Shown here: positions 1 to 64,000 of the stretch, in pieces | How the letters are laid out: each line of letters opens with the position of its first letter | How positions within the stretch are numbered: position 1 is the stretch's first letter | From: Irpex lacteus | Lineage: Eukaryota; Basidiomycota; Agaricomycetes; Polyporales; Irpicaceae | DNA length: 64,000 nucleotides | Assembly: GCA_001986395.2 (NCBI GenBank) | Contig: MQVO02000008.1 | Location: 1,116,001-1,180,000 of the forward strand | Direction: 5' to 3' | Translations under genes and position numbers: made by a program | Notes under the pieces: generated by a model | The model's database searches: none | What the model was told of the DNA's origin: nothing | The model's input: only the letters and a program-made list of their open reading frames with translations

Positions 1-1158
1 GAATCGCTCAAAAAACGTACCTATGCACAGATCATGGTTCTTAGTAGCAACACTACAACGATACACGGTCGCTCGCTCATGGAGGTTGGCCAGGCAAGTT
101 CCCGACTGCGCCTACGCGGAATCCGGAGTTCAGGCACGCAGTCTACGTACCATCGTGGGAAGTGTGAACATCCTACTACGTACGAGTACGAAGAATGATT
201 AATTTCGGAAAGATCGCAGTTCAATTCGGAAGATGCACTCACCTGGAGTGCTGCATCCCTTCTGCGACTCGAGTTTTCGTGCCTTTGTCAACAATGGCAT
301 CGGTGAGAAATCCAGGAACACCGTCACAAGCCCGATTTACTTCCTGTAAAGAGGTTATACTCAGACTATCAGCGGGCTTCAAGTAAGTAATCATAAGTTC
401 TGTGGTTTGACATGGTGGTGGTGGTGGTGCAACTGGGAAGAGCACTCCAAAGCACTCCCTATCATCACATCCCGATCCGAGATTACAAATTGCACTCACA
501 TCCATAAACGGCAAACTAGGTTGAACAGGTCTGTCGCATATCTCTGGAGCACAGGTACACTGACGCGGAGGGTAAAGCGGCAGACATAAACGTTTAAAAA
601 CTGAAATGCTTGGTTACATGCGTTTAACACGCTACAACATAAGGTACAGTACATTCTACTTACAGAAGCAACTAAATGATACAATCGACGGGGAGATGCG
701 GCTGAGGGTTGCGATGCGATGCGAGAGTTGTGCGACAGCAGGGAGGGGTTGAAAAACAGCTTTATACAGAGCGAGCGAAAGCAGTAGGAGTGCGAGAGAG
801 TGAAAGAGTGAGAGCAAAGCGATAGCCGATGAGTAATAGAGATACAGCGATACGACGAAGGAGGCGACGGCGAGAGTCCGAGACGGTGAGTCGAAAGGCG
901 AGAGCAGAAGTACATGCGAGCGAGTCAGAAAGTCCGTTGCGAGTGCCAGGTTAGTGTACACCGTGAGTCAGAAAGGGATCTTGCGTTTAATCTTGAAGCG
1001 TCGTCGTTTAAAGCTTGTTAGGCGAGTTTGATACAGTTGAGTCAGTTCTTCTTCCGGTAATTATTGCTGCAATGAGTCTTCTCTATCTTGGGTTTGATAA
1101 TGCGATACAGCCCGTTGGAAATCCGAGAGTGCGTGTTGGTTAATACTTGAATAACTTA
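1..1158. other. Intergenic, no gene recognised
   Basis: I find no supported gene here. There is a short GGT/GTG microsatellite near 410-430 and a purine-rich low-complexity stretch near 760-940 (repeated GAGAG/GCGA-type words). Open frames on both strands show no recognisable domain. The region lies downstream of the minus-strand Rua1-like gene, so its right edge probably contains that gene's 3' UTR. Confidence 0.5.
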
Positions 1159-4081
1159 TTAAGTTTCGTCAGTTTGCTGGTTCTTGTTGTCTTCGGCAGC
1201 AGCCAGTGCTGCCCTATAGTCTGCGTCATCCACAAAGACGTCCTTTTCACCGGGAATGGTCGAGCGTTGATGGCAGGTGGCAGCATGCTTCCACCAGAAA
1301 ATCTCCTTCACCTAGCCGACGAAAACATATCAGCAAAGTAAACAAAGAGACCAGCACAAACGACGTCAATGCCAGAGCTTACCTTTACCTCAACATCCTT
1401 CACACCTTCCACCGGCACCCACTTGTTGCATTTATGGCACTTGCCCTGTTCGATCCGGGATCGCTCTTGTTTAGACTTGAAGGCAGGCTTCGAGTGTGTG
1501 ACATGGACCGAATGCATGAATGCAACGGGCGGGGAGAAGGGGAGTCCGGTGGAAGGAGAGATACCTGTACGAGTAACGTTCAGCGATAAGGAGCCGTGAC
1601 GTATAAGGCAGAGCTTACCGTGGTAGTACTGCATGTGGTAGCTTCGTAGAGAGACGGGTTAGCACTAGGAAACCATAGAGGGAGGGACGAACAATACTCT
1701 GAGGTGAAACGGTCAGTCCTACGAAAACGACGCTAAGGGAAGAGCAACATACTACTTGAACGCACTAAACTTCATCGACAACCACACTTTCTTCCCCTCA
1801 CCACCCCGCGAATGCGGTTCAGCACAGAGAGGACACAACCCGACCTACGACACCGCTGTCAGCCATTTTCCAGCCACCAGACCGGTAACATACCTTCGTC
1901 GTGCCGCGTCCCTTCACCCATCTCGGCGTATACAAGTCCATCGCAGAACGAGGTGAGTTCTTGACAGCGCCAGGAAGAGCAGAGGAGCTGAGTAAAGTAA
2001 GGTGAGGTCAGCGGCGAGAAAAGGGTGAGGAAAGGATCTCGCTGACGTACCTGAAACGATCCCTGGGGACAGCAAACTTCCTGTAGAAAGCAGGGAACGA
2101 CGAATGGATAGGCACCGACGAGGGGATAGTCCTTCTCCCTACGTCACATCGCTTCTCCTGCTCGTCCTTGTGGATCTGAGCCACCGACGAGTTACTAGAG
2201 CCGGCAACAGCCTTCGACTCCACCGGTCTAGAAGTCTTCGCCTTCTTACTGGGTCGCTCGTTAGAGTCTACATCAGCGCGACCTCGCTTCCTACCAGACG
2301 CCTGGCGTTGTGCTCGGTGGTTGGAGGCACGGACAGGCTGTTCTGAGTTCTTGGAGCTGACGTCGTTGTACGGCCGCAGAATAGCGGTAAGAGCACGAGT
2401 CTGAGCCCTCGTAGTCCTTCCTCCGACGGGTGAAGATCCGAGAGCGAACACGCCGCTAATACCCGCCTGCGCCCTGCGTTTGGTAGATCTAGGTGACGGG
2501 CAGATGCTATTGCCTCCTGGAGTTGACGGAACAGAAGACAGCGGCGAGTCTAGAAAATCATTCGGAACTGCAGATGAACCGGAAGCAACGGGGGAGCTGG
2601 CAGGCGAGACGAAACTATTGTTCGTTTTCCGGCGAGGAGATGGAGACCAGGAAGCTGCAATACTAGAAATGAGGCGTTCTGCCTTGGACTTGGAAGCACG
2701 TGGGCCGGTGAGAGCTGTGACAGGGTTGTTGAGGATCCGCCTATCTTTGAAGGTATAAGTGGGTGCGTATTTCCTGCGCACCGGATGGCCTGTTGATGAC
2801 GATGGACTTGAGCTACCTCCATAGAGGCGAAGGTCGGAGTCGCTAGTCGTAGGCGAAGTATTAACGGGTTGTTCGATGTCGGAAGAATCCATAGCGGACG
2901 ATGCAGCGCGGAAGAGTTTGCTGATGAAGGGAAGTTCGTCGTCGGATGAGGCAAGACTCTCTTCGTCATCAGATAAAATGGGTGAAGATCGGTTCACGAG
3001 GGTAGCAGAGCCACTTTGAGACGCATATAGTCCACATTCTTCGTCGGGATCGGCGCTTATGTTCCTTGGATTCGGCGCACAGGGAGTCCGCGACAGCTTC
3101 TCCTTCTCTTGTTGGTTTTGTCTGAGGATCGGGGAGTCATCTTCAATGTGCGTGTTCCGAGGGCCATGGGGAGTAGAGAGATGCAGTTCGTTTGGGTAGC
3201 GTAGGTCAAACTCTGGACTGGCGAGATCAAATCCGCGTGCGAATGGTGACGAGAACGAGCTAGAAGCGGAAAGCCTGTGGGATGTGCATGGAATCTTGTG
3301 CACTTGGGAGTAGTCGCGAGAAGAGAATCGGTTTAGCGAGCCGGGAGACAGCGATAATATGAAGTCTAAGAGCAGCAAAGAATAAGTACAGAGCGACGTA
3401 GCGTTAGTAGGAGTGAAACGAATGCATCTAAGACTGGGAAAACGCACCTATGGTAGGTTTATTGTGCTCTATTCGCCTTCCGGAAGTACTTGGGGTGTGT
3501 GGTTCTTGCCAACCCACACTGGTAAGTTGCGAAGACGATGAGCCCTGCTCAAAAGACGAAGAAAAAGACAGAGAGCGCTTGCTTGGAGAACCAGAAGTAG
3601 CCATAGCAGAGAGAGCAGTTGCAAGAGACGCATTGTCCTCAGCCCGCGGTCGAAATGGAGACGAAAAGGACGATGAAAGATTGGAAGACCAGATTAAGCG
3701 GCTAGGGGACTCCAGTCCAGCATCATGACGAGCACGTCTAAGAGAGCTTTTGTGGGACGATGGAGGAGTTGGGAGAGTTTGGGTCGCGCCAGACCCGGAT
3801 TGCACGCTGAGCAGGGTCTCTGCAGCTGTGAGGGTGCCAAAGCTGCGATAGTCGGCTTTGAGAGCAGACGACGCGTCAGGCGCGGCTGGTTTCAGACCTA
3901 GATGAGCAAGTTGATATTCATAAGGAGATATGGTGGTTGGAACGCGTGAATTATGCGTTGGAAGTGGGGTTGGTGAGGGACACGACTCGTAGGCGTAATT
4001 GAGGTATTGCGAAGGAGAGGGCGAAAAGGAGAGAGCGGAAGCGTGAGTTCGAGACGGTGTTTGAGGGGTGATTGCGTTCAT
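1159..4081 (-). CDS. Rua1 C-terminal-domain transcription regulator
   Basis: Seven exons on the minus strand: 4081-3448, 3365-2051, 1987-1894, 1844-1756, 1641-1619, 1564-1383 and 1311-1159, summing to 2490 nt (829 aa). The first ~640 residues are Ser/Pro-rich and disordered, with a basic patch (RKRGRADVDSNERPSKKAK) that looks like a nuclear localisation signal. The last ~170 residues form a compact Cys/His domain: LYTPRWVKGRGTTKVGLCPLC, then FSAFNYHMQYYHGIS, then STGLPFSPPVAF, then CHKCNKWV, then WWKHAATCH. This pattern is the fungal Rua1 C-terminal domain (DUF4451-type); Ustilago Rua1 is a zinc-finger activator of glycolipid synthesis. The domain call is firm. The target genes are unknown, and no glycolipid biosynthesis genes are visible nearby. 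The intron 1 branch site is a clear CTAAC. Confidence 0.9.
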
Positions 4082-5416
4082 CGCAGCGACCTACGAAAAC
4101 AGAAAAGAGACAAAAGCAGAAAGAGTAGAAAAAGGATATGAAGGCGAAGAGGTTGGAAGCGAGCTTGCAAAAATGGGAAGTTTATTTGCTTCGGCATTTG
4201 CCGAACACCGCAAAAGGCAATTAAGGAAGTTGGCTTTCTACGTGTTGCTCCTCGAGTAATTGACACTCGTCACTATTCTGCTCGACACTCTCGTGGCACG
4301 TTTGGACTGTGGTAAGCAGTTATGAGATGTTATACAGGATATGACTAACCAACGACTCGCATTAAGCATGTGGACACCTCAAATGGCATAGCCAAAGGTC
4401 ATGCATATGGATGGCTCACGGCTGCCTCCGTGATGTATCCTGTGTACTGAGTAGCAAAGGGCTCAACATGCGCTGATCTGTACTCTCATATAGCTAGTTG
4501 TCAAAAATGCTGTGTATGTGACAATCTATGCACCTTCAAGTTCCAGTTTCAACTCTCAATGCAGGAATCTGCGGCTGATCGGTTATCGACATCCATCTCT
4601 CTACAAATCCGTAAGGAGGAGGCTTTAAAATTGTTAACACGCGGTCAGCTCTGGGAAAGTGACTCTGTAAGAAGGATGGAGGAGATCGCTCTGGGTTATG
4701 CATTTGTTCGTATGATGATCTGTTACTGGCACTGGCATTAATATTGACCGTGACACCTCGCTACCGCTCACCGCGATGGACAGTATCAGTTTATACTTTC
4801 AGCCTGAAGCTTGAAGATCCATGCTCTCTGGTTCCTGCATTGATGTTTATCACTGGCATTCAAGATTCAAACAATCAACTTCAGCTTCAATACAACTCCG
4901 GCGGCGTTGTGGCGTCAATGATGCCGGTCGGAACGGTGAGCACATATCACACATCAACAGCGTGTCTTCATTTACTTAACTGACTGATCATGCACATATA
5001 GAAACCTCACGTATCTCTATGCTAACAATGATCGTGCTGTCAGTCCCGCCAGCATTAATGGGCGAGAGGCACATGCACATGTTCACGGCGGACTTTCATA
5101 CACGCCTTACGACATTGGAAAGCCTATTGTAGCGGATGCTCGGAACTACCACGACAGCAGTGAGAAGTTGATAGGTAATATGATGCCAGTGTATCACGCT
5201 TTACGGTCCTAGACACGTCCAGTATACTCTGGCGACAGACACCTGTGGGAGAGCATGTCACGGCAACAGTTCCCTCCTCTTCTCCATTCCATCCACGCTC
5301 GCGATTCACAACGAATAGCGACGATCGACATGATCCCATCGCTGTGTTTGTTCTTATATAATGCCTTCCCCGTATTTTTCTACTTCCTTGCGAACGATCT
5401 TGCTTCTGAATTCACG
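4082..5416. other. Intergenic, promoter space of two divergent genes
   Basis: This lies between the divergently transcribed Rua1-like gene and the first DUF6533 gene, so both promoters should be here. A coding-like stretch at about 4744-4930 with a good donor (GTGAGC at 4936) and a possible acceptor near 5001 gives only a short peptide with no recognisable domain, so I do not call it. Confidence 0.4.
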
Positions 5417-7274
5417 ATGCAAGCTTCGTCCGCCGTCCAGGAATCTCTGTGGGACATGTAAGTTATCTCATTCTATTAGACAATAATTATAGCGATTGAT
5501 CAAACGCTTTTAACAGTCAAATAGGAAAGGTATGCCACTCTCGACGCGTGTATGAAGATCCTCAAGTTTAAATATCTCACCCTACTTGCAGTACTTCTTC
5601 CTCGCTGGACTTAGCATTCTGTTGTATGACCATGCTACAACATTCTCACAAGAGGTATGTATTCTTTCCGCTGCCGATACTTATTGTCATGTCTAATTGT
5701 GTGTTTCTTAACTCAGGTAGAGGTGATCTGGAAACGGAAGAAGACATACAGTGAGTCATAGCCCCATTGCTTCCCTCATGAAAACTTGAGACTGAAATGT
5801 CACGATTGAAGTTTCATGGCTCTTCCTCTTGGTGAGCCTTTGCAATATCACCCGGCGTGCTTGAAGTTATACTAATCAGTAATGGTGATGGGGTAGGTGC
5901 GATATTATTGTATGCTCGCCATGATAGTCGTATCAATTGGTATGCTCTCCATCTATACTGGCTTGGCCCGTCTTCCAATTACACATGTACAGGATACTTC
6001 TCAACGGCGATGACGCGAGACCGATGCAAACAGTGGATGCTCTTCCTCCCCCTCGGTGTCACCGTACCTCTCAGTTTCCTCCCAAGTGTCCTCATGAGCA
6101 TACGGCAGGTCCCCCTTCTTCAATTACGTGCCATACACTTCATCTAATACGATTGATTCCAATACAGCGTATGGGCAATGTACAACGGCAATCGCTACCT
6201 CCTTGGCTTTTTGTTCCTATATCTGGCGGCTCAAACGGCAGCAGGCCTTTGGCAATACACCGTACCAGGTGGAACACCAGCTCCTGACCCTGTGGATAAC
6301 TACGAATATCACTGTAAGTACCATTACATGCCCACATGCCAATAGAGCTGACATTCCTTCCAGTCTGTATCTATCTGCCGCCCAAATCCATGTTCGTACA
6401 CCTGTTCATCCTCCTCTCTCTGACCCAATCCGCTGATGCAAACCATGGCCTATCGTCACACAGCGGACACAACTCGATTCTATATGTCTCGATGGAGCTT
6501 GCTTTTGACAGCTTAGTCTTTTTCCTCACTATCACTCGGACGATATGCATGTATTATTACCGCGGCGGTAGCCTTGTGCAATCTGGCTCTGGGAGTTCCC
6601 GCTCACGCTGGAGCTCAGGAGTGAAACTTCATCGACGGAGTCTGTTGGAGAGCCTGGTGCATGATGGAGCGTTGTATTTTGCGTGAGTCCACCGTCTTTT
6701 AGTATATAGTTAATAACTCATAAAGTTTGTTCATTTGATCTCAGGGCGATATTCTCTATCAACCTCACTTGGGTGGTCATGATCCTTCATGCACCTACGG
6801 GATTGAGAGCCATTGCAGCGCAGTAAGCCGCAGTTACCTAATTAAATCACTTCATGAAGTTTTACTGACGCCAAGCTTTGCACTCAAGGCCATCGGCCTG
6901 GTAAGGGTTGCTCTCTTCCCCTTATTGCCTCGCCTGTTTACTGATTGTTTTACCACTTCTCAAGTCTAATGACGACAGTCATCTGCCGCATTACCATGAA
7001 CCTCCGCACTACAGCCTATGACTCATCCATACACCCCCATTCCTCGCTCAGGAATCCGACACATAGTCAAGAGACAAACGGAGACATCGCCCTCGCGAGG
7101 TTCTATCCCGACAGGATAGGCGAGAACAGACACGGGGGGAAAACCTCGGGCACGCAGGTCAGCTTCCAGTCGAATACCGAAGGAGAACACCACGAGATAT
7201 CGAAACCGTTCTCCAATGGGAATGGGTACGGACAGTATGCTTATCAGCACGAAAGGGTGTTCAAAGACGTTTAA
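5417..7274 (+). CDS. DUF6533 seven-helix membrane protein, group A copy 1
   Basis: Thirteen exons: 5417-5457, 5517-5529, 5592-5654, 5717-5750, 5812-5831, 5897-5939, 5993-6104, 6168-6313, 6364-6391, 6464-6682, 6745-6822, 6889-6900 and 6965-7274; 1119 nt, 372 aa. The N-terminal DUF6533 signature runs YFFLAGLSILLYDH, then SQEVEVIWKRKKTY, then SWLFLLVRYY. It is followed by several hydrophobic helices (GFLFLYLAAQTAAGLWQY; ILYVSMELAFDSLVFFLT; INLTWVVMILHAP), the membrane-exit motif ICRITMNLRTTAY, and a ~85-residue polar cytoplasmic tail. The family is fungal-specific with GPCR-like topology; ligand and function are unknown. Intron 7 starts with GC instead of GT (6105), required by frame. Exon 12 is only 12 nt. 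It converges with the minus-strand DUF6534 gene, 68 bp between stop codons. Confidence 0.93.
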
Positions 7275-7342
7275 TTCCGAGGTCATAACAATAGGAATGT
7301 TGTAAGTATGCCTTAAGAAGCCACGAGGCATATTGTCCATTT

Positions 7343-9411
7343 TTAAGTCATTTTCACATCCGAACTGCTAGATGCGTCCAAACCCTCCGACTTTCTCACG
7401 GATTCCGACGAGATTTCGATGATAGTTCTGCTTCGAGGATTACTGCCCTCGATAGCGTCCAGTCGTGAAAGGTGTATCGACACCGGCGAGTCTGAAGCTG
7501 CCTTGCTACGCATAAGGTCTCGCGAATTAAGCACGGCGAGGAGAGAGTTGAGCATTACTGCGTGTCCAGAGGTTGTCAATGAGATGCGCTGGATAGAATC
7601 GTCAATGATGAGAACGTACGTTTTGGTAAGATCCCGTCCAGGCCTTGCCAGAAGAATGTTGACGGGGAGAGTGCATTCTATAAACTCGATAAGCAGAGGT
7701 TTTGGTATATATTAGTATTTGAATAACGCCTTACAGTCAGTAGTGCAGCGATACCAACGGAACTAAATATGGTGCACAGTGAGTATTCTGAGCTTGATAT
7801 CGATGTCGTGATTTATACCATGACGTACCTCGTAAGCACACATGTGTTCACACTGAAAAGTATGAGCATGCGGATAACTGAATGTGATCTATGAGAGCCG
7901 CGAATCATGTCAGAAAATATACAGTCGACATCGCTCAACGCAGAGTGACTGACTTTCGTATTTTACTCTGGCGCTTGAGCAGGGCTAGACACAGGGAGAC
8001 CATAATAGCGATATCTGAGAAGGCTTGAAGGGCGAAGACCGTATAGTAGAGCCACTGAAATGAGATGGTATCGAATCAATGATTCGTCGTCTAAAGACTG
8101 GTTATGACGGTCAGCCTTGGAAACTTACTGCTATACGATGTCGCAGCTTCTCGAAGTCTTTGAGAACCAGGCTAACAGTATGATGCTGATAAATAAATGC
8201 CTCTACGAGTGTGTGATAGAGACGACGGAACGTACACGAAGACACCTATGACTATACGATCGTCAGTGCTATCATGCCTCCTTGGCAGATGTAGAGCAGC
8301 ATACCTTGACCTCCAACTAAGAGTGGCGCGTATTGGGTCACAATCTATTCGTTTGAGAGGAGAACATGACGCACCAAATACAAGTGTTGTAGGTGGAAGC
8401 TGCGTAGTGGCGTTGTGAGATGGCTTCAGCGATCTGGGACTTTCAAAGTGACATACTATCGCAATGAGAGACCATATCTTTCTCTCCACTGTGATCAGAA
8501 GTCAGTTGATCTGATATCGTGTGCATTACAAACATACTCACGTTTCCAAATTCGATTAACAAATATACTGTTATCGTCGATGAGAACAATGACTTTCGAT
8601 TTTTGGACTGCTCAGACGTACACAGTAATGATTGAGTCGCTGAGGATCTACGGTGGGCTATCAGTACCCGCAAGTTCAATGACGGACAATACATACCATA
8701 AGCATGAAATGAGTCTGTTACGAGTGCCGTGAAAACCTCGTATCAGCTTCAGAACGTCATATAGAGCAGAGTACCCACACCATCGGTCCTAGTATAAGAT
8801 GTCTGCTTGTCAGTGGGAAAACAACGTATTTATACAATCAAATCTTACCACCCAACTTGCGTCCATAGAACAGGATGTAGAAGCGCCTTTATGCAGTACG
8901 TGTACACCACATGGGACAGTAATGCGGTCTCCAAAGTATCAAGTATCCTGAGAGCCATATCAATCAGAATTGACAGTGAGACCGAAGGAGATCGGTGTCA
9001 CCCTACCAAAGAATGAACATCTACATGAATGGGCGGAAGAGTGGTGAGTCGATCGGTTCATTTAGTGGCGATGGACCATACATACAGTTGTCTTTATGAC
9101 CTTGCCATCTCGAGGGTCGCTAGTGAAATAGATAAACGTTTGAACACTGGTTATGCCGTACAACCTAAGCATGTTAGTGGAATAGGTGAATTGGATTGTA
9201 ACAGATCTCAGAAGTGTACTGTTGCGGCTCACATAACAGACAGCAATCCGACTACTCGAGCAAGGGCGACAATGGACATCAATCGATAAATGCACTCGTC
9301 AAAAAGATAATAGCACTCACATATAAGCACGACACCCAGAGTGAGATCAATGTTCATCCCTGCCAGGATTGCTTCCAGTGGAATTGAAGGGGGGATAACT
9401 TGGGAAGACAT
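7343..9411 (-). CDS. DUF6534 seven-helix membrane protein
   Basis: I resolve 18 exons: 9411-9321, 9251-9233, 9164-9086, 9020-9007, 8947-8849, 8788-8779, 8736-8693, 8567-8542, 8488-8457, 8399-8375, 8316-8305, 8251-8236, 8171-8129, 8054-7954, 7888-7829, 7762-7735, 7677-7620 and 7557-7343; 972 nt, 323 aa, the usual family size. Diagnostic segments, in order: LYGITSVQTFIYFTSDPRD, WILDTLETALLSHVVYTYCI, FVNRIWKLERKIWSLIAI, WLYYTVFALQAFSDIAIM, FSVNTCVLTSS, STFFWQGLDGILPKLML and NSLLAVLNSRDLMR, matching the DUF6534 layout of seven helices ending in the NSLLAxLNSR motif. A ~50-residue polar tail follows. The small exons around 8236-8399 and 8693-8788 are the least certain. Start chosen at the first ATG (MSSQVIPPSIPLE) before the first helix; an in-frame ATG at 9438 is possible. 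Function unknown. Confidence 0.85.
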
Positions 9412-10667
9412 CGCTGAGACGGTGTGGCGCAAGTACACGGCCTGAGGGGAAGGGGTAGAGGATGTAGGGGGTCAAACCTTGCACGCCACACGCAGCCCTT
9501 TCTCGGATGGTGCATGTAATAAGTTCGCCTATCCAAGAGCTAGACACTCACACCGGGCGCGGGCGTGGACTTCTTGGGTTCGTCACGATCAGGTCCGCTG
9601 TTGATGATGATGAGCTCAAGATGCGGATTCAAACGAGGCCTACTATTTGTTGCCAGCATCGCCCATGCCATTCAGTGGAATGGTTTGAGCTTACCATACG
9701 AAGTCTTGGTCTAGGTGCCCAGCGATGCGCCCGTCTCTGGGTGGCGACCAGCGGTCCTAGTAAGTATGTGACTAACCACCGGGCGACAAGGTGCACAGCA
9801 TACTGTTACGTCTCATCGATCGTTCAGAAGCGAAGATGAGTATTGAATGGAACCAAACGAGCAATACCCGCCGAATACAAAAAGCCTTGGGTTCCCACTT
9901 GCTTGAATTCTTGTTGCCCGAAGCCAGCTGACACAGTAAGAAACATATCCACACGTAATTCGAAGACGACTTCGTTGTAGCCTGGCAATTCAACTGGGAC
10001 GGGTGGGGACTTCAAAACACCTACTGCAATACGTGGCCGTCAAGTCTCGATGTCGATGAGAGCCAACCTGGTTTAGATGGCTGCAAGATGACCTCTGTGT
10101 TGGAACAAGGTTCTCAGATGATGGACGTTCACAAAATCACTGAGCGGGATGTGAGAAGAGATGAACAACCGCCAGCGTGATACCGTCAAAAGACTCGCTT
10201 ACCTTCGCTATGCAACAAAGAACTATTCTGGTAGGGCTGCTATAGGAAACCTACCTAAATAACAGAAGCTGAAGATATAATTCGTGAGCGTGGGTGCCAT
10301 TGCGCTGGTTAGTGATCATGAGAAACTTATAGCAAGCGCTTGAGTCGATATTAGCGCTTAGCTTCACACGTGCATACCACGTGCATTGTTGATCGACCCG
10401 TCTGCCACACTCCGAGCTTGAGTAAAGTTTATTGAAACGTCGACTACATACCTTGGAAGGTGTTCAGACGAGATTTTACGCCGCTTGAGTGAACTATTAT
10501 ACAGGGTCAGGACTCTATAGGCGAGTGATTTGCTTCTGGCTATTACATTCGGAGTGATGGACGATTTGACACTCAGAAACCGCGAAAGTAACGGAGTGAC
10601 CATACGTACTTCTACGAACGATTCTGCAACTCCGTAATACATAACACTACCGGGTCGTGTGGTGAGG
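9412..10667. other. Intergenic, unassigned coding-like fragment
   Basis: Nothing recognised. A minus-strand open stretch at 10015-9824 (containing VELPGYNEVVFELRVDMFL) looks protein-like and may be an exon or relic, but I see no start, no partner exons and no known domain. The promoter of the DUF6534 gene should lie at the left end. Confidence 0.35.
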
Positions 10668-11051
10668 CTACTTTTTGCGAGCGACTGATTTACGGCGAGC
10701 CAAGAGACGTTCGAACAAGGCTCGGTCCCATCCATCCGGGCCAACTTGAAGATCCATCCTCATGTCGTCGGCAAGAAACGCAAATAGGCGGTTCTCCATA
10801 AACGCTTTGTGCAGTTTCAAAGGATCAGCGTTGATATCCGCGAAGAAATCTCTGTACAATTTCCCCAGCGTCTGCTGATGCTCTTCGTTGTCCTCACAGT
10901 TCCCAAAGCCGTAGTCCATGCCCGCAGTCTTCGGAAGGTCGATATAATGGATCGTTTTACTCCACGTGGCTGTGCTATCCCGAGCTTGCCGCACGGCGCA
11001 GCGTTCTACTTTGACATTGAAAGGGTTTGCATGCCCAATTGGATCAAACAA
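10668..11051 (-). pseudogene. Truncated tandem copy of the MYND gene 3' end
   Basis: About the last 90 residues of this minus-strand frame align with the C-terminus of the neighbouring MYND-finger gene: DYGFGNCEDN versus DYGFKNCGGN, ADPLKLHKAFMENRLFAFL versus ADPLKLHKACIDGRLYAFL, then DDMRMD and a shared ERLLARR/RRLLARR ending. No MYND finger and none of the middle domain occurs upstream; only about 230 bp separate it from the full copy. I read it as a 5'-truncated tandem duplicate, probably not functional, although its own frame is open and could be part of a short gene with an undetected first exon. Confidence 0.7.
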
Positions 11052-11281
11052 GACAGGGTGTTATCCTAGGTGAGATGCTATGCTTGCGACAGAACTCTAG
11101 GGTGAATGAATCACTCACTTTTATCTGTTACGATGACAAGCCCCCATTGAAGTCGTGGCGCGTCCAGTAGATGGCACTCAAAACGGATACGTCGTGGTAT
11201 TATCGGTGGATGTCATGGTACAAGTACACGAACGAGAAAATTATTATTCGAGGCAAAATGACGCGAAGCAGCGTCGCGGAC

Positions 11282-12588
11282 CTATAACGATCGAGCGACC
11301 ACGGCGGAACTCGCCCTCCGAGCCAGCAGACGTCTGAGCAACGCTTGGTCCCGACTGCTGATGTCCATTCTCATGTCATCGTAGAGGAACGCGTAGAGAC
11401 GACCATCGATGCACGCCTTGTGTAGCTTCAACGGATCAGCATGCCCATACGAGAAGAAGCTCCTATAAAAGTACGCCAATTTCGCTGCAAGTTCCTTGTT
11501 CCCCCCACAATTCTTGAATCCGTAGTCCTCACCAGCTGCACCAAGCATCGGCAGCACCGTGTATTGTCCGAGGGTCTCATCCCACTCTTCGTTGAGAGAT
11601 TGTTCGAGATACCGGACCGTCTTCAAGTTCTCCATGTGCGGCATGCTTTCTAGGATGTCTTTGAGCGACTTCTGACGCGTAGAGTCGAGGCGAATGGTAA
11701 CGTTCTTCTGTCCAAAGAGGTCAAAGAGCTTTCCAGTACTGTATGCCGTATAAAAGTCCCCAAACGAAGTCACTGCGGCAAGATCCTCGTACGAACGGCA
11801 CAGGGACACGCGATCCCGAGGGACGTCTCGACATGCTCCAAATCCAAATTTGAGATACAAGTCGGTGATCGGAGAAGGGTAGTGGCCTTCAATGCTGAAG
11901 GCGTAGAGCTGGAAGCATGAGCACATCGTTGGGGAAGGCCTTTGACGAAATCGACGATGCTTTCTGGGGAAGCCGTAGCCGGGAGTCCTAGCTGCACATA
12001 TAGGCGTCGGTATGTGCGGTCAATGTGTCCGTTCGTCTCTTGTGAGCTGACGGCAGTGTTCTCCAGGACGTGATAGTGTTCAAGAAACCACCCATAACTT
12101 GGACTTTGGACTCGTCTCTCTGGCGGTAGGCGTTCGTATGTCGCTTTGATCTCGTCGACGAGATTGCCTTGTGTACGCCATGTATGCAGCCAAGCAGGCT
12201 TGATACCAATAGACTCGATCAACTCGACGTACAAGTCAAACAATGTGTGTCCCGCCTGAGTAGAGATTGTAGCTGTCGCTTTGGCGATGCCCCAGTCAAG
12301 ACATACTTGGCGATGACTAGGGAACTGGTGCTCGCGGACGTCGAGCGCAAGGTAGTCGGCACTGGTGATCTGTCGGCGAGGATTACAGGCGAAGATGTGG
12401 CGAGTCCAATCGGCAAATTGGCATTCCGTGTCACAGTAATAAGTCTTGAAACAACCTTTGCAGATTCGAGAGGCGGAATCAATGTTGCATGACGCGCATA
12501 TATGCTGTCTCATGGCGGGTGTATACTTTTCTGCAGGAACCAGAAAGACCGGTTCGTCAGCGATATTTCTAGCACGATGGAACTTCAC
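11282..12588 (-). CDS. MYND-type zinc finger protein, apparent frameshift
   Basis: The N-terminal part carries a MYND finger at residues ~31-68 (CASC, CKGC, YYCDTECQ, DW, H, C; zinc ligands C-x2-C / C-x2-C / C-x3-C / H-x3-C), a protein-interaction module. The downstream region has motifs seen in fungal MYND proteins (SIEGHYPSPITDLYLKFGF, FGACRDVPRD, DPLKLHKA, DDMRMD). Two long open frames cover it: 12588 to about 11940 carries the finger and the segment ending SPESIVDFVKGLP, and the frame 11926-11282 resumes with CFQLYAFSIEGHYPSP. I found no GT-AG intron that joins them in phase, so near 11925-11945 there is either a one-base frameshift or a sequence error. It is a single-exon gene otherwise, unusual beside its intron-rich neighbours. 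Confidence 0.72.
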
Positions 12589-14349
12589 GACGAAATAGAC
12601 AATCTTTGCGTTGGAAGGTGAGTAGAGACGATGTTGGCGGCTCTGGGAAAGGAAGTGCGATTGCCCCGCTGCCGCATATGGAACTAGAATTAAAGTTCAT
12701 TCGCCACGCCTATCTCGGAGGGCAGCTTGCCTTCCTCTTTCAGAACTTCAAACCATCCCAGTCGAAAGAGCCTGTCGAAACTATCACAACCTCTCGTCGC
12801 CTAAAGTATGCCTAATTAGCTACTCACCACTTAGTCTACAGGTACAAGAAAGTCGGATGTTATTACGAGTACGGACATCGGTGACAAGCCAGAGCGATTT
12901 GAGTAGGTATCCTGCTTTCCGACTCTGACTTTCATTCTCTCAGGCTGTCACAGGATCTGAGCAGTCCTATCATCCTCTCCTCGTGCAACTCGGTGCGCTC
13001 TGTGATGTTCCGGTGGTAAGTTTGTGTCCTTATGCCATCCTATGCAGGACTAAAGATCTTTGTAAAGGGCATTTGGATGCATATAGTCGATACATAGAGC
13101 CGTCGAGACGATTCAACGAAAGAGTACTTATATGAGTGAGTAACCCGTTCTGCATTGATTGGATTCAAGATTCATTTCACTTCTGCATCTACAGTGCCAT
13201 ATTGTTGGACTTAATCTTCGATCGGCCAATGACGATGCATACGCAGGCAAAGTCTTGTCGTTGCATCTTGTTTGGATTCGCCAACGGCATTAATCATGCA
13301 ATTGGTATGCATACATATAACCTTGAGCACGGTAACGACACACTGCACTGGAAGGTTCGCAGAGGTAAAGTGCTGCCAGTAGTATACAGATGTTCATCTC
13401 CAGTGACCATCAACAACACTACTCAAGTAATCCGCCACGGCGGTCATCCTCTGGCAGTTCAAAGAAACACGGGCGACATCAATGATACGGACAGAGCCTC
13501 AAGGTCTTGTACATCGATAAGATTACTATTTGCGTTCAACTCCTCTACTTCGTGCACGTCAAACCCGTACAACACGAGTAAACGGAATGCTCGTTGCTGA
13601 GCAGTTCGGAAACGAAGTTCTACGGATCAATCTAGCACTAAGTGGGTCGTTGCTTCCTTTCCTCCTAGAATCACTGACTTGCTCATCGGTGGGCCGAACC
13701 TCCGCGTACGGCAGCCACCATCTATCATCACGCGCAGCATGAATTCTCCTTGTCGTGTGCCAACGCACAGTCAATCTTCTGCTAGATTGTTGCGCCGCAG
13801 CGCAAGTACGACTGCTTTCTACAATCCGTTGACGAAAAGTCCGTTTACGACTCTTGACGGACCTGCAAACGCCAGCTTTGTGGCAAGACACTCATCTCAT
13901 CAAATCGTTGGGACCCTGTCTCAATGTCGTAGTGGTGGCGAACCACTACATCTACAATTCTATGCAGGAAACCCGCGCACTGAACAGCTTTTCTGTGGGA
14001 AACAGCGGACAAACACAGGAGCGCGCTCGTCGTGGCGCCCCATGTGCTGATGCTCAGAGTTTCCCCACCTCTGAATCCTCTTCCCAGCAGCTGCAGCTCT
14101 TCTCTTCCCTTCTCTCTTCGATTCTCGATTTCTGTTCGATTCTGCTGCAACTGTATCGTAACTGGCACTCAATCGTGTGTTGTTGTCGACTCGCTACCGT
14201 AACCCCGCCATCCTTGGCCCCGTCCTCTCCCATGATCCCATCTCTCGGTCCCCGGCTTATACCTACTCTTCGATTCTCGCCATCGCCCTGTTCCCATCGT
14301 CTTCTCCCCCTTCTTCTCCTTCGTCGACTGCTTCGCCTGCCTCACATCC
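12589..14349. other. Intergenic, possible gene relics
   Basis: Coding-like fragments occur at about 12850-12900 and 12945-13020 on the plus strand (PERFE, then VTGSEQSYHPLLVQLGA after an intron-like gap ending CTCAG), but they do not assemble into a gene I recognise. Longer open frames at 13136-13600 and 13559-14050 have no domain and unremarkable composition. The right end is the promoter of the next DUF6533 gene. Confidence 0.35.
14190..14349 (+). promoter_or_regulatory. CT-rich promoter region of the second group A gene
   Basis: The 160 bases before the start codon are strongly pyrimidine-rich (for example CTTCTCCCCCTTCTTCTCC near 14297), with a TATA-like CTTATACCT near 14255. CT blocks just upstream of the start are a common core-promoter element of highly expressed filamentous fungal genes. 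No experimental transcription start is implied. Confidence 0.35.
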
Positions 14350-16322
14350 ATGGACCTCGCCTCCCCAGCCACCCAGGAGACTCTTAGAGACATGTAAGTC
14401 CCTGTAAAACCTTGCTGAGTATGACGTGGGAGGCTCAGGGTCGTCGTCCTGATCGGTAGTCAGGTGGCAAAGGTGCGTAAACAGGCTATTTGATCGGGAG
14501 ACGCCCTTCGACTGACCCCACCTCCAGTACTTCTTCCTCGCTGGACTATGCGTTCTGCTCTACGATCACATATTATCCTTTCCTCAAGAGGTCTGTATGC
14601 CTTGCCATGGCCTAGCCTAGCTTGTGCTGACGATCGAGACATAGGTTGAGGTGATCTGGAAGAGAAGAAAGACATACTGTGCGTGCAAGTGATCCTGCTG
14701 GTTTGCGCAAGAAACTGACGATTGACGGCTCTCTTATGCGATCATATCGATCTAGTATCATGGATATTCATCCTGGTATGATAACCAGAGCATTCGAGAT
14801 CTGCGAATCATCATAAGCTAATCAGTTGATCCACAGGCACGGTATTACTCTGTGCTAGCCATGATCGTCGTCTCTGTCGGTGCGTGACGCCTTCATGTTA
14901 GTTTCATTATACTCAATCTCTAGCACACAATAGGTTATTTCTCGACAGCAATGACACGAGAGCGGTACGTTCGCGCTCTTCTACTCACACGGGAGATTAT
15001 ACTCATCCGCGCTCTGTGACGCCCTAGCTGTGAGAAGTGGATGTTCTTCCTCCCTTTAGGCGTCACAGTACCCCTCAGCCTTCTCCCCAGCATACTCATG
15101 AGTCTCCGGTAGGCCATTATCCCCATTATCCTCTCGAGTGATGTACTACATACTCACAATTGTGACGTTACTAGGGTATGGGCAATGTACACCGCCAACC
15201 GCGCGCTTCTGGGCTTCCTCCTCCTGTACATCGCAGGACAGACCGCGGCCGGGTTATGGCAGTATACGGTTCCCGGAGCTAGTCCTGCTCCGGATCCTTT
15301 GATGGATAGCTACGAATATCATTGTGAGTCTCTTGATTTGTATCCGTTGACCGACGCGTCTTACAATAATGACATAGTCTGCATCTACCTCCCACCAAAG
15401 AGGATGTACGTCCCCACACTCGTTATCCTCACCTTACACACTCTCATACCTACTAACGACTCTTCTGCGCAGTGGACACCTCTCGATTATGTACGTCTCC
15501 ATGGAGGTCGCCTTCGACAGCATCATCTTTCTCCTCACTATCTCCCGCACCATATACGTGCACTACCATCGCCGACGCGAGTTCCAACGAGTCTCTAAAC
15601 CCTTAGCTGGACAAGAGGAGGAGAGGACTATGCGGCTTAGGGGGTGGACGGGGTGGACGTTGTTGGATAGTTTGGTCAAGGACGGGGCGCTGTATTTTGC
15701 GTGAGTCGCATTGTGATCTTCACGTCTATCTCATTGTTCGTGGATTTACCTGAATGGTGTATAGGGCGATCTTCTCGATCAACTTGACGTGGGTCATCAT
15801 GATCCTTCATGCTCCAACAGGTCTAAGGGCCATCGCAGGACAGTGCGTCTTTTCACTTCGTCTCTTCTACTTCTCACTCAGAGTACTCACGCTTTCTGAT
15901 GCCCTTTCGCCTAACAGACCGTCTGCTTGGTACGTCAGCTTATCACTTATCACCCTCCCCTTAACATGAAAACTAACCTACCTCGTTCCTCCTCACCAAC
16001 TCGTAGCCTCATGACAACAGCAATCTGCCGAATAACAATGAACCTCCGCACAACAGCCTACGCGCCCCCAGCTCCCTCGCATCACCGTTCCTCCCTCCAT
16101 CACGGCGCTCACACCCGCAACAGCACTGGTATGTGGCTGTCTACTTTCAGACCTGTCACGGGTCAGGATGGGGAGCTGGAGAGTGAGTTTGAGAGTGAAG
16201 GGGTGAGTACGAGGGGATGGACGGAGGGAGTTGAGATGGAGATGCAGGCGCAGAAGACGTTGCCGTACGAGAATGCCAGTGGGCACCAGAACGGTAGAAG
16301 TGAAGGCGAAGTGCATGACTAA
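14350..16322 (+). CDS. DUF6533 seven-helix membrane protein, group A copy 2
   Basis: Fourteen exons: 14350-14393, 14460-14472, 14528-14590, 14645-14678, 14756-14775, 14837-14879, 14934-14964, 15028-15108, 15175-15323, 15378-15405, 15473-15700, 15765-15842, 15918-15929 and 16007-16322; 1140 nt, 379 aa. Same architecture as the copy at 5.4 kb: YFFLAGLCVLLYDH, QEVEVIWKRRKTY, GYFSTAMTRER, FFLPLGVTVPLSLLPSILMS, TAAGLWQYTVPG, VSMEVAFDSIIFLLT, ILHAPTGLRAIA, ICRITMNLRTTAY, then a polar, Glu-rich tail. It has one extra intron (14965-15027) splitting the exon that is single in the other two group A copies, and a longer loop before the sixth helix (~residue 215). The 12-nt exon is conserved. Likely a plasma-membrane protein; function unknown. 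Confidence 0.93.
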
Positions 16323-16767
16323 TCTATCGTGCCAGTGGCAACCTATGGGTGTTGTGGGGGACTTGGAGGGTATTCTTGGCGAGGCTCGTATCTTTAAACT
16401 CTCTTCTTGGAAGATGTAATTGTTTGGTGCGTATTCAATCAAGATCATGCCCACGATAAACCCAAACTCATGCCAGTGTGTGTTTCTAGGAATTGTAGTT
16501 TTATGTGTAGCACGACTATACCCGGACATTCTTACTTCTTGGGACTCGGAGGGCCTATGGTCAATGTGCATGAGCCTCCTATTCGGTGGCGAAATATGGA
16601 CTTTGTATGTTAGGTTGTAGGTTTAATGTATGTCTTGGAATCTGTGAAGTACAGGGTCCGAGTCGTCCGATGTCGTGAAGGTCGCGCGCCTTGGGATTGA
16701 GTATTTCAGTGTTTAGTAGTATGCACCAAGACGCTGTCCTGTCCGTAAGAGTTGGTGGACAGCTATA
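16323..16767. other. Intergenic, 3' flank of DUF6533 gene
   Basis: No gene seen. It holds the 3' flank of the preceding gene and the left flank of the inverted-repeat element. Confidence 0.4.
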
Positions 16768-16822
16768 CAGTCATCTACCCCTCAACCGGACGCTACCCCT
16801 CAACCGGCCACCTGCCTTATAC
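16768..16822 (+). repeat. Left terminal inverted repeat
   Basis: 55 bp, perfect reverse complement of 17394-17448. It contains two direct copies of CTACCCCTCAACCGG 18 bp apart, a sub-terminal arrangement that in related transposons serves as a double transposase-binding site. Confidence 0.85.
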
Positions 16823-17393
16823 AGCAGGCGCCATCCCGTTTTGGAAACTCGTAAGCGCACTGGAGGACGGGTATCGCACTGGTAGCAGCCTCGTCTCCTG
16901 TAGTAGAGTTTTACACCACCACATATCATGTATAATGCATCATGGTCGGCCGTGCTAAATTGCTGACATATTTTTGGAAGGGTAGTACGACCGACTAGAA
17001 AGACAATCCGCTGCTCGTGCCGCGGCTTAGTCACCACCTATGGAACGTCGTGTGAAAGCTCCCGCGGAGTTCGAGAAGAGGATTAACAAAGTGCGAGGCT
17101 TCGATGTCGACGATTTGGAAGAACTAGAGGAGGCAACAAAAGTCTGATGTGTCGTTTGACACTATGAAAGGCTTGCTGGAGTCACGGAGGCCCGGTAGTC
17201 CTGAGGGTGCTGATACTTAGCTCACAACGCAGATACTTACTGAGAATTGGAATTCTATATATTGAATGTTTATGTATCTAGCTGTACACGGATTTGCATT
17301 TTGAACATCTCTAGACTGGCACGCATGCACACTTGCCATGAGATTGGCCTTAACGGCGGTGGCCTCAGGCTTGTAAATGGAACAGCGCCTACC

Positions 17394-17448
17394 GTATAAG
17401 GCAGGTGGCCGGTTGAGGGGTAGCGTCCGGTTGAGGGGTAGATGACTG
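17394..17448 (-). repeat. Right terminal inverted repeat
   Basis: Perfect reverse complement of 16768-16822, including both copies of the 15-bp sub-repeat. A TA dinucleotide follows immediately. Confidence 0.85.
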
Positions 17449-18414
17449 TAGTCTTCCTTGTACCTGCAGTTACAGTCCATGTGGGCCTCACTGGCTTGAA
17501 AAGGCGGAAAGACATACGCCCGGGAATTGCCGACACTATCATCCGTAAAAGGCAAACAATCAAGGCTTCTCGGCTTGACTTCATACCACGACCGTGGCCC
17601 GCGACTGTATACACTGTTTCCTCTCTGGTGTCCTTATCTCCATATCATGCAAATGAAACGCTCATCGTTCAATCATGTCTCAATCTCATGGCAGCCACCA
17701 TCGGTTTCGCCGGCCGCTTCAAGTTCAAATCGCTTCGTATCACAGCCGAATGAACGAAACTTACACTCATAGACACGCCGAGTCCAGGTCCAGAATGCCG
17801 TACTGCATTGCAATTGTGCCCTCCAAGGACTATGTAAGGACACACAAACATACCACGTGGACGAACATGCATAAAGCTCGTCAAGGGAAGACATCTTTCA
17901 AGTAGACACTCTCACATTCCATTCAATCGCAGCACGAGCTACACAGGAACGATCAGAGCGCAGTGACCATACAATGTCGGTGAGTACGATACTTACTTAT
18001 CAGAATGTCCGTTAACATCACAATGATCTCCGCTTTACTAAATACAGCTTGCAGGAGCGTTTATCTGCCAGAAATATACTATAAGTAAGTGTTAAACGTT
18101 CAATGCTCAAACGCTTACGCCTCAGACTTAATGCTGATGCGGACTGCATGTAAAGAGAACAGACAGATGCGCAATTAACATTGCCCGCCACCAGCCAATT
18201 TCCGCAGATCTCGTGAGCCACCTGATTAACCCCATACGCGTCGCACAGCGCTCAACCTTCAGATGCCTCTCACGCAGAAGCAGACCACGATGTGCCTTAC
18301 TCCCGAATGGGTCCGCCGATGTCCTTAAACTCATCTCCAAATGATTACTGAAGCTCTTCTTTCCCCAGACTCTCATCCCTCCTTTCACCTTCCTCCTTGT
18401 CTACGACTGCCAAC
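17449..18414. other. Intergenic, upstream of MFS gene
   Basis: No gene recognised. Open frames on both strands between 17442 and 17905 look like chance. The right end is the promoter of the MFS gene. Confidence 0.4.
18350..18414 (+). promoter_or_regulatory. CT-rich block before MFS start
   Basis: A pyrimidine-rich run (TCTTCTTTCCCC, CTCATCCCTCC, CACCTTCCTCC) ends just before the ATG at 18415. This is a typical fungal core promoter / 5' UTR feature. No specific regulator site is recognised. Confidence 0.35.
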
Positions 18415-20581
18415 ATGTCCCCACCGTCCTCGGATACCGGATCGCAGGTGAAGGAGACTTACCCTGACGCTGAGAAGGAGAGGGAGTCGGGTAATACGGA
18501 GTCTGGTGTCGTTATCGACAAGCACGTGGAAAGGACAGCGTTGTGGAAGGTGGACCTGGTCATCATACCTCTTGTTGGGATGTACTGTGAGTGAAGTATG
18601 AACTTCTACAGAGGCTGGTTATAACTCACGAAATGTACTACAGATCTTTTGTCCTTCATCGTACGTGATTATGCACGCCACAGTGGCCCTTGAAGCATAT
18701 ATTCTGACAATAATGTGAATCTGGACTACCAGGACCGTTCGTATGTACAGCTATGTAACCCGCATTCACGAAAGAATGAGCTAACAGCAAATGTGCCTAT
18801 AGCAATATCGGAAACGCACGAATTGCAGGGCTGCAGAAGTCTCTCAACATGACAAACAATCAGTTCTCGACGGCTTTGACCATTACCTAGTACGTACTTC
18901 TCAGTCTCTACAATCCTCGTCTTGTACTGAATACCATTTGCTACAACTAGTGTCCCGTATATCCTTATGGAACTCCCCATGAATCTCCTGATGAAACGAC
19001 TCGGAGCGAACAACACTCTTCCCATCATGGTTGCTCTATGGGGCATGGTATGCGCATGTCAAGGTGCCGTCAAGACATACGGAGGCTTGCTGGCGTGTCG
19101 ATTCTTCCTTGGTGCTCTCGAAGGTACGTAAATTAGCCACCAAGGACTCACGTCCTACGAATTACCTGTCAAACGTGTTTGTTACATGCAGGCGGGCTCT
19201 TCCCGGGGATTGTACTCTACATGTCTTCCTTCTACAAACGCCACGAGATGCAACTCCGATTCTCAATGATGTTCAGCGCGACGTCGCTCGCCGGAGCGTT
19301 CTCGGGTTTGCTCGCGGCAGCGATCCAAAATATGAACGGTTTGAGAGGCCTCTCGGGATGGGCGTGGATCTTTATTCTCGTACGTTTCATTTAACATTGC
19401 ACCTTGGCCTCTTCTGTATTCTTACACAAGTCGTTGCGCGTTTCGTATTCATTTTCATAGGAAGGAGTATTCACAGCTCTGTTCGGCCTGATAACATTCC
19501 TCGTCGGTATCCCAGCCACACCCACACAAATCTCCACCCGCATACTCACGCCACACGAACGTTCTACCTATTGCGCGGCGCTTGCAGAGGATTGGAGTGC
19601 CGACGCCGATGTCGATGGGAACGAACCCGAGGTGTTTACTTGGTCGGAAGTGTGGAGCGTGTTCACTAACGCGAAACATGTGCTCTTGATTTGTGCACCG
19701 TTGTTTTTCAGTGGTGTTACGGTACATATGATCGACATCCATCCATGTGATAGAAATTGAACTGATGGTGTGCTCTTTAGCTCTTTGGCTTAGCTAATTT
19801 CACGCCTACGATCGTGAACGCCCTGGGATACGGTGCTACTCACACTCAACTATTGACTGTGAGTCTTCATCAAATTACCTCATAACATCGGCATATTCAT
19901 CTAGTGGCAGGTTCCTCCGTACGCGTGCTCATTTGTTCTGAGCATCGTCTGTTCCTACCTCTGCGACAAATACAAACAACGGGGGCCCATGGCAATCGGT
20001 ACGAGTCTCCTCGCCGCCGTCGGATACGCCATCTTTCTTGGTACGTATGATTGCATTTAAGGGATAGCTACCGAATATTCTGTATTGACAGATTCTTCGT
20101 AGGCTCGAAGAACAAACACGCAGACTACGCAGCCTTATTCTTGCAGATAATCGGCGTGTACGCCGGTGCACCCTGCTTGAGCACGTGGAACTCGAACAAC
20201 GTCCAGCCGCATTATAGACGAGCTACGGCTATCGCAGCTGCTTTTGCGTCTACGAACATCGGAGGTATGAGCAGCTTCTTCATCCCCTCCCGCTTAGTCA
20301 CACTAACATACCAAATTACGGTAGGTATCGTCTCCACATGGATATTCATCGACCCACCCCGCTTCCACACTGCCACCAGCATAAACCTCGCCTTTTCCCT
20401 AGCTATGGCTGCTCTTTGCGCGTACATCATGGTATATCTACACTTCGCCAACAAAAGAAAACGGAGGGAGGTGGAGAGGCTGGAGAGGGAATCGCAGGAG
20501 AGTGGGGATTGGGAGTGGGACGAGAGGAAGGAGAGGAGGAGGTTGGGGGATCGGCATCCGAGGTTTGTGTATACGACTTGA
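18415..20581 (+). CDS. MFS transporter, anion:cation symporter (Dal5/Tna1-like), copy 1
   Basis: Eleven exons: 18415-18586, 18644-18660, 18733-18740, 18803-18889, 18951-19123, 19192-19379, 19461-19721, 19781-19858, 19911-20040, 20103-20264 and 20325-20581; 1533 nt, 510 aa. After a ~40-residue polar N-terminus comes helix 1 with LVIIPLVGMYYLLSFI then DRSNIGNARIAGL, the family signature. Next are YVPYILMELPMNLLMKR, the helix 4-5 segment CRFFLGALEGGLFPGIVLY, FYKRHEMQLR (loop), GLRGLSGWAWIFILEG (end of the first half), a ~70-residue acidic central loop, then CDKYKQRGPMA and FASTNIGGIVSTWIF in the second half. It should import an organic anion such as a carboxylate, vitamin or allantoate with protons at the plasma membrane; substrate not predictable. 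A highly charged C-tail ends RHPRFVYTT. Near-identical in structure to the copy at 27.5-29.7 kb. Confidence 0.95.
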
Positions 20582-23039
20582 ATTGCGGCATAAACATCGC
20601 ATTCCTTCGAAAGCTAAAGATACGGCGAGCGGGTTTGCTCCCTCAATTCTTTGGATGGTGCTCGTGCGGTAAAATGCGTCAACGTTCTCGCTCCGCGCCC
20701 GGGGATGCCTCGATTGAACAGAGCAAGAAATTCTCAGGCTGTAGGTCAGTAGATATGGGGCTGGTCTGGGTTGAAGCGAGATATCTCAAGAAGCATCACT
20801 GCCCTGATAGCGAAGAGATATATGATAGTGAGAAGCCATGTATGATATCTTTCAAGACCAGTTCTTGAGGACCGATACTATCATTACTACAGTTATTCAA
20901 GTCAGGCAGGCCAAGTCATATGCAGAAAAAGCAGTACAGACTCATCAGAATGTGTAGTTGCTTCAGCACACTCAGTAATCAAGTTTCAAATTGCACCTTC
21001 AGCCGTGCTTACCAGTGAAGAGGGAGGCAAAGATGGCGTTTCCCCACTTGGTTTTAGTTGCTCAATCAGGCTGCCACTTTGCTTACACACTTGCTATATG
21101 TTATTCTGTACGCGAAAAACTTATATTTACCTATGATCGCAAGAGAAGTGGGCTATAACGGCGACATAAGTATACGAACAGCCAAATGTCGAGCGCCGAC
21201 GCGGACTGTTTATGGGAATACGCATCAAAAGATCCGGCGGGCACGATGATGCCCATACGCGTGAGCCATTACATAAGCGAAGTGGGAGTCACAGGCGCCT
21301 CAGTCTGGCCGTCGCTGGTCTGTCTTCAGCCACCAGCCACTTATTAATGCGACTCTGCACTTATCCTCCGATTTTGACACCACGATAACAGATAGGCGTA
21401 CTGTCTTTTATTAAGCTTGCTGAATGGCCAGGCCAGATTACCGAGAGGTGTACTCACTCTCCCGAACACCGCTCTGTGGCAGTCCGGACTGGTTCTTACA
21501 CGCGTATGCGTCGCTATTGACTGTACAGTACAAATTTAATGAACCGCGGCTGGTGCCAGCTCTGACATATGGGGATTCTCAGGATAAATGTCTGTCGACT
21601 CGCCTATTCTGCTATATTCCCTGAGTAATTTCGTTGGATATTCACCCACGCTGAGACTGACTAAACTTTCTTCGTCTAAACATATAGGTTGAAGTTGCAG
21701 ATGATTGCCGGTCTTATAACCGTGAAGACATAGAGGGACGATGGAACCATTGCAATCGCGGTGCACGAATATAGATCTGCAGACTTTGGATGGTGCGCAC
21801 GTCGTGACCGAGACGAAGTCAGCCCCTCAGGCCTCAACGTTTTGGAGCCTGTGGAAATACTGTACAATGCAGTATGATGTCGCTCGAATTAAAATGAGAG
21901 AGCATTGGATGTACCACTTAGGCTACAGGTGTGGCACTCTGATGCTGCTCCGATGGCGGCTCAAGTACCATCATTTGAAGGTTAGAAATCTCAGAATGTA
22001 TCATTGCTTGTGCTAATATCACATCCTATGTATCCTCAGTTATACAGGCTTAGCGCACGGCTATACGGGAAAACTTCATCGTAACTGGTGTATCATACCG
22101 GACGCCTTGCAACGTATGCACCCTCCGAGATATTCTAGCACGCAGCGCTCCCCATGATGGTCGCCCTTATGTCCTTAGTCTCGCAGGGTCCTTTGCGCTT
22201 CCATGGAACGGGCTGGGAATGTCTTAGATGTACAAAAGCTTCAATTGCTGGGCAGGCCGACGGTGAAGCTTTCGTCGATTCAGTAATTTTGGCCGCCTTT
22301 GGCCGAGCTTCGGGGCCGGCCCGCTTAGTATATGCTCTCACTTACACTGAGCAACGTCAGTCCACGATGGCTGCCAGGTAAAGGACACCAGCGGCTGACT
22401 GTATGCAGGCGGACTGGTAAGTAACTTCAATCAGCCTCTGCCAGTCCCGAATCTTGAACCTACATTGTCTTAGCTACCCTTACCAACTTCAATGATGACG
22501 TTTCCGGGCGCTCTGATAACGTGAATCAGTAGTTGAAACATACGCGATGCATCATCGTACGGCTTCATCACCTTTGTTGGGCAATGGCCATTCATTGTGG
22601 AGCATATCGTGCGCAAACAGGAATCACGCGAGATGATCAGAAACTGTCATGAATTTATGTTGACATTCTATTTTTTCCTGATCCTTTCCAAGATATCACT
22701 CATTCATCGCAGTCCGTGCCTTGCAAGAAAAGACGAAATGGAGTGTATCATGCAATCTGTGTTCGCAAACAATGGAGACTACGTTATCGGTACGACCACT
22801 TTGTTATACGTGTTTGCGACAAAAGGTCTCAATTGACTAGCTCAGATACGTCCGGTCCCTCTTGTGACACGGCACATCTTCGCTAGCCAATATTCACCCG
22901 TAGAGCGCTGACGCATGGTGTCGATATATATTCACAGTGAGACGTTCCGCATTGTGGATCGCGACCGCGCACTTTTGTGCTCACAACAAACATATCCCTC
23001 ACTCTCGAACTGACCTTCCTCGTCACCTGGTGCGTCTGG
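20582..23039. other. Intergenic, no gene recognised
   Basis: Nearly 2.5 kb without a supported gene. A GC-richer stretch at 22140-22380 is open on both strands but has no domain and no convincing splice partners. The right end precedes the first group B DUF6533 gene and should hold its promoter. Confidence 0.4.
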
Positions 23040-24796
23040 ATGGCATCTGTTGCGGAATTACAATTGCAGTTAGTCGCTTATCCAGCAGTCAATATCCTGC
23101 TGATTAATGGATATTTCTTAGGCTCATTGGCATATATATCACTGCTTCTTCCAACGGTAAGTGATATTCTCACTGTTCCTTGCTAGCAAACTCATATTCA
23201 TCCGTCCCAGTAATATTCATATGTGACAACATGACCATGTTAATACAAGAAGTCACCGTCATATGGCAAAGGAGATGGACCGCTATGACCTGGCTGTACG
23301 CATTCACACGCTACAGTACGGCTATTAATTGTATCATCTTCTTTGTTCCGGTGGACAATATTATAGTACGTCATCACAACAGGTTTAATCCATTTGACGA
23401 TACTGAATTTTTCCGCCTTCTTAGAGGTATGCTTACGACATTCAATACTTTTATGCTCAGAGCCTGATGGTCTTCAAAGCTGTCGGGCCGGTCAGTATAC
23501 AAGCGATGTGCTCTTTCTGACACAGTATATTTGCTTCGCTTGTAAGTACCACTCCACTTCCAGAGAATGACATGAAGGAATAACTCCCATTTTTCACGCC
23601 AGTGTTCTCTGCGATGCGAGTTTACGCGTTGCGTGATGGCAGATACCTCATAGCTGGGATTGTCTTCTTGTTAAACATCGTACCCTTTGCAACGAATCTG
23701 GTAAGCACTTTTTAGACGCAAACATAATCCCGAAGTAACATATGTCGATGGACAGTACAGCGTAGCGACCGTCACGGTGGTGGCAGATTTGGTCGTCTGT
23801 GAATCAGTGCCAAACATTCCACGAAGCGTCAGTATATCGTACGTGTTCCAATCTCTGAGTGTGATGTTGTCTAACACCTTATCTAATCTTCCAGACGTGA
23901 GTACGCTTTTTAAAAAAAGCCCCTCTCAAACTCTCAGACGGATTCAAACAGTATCGCTGGTCACACGAATAGCTGTGATTATTGGTGATATTCTTGTGTT
24001 GGCGGTAACCTGGGTGAAAACAGCCGAATCGTACAAGGAAGCGCGACGGTTGAACCTCAGAGCTCCTCTGGTAACAATGTTATTCCGCGATGGTGAGCTT
24101 ATCTGGTCAAGATCTGAGCGCTATGACGCTAACCCGCCCCCAGGAACAATTTACTTTATGTATGTCTTCATAGTAACGCAGCCCATTCGCAAAATAATCC
24201 TGGACATCCTATATAGCATTCTTCTGGTGATCAATGTATTTGAAGTGATTGGTGCCAACGTTGTAAGTTTCTCGAAACTCTCTTGTTGTGTCAGCGAAGT
24301 TGAGGACTTATGGTTTACTTTACACAGCCATCTTTATTTACGTTGGACATCTTTGTTGCTTTTCTGCAAAAGTAAGCACTCCTTATGATGTCCAATAAGC
24401 TGATCTGCATGATTGTACTTCCAGCTTTCCACCAATTATCGTCTGTCACTTCATACTCAATTTGCGGCAGATCGACGCTCCAGGTAGCTCTTGCATATCT
24501 GGAAGTCAATCAGCAAGTCTTCGTTTCGTTGGTAACATGGGACAGTCGTTGCAAATTGGAGGAGACGAAGTGGATGCCTTCGATGGATCACTCACACAAG
24601 CCGACTCCGATGAGCCTGTCGCTTGCGTTGTGGTTGACGGTGACAATGCAGTCTGCAGTGCCACTCAAGATGATGCAGAGCCCCAGATGGTGAGTGACAC
24701 TCGCTGGCTGGTAATTCATTGCCAGTGGTATGGAGCTGACATCTTGTGTCTTCTAACGTTTAAATCATGACTGTTCAGGAATTGGTCGAAGCGTAG
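23040..24796 (+). CDS. DUF6533 seven-helix membrane protein, group B copy 1
   Basis: Starts MASVAELQLQ, equivalent to the M(S/T)SxxELQxE start of the other group B copies. Exon 2 is 23122-23156. DUF6533 core: VIFICDNMTMLIQEVTVIWQRRWTAMTWLY (in two parts, residues ~24-53). The later exons encode FSAMRVYALRDGRYLIAGIVF, VSLVTRIAVIIGDILVLAVTW, GTIYFM, ILLVINVFEVIGANV, IIVCHFILNLRQID and the tail motif LRFVGNMGQSLQIGG. Frame is kept only if two 2-nt exons are used: AG at 23425-23426 and AC at 23895-23896. The final exon after an intron at ~24689 adds ELVEA before the stop. Probable 7-helix surface protein with an acidic cytoplasmic tail; function unknown. It is the first group B gene inside the interval bounded by the two MFS genes. 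Confidence 0.88.
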
Positions 24797-25484
24797 CAGC
24801 TGGCTAGTCAGGCATCAAGATTAAAAGAAACAGTAAGTACTTCGATGATCTTGTTTAACTCTCTGGCAACCTTTTCTGTGTAGGTCCGCACAACTGAGGT
24901 GCCGCTCTAGTTGCGAAGATGCATCTTATGATGATAGTCCTGATAAACCTGGTCTGGTAACCTTCGAGAAATCATCTGTGATAGATCCGCCACGGCGCGG
25001 ACCACGTACAAATTGTGTTCATCGTTCACCAATGCGAATTTATCTAAAACTGAAGTCACACTAGTATTTACGCGAATATGCAGGTGTGTTAATGGTTTAC
25101 ATAACAAGGCATCATGACATGGGCTGTCTATATCGTAGGACATTCATGAGTTGCTGTCTCGGTATCAAGGTGAGGTTCTACAATTGTTCCTCGGTACATA
25201 CATGTTCCTTGACTCCATCTCGCTTTGATATAGGCTTCTTCGAGAATGAAGATTTGATCTTTTACGTGTGTCTGCTAATGTCCATACCATTTCCTCTCGC
25301 AGTCCGGGCATAGATCTCTCCGATATCAAGACGTGGATCATCTGCAGGTGCGACCAAAGCTCCTCATGATACTGATGAGCATAAAGAGGTATAAGACACT
25401 TCCACTGGAATGATACGTTTTTGGTACAACTTTTCACACATCCCCTCGCAACTGTCAATTGTCGGCTGGACTATTTGTACGCAA
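24797..25484. other. Intergenic spacer between group B copies
   Basis: No gene recognised in 688 bp. It should contain the 3' end of copy 1 and the promoter of copy 2. Confidence 0.4.
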
Positions 25485-27218
25485 ATGTCACGATCTTCTA
25501 TTACGGAGCTCGAACACGAGTAAGTGTCCTTGAACTATGTGACCACGCAATATTCATCAATATGTCCGAGTCAGGCTCATAGCAGATTATGCCTCCCGAG
25601 CCGCTAATGGCAAGTCTCAGGTTCATCGTGGTACTCACCTACTAGGATACTGACTCCAAGTTTGCTTCGCCATGAATGACCAAGCAGCTTTATTTCTATA
25701 CGAGTGCGTGATTACTCTAACACAAGAGGTCAATGTGATATGGCACCGAAAATGGACCGCGACGACCTGGCTATATGCGTTCACTCGTTATGTTACGGTT
25801 CTGGACCAAACTATTCTCCTACTTCCGGTCAGGAATTTCGCGGTGAGCCGAGCTTACCTGATTCTATATCTTATAAACTGACGGTTGCACAGAGGTATGA
25901 TTTTGTGCAGGATTTGTGGCCTCGCATTGAGAGATTCGAACACTAAATATCATAACAGCTGCGCAAGCCTGTCGTACGCCGATGCCGCTTGCGAGTTAAT
26001 ACGATATCTATGCATTGCGTGTGAGTGCTCTACTGCATCACTAATCTGCTGTCCGCTTTGGAGATAAATGACTGACTTTGGAATCCTCGATGCAGGGTTC
26101 TCCGCGCTGCGAATTTATGCACTCTTAGACGGTAAATACGTCATAGCCGGTATAGCCCTCGCGTTGAACCTCGTACCATTTGCTACCAATCTCGTGAGTA
26201 CTGCAATAATAAGGAGATGATGCTGAGACATAAATAAGGTTCAAGTTCAATTTTTCAACCAGTATCCTCTTGGAAGACGTTGAGATATGCACGGCAATTC
26301 CTGGAATATCACCAAGTCTCCTCATGTCGTAAGTGTACTAGTGCACGCCGTGAATCAATCAATCCTTTAATCAATCAATTTACTAGATGTATGTACACAT
26401 TTACAAAGGACTGAATGTGTGGTACTCAATCTTCGACAGTGTCACTATTCACCCGAATTTCTGTCGTGATCGGAGATGCCCTGGTCTTAGCCGTCACATG
26501 GATAAAAACAGCTCGAGGATACCGAGATGCACACCGACTGAACATCAAGGCTCCTCTCGCAACGATTCTCTTTCGTGACGGTGAGATGAACGAATCAGTA
26601 TCCCGTTCGTTCTCGGTATACTGATAATAAACTTTACAGGAACGATTTACTTTCTGTAAGTCTCCTTAGTAATCTCTGGCGTATTGTTGCTTAGCCATCA
26701 CATCACACTACCCGTCGTTCCATCAGTATCCTTCTGGCTATCAACGTCCTCGAAGTAATCGAGCTTAACAATGTGTGTTTCTCGTTAACAGTGCATTCCA
26801 AGTAGCAGCTGATTACTGTGCTTGCCTTACCATAGCCAACTCTGCTTACTTTAGATCTCGCGGGGCCCTTCTATAACATGTCGGTGACTCCTCATACATC
26901 CTCACCAACGAATCGACTAAATACACCTGTAGTTTACCGCAGATCATAATCGGCCGCTTCATCCTCAACCTGCGACAGATCGAACCTGGAGAGAACTCTC
27001 AGACCTCTGGAAACCAGTCGCGCAGCCTTCGCTTCGTGGGAAACATAGGCCAGTCACTACAATTCGGCGGAGGGAGTGTGGACAGAGACGAAGAAGCTTC
27101 TGTAATTGAAGCTACTTACACGGAAGCCGATGCAGATATCTCCCCAGAGATAGCCATTGGGGCAACTGAATGTGAGAAGGGGAATGAAGACCTCTGTACA
27201 CACAATCACATCGATTGA
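25485..27218 (+). CDS. DUF6533 seven-helix membrane protein, group B copy 2
   Basis: Starts MSRSSITELEHE. Exon 2 ends at a GC donor (AATG|GCAAGT near 25610) demanded by phase. The DUF6533 core reads ALFLYECVITLTQEVNVIW then RKWTATTWLYAFTRYVTVLD. Further exons give CASLSYADAACELIRYLC, FSALRIYALLDGKYVIAGIAL, LSLFTRISVVIGDALVLAVTW, GTIYFL, ILLAINVLEVIELNN, PFYNM, then IGRFILNLRQIEP and LRFVGNIGQSLQFGG before an acidic tail ending THNHID. The Cys normally preceding RFILNLRQ is Gly here. Two 2-nt exons are needed: AG 25893-25894 and AT 26387-26388. It converges with the minus-strand MFS gene, 298 bp apart. Function unknown. Confidence 0.88.
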
Positions 27219-27516
27219 AATTGGGGCGTAGTAAGTGAGTCAATATATTTGTTGTCTTGAGAAGTAAAGTAGATGTTGATCTCTCATGTCATTGATTAGG
27301 GCCCTACCCCCCGTGGACGTCAAAGCACTGCGGACTCACTGTCCCGTCCAAGTTCAAGTCGTTTCGTAACTGTACCCTTCTGTGGTTCAACCAATTCAAC
27401 GCGCAAGGCAATACGAACACAGTAGATGTGCTGATGGGCGTCCAAAAAGTGCTAAATCAGGCCACTCCAGCACAGAGTACTTACATTAATAACACTACTG
27501 TCCAACCACGCACCTC

Positions 27517-29670
27517 TTAAGTCGTATACACAAACCTTGGATGTCGATCCCCCAGTCTGCGCCTCTCTGCCCTCGAATCCCACTCTCCGTTCTCACCAAA
27601 CTCCTTCTCGAGCCTCTCGACCTCTCGACGTTTGCGTTTGTTGTTATAGTTGAGATACACCATGATGTATGCGCAGAACGCGGCCATGGCAAGTGAGAAG
27701 GCGAGATTGATGCTGGTGGCGGTGTGGAAGCGAGGGGGGTCAACGAAGATCCATGTTGAGACAATGCCTGAGTTGGTTTGTTGACAAGTCAGTACTGCTA
27801 ATAGCCACCAATAGAATGCTACGTACCTCCAATGTTGGTTGACGCAAATGCCGCCGCAATTGCCGTTGCACGTCTGTAATGCGGCTGAACGTTGTTCGAG
27901 TTCCACGTGCTCAAGCAGGGTGCACCGGCGTATACACCAATAATTTGTAGGAAGAGGGCGGCATAGTCGGCATGTTTATTCTTTGAGCCTATCGTTCAGT
28001 TGTCAGATCTTCAGGTCGGAAGGCCCAACGGAGATGTCATGACGCACCGAGGAAGAGGGCATATCCGACGGCAGCAAGCAAGCTAGTACCAATTGCCATC
28101 GGGCCACGCTGCTTGTACTTGTCGCATAAATAAGAACATACGATGCTGATAACAAATGAGCATGCGTAGGGAGGGACCTGCCATATAATCATGTCAGAAT
28201 GTACAGCAAGATTAGACAACATCAAAACTCACAGTCAGGAGCTGGGTATGCGTAGCACCGTACCCGAGGGCATTCACAATCGTAGGTGTGAAGTTTGCAA
28301 GACCAAAGAGCTACAAGATAAGGCACACAGGCTGTTAGATCAACGTATCCTTTGTTCCGTGAAAAAATAGCTCACAGTAACTCCGCTAAAGAACAACGGC
28401 GCGCAAATCAACAGCACGTGCTTCGCGTTCGTGAAAACGCTCCAGACTTCCGACCAGCTGAACACTTCTGGCTCACGCCCATCGACATCGGCGTCAGCAC
28501 TCCAGTCCTCTGCCAACGCCGTGCAATACACAGAACGCTCGTCTGTTGTGAGTATGCGAGTAGAGAATTGTGTGGGAGTGGCCGGAACACCAATAAGGAA
28601 TGTGATGAGTCCAAAAAGAGTTGTAAACACGCCTTCCTGTGAAGGTCGCACAAGAGCAAAGTGTAAGTCGCCATGTATACAGTGAAGAGTTGAGATGGAG
28701 AGAAAGATGACTGACGAGAATGAAGATCCACGCCCACCCAGGCAGACCTCTCAGTCCATGCATGTTCTGAATGGCTGCCGCGAGTAGACCTGAGAAGGCC
28801 CCTGCAAGCGAGGTTGCGCTGAACATCATCGAAAAACGAAGCTGCATCTCGTGACGTTTGTAGAACGAGGACATGTACAGCACGATTCCTGGGAAGAGGC
28901 CACCTATCGATTGCAGTTACATCATAGTGTCAGAACGAGGTGTGCACTATAGAGGGATCAAAGTTGCGTACCTTCGAGAGCACCAAGGAAGAATCGGCAT
29001 GCAAGTAAGCCGCCATAAGTCTTGACAGCGCCCTGGCATGCACATACCATACCCCAGAGAGCGACCATGATGGGTAGGGTATTGTTTGCGCCCAGACGCT
29101 TCATCAGGAGGTTCATGGGAAGCTCCATAAGGATGTACGGCACGCTTCATGATGATTAGTTGATGATGGAGAGAAGAGATGCAGATGCTCACTAGGTTAT
29201 CGTCAGCGCGGTTGAGAATTGTTCGTTCGTCATCTTCAAAGACTGTTGCAATCCTGCAATCCGTGCATTCCCGATGTTGCTATAGAAAGGACGAGCGATG
29301 AGGTCCATGATTATCGTTTTTATTCATGGGACACACTCACGAACGGTCCTATTCAATACCGGTCATCGGCAATACTTTGACTTAGAAGGATTTTGGCGTA
29401 CTTACAATAAAAGACAGCAAGTCTATAGTATATCTGGTCAGTTACCGATTAGCTAAAACAACGTAACGCTTTCTTACAGTACATTCCGACGAGAGGAACA
29501 ACAACGAGATCCACCTTCCTCAGTGCTCGTCTCTCTAAGTGCCTATCGATAGCAAATCCATATGAGGCAGAAGTACCCTCCCTCTCGACGCTGGGATATA
29601 ATTCCTTGAACTGCGAGTCTGCGTCAGATGACGACAGTTCAGGAGCGACCATGGCATTGGGAGCTGACAT
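27517..29670 (-). CDS. MFS transporter, anion:cation symporter (Dal5/Tna1-like), copy 2
   Basis: Eleven minus-strand exons: 29670-29478, 29422-29406, 29348-29341, 29279-29193, 29144-28972, 28903-28716, 28636-28376, 28310-28233, 28177-28048, 27988-27827 and 27767-27517; 1548 nt, 515 aa. The nine internal exons have exactly the same lengths as in the copy at 18.4 kb (17, 8, 87, 173, 188, 261, 78, 130, 162 nt), so the two are recent paralogues in inverted orientation. Motifs are conserved: NIGNARIAGL, ELPMNLLMKRLG, FFLGALEGGLFPGIVLY, GLPGWAWIFILEG, CDKYKQRGPMA, NIGGIVSTWIF, RHPRFVYTT. Differences concentrate in the N-terminus, which is longer and divergent, and the charged tail. All splice sites are intact, so it is probably functional. 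Substrate unknown. Confidence 0.95.
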
Positions 29671-31053
29671 GTTGCAGAGGGGGCAACAACTAGCTCTGGG
29701 TCCGGAGGCGTGTGTAGAGAGGAGTCCCTAAGGGTCAAGGACGTGTCCCAGAGACAGTTTTGTCGCTTCTGCGTGAGAATAATCTATATCGCGGGTGATA
29801 TGTAGAGTGTATGGGGTAAACGGCAAAGAAGCATATCACGACAGATAGGATCGTTCGCTCACCAAATGGAATAGCTCCAGCTTGTATAACCACAACGCTG
29901 GGTATGACAGGCTTGAGAATTCGTGCCTTAGGAAGCAACAACTTATTGGGAAGGCATGAGCTTTGTTCACATTTACCATCTCTCAGGTCGTCTGACCATT
30001 ACAGCAGACGTCTTGAGAAAAGCTGATCGTATCGAACCTGAGAGCCCCGCCCCCATATATGTACGGCGAATATACAGCTGCCAGGAACAGCATCATAGAA
30101 GTCTTGTTCGCCGAAGAGGAGAACCGAGATCCGCGACGACCTATATTGGTGGAGCTCATTCAGTTTGCAAGTATGAATCCAGCACTGCAGAACGACTCAT
30201 ACCGCCGCCCCATCCCAAAATGATCAACAATTCGCGTTCACTTAACTCCAGTGCCGAAACCTACTGTCATGCCAGCATGGTCAGCGCTCAATACGAGGGA
30301 GACTTCACACACCCTTCACGCCACATCTATTGGGCTGCCTCAGCTGATCGCATAGTGAATGATCCAGTAGTATATGTGATAGGGCAGGCAATCGGGGCAG
30401 TCGGGGTAACAGGGTAGACAGAAAAAAGCAATGTGTATAAGTATTAATGCGCATTCCCAGAGACACAGGGGGGCTCGACAAAGATAAGAAAGTAAAACCT
30501 TGAGAGTTTACTAGTACTCCTGAGGCCTGAGAGTTGGACATTGAGGGGAAAGGTGCGCCAGCGCCTCGTTTCATGTCAACTTAGGACAAACACGGGTACA
30601 CAACACGTCGACCGAAAAGCCGAAATCTTCTCACTTGGCGGCCATGTAAGTACTCTACAAACCCAATCGTTACAACACACATACAGCAAAAACCATCATG
30701 CTCTCGGCTGATGCAATCTGTCCTGTACGGGCGCGAGCAATCTAGAAACAAGGCTTCGATGAAAGACCTGACTGAAAGTTGCACGCCGCAGTGGGAAGCT
30801 TGCTAGCATGGCACGGCGTAGTACAAAAGTTCAAGGTAGTATTTCCTAATATTACGGTAGGACATTCTCTGAACTCTGATTGATATTCGACAGATTCATA
30901 TGGGGATGCATCGAGAATATCCGTATCCGTACGGATCCCCCTTCTCCTCTCTCACGCCAAACAAGGAAATGCTCGTGCGATCCCATCGTCCTGAATCCGT
31001 TTTATACGCCTACCTTGCGGGTGCGGGCTTCCTTGGAAGGAGTCTAATTCACG
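29671..31053. other. Intergenic, divergent promoter region
   Basis: The region separates the minus-strand MFS copy 2 from the plus-strand group A copy 3, so both promoters should be here. Open frames such as 29956-30417 have no recognisable domain. No RNA gene or repeat stood out. Confidence 0.4.
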
Positions 31054-32909
31054 ATGCAAGCTTCGCCCGCCATCCAAGAATCTCTGTGGGATATGTGAGT
31101 GTATTCTCTCTCATGATGCCCAGAGCTTGAAATAACTGATCTGCTGCCGTTCCATAGCCAAGCAGGGAAAGTGAGTGGAGTCGATCTACTAGGCTTAGAT
31201 GGCCGGAGAACCAAGCGCCTAATACACACGCAGTACTTCTTCCTAGCTGGAGTCACCGTTTTGTTGTACGACCATGTCACAACGCTCTCGCAAGAGGTGC
31301 TGGTTCTTTGTATCGCGGGACCTCATGCATCATGCTTTAACTTATCGTTCATTCTCGTATCATAGGTGGAGGTTATCTGGAAGCGCAAGAAAACATACAG
31401 TACGTATTTCAACTTCTACACGCGAGATCAGAGGTCTAACTGCACCCAAACTTGGCTTAATTGAAGTTTCATGGCTTTTCATACTGGTAAAGTTGATAGC
31501 CCCAGCGACCTCGCGCTTCGGGTATGAACTGACCGCCTCCGCTCTAGGTACGATACTACTGTGTGCTAGCAATGATCGTTGTGTTCTTTGGTAAGTGAGC
31601 TAGTTTTCCTCGAAGAGGCGCTATCACTCTAACCATGTGCGACCAGCATACTTCTCAACGGCGATGACTCGAGAGCGATGCAAACGCTGGATGCTGTTCC
31701 TTCCGCTGGGAGTCACGGTACCACTAAGCCTACTACCAAGTATCCTAATGAGCATCCGGTAAGCTGTTCCATTAATGTTACTATCAGGCAAGTCTATCGA
31801 CTGACACAAACCGAACGTAGTATTTGGGCGATGTACAACGGAAATCGCTATCTACTCTGCTTCTTGTTCCTATACTTGGCTGCGCAGACGGCGGCGGGAC
31901 TTTGGCAGTATACTGTCCCAGGAGGGACACCCGCTCCGGATCCTCTCGATAACTATCAGTATCATTGTGAGTGTATCACCATGATCGTACCCATTCTGAT
32001 ACTGAGGCGTATCCAAGTTTGCGTATACCTTCCTCCCAAGTCCATGTACGTCTTTATCATTTTACCGATACTATATTCTGATAACGCTAATTTGAAATAG
32101 TGGTCACGCCTCGATTCTCTATGTATCCATGGAATTGGCCTTTGATAGTATGGCATTCCTTCTCACCATCGCTCGTACCATATATGTGCATTACTATCGT
32201 GAGGCAGATCCCATACAGTTTGGGCTAGGTGGACGGAGCCCCAGACCGAGGCTTCAGCGGGGAAATTTACTGGACAATTTGGTCCGCGACGGGGCGATAT
32301 ACTTTGGGTACGCTTCGTTCTTGTAACGCAAATACTGGAGAATCTGACATCTTGGTACTGTCATTCAGGGCGATATTCTCCATCAATCTTAGTTGGGTCG
32401 TCATGATTTTGCATGCACCTACCGGGCTGAGAGCCATTGCATCTCAGTGAGCAACGAAACACCTTTTTAATCTCTTCGTAAACCTCCACTTACACGTCCT
32501 ATCGTCATCTAAGACCTTCAGCTTGGTACGCTTATTTACTACCGCTCATCTCACTCACATCATACAGTTATACTAACTCCTCGACGTATCTCTGCAATCC
32601 CACAGCCTAATGACGACGTTCATCTGTCGCATCACCATGAACCTGCGAACAACAGCATACACATTCTCGCACCCTCAATCGTCAATCCATCCAAGTCAAA
32701 CCGTGGGAACAGACGGCGATATCCCCCTTACACGGCTCTATTCCGGTATACCCGGCGAGAACCGACACAAGTCTCAGGCCTTGAACACGCAAGACAGTTT
32801 TCAGTCGAAATCCGACGGAGAGTATAGTTTGACCCAAAAGCCTTTTTCTGACGGAAATGGATATGGAGAGTATGCGCATATGCACGAGAGAGCGTTCCAC
32901 GATGTTTGA
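31054..32909 (+). CDS. DUF6533 seven-helix membrane protein, group A copy 3
   Basis: Thirteen exons: 31054-31094, 31158-31170, 31234-31296, 31366-31399, 31467-31486, 31548-31590, 31647-31758, 31821-31966, 32018-32045, 32101-32307, 32369-32446, 32514-32525 and 32606-32909; 1101 nt, 366 aa. Exon lengths match copy 1 almost exactly. Signatures: YFFLAGVTVLLYDH, SQEVEVIWKRKKTY, AYFSTAMTRERCKRWMLFL, TAAGLWQYTVPGGTPAPDP, ILYVSMELAFDSMAFLLT, ILHAPTGLRAIA, ICRITMNLRTTAY. The N-terminus (MQASPAIQESLWDI) differs little from copy 1 (MQASSAVQESLWDI), so these two are the closest pair of group A. Where copy 1 uses a GC donor after exon 7, this copy has a regular GT donor at 31759. The 12-nt exon is kept. 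Function unknown. Confidence 0.93.
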
Positions 32910-34653
32910 AATGCCGGTTACTCCCCGGTTCATGGGGTTTGTTATGTGTCTGGAAGGTCGTGGGATATCTGATGGACCTAAGTATGTACTCACCCTTTTT
33001 GAGACGTTTCTGTACTATGAATGTAGGTTCTATGAAATTACACTCTGTACGAAGAATTCCAACCAATTATAAAAATCGTGCCAAGAGTCGATCAGAACTT
33101 CCTGCTGAGCAATAGAACGTGTGTCACATGAGGACGGCTTGCATTTTAGATGGTGAGTGTCTCCTGACTTGTCTCGTTTCCATGGCCAGGACATACTAGC
33201 AGCGAGTTAGAGTTCCAAATCTCTTTCCAGATTGAGTGTACAGTGACGAAAGCAAGCTTATGCCCAGTCTCAGGCTTATTGCGGCCTGTCCACGAGTTGC
33301 AGTCTCCCAGTCACCCCGATAAATATCGAGCAACCAACTCATCGTCAATGGCTGAGGCACGGAGGCCCACTGGTAGGTAGATGTCTCGATGTATGCAGTA
33401 CTATGCTCGTAGATTCTGGGGTCAGTCGTATAGCATTTTCGGGATCATTGGACGTACCTGATATGCGTATTATTGTCGGCCGATCGGGATAGAGTTCGTG
33501 TTCCGACCTCTGGTATCCCCGCTGTAAGACAGCACATATCAGGGATGTTTAGGTGCAGGGTGTTGATTTCAGTGACTTGCACGTTACGTGTGATCAGGGA
33601 GGTGCGTACCTGTGTTCTCATCCATGCTGGCTGTGCCTTTCTCTTTACATGAGGGGACTCGATACAGGTTCGTTGGCCAAGTTGACTGCGGTTGTGGCAG
33701 TCACAGTACTCGAAGCGGTGTCAGCGCGGTGGGAACTTCCGAACTTCACACAGCATGAGCGCTTAAAAGCTGGGGAGACATTGTGGGCGTTTACAGGTTC
33801 TTCGCTCGAACGTACAGGTTCTACAAGAGCCGTATGAGTACGTATGCTCAGCTTATGAACATCATTGCTTCATTAGGACTGATGTATTACATTTATCCAG
33901 TTTCCAACTCCTCACAGTGGCACGGCTTGAGTGTTCTACTGGCCGTAACGGCCATAATTGCTATGCAACTTCTCCAAGTCGAACGAGGAAACGGTCAGAA
34001 CTTCTGCCGTGCTTCTCGTTTATTAGGTTTGTACGTTTATATTACTTCTTGAAATAATCTTTTGATTAGGGACATTGCGATTCCCGAAGAACCTGATAAT
34101 CATCCAATGCCATCTTTCACGTAAGTATATTTGATATAGGGCTCAGCGCAAACCCCTCCGGCATGCTCACAACTCCGAGTGGTCTGGCGAGAGCTTTCAA
34201 ACTTGTCTTTGAGCTCTGACGCTGATATTTCTCTGCTCGCAGATCATTAATAGGTTAATATACCGTGATCTACGATGATCTGGTCCCCGCAACTCTCTGA
34301 ACGATCGTCATGACTCACTTTCCGCCGTAGACTTAAATCTCTCAGGGGCCAGTGTCTCGCAACATCAAGAAGTCTCTATCTTCCATACTCCCAGGACTCC
34401 GTTATGTCTGCCACCGAGGGTATCGTGATCTATTTGACATATGACATGCCAGTGGCTCTTTTCCATCACGAGAAGGGCGTAGTTTCCTAGTACATCTACT
34501 CGTGAACGAACCTTCTCGTGATGAGTATTAAAGGTGCTCAGTACGACAGTCTTATGTGGCATTCTCTAACACCGCAGAGCCCTTCGTTCCTCCTCTTGCT
34601 CCAATCATACTCAATCTTTGCCGGAACAACTCCCAAGACTTACGCAGGCCCCA
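32910..34653. other. Intergenic, possible minus-strand relic
   Basis: A minus-strand block at about 33720-33250 looks coding: one reading contains HRFEYCDCHNRSQLGQRT, then YPDRPTIIRIS and VGLRASAIDDELVARYLSG joined by plausible introns. I could not identify a family or a start codon, so it is left as a possible gene or relic. The rest shows nothing. Confidence 0.3.
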
Positions 34654-36455
34654 ATGTCCACTAGTGCACTACTGGAACAAGAGTGCGTCTACTAAAACAC
34701 TTCATGACATGTCATTGATCAAACTACACAGGCTTATAGGCAGTTATATCACCAGATCCGCCACAGGTGAGTCATACACCTAAACGCATCTCTCCGATGA
34801 CGAAAGTATCATTCTTTTCCAGGGCTGTTCTTCTACGAATGCATAATTACTCTATCCCAAGAAGTTGACGTCGTATGGAGACGAAAGTGGACTGCTATCA
34901 CCTGGCTGTATGCTCTCACACGCTACTGCGAGGTTTTGGATCAGATAGTCACTTTCTTACCCGTTGGGAATATCACAGTGAGTCGAGCTCAGTAGAATAT
35001 GTCACCGAGTAGAATATAGGTTCATCCTTGTATTGCATAGAGGTATGCTTCAGCTAGATCGAGTCATCATAACTCAACATTGAGAGCTGAGCATTTATTA
35101 TCTCAACAGCTGCAAGGCCTTGATACACACCGACGCCGCTCTTCACTTGGTACAACCTCTATGCTACGGATGTGAGTGTACAAATGTATCACGAGCTTTC
35201 CCGCGACTCGAGATTGACCGGAAGATGTACAACTCAGGGTTTTCCGCACTGCGAGTTTATGCGCTGTTCGGCGACAAGCGGCTTGTGGCTGCCATAGTCT
35301 TCTTATTGAATCTTGTTCCTTTCGCCACAAATATGGTGAGTGTCAGAATGCTTGGCAGATGATAATGATACATATACCAGGCGCCAAGTTCAACTATACA
35401 CACACTGTTATAACAGCAAACGAGGTGTGCATCGCAGTGCCGACAGAGTCAAGCGGACTCCACCTAACGTACGTCCCAGGGTTCATGCTCGTAGATTGAT
35501 GGTATTAAATAAACAGCACCATTCTTATAGACGTAGGTATTACACGACTAGGAAGAAATGGCCCCTTGACTTACTTACGATCTCATTCAGTATCATTATT
35601 GACCCGCATGGCTGTGATAATGAGCGATGTGCTAGTTTTAGCCGTCACATGGACAAAGACAGCTCAAGCGTATGGCGAAGCGAAGCGGTTGAAAATCAAG
35701 GCTCCACTCGCAAGGATGCTCCTTCGAGACGGTGCGCTACATCGATCGTGTGATTCCCTGCACTCACTGATGTTAATCCTCATAGGAACAATATACTTCG
35801 TGTATGACAGTGCGATTTAATAGGCTGGAAGATCGTGATTTACTGACGCTTGAGTAGTATCCTTCTAGTTTCCAACGTGCTTGAAGTCATGGACTCAAAT
35901 ATTGTAAGCCTCTTGTCGAACTACTTCGATAAAGAGAATCAATGACTGACACTTCATCTAGCCAGTAATGGAGTACTTATCCGTCATCGAGCCCTTTTTT
36001 GACATGTAAACATCTCCTCTGATAACTATGTTATCTAACTCACAGAATATGCCTTGCAGCTTGCCGCAAATAATTGTATGCCGCTTCATCCTCAATTTGC
36101 GGCAACTCGAGCCTGCGGAAACCTCCTGGATATCTGACAGCAAGTCTCATAGCCTTCACTTTGTGGGAAATATGGGGCAGTCGCTGCATACTGGCGGAAC
36201 GGACGAGGACGAAGAAAACGGAGTCGATGAGATCGAAGTTGTTCCCGCGCGTGCCCGTTTCTCGTCCGAAAATACCACACCAACCGAAGCTGTGGAGGTA
36301 AATGGTAGGCGCGTCTACGAGCTTTGGACACAACAAGTGAGTTTATTTCTATCTCCCAGCAATCATTGCATCAACTCTGTTTTCGCGTTGTCACTTGCGT
36401 ATGGACTCTGACGTTTCATTCCACTCAACAGGGCCCGACACATGTTGACGTCTGA
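34654..36455 (+). CDS. DUF6533 seven-helix membrane protein, group B copy 3
   Basis: Starts MSTSALLEQE. Intron 2 uses a normal GT donor here (GCCACAG|GTGAGT). Core: LFFYECIITLSQEVDVVW then RKWTAITWLYALTRYCEVLD. Later exons encode CKALIHTDAALHLVQPLC, FSALRVYALFGDKRLVAAIVF, LSLLTRMAVIMSDVLVLAVTW, GTIYFV, ILLVSNVLEVMDSNI, IEPFFDI, IIVCRFILNLRQLEP and LHFVGNMGQSLHTGG. A last short exon after an intron at ~36338 gives GPTHVDV before the stop at 36455. Frame again requires the 2-nt exons AG (35041-35042) and AC (35531-35532). Acidic cytoplasmic tail. All splice sites look intact. Function unknown. Confidence 0.88.
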
Positions 36456-38080
36456 GAGCATCACAAATCTCTTTAATGCTAAGCTACGGTAGCGCTTCCA
36501 GGTAGTAGCATCAAATGAGCGAACCATTCTTTCTCGAACGTTTTCTATGATTACACAATGCCACAGTTTCGAAGAGGACAGTGAAGATACGCCGGTGTGT
36601 CGAATCTCGATATGTGCGCACCACCTTGAATCTATCAGTGTCGCCGTATTTTGTGAAAGGTAGGTTCATATCTGACCGCGCAGAGCAGTTACATAAAGAA
36701 TTTCGGTTGAGCTTACATCTCAGAGGGTAGGTCACTAACTCCAGTGAGATGCTCGGGAAGAGAAGAGAAGGTTTATATAAGGTTGAAATGTATCTAGATA
36801 CAGAGGGTAAAGGGAATGCCATTCATTTTCATGTTTCTAGTGGGCGCGAAAGAAACATAAATGGAGAAACGGTGGATACGAAACAAAGGGTTACGGAAGC
36901 AGCGATCGTACAACTGCCCTTTTGGGAAATAGTCCGGCGTCACGGAACAACGCCCGCGCATGGAATTCAACACTACGCGCGTTCGTTTTTTTACCATCAA
37001 GACGCTAATCATACCCGCCTGTAGAAGGCCTTATGATAAGGCCACAGCCGTCGCACATACATGTAACGCAAGCAGAATCACTGTCGTGTAAAGGAGTTGC
37101 ACGTGGAAAAAACGTGGGGGCGCTTGGGATCTGCGTCAAAGATCTGGGCGGTTTCGTATCAAACCGACTCGGAACCACACCAGGCTCGTTCGCTGGTCTT
37201 TTATCAGCTGAGTGTTGTAGCAGTCCGAGTCGAAGCCGTGCCAATGATCATTGGCTCGGGAACCTTTGCCACGCGATATTAGCGCTTACGATCTACAGAT
37301 CCGGGCTGTACCTCTGTATTAGCGCCTGTCGGCCTAAATTGAACTTCGCTAAAACGTGCATGTACTCGCCCCAATGTTCGACGTTCATGATGCATGGTTC
37401 GAGCTAGTATCGTAAGTCTATACGTTTTGTCGGCTGGGTGTGACAAGTTGAACAGCTTTCCGGAAATACGCTCAAATGACAGTCGGAGGCCCATTCAGCG
37501 TGCGGCTATGCTACATCGCTGCATAGAGTTTTGTAAGTTTTGTGCTGTTGTTGGGTGTGTCCATCTGATTATGCATCTTCCAGTTTCCTTGCGGCGAACG
37601 TGCTAATCATAGAAGATTGAACATGCAATGGAAGTGGAACCTGATACGAGATACTCGGTGCGTAGTCCTGCGAGCACTCCCAAACTCTGTTCAATGTCCC
37701 TCGCCTCTGATAAGTCTCTACCTATATGCTGCGCTCAGAGTAGGTCGTTGTCGCACTTTATTATGTATCGTCGATGCCCCACATTTTGTGACGAAACGAT
37801 ATCTCTCCTCACGCATCTTCAAGAAGGAAACATCAATCAAACTTCCAGAACTTGCTGTCATCAAGAATGTCCATCCATTCGAAAGAGATAGCGTAGTTCA
37901 TTTCCATCGCCAGACGCTCATAATCTTTCAGCTCGGATGCTAACGAAGCTTTGTATAGTATGGGACGGAGGCATAAAGCGGAAGGATATGCAAGGTCAGA
38001 TCCCTTGTTTGCCACGTCGCTTCTCGTTCTTCCTCCCGCTTTTAACGAGCTCAAAACGTTTGAGCTTTACCAGAATCTCG
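36456..38080. other. Intergenic, shares a short repeat with the 48-63 kb array
   Basis: No gene recognised. A segment near 37111-37145 (ACGTGGGGGCGCTTGGGATC) resembles segments at about 49273, 55822 and 62193 in the duplicated array, suggesting a common ancestral spacer. Open frames at 36749-37024 and 37617-37943 show no domain. Confidence 0.4.
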
Positions 38081-39806
38081 ATGTCTTCTGTTGCACAGCT
38101 TCAACAAGAGTACGTCGTTCAAGCCGCACCATGATTTCTTGTTCGATTTTGCTGACCAATACAGGCTGATAGCCACTTACGTTACGCGAGCCGCACCAGG
38201 TAAGTCGCAGGCCCGTCTCCGTTTATCAGTTGTCTCACCCTTTTTTCGCCAGTTTTGTTTCTCTACGAGTATATCACTACTCTTTCTGAGGAGGTGGACG
38301 TCATCTGGTGCAGGAAATGGACCGCGACAACCTGGTTGTACGCATTCACGTGCTACAGCACGGTTCTGGATCAGATCGTCTTCCTCATCCCTGACTGGAA
38401 CTTTGTGGTGCTTAAATTGTATCTCGATGTCATTTGACTCGAAGCTGACGTTTCGTTTTCTTTAGAGGTACGCTTGCGCTGGCGATGAGCTCTTTTGCAT
38501 CAGCACACTCAGGAAATGCTATCACAACAGCTGTCAGGTCGAGATACGCGCCAATAACGTTCTCCAATTAATTAGATACCTATGTTTTTCATGTAAGCCT
38601 TATTTCATTCTGTCCTGAATATGCTCAACAGCTGATATACAATCAAATTCTCTCCGTAGGGTTCTCGGCGTTGCGAGTCTATGCCTTATCGGATGGAAGA
38701 TTTCTCATGGCTGGTGTTGTCCTCCTTCTGAACGTCGTTCCATTTGCTACGAATATGGTGAGCATCATAATGACGGGGTGAAGACACTGAGACATATAAC
38801 GTTCCAAGTTCGACTTTATCACCAGTGTCGTGGTTGAAGATTCAGACATCTGCACGGCGGTATCAACAATGCCGCATAGCCTCCTTCTTTCGTACGTCCT
38901 ACACATCATTCCCATCACCACGGTGCACCTGGCAAATGACTTGCTCTTGCAGACGTACGTGAATACGTTTGCGGTAGCTGTCTCCGGACTCACATTTGGA
39001 CTCGAACAATGGTAGTGTCGCTGGTCACCCGTATTGCAGTAATAGTAGGCGATCTGCTAGTTCTAGCTGTTACCTGGACAAGGACAGCTCAAGCATACCG
39101 AGAGGCGCAACGACTGCACATCAACGCCCCTCTTGTTGTCATGCTATTACGTGACGGTAAGGCTATCACGCTGGTCATAATATTGTCTCCTTATTGCTGA
39201 TGATGATATTTATAGGGACCATTTATTTCACGTACGTCTTTGCCCAAAAACCTCTCGTATTCACACCAATGAACATGTCATTGCTCACTAGTATCCTTTT
39301 AATCCTCAATATACTCCAAGTACTTGGGGTCAACGTCGTACGTCTCTGTCCTTACCTTATCACGCCAGCGGCGACTAATATTGAAATCACATCCATTCAG
39401 TCAGCTCTATCCGCCATATATATCATACAGCCGTTCTTCGACATGTCAGTACTCGTCCTTCCAATATCCATATGCACTTATCGAATATCACCGCAGCTTA
39501 CCATCTATCATCGTATGCCGCTTCATCCTCAACCTGCGCCAGATCGAGCCTCGAGAAGTCTCCTGGGTATCTGGCAATGATTCACGCAGCATACGCTTTG
39601 TTGGGAATATAGGCCAGTCGCTGCAGTTTGGTGAAGTGGCTCATGAAGACGAGGATGAAGATGTCGAAGAACATAAATACGAACTTGATGAGTATCTTGC
39701 TCAGGCCGATGGCTCGCACGGGATCGTTGTTAGGGAAGGTGAAGACGTGGCAAAGGCGAATGAAGAGTGCCTCAGACGACACTATAATACCGAGCTTGGC
39801 GGGTGA
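38081..39806 (+). CDS. DUF6533 seven-helix membrane protein, group B copy 4
   Basis: Starts MSSVAQLQQE. Core: VLFLYEYITTLSEEVDVIW then RKWTATTWLYAFTCYSTVLD. Following exons encode CQVEIRANNVLQLIRYLC, FSALRVYALSDGRFLMAGVVL, LSLVTRIAVIVGDLLVLAVTW, GTIYFT, ILLILNILQVLGVNV, IIQPFFDM, IIVCRFILNLRQIEP and IRFVGNIGQSLQFG, then an acidic tail ending RRHYNTELGG. The Arg normally in the TRY motif of the core is Cys-preceded here (FTCY), the only such change seen. Required 2-nt exons: AG 38466-38467, AC 38953-38954. Intron 2 has a GT donor (CACCAG|GTAAGT). Unlike copies 1, 3, 6, 7 and 8 I see no extra terminal exon. Function unknown. Confidence 0.87.
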
Positions 39807-42037
39807 AGTGGTATGGATCGTTATGGTTGTACGCCGTCTAATCTATTGCTGGATTGTACACTGGATGCTGATCCTCACCCAGGTATTCGTTAGAGCCCCG
39901 CGTGCGTGGGCGTTCATGGATTGATTATGATCAGCAATGAGATGTTCTCTGCTAGACCCTTGAACTGGCGCGGTTTTTTTTTATTTCCCACAAGTGTCGA
40001 ATAAATCCAGGGATGCATGCGGATTAGGTGACGTGGGCGCGTAAACGCTGGTCTTACCGTCCCAATCTTCGAGGGGTTCGGTGATTCATAATCCCCTGTG
40101 GTAACTTTGTGGGAGAATAATCCCGTTATAGATACTGACAGTTGCTGTCCGTAGTCATCAGAAAAGTGAATGACATTAGATGCATCCGGTTCTGAGCTGT
40201 TCATCAGGTATCGCAAATCCTGTTTGTTGTTTAGACACGCCTCTGATGTACCTTGTTTCTCTAGCAATGGCAACGGTGAGAATTCCAGCTCACAATAGGT
40301 TCCAAACTCCATATATTGTGCTGCCTGGGCACTCTGTGTTCATCTAAGTCGGAAGTGCGCAGGATGTCCGACCACTGTTCGACGTGTCCACGCGGAACTC
40401 AAGTTTTTGCACCATTAGGTTCACCATTCCTCGCAATTGAATTGTTGATGTGAGTTTCGACCATGACAATCAAGTAGCATCAGACGACTTGGAGGTCATC
40501 ATTTCAACCAACTCCGAAGTTCGGGTTTCGTTGTCAAACTTACGTGCAAATCTTCACCGTGAACCACAGGCCACCTGCTCAGGCTATGCCAGCTACTCAT
40601 TTGAACTCGGGTCTAAATGCGAATGATAGAGATCGTCGCATCCAAGGTGAGTCGAGCACGTCGCTTGCAACCAATGTCCGTACTTACTTTACGTACCCCT
40701 GCATTCTCTAGTAGCCATCTTCTTGACGAGAATCCGTGTCACTGGACGCACTCGAGCTATCAACCTGCTCCTCAACTTGGATACCTAACAAGAGGAGCTT
40801 TTATCTCGCCCATTTTATCATGTCGAAAACTATAGTATGATCATTCATCCGGCCAGAAGATTACGTTGAGCATCGGTGCCGCAGCAGGAGCTCACAATAG
40901 CCACGCTTGCGCACTCAGATGCTCACGGTACAGGATTCCGATGAACGTGCAATTGCTGAATAGGGCACCACTACCGGTGAGTCGGTCTATCAGTTGAGTC
41001 CGGACTTCGAGCCTGCTACTGTGATGCCCTACTGATATCATGATACGTGCGTCGCTCTCGTAATTTGTGTTAGGCAGGACATCCTCTCAATGCCGACCAT
41101 CAAGATGGTCACCACGCATCATCGCAACCTGTTTGCGTTTTTCCTCATCATCGGCAGAGATCTACCGTGGCTCAAGTCTCTCTAAATATACGACGTCACC
41201 CCTCGACAATTGCACCGCTTCCTCCATGATCATGATTATTGACTACTCCACGCAACTAATCCAAGTCATGAGAAAGAACCATAACTCACCTCAGCGCAGG
41301 CCTGTCTCGGCTTTTGTCAAGAAAGGAGGTGAATCTCAAGACTCTTTGTTTCCTTGCCACGAGGCATCTTTCCGAGTTCGAAAGAAGTACAGTGCGAACC
41401 GGTCAAAACCGACCTCTTGGCGCCCCATTTCTTGCAATTGTTATTAGCATTCAACAATTTGTCGGAAAACATCAGAAATGCGTGCAATCGACTTGGATTG
41501 AACGTAGCTACGCTGCCATCTCATTACTTTCTTCTAATTCCGCCGTTTAATTTTTTTGTTGCCCGAAATTGAGACTTTTGCTTTAGCGCGCGTTTATATT
41601 GGGCGCGTATCAACTGATGTATTATGTCAACTTCCTTATATGTACAAGAACCGATAAACGTGGACACTATAGATGGTCTCTAAATACCGGAAACGTGTAC
41701 GCAAAGTCTTGGATAGTATTGAGAATAATTTCTGAGAGTAATAGTCTGGCTAATGCACTCAAAATACCAGGCGCTAACTATAAAAGTGGATCTCAAAATT
41801 GAGACTAGACGCCCAAAAACTGAAAATGCAGAATTACGCTTAAATTGCCCACTTTCTTCCTAAATCTCAAAGGCCCGAGCCCCAGGTCGAATTCTGAGCG
41901 CTCCCGAGGGAGGTCGGGTGTTGGCGGTTCGCACTGTATAGCCATGTTGAACAGCTTACAGATATAGTTCTATAAGTACTCTTTCCCCCGTGATAGAGCC
42001 CAGTCTCGTTTTTCATTGTGTCCCATAAGTATCTATC
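39807..42037. other. Intergenic, AT-rich patch, no gene recognised
   Basis: No supported gene in 2.2 kb. The part from about 41440 to 41880 is noticeably richer in A+T than the surroundings and contains related words at both sides (AAATTGAGAC near 41566 and AAAATTGAGACTAGACGCCC near 41795), possibly an old transposon remnant. I could not define ends. Confidence 0.35.
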
Positions 42038-42931
42038 ACCTCAATTCCTTCCATTACAGAGCTGCAGCACGAGTGCGTATTACAGGTTCAGGCCGTTAAG
42101 TCCTTAAGCTTGCAGACTATGTGGTACTTACTGTAAAGAACAGACTTGTAGGCAATTATATCAATATCTCCTCACAAGGTACGTTTTGCCTCCAGATATG
42201 CCATCGACCTGTCGAGCTTTGGCCAAACCTCTCTACTAGTTATGTTGCTCTTCGAAATCATAACCACTCTACCACAGGAGGTAGACGTTATATGGCGCCA
42301 AAAGTGGTCGGCGATGACCTTACTGTATGCATTGACACGCTACAGTACAGCTGTGGATCAAATCAACCTCCTGATCCCGGATTGGAACTTCATGGCAAGC
42401 TTAATTGAGAAGACTGTGCCTCTGGATATGACCTGACGTATCGGTCTTCTTAGAGGTATGCTCTTGCAACCAATACAAATGGATCGAAGATTTGAGTTCT
42501 GGTACTGTGACAGCTGTAAAAACGGCGCGTATATCGATGACACTATCACTCTGATGCAATATCCATGTCTCGCATGTGAGCTCCCTGTCATACTACTATC
42601 GATCTACTTACCAATTTTCAACTCAGGGTTCTCCGCTCTACGAGTGTACGCCATGATGGAGTATAAACGTCCCTTGACTGTTGTAGTCTTTCTGTTGAAC
42701 CTTGTCCCTTTCGGTACGAATCTGGTGAGTATTGTCGCTATCAGGAGGTACTTAATGCTACACTCACGATGGACCAAGTTCAATTCTATAACTAGAGTCA
42801 TAGTCCAAGATTCCGAGTTGTGCACAGTCTTTTCCGGAGCGTCGAATGATACTATACTCGTGTACGTTCCTATCGAAATCATGACTCGGAACTTGAACTC
42901 TGACACCAACAAATCGTTTCATCTCGCAGAC
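42038..42931 (+). pseudogene. DUF6533 group B copy 5, truncated pseudogene
   Basis: Exons equivalent to the first ~190 residues are present: SIPSITELQHE, VMLLFEIITTLPQEVDVIW, RQKWSAMTLLYALTRY, CKNGAYIDDTITLMQYPC, FSALRVYAMMEYKRPLTVVVF, and an exon ending SNDTILV. The codon at the expected start (42038-42040) is ACC instead of ATG, with an in-frame stop six bases further upstream (TAA GTA TCT ATC ACC). Homology stops right after the second 2-nt exon (AC 42930-42931): the exons for the last two helices and the tail are missing. Intron 3 begins with GC (ATG|GCAAGC). The first 2-nt exon is AG at 42454-42455. A dead gene with most splice sites preserved, so the loss is probably recent. Confidence 0.8.
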
Positions 42932-45207
42932 GTGAGTCTCAGTCTCAGTCAAAGGTGGCCATGTATAAAATGATAACAAGAGTGGCCCTCGCTACGCTCC
43001 GGGTGGTCCAGGTGAGCGAGGGTGCAAGGATCAACGACTGCAAGAGGAAAGCGGATCACGGTACACTCCCGATACTTACGAAGATACCGCAGCAGAACAA
43101 AAGACTGGTTCGCGAAGTCTCCACCGGGGCACGATAGAACGGACACAGGGTGGAAATAAATGACATCATAGGGTACACGTTGAAAGATAAATAGCCAGGG
43201 AAGCCAGAGATCCTGCGGGGGAGGGGAGGGCACGACTATCGAGTCAAATAAGTAAGCACTAAGTAAACTAGGTACTTAAGTAAAGATAAGAAAGGAATGG
43301 ACGCCCTGACATGGCGTCATAAGTAAAAGTGAAGCGATTGAGCAACGGTAAGAAAAAAAATTGAAGCTTGGGGGTACATGGTTAATAATACGGAGTAATC
43401 CGCTTGAATAGTGTCAGATTCTATCTAGCGAAAGAGGATCCCAGCTGGGCCACGCTATGGGCCGTATCTTTGAGATATGTCGCAAACTCGCTGCTATCCG
43501 AGTCTCAGGCTCAATTAACGGATACGCGCAGTTGTCTGTAAGCGGCTATATCACATTGCGGAGCTATGAAGGGATACATATACTCACCTGAGAATCACTC
43601 GTCGGAGCCTTGAAGTGTTCTCCGACTCGCGTAATACGAGTGGCCTCCCGGGCCTAGCGTGCCTGTAGTTTCAGCTCACGTACTCAACTGCTACTACACC
43701 CGCAGCCGCAAATTGCCCGCAATTCGCTTCCCAATGACAAAAAGCCACGACGTGTAATTTCGGTGTTCACATCCCACCGCATGTAGATGTGCCGTCAATG
43801 ACATCTAATTCTATGAGCTAATGTCTAGTGTAGTAGCTGTTCAATGAGACGTGCACACGAGAATAGTACTATGCTTACATGACTCGTGGTATCAAGGTAA
43901 CGAGCTAGAAGGCGATGCGATTGTGATCAGTATCACGGGGAAGATAAACAGAAGTCCAGCTGGTTACTGATTTGGGATAATACTACCCACCCATTTAATA
44001 CTTAAATTTGGATTGAGTTCATTGACATGAGGAGATACATTTGCTTCATCTCGGCGCTTACTTAATCCATACTTGCTCGTCATACCGGCGTGAGTTGTGA
44101 GACACGCTATGGGCTCCAACAGTGACTAGAGATCAAACATCGTTTAGGTACAAAGAGTAGAGAGGAAATAGAGATTCTAGGATTGCAGATGCCAGTCAGT
44201 AAGTACGGATGGTGACCATGATCAAGACACGTCTAAGGTCACACGGACATCACCGGAGAAATCCAAACTAGGACCAAACAAACACACAGCAAGTTCGCTG
44301 GGCCTAAACGGGGCAACGACTTGCTCTACTACTAATACTTGGTACGATCCGTTCTTATTGTAGTATATCGAACACGTACGGTAATCTGTGACATATACAG
44401 GTGGCTCCGGATAAGCCGATACTCAGTACTGAAAGTGCTGGCCTTGGTACGGTGTTTGCTTTCTGACTCAGCCGAGTCGTCTGCTACATCTATCGAGTGT
44501 CGTTTATCGCTGTGGGTGAGTTTACCTTCGGCTCTTTTAGCGTCGATATGTCTGAAACATTGGATCAGCTTGAAGACTCTAAAACCTGCTACACACTTTT
44601 GCTGGGGACTTCTACAATAACTTGGGTTTCGGTATTGGCATACGATAGCCTCCACGACGATTCGGATATGGCTCCGAGTCGACTTGCAGATAGGCCTGCA
44701 TGAAGGCGCTCCTTGATATGCTGTTGTCCTCGTTTTCATATCTCAGTTTGATCACCAGACTTATTATTTTCTAGAAGTAGCCACCACCGTCCAATGCTAC
44801 TCCCGTACCCAATCCCCGGTGCGCAAGTAAATACTTTCAGCTCCGACTGTAAGTGATGTAATACTTTGGTGAGCAGCTATCATCGCTTCGCACTCTATAT
44901 TTGTGCTAGTACTCAATGTGGGATCTCTAAGTCAGATGCTCCAATCGCTCTCAGGCTGCTTACGACACTATCTCCCACTTCAGTATCGGAGTCTGCTCGC
45001 TATCACGGGGATGACAGATCTTCTTGATCGCAAGATGTATTATGTATCATGCTCAGCTCGGATAGAATCGAAGCCTTTTGTACCGCTGTAAGCGTGGAAA
45101 GTACAAAACACCGTGGTCTACCATGCTCTCATCTTTGGCACCCCGGCTCTTAGCTTCTGCCCTCTTTCCCCGAGGTACAGTCTGTGCTGAAACTGCTCCT
45201 GTTTCTG
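42932..45207. other. Intergenic with possible LTR-like remnant
   Basis: Immediately after the break in group B copy 5, the sequence 42955-43360 is unrelated to its neighbours. Read on the minus strand it has a pyrimidine-rich, TTACTTA-repeating style (CTTACTTATTTGACTCG; TTACTTAAGTACCTAG) seen in fungal gypsy-type LTRs. No paired LTR, primer-binding site or polyprotein was found, so the identity is weak. The remainder to 45207 shows nothing recognisable. Confidence 0.3.
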
Positions 45208-47042
45208 ATGACGTCTGTCACGGAGCTCCAAGAAGAGTGTGTGGCTTGAGACGTCTCTCCCACTGGCATACGTTTTGCTGAACTACTATCCAGGCTTATA
45301 GCCAATTATATGGCTCTGTCTTCTACAGGTAATCCACATTTTTATCGATGTTCCATCATATGGCATCTTACTCTTCTTCTCCAGTGTTGTTCCTTTACGA
45401 TTCCATAATCACCTTGTTCCAAGAAGTAAACGTCATATGGTGTCGCAGGTGGACTGCAACGACCTGGCTGTACGCATTCACGCGCTACAGTATGGTGTTG
45501 GATGTTATATTGCACATCGCTCCCACTAAAAGCTTGCTGGTAAGCCGAATTCTTCACAACCTTCTCTGCTCAATTATTGATTGAATCGTCGTAGAGGTAT
45601 ATTCTTCGTTTTGTCTGAGGTCTTATCCGCAGCCTAACCTTCTAACATCACTATAGCTGCACAATTATTACACATCTTGATGCAGCTATCCAGCTGGTGC
45701 AGTATCTATGTCTTGCATGTGAGTCTCATACTGGACTAGGAATAATGCCCACTTGATCCCTATCTTGAATACAGGGTTCTCTGCACTACGGGTCTATGCG
45801 TTATTGAATCACGCGTACACTGTAGCGGCTGTAGTCCTCCTTTTGAATATTGTCCCGTTTGGTACAAATACAGTGCGTACTGTGATCATAAGAAGAGCAT
45901 GATGGGATATTTATAACACGCATCAAGTTCAACATTGCAACTACGATTATAGGCTCCGATTTTGAGACCTGCGCGGCCAGTCTAGCGGGGCCGAAGAGCC
46001 TGGACATAGCGTATGTCTCACCCACAATGCTCACACAACCTGAGTACACTGCCTAACAAGTATCCTACTCCTGCAGGCGTAGGTATACGCATCTGCAGCG
46101 GTAATGGAACTCTGTTCATCTTGGCCTTCACTTCCATTAGTGTCCTTGGTTACCCGCATTTCTGTGATTATTGGCGATGTGTTGGTCTTAGTTGTCACTT
46201 GGAAAAAGACAGCTCAGACGTATCACGAAGCGCATCGGCTGGATATCAGAGCTCCTCTTGCCACCATGCTCCTACGTGATGGTAAAATCCGTCTTAGTAT
46301 TTCCCAGGTTCTGTACTGACTCGTTTGCTGATGATAATATTGACAGGAACAATTTACTTCATGTGCGTCTTCATGATATTTGACTGCGTAAGTATTTGGT
46401 ACCTGCCTTTACACTGTTTGATCAGTATACTTCTGGTCACCAACGTTCTCAATGTCATTGTGGAAAACGTCGTAAGTCTCTGTTCTTCATGAAATAGTAC
46501 GTGAATACAGCGGATAATTCGATGCATCCAGACTATTTTAACCACGGTGGAAGTTTCAGCGACGTTCCTCACAATGTCAGTGCTTCCTTCGACATCCATG
46601 TCATCTCGCCTATCAAAACCTTCACAGCTTACCTTACATGATTGTCTGTCGCTTCATCCTCGGCTTGCGCCAGATTGAAACTCCTGAAAACTCCTTGGTA
46701 TCTGGCACACAATCGATTAGCATGCGTTTCGTCGGCAATATGGGTCAGTCCTTACGAATAGGCGCAGAGGATGAAGGACATGAGGAAGAGGATTGGGATC
46801 TGCCCGGGTTTGAACGCAATCCCGGGCAAGATGGGATCGCAAAGATTGATGTCCCCGTTCGCGCAACACACGAGATGGGCAAGGATGGGCCGGACCTCCA
46901 TCGCGATGTAATTGAAGAAGTGAAACGAGCGAGCTCGGAACCGTACAACCCGGTATGTCTGATCTCAACCTCCTATGCCTTCTGTAAAAGATGGTAGGTT
47001 GACGCACTGCTGAATCAGGGCTCGTCGTACTTGACTGCGTAA
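45208..47042 (+). CDS. DUF6533 seven-helix membrane protein, group B copy 6
   Basis: Starts MTSVTELQEE. Core: VLFLYDSIITLFQEVNVIW then RRWTATTWLYAFTRYSMVLD. Later exons encode CTIITHLDAAIQLVQYLC, FSALRVYALLNHAYTVAAVVL, LSLVTRISVIIGDVLVLVVTW, GTIYFM, ILLVTNVLNVIVENV, ATFLTM, MIVCRFILGLRQIET and MRFVGNMGQSLRIG. The acidic tail is the longest of the group, and the last exon adds GSSYLTA with the stop at 47040-47042. Required 2-nt exons: AG 45595-45596 and, uniquely, GC at 46077-46078 where the other copies have AC or AT. Splice sites are intact. Function unknown. Confidence 0.87.
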
Positions 47043-48837
47043 CCCCATACTGGGGTCCATCCTCAGGCGCAATTAGTGTCAAGCTGGCAAACTACGTGGG
47101 GAAGGCCAAGTCTCATCGGTTTGGAGACTCTTTCTATTGCTTACGATCTTTACATGTATAATTATTTTCGCCTTGTAACATCTGTTCGTGCTTATATGTC
47201 CCAAATTTCTACTAGCATTCCTACTATGTACACCATGTGCACAAAAGGCTCCTCTCCTCCTCGATTTGTGAGTGCTGATTTACATAGACACCACAATCAC
47301 GATACCGGAAATAACATGCAACATAGCGCTTGGGACTGAGCCCGAAACAGGTTAGTAGAGATGGCTCGAGTATATGGGACGCCAAGATCCGCAAGGATAC
47401 GACCGACGTCGTACCTTGATCTCGGTCACCTCGTAAGACATGTATGGTCGGAAGGTGAAAGGCCAGGTATGGATATGAGGGGGTACGATCGCAGCAAGTT
47501 TGGATAGAATCGAACGAGAGTTCAGCGAGAAGTTGGGCAATTTGAAGTAGAGGACCGAAAGTTTGAACAACAGCGGCATATTCAGGAGAATGGTGACCGT
47601 GCGTTGATGTATCGATATCCGTGCACAACCTTGAAGAGTAGTCGTCAGTCGAGGACCTCCAGATGTTGCGCAAGCCCGCCACATATGTCTTCAGGTGGTC
47701 CATCCATCAGCCGTTCTCTCTGGGCTTTTCATCGTGATGTAATAGACACAAATCACAGTAGGTCCGAACACCAGGCAACGCAAACAAAATCGGTGGCATA
47801 TTTGTGAGCGAGTATCGTTTACCGAGCCACTGGGGTGCGGCCATTCCGATAGTATATGAGAGCAGAATATATGTGCCTATACTATCGAGCCAGATTGTTA
47901 GTTTATAGACTTAGCGATGTTAGCGGAGTCAATACGCACGATAGAGACGTAAGCATCATGCTATCGAACAAACCCCTCTCGCCACCTTCTTTGCCGTCTC
48001 GGTGGAGTCTCGAGTTCGAAGCGACAAGCCCTACTCTTAGTGCAAGATGAGGGTATCGGTTCAATGTCTGAACAGAGAAAAGGGTTGTCTGCCCATGACA
48101 GCAGCATGAAGAATGTGCACGGTACGTACTGGCCTGCACTCGGTTCTATACGATCCATGTATGATACATGAGTGTTGGCTCCTCAACCGCCAAAGGACAT
48201 ATCAGACGACAGATTCATCGTGGATCTTTCAGGTAGAGAGGTCGAAATTGGAGATGATGAGACGGCTGTTAAGCGATGAACTGGACGAAATTGAGGATAG
48301 GTCAGCCTCACCGCCATAGAGCAACAAACCATATACGCACGTCAACTTTTCGTGTCAATGACACGTTCACTAACTACCCGCTACGTCCATGCTCGCTCTC
48401 CATGCTTTTCGGGAACGCTGTCGGTGTAGAGCTCCAGCAAACACCTTGCCTCTTAACCCACCAACTGTCGGTATCTGGCAAAAACGTGCAGAGCTGAGGC
48501 CTGGGTGGCTACGCAGTATCTTCGCTCTCACATGCACGGTTTCTGTCTTTGGGATCGTTCTCCGACATATTGCTATATAAGTCGGACTGATTAGTGATTG
48601 GAAGACGGTAGTACATAGGCACTTACTTGCATTCACATTGTCACCCCACCAACGCTAGCCTGCTCCCAGTTTACATATACGCGTTATATGGACACCATAG
48701 ACTTGTATCGCAAGTCTGTATCAGTTGCCCAGTTCCGCCGTACAGTAGTATCGACGTGAAGGGGCGCGGCCTGTGAGAGTGATACAACAGTGAGTATGGA
48801 GCGAAGGCAATGATTGGTGATGCGATATAATACGAGA
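47043..48837. other. Intergenic, no gene recognised
   Basis: No supported gene. Minus-strand open frames between 47703 and 47224 are long but have no recognisable domain. The region is not shared with the duplicated array to its right. Confidence 0.35.
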
Positions 48838-50562
48838 ATAAATGTCGAGAGCTGTCATTTCAGCGGAGAGAAGTCACATCCATCACGGTACGAAAAGACA
48901 TGCATGCGCTCACCAGCAAACCACAGAGCTTCGCGCTGATGCACAGGCCAATACAACAGAAACGTACCAAAAGCTTCTCCATTACCTATGACCTAAGATA
49001 TCCGGGATCCACTGCACAGCTCTCTATGGACACATCCGAGACAGAGGCCGTATGAGTCCTAGATCATATCTTCAGCTCGGTTGCTCAGAACGAGATGAGT
49101 ACGACGTACCATTTTACTGAAGCCCTCAGTTGCGACCACTGGCATCTATCCATGGTGCTGAACATTCTCCGCGCCCATCTGACTCGATGCGAACCACGTC
49201 CGCACTTCTCAAATAAGTGCAGTACTTAGTGGTGGTCGGCGGAAGAGGTATACGTGGGAACATCAGGCTTGAAACGTGGGAGCGCTTGTGATCTCAGATC
49301 TAGGCGGCCTCCCTGGCGGCAGGCTTGCTGAGCAACTTCAACTTGAATGCTTGCATCCTCGAAGATTGCTAGTATCTTTCATGTTTGTTTTTTGTTGTTA
49401 CCGGTATAATCACTGGATGCTTACGCTTATGAAAAACCGTCGCCGAGCTACCTCCTCGAGTCCCTTTAGCGGTCGACACGGAGAACGTCTGCCAGTAGTT
49501 CTTAGCTGCTATCACGACCACTGGCATGCTTGATAGTATAACGCGGAGCAAAATGCAAGGGTATGATTTTGCGATTAAGCATCAGTGAGTACCGCGACCA
49601 TCACGTTGTTCAACTCGCTCACTGGGTACTTCTTTATCTGCAGTGCATGCCGATACAACTGAACTCGTCCCGTGTTAGTTACGCGACGTCTGATTCGACC
49701 GACGACGACTTGGAGGATCTGTTATCCGAAAGGCCCACTAATTGGACGCGATGGATTTCATCGTGTTCTGCTTCATCGTGGACGGATCCATGTCGTTCTA
49801 TCTTGGTTCTGTTGGTGCTTCAGCCAACTCGACCGGTCCTATGATCCGGCTTTGGTACAGAAGGAGCTATTCGCGACGATGCCATTGTTCAGCATGTTCA
49901 AAGTAGGCAGGATACGTGGATAGGTGATGCGTTGTATCACGCTTCTAATCACATTCATCTTTACTAACAAGACGACCAAGATGCTCCGTTATCCATGCCA
50001 GGCAAGTGATCAGTCATCGGATTCCACCATGCATGGATGCCACTCTTATTGAAGCTTGAAGTTATGGTAGTTTATTCGACTATGGTAAGGTGCATGCGAT
50101 CATGATGGTTCCCCACATCATTGCTAAGATACCATATTTGAAAGATCTGTTCGGTTGAAGCTGAGCGATCCTGGGTTGCGGGATCGCCTCGCAATCAACG
50201 GTAGTTTCTACTGGAGTTCGTAAGTTGGAACGTGTTCTTCACTCAACTCCGCGTTGACGCAGTTTTCCTCACAGTAAAATGTCTCAGTTGACTTTTTACT
50301 GGTACGTAGTACCTTATTTCCCTCGTTTCTCAGATGGATCTACTCAGGCCGAAGAAGTGCATAATCCTCCGGTGCAGTCGAAGCTTCTCGTGACAGGAGC
50401 AAGTGCAGGTGTAGTACTAGTATAAGATACACCAGCGCGAGGTTTTGGATCCCACCCATAAGTTTCCTATTCTCTCCTCAGGCTCTCGCTTTTAGACACT
50501 GAAACCGAGCTACCAGTGGTGAAATACCTCGCACACCAGCACACCTCAATACACAGTATCAG
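48838..50562 (+). repeat. Partial upstream unit of the 6.4-kb tandem duplication
   Basis: This segment, just before group B copy 7, is homologous to 55390-56992 and 61750-63376, the segments just before copies 8 and 9. Shared landmarks include CAGAAACGTACCAAAA, AGTACGACGTACCAT, and an exon-like stretch at 50161-50219 followed by GTAAGT that encodes LSDPGLRDRLAINGSFYWSS. The left boundary is approximate. It indicates that the duplication included about 1.6 kb upstream of each gene, covering the promoter. Confidence 0.7.
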
Positions 50563-52412
50563 ATGTCTTCCACTGCGGAGCTACAGCAAGAGTACGTAAT
50601 CCAATACCCAATAATTCCGTGTTACTTATCCGAATGCACAGGCTCATAGGCACATACATTAATCGATCCGCCAACGGCAAGTCCTAGGTCCATCGTAAGT
50701 TTTGACTTGCTAAGTGCTGACTTTCCCGGGGCGGCTTTACTACCAGGTTTGTTTCTGTTTGATTGCCTGATTACTCTGTCCCAAGAGGTGGATGCCGTAT
50801 GGAGTCGGAAATGGACTGCAACTACCTGCCTATATGCGCTCACGCGCTATGGCACAGTTATGGACCAGATACTTCTCCTTATTCCGCCCTGGAACTTTGT
50901 AGTGAGTCACCGAGTTCAACAGGTTCTGTTTCAAATATGTTCCAACATCCGCAATGTCGTAGAGGTGCGCTTGCATTTTCGCCGAATGCTGATACCAGAG
51001 TTTTGAACACTGAGGACAGTTGCAGCTGTGCAGCTATTGTGTACATTAATGCAGCTGTCGAGTTACTACAGTTATTTTGTCTCGCATGTGAGTGTTCTCT
51101 TGCGCTATGAATATATCGTGAACGGGCTAACCGTCACGCCCTCGACACAGGGTTCTCTGCACTCCGAGTCCACGCAATATTGGACGGCAAATACTTCATG
51201 GCCGGTATGGTCCTCTTGTTGGATCTTGTACCCTTTGCTACAAATACAGTGAGTCTCGAAATATACGCAAGATGGTAACGGAACATATTTCAAGGTTCCA
51301 GTTCAACGCTGCAACCAGTGTTGTTTCGATCGATGCTGTAAAGTGCGCAGCTGTTCCGGGGATGCCGAATAATCTCCTCCTATCGTAGGTTTAGCTCGCA
51401 GCGATCAGGAGTCAAACTACTTTTTATGAATTATTTCGTTCACAGATGTGCGTGCGCTGTTCGAACGCAGCGATAACTAGAAACATACTCAAGCTTTGAC
51501 AGTATCCCTCATCAGTCGAGTCTCTGTGATTATCGGAGATGTACTGGTCCTGGTAGTTACTTGGACGAAAACAGCTCAAGCATACCGGGAAGCACGCCAA
51601 CTGAATATTAGGGCACCTCTTGTGACGACACTCTTTCGTGACGGTGCGATGAATGAACCTTAAATCTTCCTTTACTAATGGTGAATTCTACAGGGACAAT
51701 TTACTTCCTGTGCGTCCTCCTACCTTGTGCACGTGTATTGTTGAAGAACCGTCATATAATGCCTTCAATTTTGTCAGTCTACTTCTGGTCATCAATATCC
51801 TTGAAGTGATTCAGGAGAACATAGTAAGTCTGGTCACTGAGTATTATAAACATAACAGACAGCTATATCCATCTCTTCCCAGCCGGTTCTGCTCACAATG
51901 AATTTTATATCACCCTTCTTCGACATGTTTGTAATTGTTCTGACACCAGTATCAGATCGCTCACAAAATACGTCTGTAGCTTTCCTCCCATGATCGTTTG
52001 TCACTTCATCCTCAGTCTGCGGCAAATCGAACCTGCGGGAAGTTCCTGGGAATACAGCAACCAGTCTCATAGCCTGCGCTTCATTGGGAACATGGGCCAG
52101 TCACTGCAATTCGGTGGAGAGGGTGCGGACGAAGAAGAAGAGGACATTGCCGGAGTCGAAGGTTCTGTTGCTGAAGTCAATATCTCACCCGAGGATCCCA
52201 CCTGGATGACTGGCATTGAAGCGGATGAGACTCTCGGGCATAGGTACGGTATTGACCTTGAGGGGCAGTGAGTGAGTGTATTTCTTCATCGTCTCAAGCC
52301 GTGACGTGTGTCAAACTTAGAGCTGACATAATTTCTTATTTTCCTCATCAGGGTACCAGTGTACTGGAAGTATCAGTACGGCGAGTCCCCTAGCACTTCG
52401 CCGTTTAGTTGA
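50563..52412 (+). CDS. DUF6533 seven-helix membrane protein, group B copy 7
   Basis: Starts MSSTAELQQE. Intron 2 starts with GC (CAACG|GCAAGT near 50683); reading through would hit TAG four codons later, so it must be removed. Core: GLFLFDCLITLSQEVDAVW then RKWTATTCLYALTRYGTVMD. Further exons: CAAIVYINAAVELLQLFC, FSALRVHAILDGKYFMAGMVL, LSLISRVSVIIGDVLVLVVTW, GTIYFL, LLLVINILEVIQENI, ISPFFDM, MIVCHFILSLRQIEP, LRFIGNMGQSLQFGG. The last intron starts at GTGAGT overlapping an in-frame TGA; splicing adds VPVYWKYQYGESPSTSPFS with the stop at 52410-52412. 2-nt exons: AG 50963-50964, AT 51446-51447. First complete gene of the tandem array. Confidence 0.88.
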
Positions 52413-55400
52413 GCTAGCTATCGATGTCAACATCGAAGAGCTTCTTGGGAGAACACTACGCGTACCTGCCACTCTCTCTTTCATCTCTAACTTTTGAACT
52501 GGATCGAACGAATATACTATTTATACGTTTATGGCTGTGTATTTATCTATCGTTGGACTGTCTCCTAACTTAAAGTCATTGAGAATGCGCTAATTTATAT
52601 GGAGCTCGAACTGCATCCGACCGCTGTGGCTCATACTAGTGGCTGGGAGCTGAGAAAAAGTAGAGAAACAAGAAGAACGGCTTCGAGGCTTGAGTTGGCC
52701 AGCACTTAACAATGGCGTAATGCAAACGGAGATCTCAAAGTTCAAGGCAAAACAGCATTTTCGGAGAGCAGGTACGTCGATGCGTGGGTGCTGGTGTAAG
52801 GCCTTGACTGGACGTTTGACAGTTATCCGTCGCCAGGTACCATGCGAGATCGGCCTGTGCGCTTTCAAGACGAAGTGAGTCGTCCATGCGCCAGCAGTCC
52901 CAGTTTATTCCATTGAGAGTTCCCAGATTCAAGCATACAGACAAGCCAAAAGTATTCATTCTTCGACAATCAGACATTATTCGCGTCGTTACGCAGACTT
53001 CAGTGGATCTAAAAGCCCCGCAGGTTCAGAATCGTGCGACGCAAGCCAGGATCGGCGGCGTACTTGATAAGGAATATCATGCACGGAGCCATCAGGCTGG
53101 GAACCATGAAGATACGGTTATTCACCATTGAGCAGGCTGCCTAGATCAAAGTGTCAGTAAGACGAACGTGAATGATGAACAAGATCAGGAATATGCGCTT
53201 GCACTGTGAACCTGTCCTCAAGCACCCTTGTCTCCCTCTTCTTGGCTATCTCGGTGTGCATGACAGGAGTGAATCAGGTCTGTATTTTGTCAGAGAGATG
53301 GTTTAGCTCGTCAACGTCGTCTACATGACCTGGCCCGGGTGCATGACGAAAGCATCTTCGTCCGCAATGTGATTGTGATCCGCATACAGATATCAAAATG
53401 CAATCGACTTTCAGTGCACTTCGAGCCACCGATTCGTCGTAGACTGTGATGGAAGAGAGGTCGAAGGGAGGGTGGAGAGGAGGACGTGAAAGGCTGGAAG
53501 ACAACACTACAGATCAGCGAGAATGCACAAAAAAACTACATGCTTACGCACCTTGACTGCTTGTGTGCCATATCATGCTCATGGAAACTACCTGTTCCAT
53601 CGATGTTCGCTCCCTACCTCTGGGTTTTCGTTGGCGACCGTCACACATGTTATCCATACTAGTCCCAAATAGACGACAATGGATCTACGTGGGGTTCGAG
53701 GCGTTACGCGTTCACCCTCGTGTGTTTCCAATCTTCGAGATTGATCTACGACATACTACTTCAACAAATGAATCTCTCGATTGGAGCAGTGACAGACGGC
53801 AGTAAGAACTCACGTTCAATGGCACAGTAGGTTTCATCAGCACTGTGCTCCGTGCGCGTTGTATGAAACCCAGTAATTTTGTATCGTAGGCTCGTACAGG
53901 TCAATTATTGGTGCCGTGAAAGGAGACCGTCAGGTAGTGATGGGATGTGGCGTGGAATAGTAAAGGGGACTTCCCAGCGCTGCAGTGCTAGCACCCACGT
54001 TTCGTCACGGTCGGTATCCGTTACTCTTCACGAACGTGACAACAGGCGCCATCGTGGATCTCCCAGAAGCACCCCTGAACAACCACATGTGCAGGGAAAT
54101 GTCGAAGTGTCGGTGTGCGTTCGCGTTCTTGAAACGTGCTTTCTACGTTCGTGAGTCTGCGGTGGTGCAGAAGCCGGGTTTTCCCACCATAGCCATGGGT
54201 CCCCAAACATACATCAGCGTGCAGCACGACTACTGGCGTCCAGCATCAGTTTTCGCCGTGGGATCCATTATATCCGTACGCAGCATATAGTGGGTACACA
54301 AAGGCTGCAGGCCTAGATCCGTGTAGGGCAAGGAGGATCGATGGCGCCGTTGAAAGAAGTGTCGTCTGCAGCACCATTGGGCAAAAATGGCCGTAATCGC
54401 TGAGAGAGCAGAATATGCGCCTTTCTAAAACACATAGTTTTGATCAGTAAGTCGGCAGGCTAAAAGAGTTACAGAGTAAGATAGCAAGGCACCCTTACAG
54501 GTAGTAAATCTGTCCACCGGACCCCTCGTCGCAGCCTCTTTGACTTCTCGCTTTAGCCCCCATCACGAACAATGAGCGCAGCGTGATATTACTGGGAGAA
54601 TAATGCCTATGGTTTAGGAGAAGGAAATCACGTCAGTACGCATTAGCTTAATGCATCGTGAGAGCATGCTCTGTTCCCAATATTGACCCGGTCCGCGCAC
54701 GAACATCGACTCCCGATTGTTGTGGGGCGCTTTGAGCCACATGGCAATTGGACATCGATTGGGTGGATGAGGTTGGAATACAGGCGACAACGCAGCTTGT
54801 AAGGCAAGAGGAGATCGCGTCAGCTGGAACGCACAAAGGACGCTCTAAGCTACGTACGCACCTGTATCGTCCGTATGCATCTTACGTGCATCAACTAATC
54901 GTTGCGCCGATAATTCTGGTGTAATCCGACGAAAACGTCATGGCGCAGCTCGCCAACTCTCATTATACCACGGAGTGGATCGAAGTTGCCGAAAGTGAAA
55001 GTATTATACGCAATAGGTCCACTCTCTTGCCACTTCGTCTGCAGACCTGGTCCATATTCTATCGTTTCACTGAACGTTACATGTACACCCCGTGAGATTA
55101 ATAACCGGCGGTGTAAAACAATCCTATATACTTACCTTGCTCGGTCTTTGTCCACGTCCGAGTCCTCTTCAGCCCTTGCGTCTTCCGGGTTGTGAGTGTC
55201 CGTTGCCAATGACGAAGTGGCTATACTCTTCAGTGATATAATCGCGCCAGTCGTACGCGTGTGTCATGGACGAAAGTGAGGAACAAGATCCATCCCGCAG
55301 GTGTGAAGGGTGGCTTGCGAGAAAGATGCACCGGCGAGCATTGAGCGAGCAGACTGTCCCCACACGGGACGAAACAAGGAGTGAATGTCGACAACCGCCA

Positions 55401-56992
55401 TTCAGAGGAGAGAAATCACGTTGATTGGGGTACGATAGGACGTGGTGAGTACATTCGCCAATAGACCATTAAAGCTCCATATCGGTGCATAAGCTGATAT
55501 ATCAGAAACGTACCAAAACATTACTATGCTGGCTATGACCTAAAATACCTACTGCATGGCTCTCCGTGGACGCATCCGAGGGGTTAACAGAGGCCCTCTC
55601 AGTTCCTGGATCATATTAGCTTTAGCTCTGTCGCTCAGAACAAAATAAGTACGACGTACCATGTTTACTCCAGGCCTCCCGCTACTACTAGCATCTATCT
55701 ATTATGTTTAATCTTCTCCGCGTCCAAGTGATATCATGAGAGTTCCGTCTGCAGTTCTCGAGCAAGGACACTGGTAGTGGTCGAAGAGGACGGAGTTATA
55801 CGTGGGAACATCAGGCTGTGCAACGTGGGGGCGCTTGGAATCTGAGATCTGAGCGACCTGTTGAACGCTCAGCGTGGCGTACGAGTCGAACCTGGTGGCA
55901 TCTTGAACTTGAACTTTATAGATCAAGCACTGCTCGAAGGTTGCTCGGACCTTGTACGTATAATGTTCGACGTTGATATTATGGATATTGGCCTCGGACG
56001 GGCACGCTTCTCTCGGTGAGCCACCGGCTCAAGAAGTCCTTGAGCGAGGTGCCGCCCGAGTTCGCCGAGCATGTAGCTGGCATCCAAACCATCGTTTGTT
56101 ACACCACAAGGGGATGGCTATGTGATAAATCAACAGTGAGCGCTGAGACCATCTTGCTGAGCTTTGCTAACTGTCCGCTTCTTTCGCACAGATCAATGCA
56201 GTTGAGAGCACAAAGTTGTTCAACATACTTCAACTAACTTACGAGAGTAACGAGACGTATGATTCATGCGAACCACAGCGGCTTCGAAGAACTGTGATCT
56301 CATCGATCTACTTGCCATGCGCGGCGGACTGAATCGTTTTTTGTGGAACTGTGAGCTGGTTTATAGTTGGAGGCCGATTATAATGGATACGCCACGGTAG
56401 GTACGTTTTCCATTCTCCCAATCACCCCGCTCTTAACTAACAAGTCGATCAAGATTCCCGTAAGCCCTGCTCAGCCTATGATATATCGGAAGATTCTTCC
56501 AAAGACGATGCTGGGCTGCCGCTCAAGCTTCAATTCGTAATGGCTTACGGGCATGTGAATACGTGCGTTAGGTCCCTGACATCACCAAGATACTTGTATC
56601 CAAAACATGCGTTTTGTCGCAGTTGAACGATCCCGGGATGCGGGACCGCCTTGCAACTAACGGTAGTTTCTATGGAAGTTCGTAAGTTTGAACGTGTGCT
56701 TCACTCCACTCCGCGTTCACAGTAAACCGTCTCAGTTGACTTTTATTGGCACACGGTAGTCCATTTTCCCCAGGCCTCAGATCGATATACCCAGGCTGAA
56801 GAAATGCATACTCCTCGGGTGCAACCGAATGTTTCTATCATAGTAATGAGTACAGGTTGGAATATAAGGTACTCCCGCCTCAGGTGTCGAATTCCATTTA
56901 CAAGGCTCTCGCTCTCCCTTCTCGCCACCGTTAGCTCTCAAACCCTCGAATCAAACTACGGGAATACCTTGTACACCTTGACACTGGTTCAG
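52413..56992. other. Spacer of unit 1, unidentified gene relics
   Basis: 4.6 kb without a gene I can name. Minus-strand stretches at about 53130-53050 (MVNNRIFMVPSLMAPC after a good intron acceptor with branch site CTGAC) and 53420-53280 resemble a degraded membrane-protein gene, possibly DUF6534-like, but stops interrupt it. Plus-strand fragments at 56188-56290 (VESTKLFNILQLTYES) and 56623-56681 (LNDPGMRDRLATNGSFYGSS, followed by GTAAGT) look like exons of another unidentified gene. Every fragment recurs in the next unit. Confidence 0.35.
54487..54684. repeat. Near-invariant 198-bp island, unit 1
   Basis: Identical to 60865-61061 except for one single-base indel (AATAATGCC versus AATAATGC), whereas the flanking parts of the duplicated units differ at many positions and by indels. 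No gene is recognised in it. On the minus strand it contains an open stretch ending GGQIYYL followed by GTAAGG. Confidence 0.85.
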
Positions 56993-58885
56993 ATGTCTTC
57001 CATCGCGGAGCTTCAGCTAGAGTGCGTTTCTCATAGTCCCTGATACATATCCAAGTTCGTGCGATGTTCACTCAAAATGCTTAGGCTCATAGGAATCTAC
57101 GTCAATCTATCCGCCAATGGCAAGTTTCAGGTACATGTTTCCGACTTGCTAAGTGCTGACTTTCTCGGGGCGGCCTCATCACCAGTTTTGTTCTTGTTTG
57201 ATTGCCTGATTACTCTGTCCCAAGAAGTGGATGCCATATGGAGTCGGAAGTGGACTGCAACGACCTGGCTGTATATGCTCACGCGCTACGTCACAGTTAT
57301 GGATCAGATAGTTTTCCTTACTCCGCCCTGGAACTTTGTAGTGAGTTCGCGAGTTCAATAAGTTCTGTCATAGACATGGTTTAATATCAGAAAACAAATC
57401 TTGTAGAGGTACGCTTGCACGTTCGCCACTTCATGATATTTTGGGACTGAACTTGGAGTACTTTGCCAGCTGTGTAATCGGCGAATATATCATTGAAGCT
57501 CTCCAATTGCTACAATATCTATCCCTTGCATGTGAGAGTTCTCCTGCTTTACTGATAGTATATCTGGAACCGGCTGACATTCGGGCTCTCAACGCAGGGT
57601 TCTCTGCACTGCGAGTCTACGCACTATTGGACGGCAAATATGTTATGGCTGGTATAGTCCTCTTGTTAAATCTTGTACCCTTCGGTACAAATATAGTGAG
57701 TTCCACGACAACAGAAAGAAAAAAACAATAACTAGAGACATAAAGGGGATCAAGTTCAATGTTGTGACTAGTGTTATAACCGATGACGCTGTGACATGCA
57801 CAGGCGTCCCCGGAGTGTCAAATAATCTCGTCCTCTCGTACGTGTAGCAAGTGATCACCATAGATTAGGTTAAGTATTTCTAACTAGCCATCTTCTCTAC
57901 AGATGTATGTTGCCAGCTACAAATTAACAATCATCAACGTTATACTCGAACTTGACAGTGTCGCTGTTCACTCGAATCTCTGTGATTATTGGGGACGTGC
58001 TTGTTTTGGCAGTTACCTGGGCAAAGTCAGCTCAAGCATATCGAGAAGCACGCCAACTGAACATCAGCGCTCCTCTTGCGACAGTACTCTTTCGCGATGG
58101 TACGACGAATGGACCAAGTTTCCCATTAACTCTTAATTTGCTGATCGGGAACTTCACAGGAACGATATACTTCCTGTACGCCGTGTTTCTAGTTAGTAAG
58201 CAGGTGTCTTGTTGACACGTCATCATATTATCCTTTTAACCACGTCAGTCTTCTTCTGGTCGTTAATATACTCGAGGTGCTTGAGCAAAACATAGTAAGT
58301 CTAGTCACTGAGTATTGTAAACATAGCTGATAGCTATATCCACATTCACCCAGCCAGTTCTGTTCACAATAAATATCATAGAGCCGTTCTTTAACATGTT
58401 TGTATTCCTTCTGATCTCCGAATCCTCACTCACAAAATACGTCTGCAGCTTGCCGCCAATGATTGTATGCCACTTCATCCGCAGTCTGCGGCATATCGAA
58501 CCTGCGGGAAGGTCCTGGGAATCTGGCAACCAGTCTCGTAGCCTGCGCTTTGTCGGGAATATGGGCCAGTCGCTGCAATTCGGTGGAGAGAGTGCGGACG
58601 AAGAAGAGGAAAACATCGTCGGAATCGAAGGTACTGATGCTGAAATCAATGGGTCGCCCGAGGCTGCCACCAGGACAGCTGATATTGAGGAGGCGGATGA
58701 AGACGTCAGGCACAGGTACGGTATTGACCTTGAGGGGCAGTGAGTGAGTGTATTTCTTCATCGTCCCAAGCTGTGACGTTGTGTCAAACTTAGAGCTGAC
58801 ATAATTTCTCACTTTCCTCATCAGGGTACCAGTTTACTGGAAGTATGAGTACGGCGAGTCCCCTAGCACTTCGCCGTTTGATTGA
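56993..58885 (+). CDS. DUF6533 seven-helix membrane protein, group B copy 8
   Basis: The best-resolved group B model: 14 exons, 56993-57021, 57085-57119, 57186-57340, 57407-57408, 57470-57531, 57598-57695, 57755-57837, 57903-57904, 57959-58099, 58160-58175, 58249-58294, 58354-58397, 58449-58739 and 58825-58885; 1065 nt, 354 aa. Sequence marks: MSSIAELQLE, VLFLFDCLITLSQEVDAIW, RKWTATTWLYMLTRYVTVMD, FSALRVYALLDGKYVMAGIVL, LSLFTRISVIIGDVLVLAVTW, LLVVNILEVLEQNI, IIEPFFNM, MIVCHFIRSLRHIEP, LRFVGNMGQSLQFGG. The 57120 donor is GC; that 66-nt intron is in frame and stop-free, so retention would insert 22 residues. Two 2-nt exons are essential for the frame. The last intron's GTGAGT overlaps a TGA; splicing yields a C-terminus ending SPSTSPFD. 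Function unknown. Confidence 0.9.
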
Positions 58886-61800
58886 GCTAGCTATCGATGA
58901 CAACATCGAAGAGCTTCTTGGAAGAACACTACGCGTACCTGCCACTCTGTCTTTCATCTCTGGCTTTTGAAATAGATGGAACGAGTATACTATTTACACG
59001 TTTACGGCTGTGTATTTATCTATCGTTGGAGTGTCTCTTAACTTATAGTCATTGAGAATGTGCTAGTTTATGTTGGTCTCGAGCTGCATTCAACCGTTGT
59101 GGCTCGTAATAGTGGCTGGGAGTTGAGAAAAAAGTACAGAGCAACGCGAAGAACGGCTTCAAGGTCTGAGTCGGCCAGCACTTAACGATTGCGTAGTGCA
59201 AATGGAGATCTCAAAGTTCAAGGCAAAAACGGCATCTTCGGGGAGCATGTACGTCGATGAGTGGGTGCTCGTGTACGGCCTTGAGGCATATTGGACTATC
59301 GGTCGTCATCAGATGGCATGTGAGGTCGGCTTGTGCGCCTTCAAGTTTAGATTGTAGTTCTAGGTCTTTCCGTCGATGGTCTTGAAATATTAGAATATAG
59401 ACGCGGTATACATGTGCATTCATCACCAATAAGATGTTCTTCGCATCATTAAGCAGACTTGAGTGGATATAAAGCGGCGTATGTGCAGGTCAAGACCGGC
59501 GGCGTAAGTACTTGGAGAGGAATGTCGCCCTACAGTACACCAGGTAGGAGAGATACGGTTCTTCATGGGTACGACGAAATATATGCGCCTTCATTGAGCA
59601 GGCTCCCTAGATAATAGTGTTGGTGAGACGAACGTGAATGGTGAATAAGATAGAGAGGCCGCATTTCCACTGTGAACCTGTCCTCAAGCGCCGCCCTTGT
59701 CTCCCTCTTCTTGGCTATCTCGGTGGGCATGACATGATTGAATCAGGCCTGTATTTTCTCAGAGAGATGATTTAGATAGTCAACGTCGTCTACATGACGT
59801 GGGCTGGGTGCATGACGAAAGCATCTTCGTGCCAATATGACTGTGATCCGCATACAGATATCAAATTGCAATCGGCTTTCAGTGCACTTCGAGCCACCGA
59901 GGTCGAGGGAGGATGAAGAGGACGAAGTGAAAGGCTAAACGAGAACGCTACAGGTCAGCGAGAGCGCACAAGAAAAACCACATACTGACGCACCTTGACT
60001 GCTTGTGTGCCGTATCATGTTCATGGAAACTACCTGTTACATCGATGCTCGCTCCCTACCTCTGTTTTCTGTTGGCGACCGTCACACATGTTATCCATAC
60101 CAGTCCCAAATAGACGACAATGGATATACGTGGGGTTCGAGACGTTACGCATTCACTCTCGTGTGTTTCTAGTCTTCGAGATTGATCCACGACATACTCC
60201 TTCAACAGATGAATCTCTCGATGGTAGTGACAGACGGTGGTAAGAACTCACATCAACTCTCATATTAGGCTTCGCCAGCACTGGTCTATGTGCGCGTTGT
60301 ACAAAACTCGGTGGTTTTGTATCGTAGACCCGCTCGGGTAAATGTTGATGGGATGGTGACGGGGAAAAGTAAAGGGGGTATCCCAGCGCTGCAGGTTCAA
60401 GTTCACGGTGGGGTATCCGTTATGCTTCGCGAACGCGATATCATATGCCATTGTGGATCTCCCAGAAGCACCCTGAACGGCCACATGCGCAGCAAAGTGT
60501 CGCCATGCACTCGGTGTGCGTTTGTGTCCTTGGAACGTGCCTTCTACGCTCGTCGGTCCGCAGGTAGTGCAGATGACAGGTCTTCCCATCATATCCAAGG
60601 GTCCCCAAACATGCATCAGCGTGCAGCCCCGCTACTGGCGTGCCGCGTCTGGCATCGGGTTTTCACTGTCGGGTCTATTATTTCTGTACGCAGAACATAG
60701 TGGGTATACAAAGGCTGCAAGCCTAGATCCGTGTAGCGCAAGGAAGATCGATGGCGCCGTTGAAAGGAGTCTCGTCTACAGAACCGCTGGGCAAAGTATG
60801 GCGGTAATCGAGGAGTGTTAATCAGCAAGTCGATTGGATAAGGAAGCCAAGGCGTAGGACGGTGAGGCACCCTTACAGGTAGTAAATCTGTCCACCGGAC
60901 CCCTCGTCGCAGCCTCTTTGACTTCTCGCTTTAGCCCCCATCACGAACAATGAGCGCAGCGTGATATTACTGGGAGAATAATGCTATGGTTTAGGAGAAG
61001 GAAATCACGTCAGTACGCATTAGCTTAATGCATCGTGAGAGCATGCTCTGTTCCCAATATTTTCCCGGTCCGCGCACGAACATTGACTCCCGATCGCTGT
61101 GGGGCACTTCGAGCTACATGGCAATTGGACATCGATTGTCGAGGTGGATGAGGTTGTAATACAGGCGACAACGCAGTTTGTAAGGCAAGAGGAGATCGCG
61201 TCAGTGGGTACGCACAAAAGACGCTCTCAATCACATACTTACGCACCTGGATCGTCCGTATTCATCCTTCGCGCATCAACTACTCGTCACTCCGATGATT
61301 CTGGTGTAATCCGACGACAGCGTCATGTCGCAGCTCGCCAACTCTCATCATACCAGGGAGCGGATGCGAAGTTGCCGAAGTGAGAGTAGGTCTACTCCTG
61401 TGTCACTTCGTCCTCAAACGTGATCCCTCTTCCATCGTCTCATTGACTTTGTATGTGCACTATGTGAGATTAACAACCGATGTAAAACGATCCTATGTAT
61501 ATACCTACCTTGCTCAGGCTTTCTCTACGTCCGAGTCCACTTTTAACCTTGCCTCTTCTGCTTGTAAGTGTCCGTTGCAAATGACGAAGTGGCTATACTC
61601 TTCAGTAATATAATCGCGCCAGTCGTATGTGTCATGGACGAAAGTGAGGAACAAGATCCTTTCCGCAAGTGTGAAGGGTGACTTGCGAGAGAGATCCACC
61701 GGCGAGCACTGAGCGAGCAGACTATTCCAATACGGGATAAAAATATAGAGTAGATATCGAGAGCCGCCATTCGGAGGAGGTAAATTACGGTTATTGGTGT

Positions 61801-63376
61801 ACGATAGGACATGGTGAGTACATTCGCCAATAGACCACCAGAGCTCATACCAATGCATAAGCTGATATATCAGAAACGTACCAAAACATTACTGCACTGG
61901 ATATCACCTATAATACCTACTGCATGGCTCTCCTTGTACGCATCCGAGGGGTTAACAGAGGCTCTCTCGGTTCCTAGATCATACTACCTTCAAGTTTAGC
62001 TCTGTCGCTCAGAACAAAATAAGTACGACGTACCATGGCCTCCCGCTACTACTAGCATCTATCTTTTGTGTTTAATCTTCTCCGCATCCAAGTGATATCA
62101 TGAGAGTTCCGTCTGCAGTTCTCAGGCAAGGACACTGGTGGTCGAAGAGGACGGAGCTGTACGTGAGAACATCAGGTTGACATCAGGCTGTGAAACGTGG
62201 CGGCGCTCGCAATCTGAGATCTGAGCGACCTGTTGAGCGCTCAGCGTGGCGTACGAGTCGAACCTGGCGGCATCTTGAACTTGAACTTCATAGATCAAGC
62301 ACTGCTCGAAGGTTGCTCGAACCTTGTACGTATAATGTTCGACGTTGATATTATGGATATTGGCCTCGCACGATTACGCTTCACGAGATGTCCTCGGTGA
62401 GCCACTGGCTCGAGAAGGCCTTTAGCGAGGTGCCGTCCGAGTTCGCCAAGTATGTACCTGGCATCCGAACCATTGCTTGAAACACCACAAGGGGATGGCT
62501 ATGTGATAAATCAACAGTGAGTGTTGCGACCATCTTGTTGAGCTTTGCTAACTGTCTGCTTCTTGCGCGCGGGTCAATGCAGTTGAGAGCACAAGGTTGT
62601 TCGACATACTTCAACTAACTTACGAGAGTAGCGAAACGTATCATGCGAACCACGGCGATTTCGAGGAACTGTGATTAGTAGATCCACTTCGCGCGCGCGG
62701 CGGACTAAGTCGTTCGTCGCGGAACTGTGGGCAGGTTTATAGTAGGGGGTTGAATAAAATGGACATGTGGGTACGTTTTGCATTCTTCAAGTTCTAATCA
62801 CTTTTGCTCTTAACTAACAAGTCAATCAAGACTCCCGTAAGTCTTGCTCAGCCTATGATATATCGGAAGATTCATCCAAAGACGATGCTGGGATTGGGTC
62901 GCTCAAGCTTCAATTCGTAACGGCTCACGGGCATGTGAATACGTGCGTTAGTAGGTTCCCTGACGTAACCAAGATACTTGTATCCAAAACATGTGTTTTG
63001 TCGAACTTGAACGATCCTGCGATGCGGGACCGCCTCGCAACCAACAGTAGTTTTTATGGAAGTTCGTAAGTTTGAACGTGTTCTTCACTCCACTCCGCGT
63101 TCACAGTAAACCGTCTCAGTTGATTTTTACTGGCACACGGTAGTCCATTTCCCCCAGGCCTCAGATGGATCTACCCAGGCTGAAGAAATGCATAATCCTC
63201 GGGTGCTACCGAATGTTTCCATCATAGTAATGAGTACAGGTTGTAATATAATGTACTCCCGCACCAGATATCTAATGCCACCCACAAGGCTCTCGCTCTC
63301 CCTTCTCGTCACCGTTAGCCCTGAAACCCTCGAATCAAACTACCGGAATACCTTGTACACTTTGAGACTAGTTCAG
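58886..63376. other. Spacer of unit 2, unidentified gene relics
   Basis: Co-linear with 52413-56992 and carries the same unidentified fragments, for example the exon-like LNDPAMRDRLATNSSFYGSS at 63007-63065. No gene called. A minus-strand open frame at 60616-60260 (containing RHFAAHVAVQGASGRSTMAY) is longer than its counterpart in unit 1 but is not recognised. Confidence 0.35.
60865..61061. repeat. Near-invariant 197-bp island, unit 2
   Basis: Partner of 54487-54684, one base shorter; otherwise identical while its flanks have diverged. Confidence 0.85.
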
Positions 63377-64000
63377 ATGTCTTCAATTGCGGAGCTTCAG
63401 CTAGAGTGCGTTTCTCATAGTCCCTGATACATATTCAAGTTCGTGCGGTGTTCACTCAAAATGCTTAGGCTCGTAGGAATTTACGTCAATCTATCCGCCA
63501 ACGGCAAGTCTCTGGCTCATCGTTTCGACTTGCTAAGTGCTGACTTTCCTGGGGCGGCTTCACCACCAGTCTTGTTTTTGTTCGATTGCCTGATTACTCT
63601 GTCACAAGAAGTGGATGCCATATGGAGTCGGAAATGGACTGCGACGACCTGGCTATATGCGCTCACACGCTATGGCACAGTCTTGTATCAAATAGTCCTG
63701 CTTACCCCAGCCTGGAACTTTGTAGTAAGTCACCGAGTTCAACAAATTCTGTCCTAGACATAGTTTACTGAAAGAATAACTTGTAGAGGTACGCTTGCAC
63801 GTCGGCCGCATCATGATATCGTGAACCTGAACTTCGAGTACTGTGCCAGCTGCGCAGTCGGTGATTATATTAGTATCGCTCTCCAATTGTTACAATATCT
63901 ATGCCTTGCATGTGAGCGTTCTCCTGCTCTACTAATAGTATATCTAGAACCAGCTGAAATTCGGGCTCTCAACGTGACAGGGTTCTCTGCTCTGCGAGTC
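63377..64000 (+). CDS. DUF6533 group B copy 9, cut by window end
   Basis: Starts MSSIAELQLE like copy 8. Exon 2 encodes LVGIYVNLSANG and ends at a GC donor; the 66-nt intron 2 is stop-free and in frame as in copy 8. Core: VLFLFDCLITLSQEVDAIW, RKWTATTWLYALTRYGTVLY. The first 2-nt exon is AG at 63787-63788, followed by CASCAVGDYISIALQLLQYLC (two parts) and the beginning of the FSALRV exon at the window edge. Nothing visible is broken. The remaining half of the gene lies outside the window. Confidence 0.88.

Follow-up and report, generated by a model that had tools for sequence, protein, structure and literature searches.

The window analysed here, a 64,000-nt stretch of the Irpex lacteus genome (contig MQVO02000008.1), contains nine paralogous genes of the DUF6533 membrane-protein family in which the third exon stops in phase 0 and the exon recognisable after it is short of two bases. 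A first-pass annotation proposed that the missing bases are supplied by a 2-nt exon at this position (site 1), and that a second 2-nt exon precedes the exon encoding L-S-L-x-T-R (site 2). All seventeen proposed sites were found where they had been placed (Table 1). Site 1 reads YAG/AG/GT in nine of nine copies, and site 2 reads YAG/(AC, AT or GC)/GT in eight of eight copies (slashes mark splice junctions). The donor GTRYGC, said to follow the first exon in every copy, is present literally in seven of nine, the exceptions being copy 2 (GTATGA) and copy 6 (GTATAT).

The genes were modelled by splice-aware alignment, which admitted only GT/GC-AG splice sites and in which every residue overlapping a 2-nt exon was masked with a score of zero. 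Both 2-nt exons were called in copies 1-4 and 6-8, and also in copy 9, which was read past the end of the window as locus L067 (AG and AT). The site 1 exon was called in copy 5, while its site 2 exon was uncalled, with the motif readable by eye; the fit to the family is lost after this point. The models of copies 1-4 and 6-8, which extend to the stop codon, share recurring exon lengths of 29, 35, 155, 2, 62, 98, 83, 2, 141, 16, 46 and 44 nt, except that copy 3 has 80 instead of 83. The homologous start position lacks an ATG in copies 2 and 5. The model of copy 8 scores 44.8 bits against the DUF6533 profile (PF20151), above the curated cut-off of 24.1. Its length of 1008 nt includes the stop codon, and the 1065 nt reported earlier for this copy were not reproduced.

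Table 1. Positions in the window of the DUF6533 gene copies, their 2-nt exons and the introns flanking the 2-nt exons of copy 8
Feature	Position	Strand	Details
Copy 1 gene	23040..24770	+	13 exons; 2-nt exons 23425-23426 (AG), 23895-23896 (AC)
Copy 2 gene	25491..27218	+	No ATG at homologous start; 2-nt exons 25893-25894 (AG), 26387-26388 (AT)
Copy 3 gene	34654..36411	+	2-nt exons 35041-35042 (AG), 35531-35532 (AC)
Copy 4 gene	38081..39806	+	2-nt exons 38466-38467 (AG), 38953-38954 (AC)
Copy 5	42044..43000	+	End approximate; 2-nt exons 42454-42455 (AG, called), 42930-42931 (AC, by eye)
Copy 6 gene	45208..46997	+	2-nt exons 45595-45596 (AG), 46077-46078 (GC)
Copy 7 gene	50563..52271	+	2-nt exons 50963-50964 (AG), 51446-51447 (AT)
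Copy 8 gene	56993..58743	+	13 exons, 1008 nt, 335 aa
Copy 8 intron a	57341..57406	+	66 nt, GTGAGT...TAG
Copy 8 first 2-nt exon	57407..57408	+	AG; predicted bases 1-2 of Ser codon AG/C, before conserved Cys
Copy 8 intron b	57409..57469	+	61 nt, GTACGC...CAG
Copy 8 intron 5' of second 2-nt exon	57838..57902	+	65 nt, GTACGT...CAG
Copy 8 second 2-nt exon	57903..57904	+	AT; predicted third base of Ser TC/A and first base of Leu T/TG
Copy 8 intron 3' of second 2-nt exon	57905..57958	+	54 nt, GTATGT...CAG
Copy 9 first 2-nt exon	63787..63788	+	AG; gene extends beyond window (L067)

The explanation that we consider very probable is that each of these DUF6533 genes contains two coding 2-nt exons, which are likely spliced by intron definition. 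On either side of each 2-nt exon would be a short, ordinarily sized intron with a GT (rarely GC) donor and an AG acceptor. The first exon would provide bases 1 and 2 of the codon directly before a conserved cysteine, and the second would provide the third base of one codon together with base 1 of the codon after it, upstream of L-S-L-x-T-R. The need for the dinucleotides, put forward in the first-pass annotation, was borne out in the loci where the exons were called: when the first exon is skipped, all 73 of 73 run into a premature stop, a median of 11 codons downstream, and skipping the second has this effect in 53 of 53. Each flanking intron would probably be defined as a unit and the two excised in succession, since two nucleotides are unlikely to leave room for a spliceosome on each side at the same time. 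The first cut would leave the remaining splice site intact. Stepwise splicing that leaves the dinucleotide behind, offered earlier as an alternative, is not a separate reading, because consecutive removal of adjacent introns leaves the same 2-nt exon. From the genomic sequence, we infer that the dinucleotides are included in the mRNA, that their use is constitutive, and that the two introns are removed in sequence.

The nine copies of the window carry the 2-nt exons as had been claimed, but the restriction of the claim to this group was too narrow, since the exons were found across other DUF6533 loci of the genome. The first exon was called in 73 of 79 well-modelled loci (59 of 65 when the 14 profile-building loci were left out), always with a length of exactly 2 nt, and in loci from all three profile groups. 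Five of the remaining six loci show it by eye, and the sixth, L081, has undergone intron loss. The second exon, again always exactly 2 nt long, was called in 53 of the 58 loci of the two subfamilies modelled over site 2 (42 of 47 without profile-building loci), and it occurs in both of these groups. A further 28 of the 107 rows were below the modelling threshold, and site 1 was called in only four of them. The introns beside the 2-nt exons have ordinary lengths, 49-83 nt for site 1 and 47-78 nt for site 2. In L081, intron b is gone, and the sequence reads CAG/AGC TGT with the codon uninterrupted. Among the 79 loci, none had lost only intron a, and there was no clear intron loss at site 2. A scan of viral contigs for related loci gave 206 pattern matches and no relatives.

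No exon of 12 nt or shorter was called in 141 other introns of the same loci. When the intron region was shuffled with its dinucleotides kept, a 2-nt exon was still obtained in 209 of 1460 shuffles (14%), compared to 73 of 79 real loci, and the score of the real sequence was equalled or exceeded in 96 shuffles. A single locus therefore proves little. Relative to the best model lacking these exons, the gain in score had a median of 27.8 for the two sites together, exceeding 10 in 65 of the 79 loci and reaching 10 or less in 14. For site 1 alone, the median gain across 73 loci was 15.8 and the smallest was 0.4. The paralogues are not fully independent replicates. By a blunt measure that excludes gaps, the similarity among the window copies was 0.716 for real and 0.715 for shuffled intron a, and 0.708 for real and 0.701 for shuffled intron b; in some other group comparisons, the similarity of real introns exceeded that of shuffled ones by up to 0.036. 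Because the window-copy introns are saturated, the motif is conserved and not merely copied. C or T precedes the site 2 donor in 48 of the 53 loci, in comparison to 128 of 275 other donors, and this bias indicates that the dinucleotide follows the codon. The branch-site-like motif CTRAY was not commoner in the introns next to the 2-nt exons (33/73, 33/73, 15/53 and 20/53) than in other introns (56/137), a comparison that appears neither to support nor to weaken the 2-nt exon model. The evidence favours a conserved pair of 2-nt exons per gene.

The frame could in principle also be restored by one long intron of about 110-130 nt with unusual or shifted splice sites: its donor would be a GC lying two bases downstream, or its acceptor would lie two bases further upstream. 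In the latter case, the terminal AG would become exonic and give AGC directly, and AG joined to C would likewise yield serine, which is the main site 1 residue in window-type loci. The downstream GC donor fits the public protein P0004, which has Val in place of Ser. Nevertheless, GC occurs two bases past the donor in only one of the nine window copies (copy 4), and the terminal AG is preceded variably by AA, AC, AT, GC or CC, with AC in four of nine. An enumeration of single-intron joins in eight copies gave 7-42 in-frame solutions for each, of which only two combined a good donor with a good acceptor, and no single GT/GC-AG join was common to more than three of the eight. Such an intron would be roughly double the usual length and would contain a conserved acceptor, dinucleotide and donor for no reason. 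Furthermore, L081 has intron a alone, followed directly by AG and then CTGT. We regard a single long intron as very unlikely. Even harder to credit is zero-nucleotide recursive splicing or a stwintron, in which the inner site is used only in passing and nothing of the stretch is kept. In stwintrons and recursive splicing, adjacent introns are removed in consecutive steps. The adjacent introns with an internal acceptor-donor pair resemble a ratchet point, and exon 3 of copies 7-9 ends in GTA, so that the removal of intron a would create the donor-like GTAAGG. However, no base is left between the excised units of a stwintron, whereas complete removal from the DUF6533 genes loses the frame and leads to the early stop in all 73 loci. 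The consecutive removal is alike, but in the DUF6533 genes two coding bases remain.

A rather unlikely reading, although less so than the previous two, is that the 2-nt exon is real but only one of several outcomes, with retention of intron b or larger exons producing functional isoforms in some copies. Except for constitutive use, it is compatible with the 2-nt exon model. Two public proteins fit it. The sequence of the I. lacteus protein P0023, apparently the orthologue of copy 4, corresponds to use of exactly the TAG/AG acceptor followed by read-through of intron b, which also speaks for the 2-nt exon model. In locus L057, splicing from a donor 15 nt downstream would turn the exon into one of 17 nt, and the public counterpart P0011 appears to use this donor, which counts against the model. 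Both proteins may, however, merely reflect the inability of gene callers to place 2-nt exons. Of the 73 loci, 8 could retain intron a and 4 could retain intron b without a frameshift or a stop; such open retention is rare, and the intron lengths have no clear frame bias.

The coding 2-nt exons proposed here would extend the group of known ultra-small exons. The first-pass annotation placed 2-nt exons at the physical limit of splicing, which overstates the case, as exons of a single nucleotide are validated for plants (PMC8831610) and Fusarium (PMC12940212). The 1-nt exons of plant APC11 and VPS55 were proven by RT-PCR (PMC4674806, PMC8831610). Like those of DUF6533 genes, they are internal, placed between two introns, needed for the frame, long conserved and missed by annotation, and some relatives lack the introns. 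The report on Fusarium CYP621A P450 genes describes a 1-nt exon backed by 18 SRA reads, which its authors call the first of a fungal gene (PMC12940212, 2026). There too, an apparent intron of twice the normal length hides the exon, which is revealed by the frame and an intronless relative. The plant genes are few-copy genes with one 1-nt exon each, and the Fusarium exon is a single one in one orthologue group, whereas the DUF6533 exons, recognised from genomic sequence only, are 2 nt long and occur at two sites per gene in dozens of diverged paralogues. Exons of 2-5 bp, which PMC12940212 cites from Volfovsky et al. (2003) for Arabidopsis, Drosophila and human, resemble them in size class. A literature search for 2-nt exons returned a sole match, which was unrelated, and a search for DUF6533 returned two papers that each name it once. 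The DUF6533 exons share with known ultra-small exons that two ordinary introns flank them, that omission breaks the frame, and that they are conserved among homologues while the introns diverge; at site 1, with respect to intron b only, L081 adds an intron-loss relative in which the bases are uninterrupted. New relative to the known 1-nt exons are the length of 2 nt, the presence of two per gene, and the spread through nearly a whole large family.

If the 2-nt exon model is correct, dozens of genes in a single genome each depend on the correct splicing of no fewer than one 2-nt exon, and frequently of two, and near-zero exon splicing is routine in this fungus, not a curiosity. The mushroom DUF6533 family would be a natural test bed for the splicing of tiny exons, as it offers many natural replicates that differ in dinucleotide and splice-site strength, on which the order in which adjacent introns are removed, and the rules behind it, could be tested directly. 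On balance, we are inclined to think that the first 2-nt exon dates back to the origin of the DUF6533 family, that family members in mushroom genomes generally carry it, and that it may be the most numerous ultra-small exon known, with the short Pfam domain and the many misjoined public models as side effects of its being missed. Since any skip leads to a premature stop, the paired exons may also serve as an obligatory two-step splicing checkpoint.

Automatic annotation of this large, little-studied family of fungal membrane proteins would be error-prone at the 2-nt exons, and the errors would affect domain boundaries, orthology and expression studies. The site 1 residues of public models were too often misjoined, and the evidence from them was restricted to seven compared pairs. 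Eight of nine intron-free open reading frames read in frame into the conserved cysteine, and P0069 has Tyr. These reading frames were considered as transcript evidence for the 2-nt exons and rejected, as they come from genes of unknown intron layout. The open reading frame P0082, on a contig of 1103 nt, encodes V-C-F...H-S-C before the conserved cysteine, a protein sequence suggestive of a retained intron b starting with GTRTGY.

The 2-nt exons of the DUF6533 (PF20151) genes are real at the sequence level, and the 2-nt sequences are very likely real as exons, judging from their recurrence in the genome. The first-pass annotation placed one such exon before the conserved Cys (site 1, between introns a and b) and another before the L-S-L-x-T-R segment (site 2) in the window copies, and all 17 of the 17 named sites are present. 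When the nine copies are aligned, site 1 is marked by a conspicuous AGAGGT amid poorly alignable intron sequence. Gene models were calculated by splice-aware dynamic-programming alignment of a protein profile to DNA, with GT or GC donors, AG acceptors, and introns of 42–180 nt. With copy 8 alone as the unmasked query, both exons were placed in copies 1–4 and 6–8, and only the first in copy 5; the same placements were recovered in a masked rerun with the touched residues scored zero. The seven copies with both exons have 13-exon models with identical internal exon lengths, except for one exon of copy 3, which has 80 nt instead of the 83 in the other modelled copies. The length of 1065 nt proposed earlier for copy 8 was not borne out, the model having 1008 nt and 335 residues. 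The locus covering copy 9 beyond the window edge (L067) contains both exons, AG and AT.

Features of the window copies and splice motifs of individual loci (acceptor-dinucleotide-donor)
Feature	Copy or locus	Position in window	Observation
Homologous start	Copy 2	25491	No ATG
Homologous start	Copy 5	42044	No ATG
Region after site 2	Copy 5	42931–43700	Family match ends
16-nt exon, TIYF region	Copy 8 and equivalents	58160–58175 (copy 8)	Conserved in 7/7 copies modelled to stop
Repeats	Copies 7, 8, 9	50141–63974	Spacing about 6.4 kb; parts of 8 and 9 outside genes at most 95% identical
Site 2 by eye	Copy 5		CAG-AC-GT
Site 2 by eye	L054		CAG-AT-GT
Site 2 by eye	L055		AAG-AG-GT
Donor after first 2-nt exon	L016, L027, L041, L043, L044, L051, L087		GTTGAG
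Donor after first 2-nt exon	L045		GTTAGG

The window spans positions 1116001–1180000 of contig C18 in a genome of 44.3 Mb and 317 contigs, which matches PF20151 in at least 150 places, and 90 loci from the genome plus the window were examined. Loci without a core match (L019, L037, L038, L071, L086) were left out; the others yielded 107 core matches, with copy 9 counted twice, each of which was aligned to three profiles: the window type, a second type, and a more distant third type. A threshold of at least 1.5 per column retained 79 rows (39 window, 19 second, and 21 third type) and left 28 below it, uncounted; the profile rows were drawn from 14 of the 79 loci. The third-type profile stops short of site 2, and the site 2 counts therefore refer to the first two types. 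The site 1 exon was called in 73 of 79 loci (59/65 without the profile loci) and the site 2 exon in 53 of 58 (42/47), and each was always 2 nt long. Site 1 was not called in L009, L015, L062, L063 (minus strand), L081, and L083 (plus strand), of which all except L081 display acceptor-dinucleotide-donor by eye. The motif of L009, CAG-AG-GTATGC, is intact, yet the frame of exon 3 just before it misfits the relatives; that of L083 is followed by a GAG acceptor, and that of L063 was called automatically in another run. Site 2 was not called in L068, L054, L049, L055 (minus strand), and copy 5; a previous run had called a 2-nt exon (TA) in L068, no motif was seen by eye in L049, and the remaining motifs are listed in the table. 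Third-subfamily loci often have GTTGAG or GTTAGG as the donor of the intron following the first 2-nt exon; elsewhere this donor is GTRNGY.

Among the sub-threshold rows, site 1 was called in 4 of 28. Six of eight very distant loci (L002, L023, L026, L034, L080, L084) contain, by eye, acceptor-dinucleotide-donor and then an acceptor with a Cys codon, with one AAG acceptor each in L080 and L034; L011 and L031 do not fit. Of a further 15 loci (L091–L105), two were called at site 1 and 13 have the motif by eye, with a GC donor in L097; in some cases the next codon is not Cys (e.g., L098, L099). The by-eye counts are weaker than the called ones, because such motifs also occur by chance.

No exons of up to 12 nt were called at 141 other introns of the 79 loci. 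When the intron region was shuffled with dinucleotides kept (20 shuffles of 73 loci, 1460 in total), a 2-nt exon was obtained in 209 and any exon of up to 12 nt in 480, and 96 shuffles equalled or exceeded the score of the real sequence. Therefore, the case stands on repetition across loci and not on any one gene. The introns between window copies are saturated: over 36 pairs, gaps excluded, similarity was 0.716 against 0.715 shuffled for intron a and 0.708 against 0.701 for intron b, and in the other group comparisons real similarity exceeded shuffled by at most 0.036. In four near-identical pairs, the introns differ, from one mismatch each up to 9-nt indels, and the dinucleotide is unchanged; L005 and L006 share theirs although their b introns differ in length by 9 nt. 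Near-identical DUF6533 loci on contigs C67 and C173 suggest that both haplotypes are present in the assembly.

Site 1 encodes Ser, as AGC or AGT, in 26 of the 34 window-type loci and in 17 of the 19 of the second type; of the 20 third-type loci, 19 have AT or AC, which leads to Ile or Thr. A Cys codon comes next in 72 of the 73. The second base of the site 2 dinucleotide is the first of a Leu codon, or sometimes of a Val or other codon. This base is C or T in 48 of 53 loci, compared with 128 of the 275 other donors (Fisher p ~8e-10, uncorrected for relatedness), at which G is the most frequent (104/275). As previously argued, the frame is lost without these exons: skipping leads to a premature stop in 73/73 loci for the first and 53/53 for the second. 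A regulatory role is therefore possible, but unsupported.

In L081, the genome itself joins the dinucleotide to the next exon, since intron a is followed by AGC TGT in a single exon, as expected from what appears to be the exact loss of intron b. The reverse case, loss of intron a alone, was seen in none of the loci examined. The flanking introns look ordinary, and therefore special machinery need not be assumed; their sequential removal by intron definition would be the natural route. The same route is discussed for the Arabidopsis APC11 exon, which is 1 nt long (PMC4674806). What is new relative to known 1-nt exons is the 2-nt size, the presence of two per gene, and the occurrence in nearly a whole multigene family of this genome.

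The public proteins nearest to those of the window belong to Irpex lacteus and I. rosettiformis, which points to Irpex or a close relative as the source; several proteins of I. lacteus are apparent orthologues of loci in this genome. Seven were compared with their apparent counterparts, at the protein level only. P0023 is consistent with the predicted intron a acceptor and read-through of intron b, P0011 with the same acceptor and a donor 15 nt further on, and P0004 with a GC donor lying 2 nt downstream. P0001 carries Val instead of Ser at site 1, P0007 and P0010 join at other points, and P0021 contains inserted residues for which no explanation was found. At site 2, P0001, P0004, P0007 (Ser for Thr), and P0010 agree with the residues that a 2-nt exon would be expected to add. 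Eleven intron-free ORFs on short contigs were also aligned; P0082 and P0110, being unclear or distant, were excluded, leaving nine on contigs of up to 0.98–1.9 kb (P0035 partial), whose length suggests spliced transcripts. Eight of the nine continue without interruption to the conserved Cys, where P0069 has Tyr instead; what these ORFs show extends only to an intact reading frame at this point. The DUF6533 proteins may be seven-helix and GPCR-like, as suggested by a model of P0001, and the Pfam domain spans only part of exon 3.
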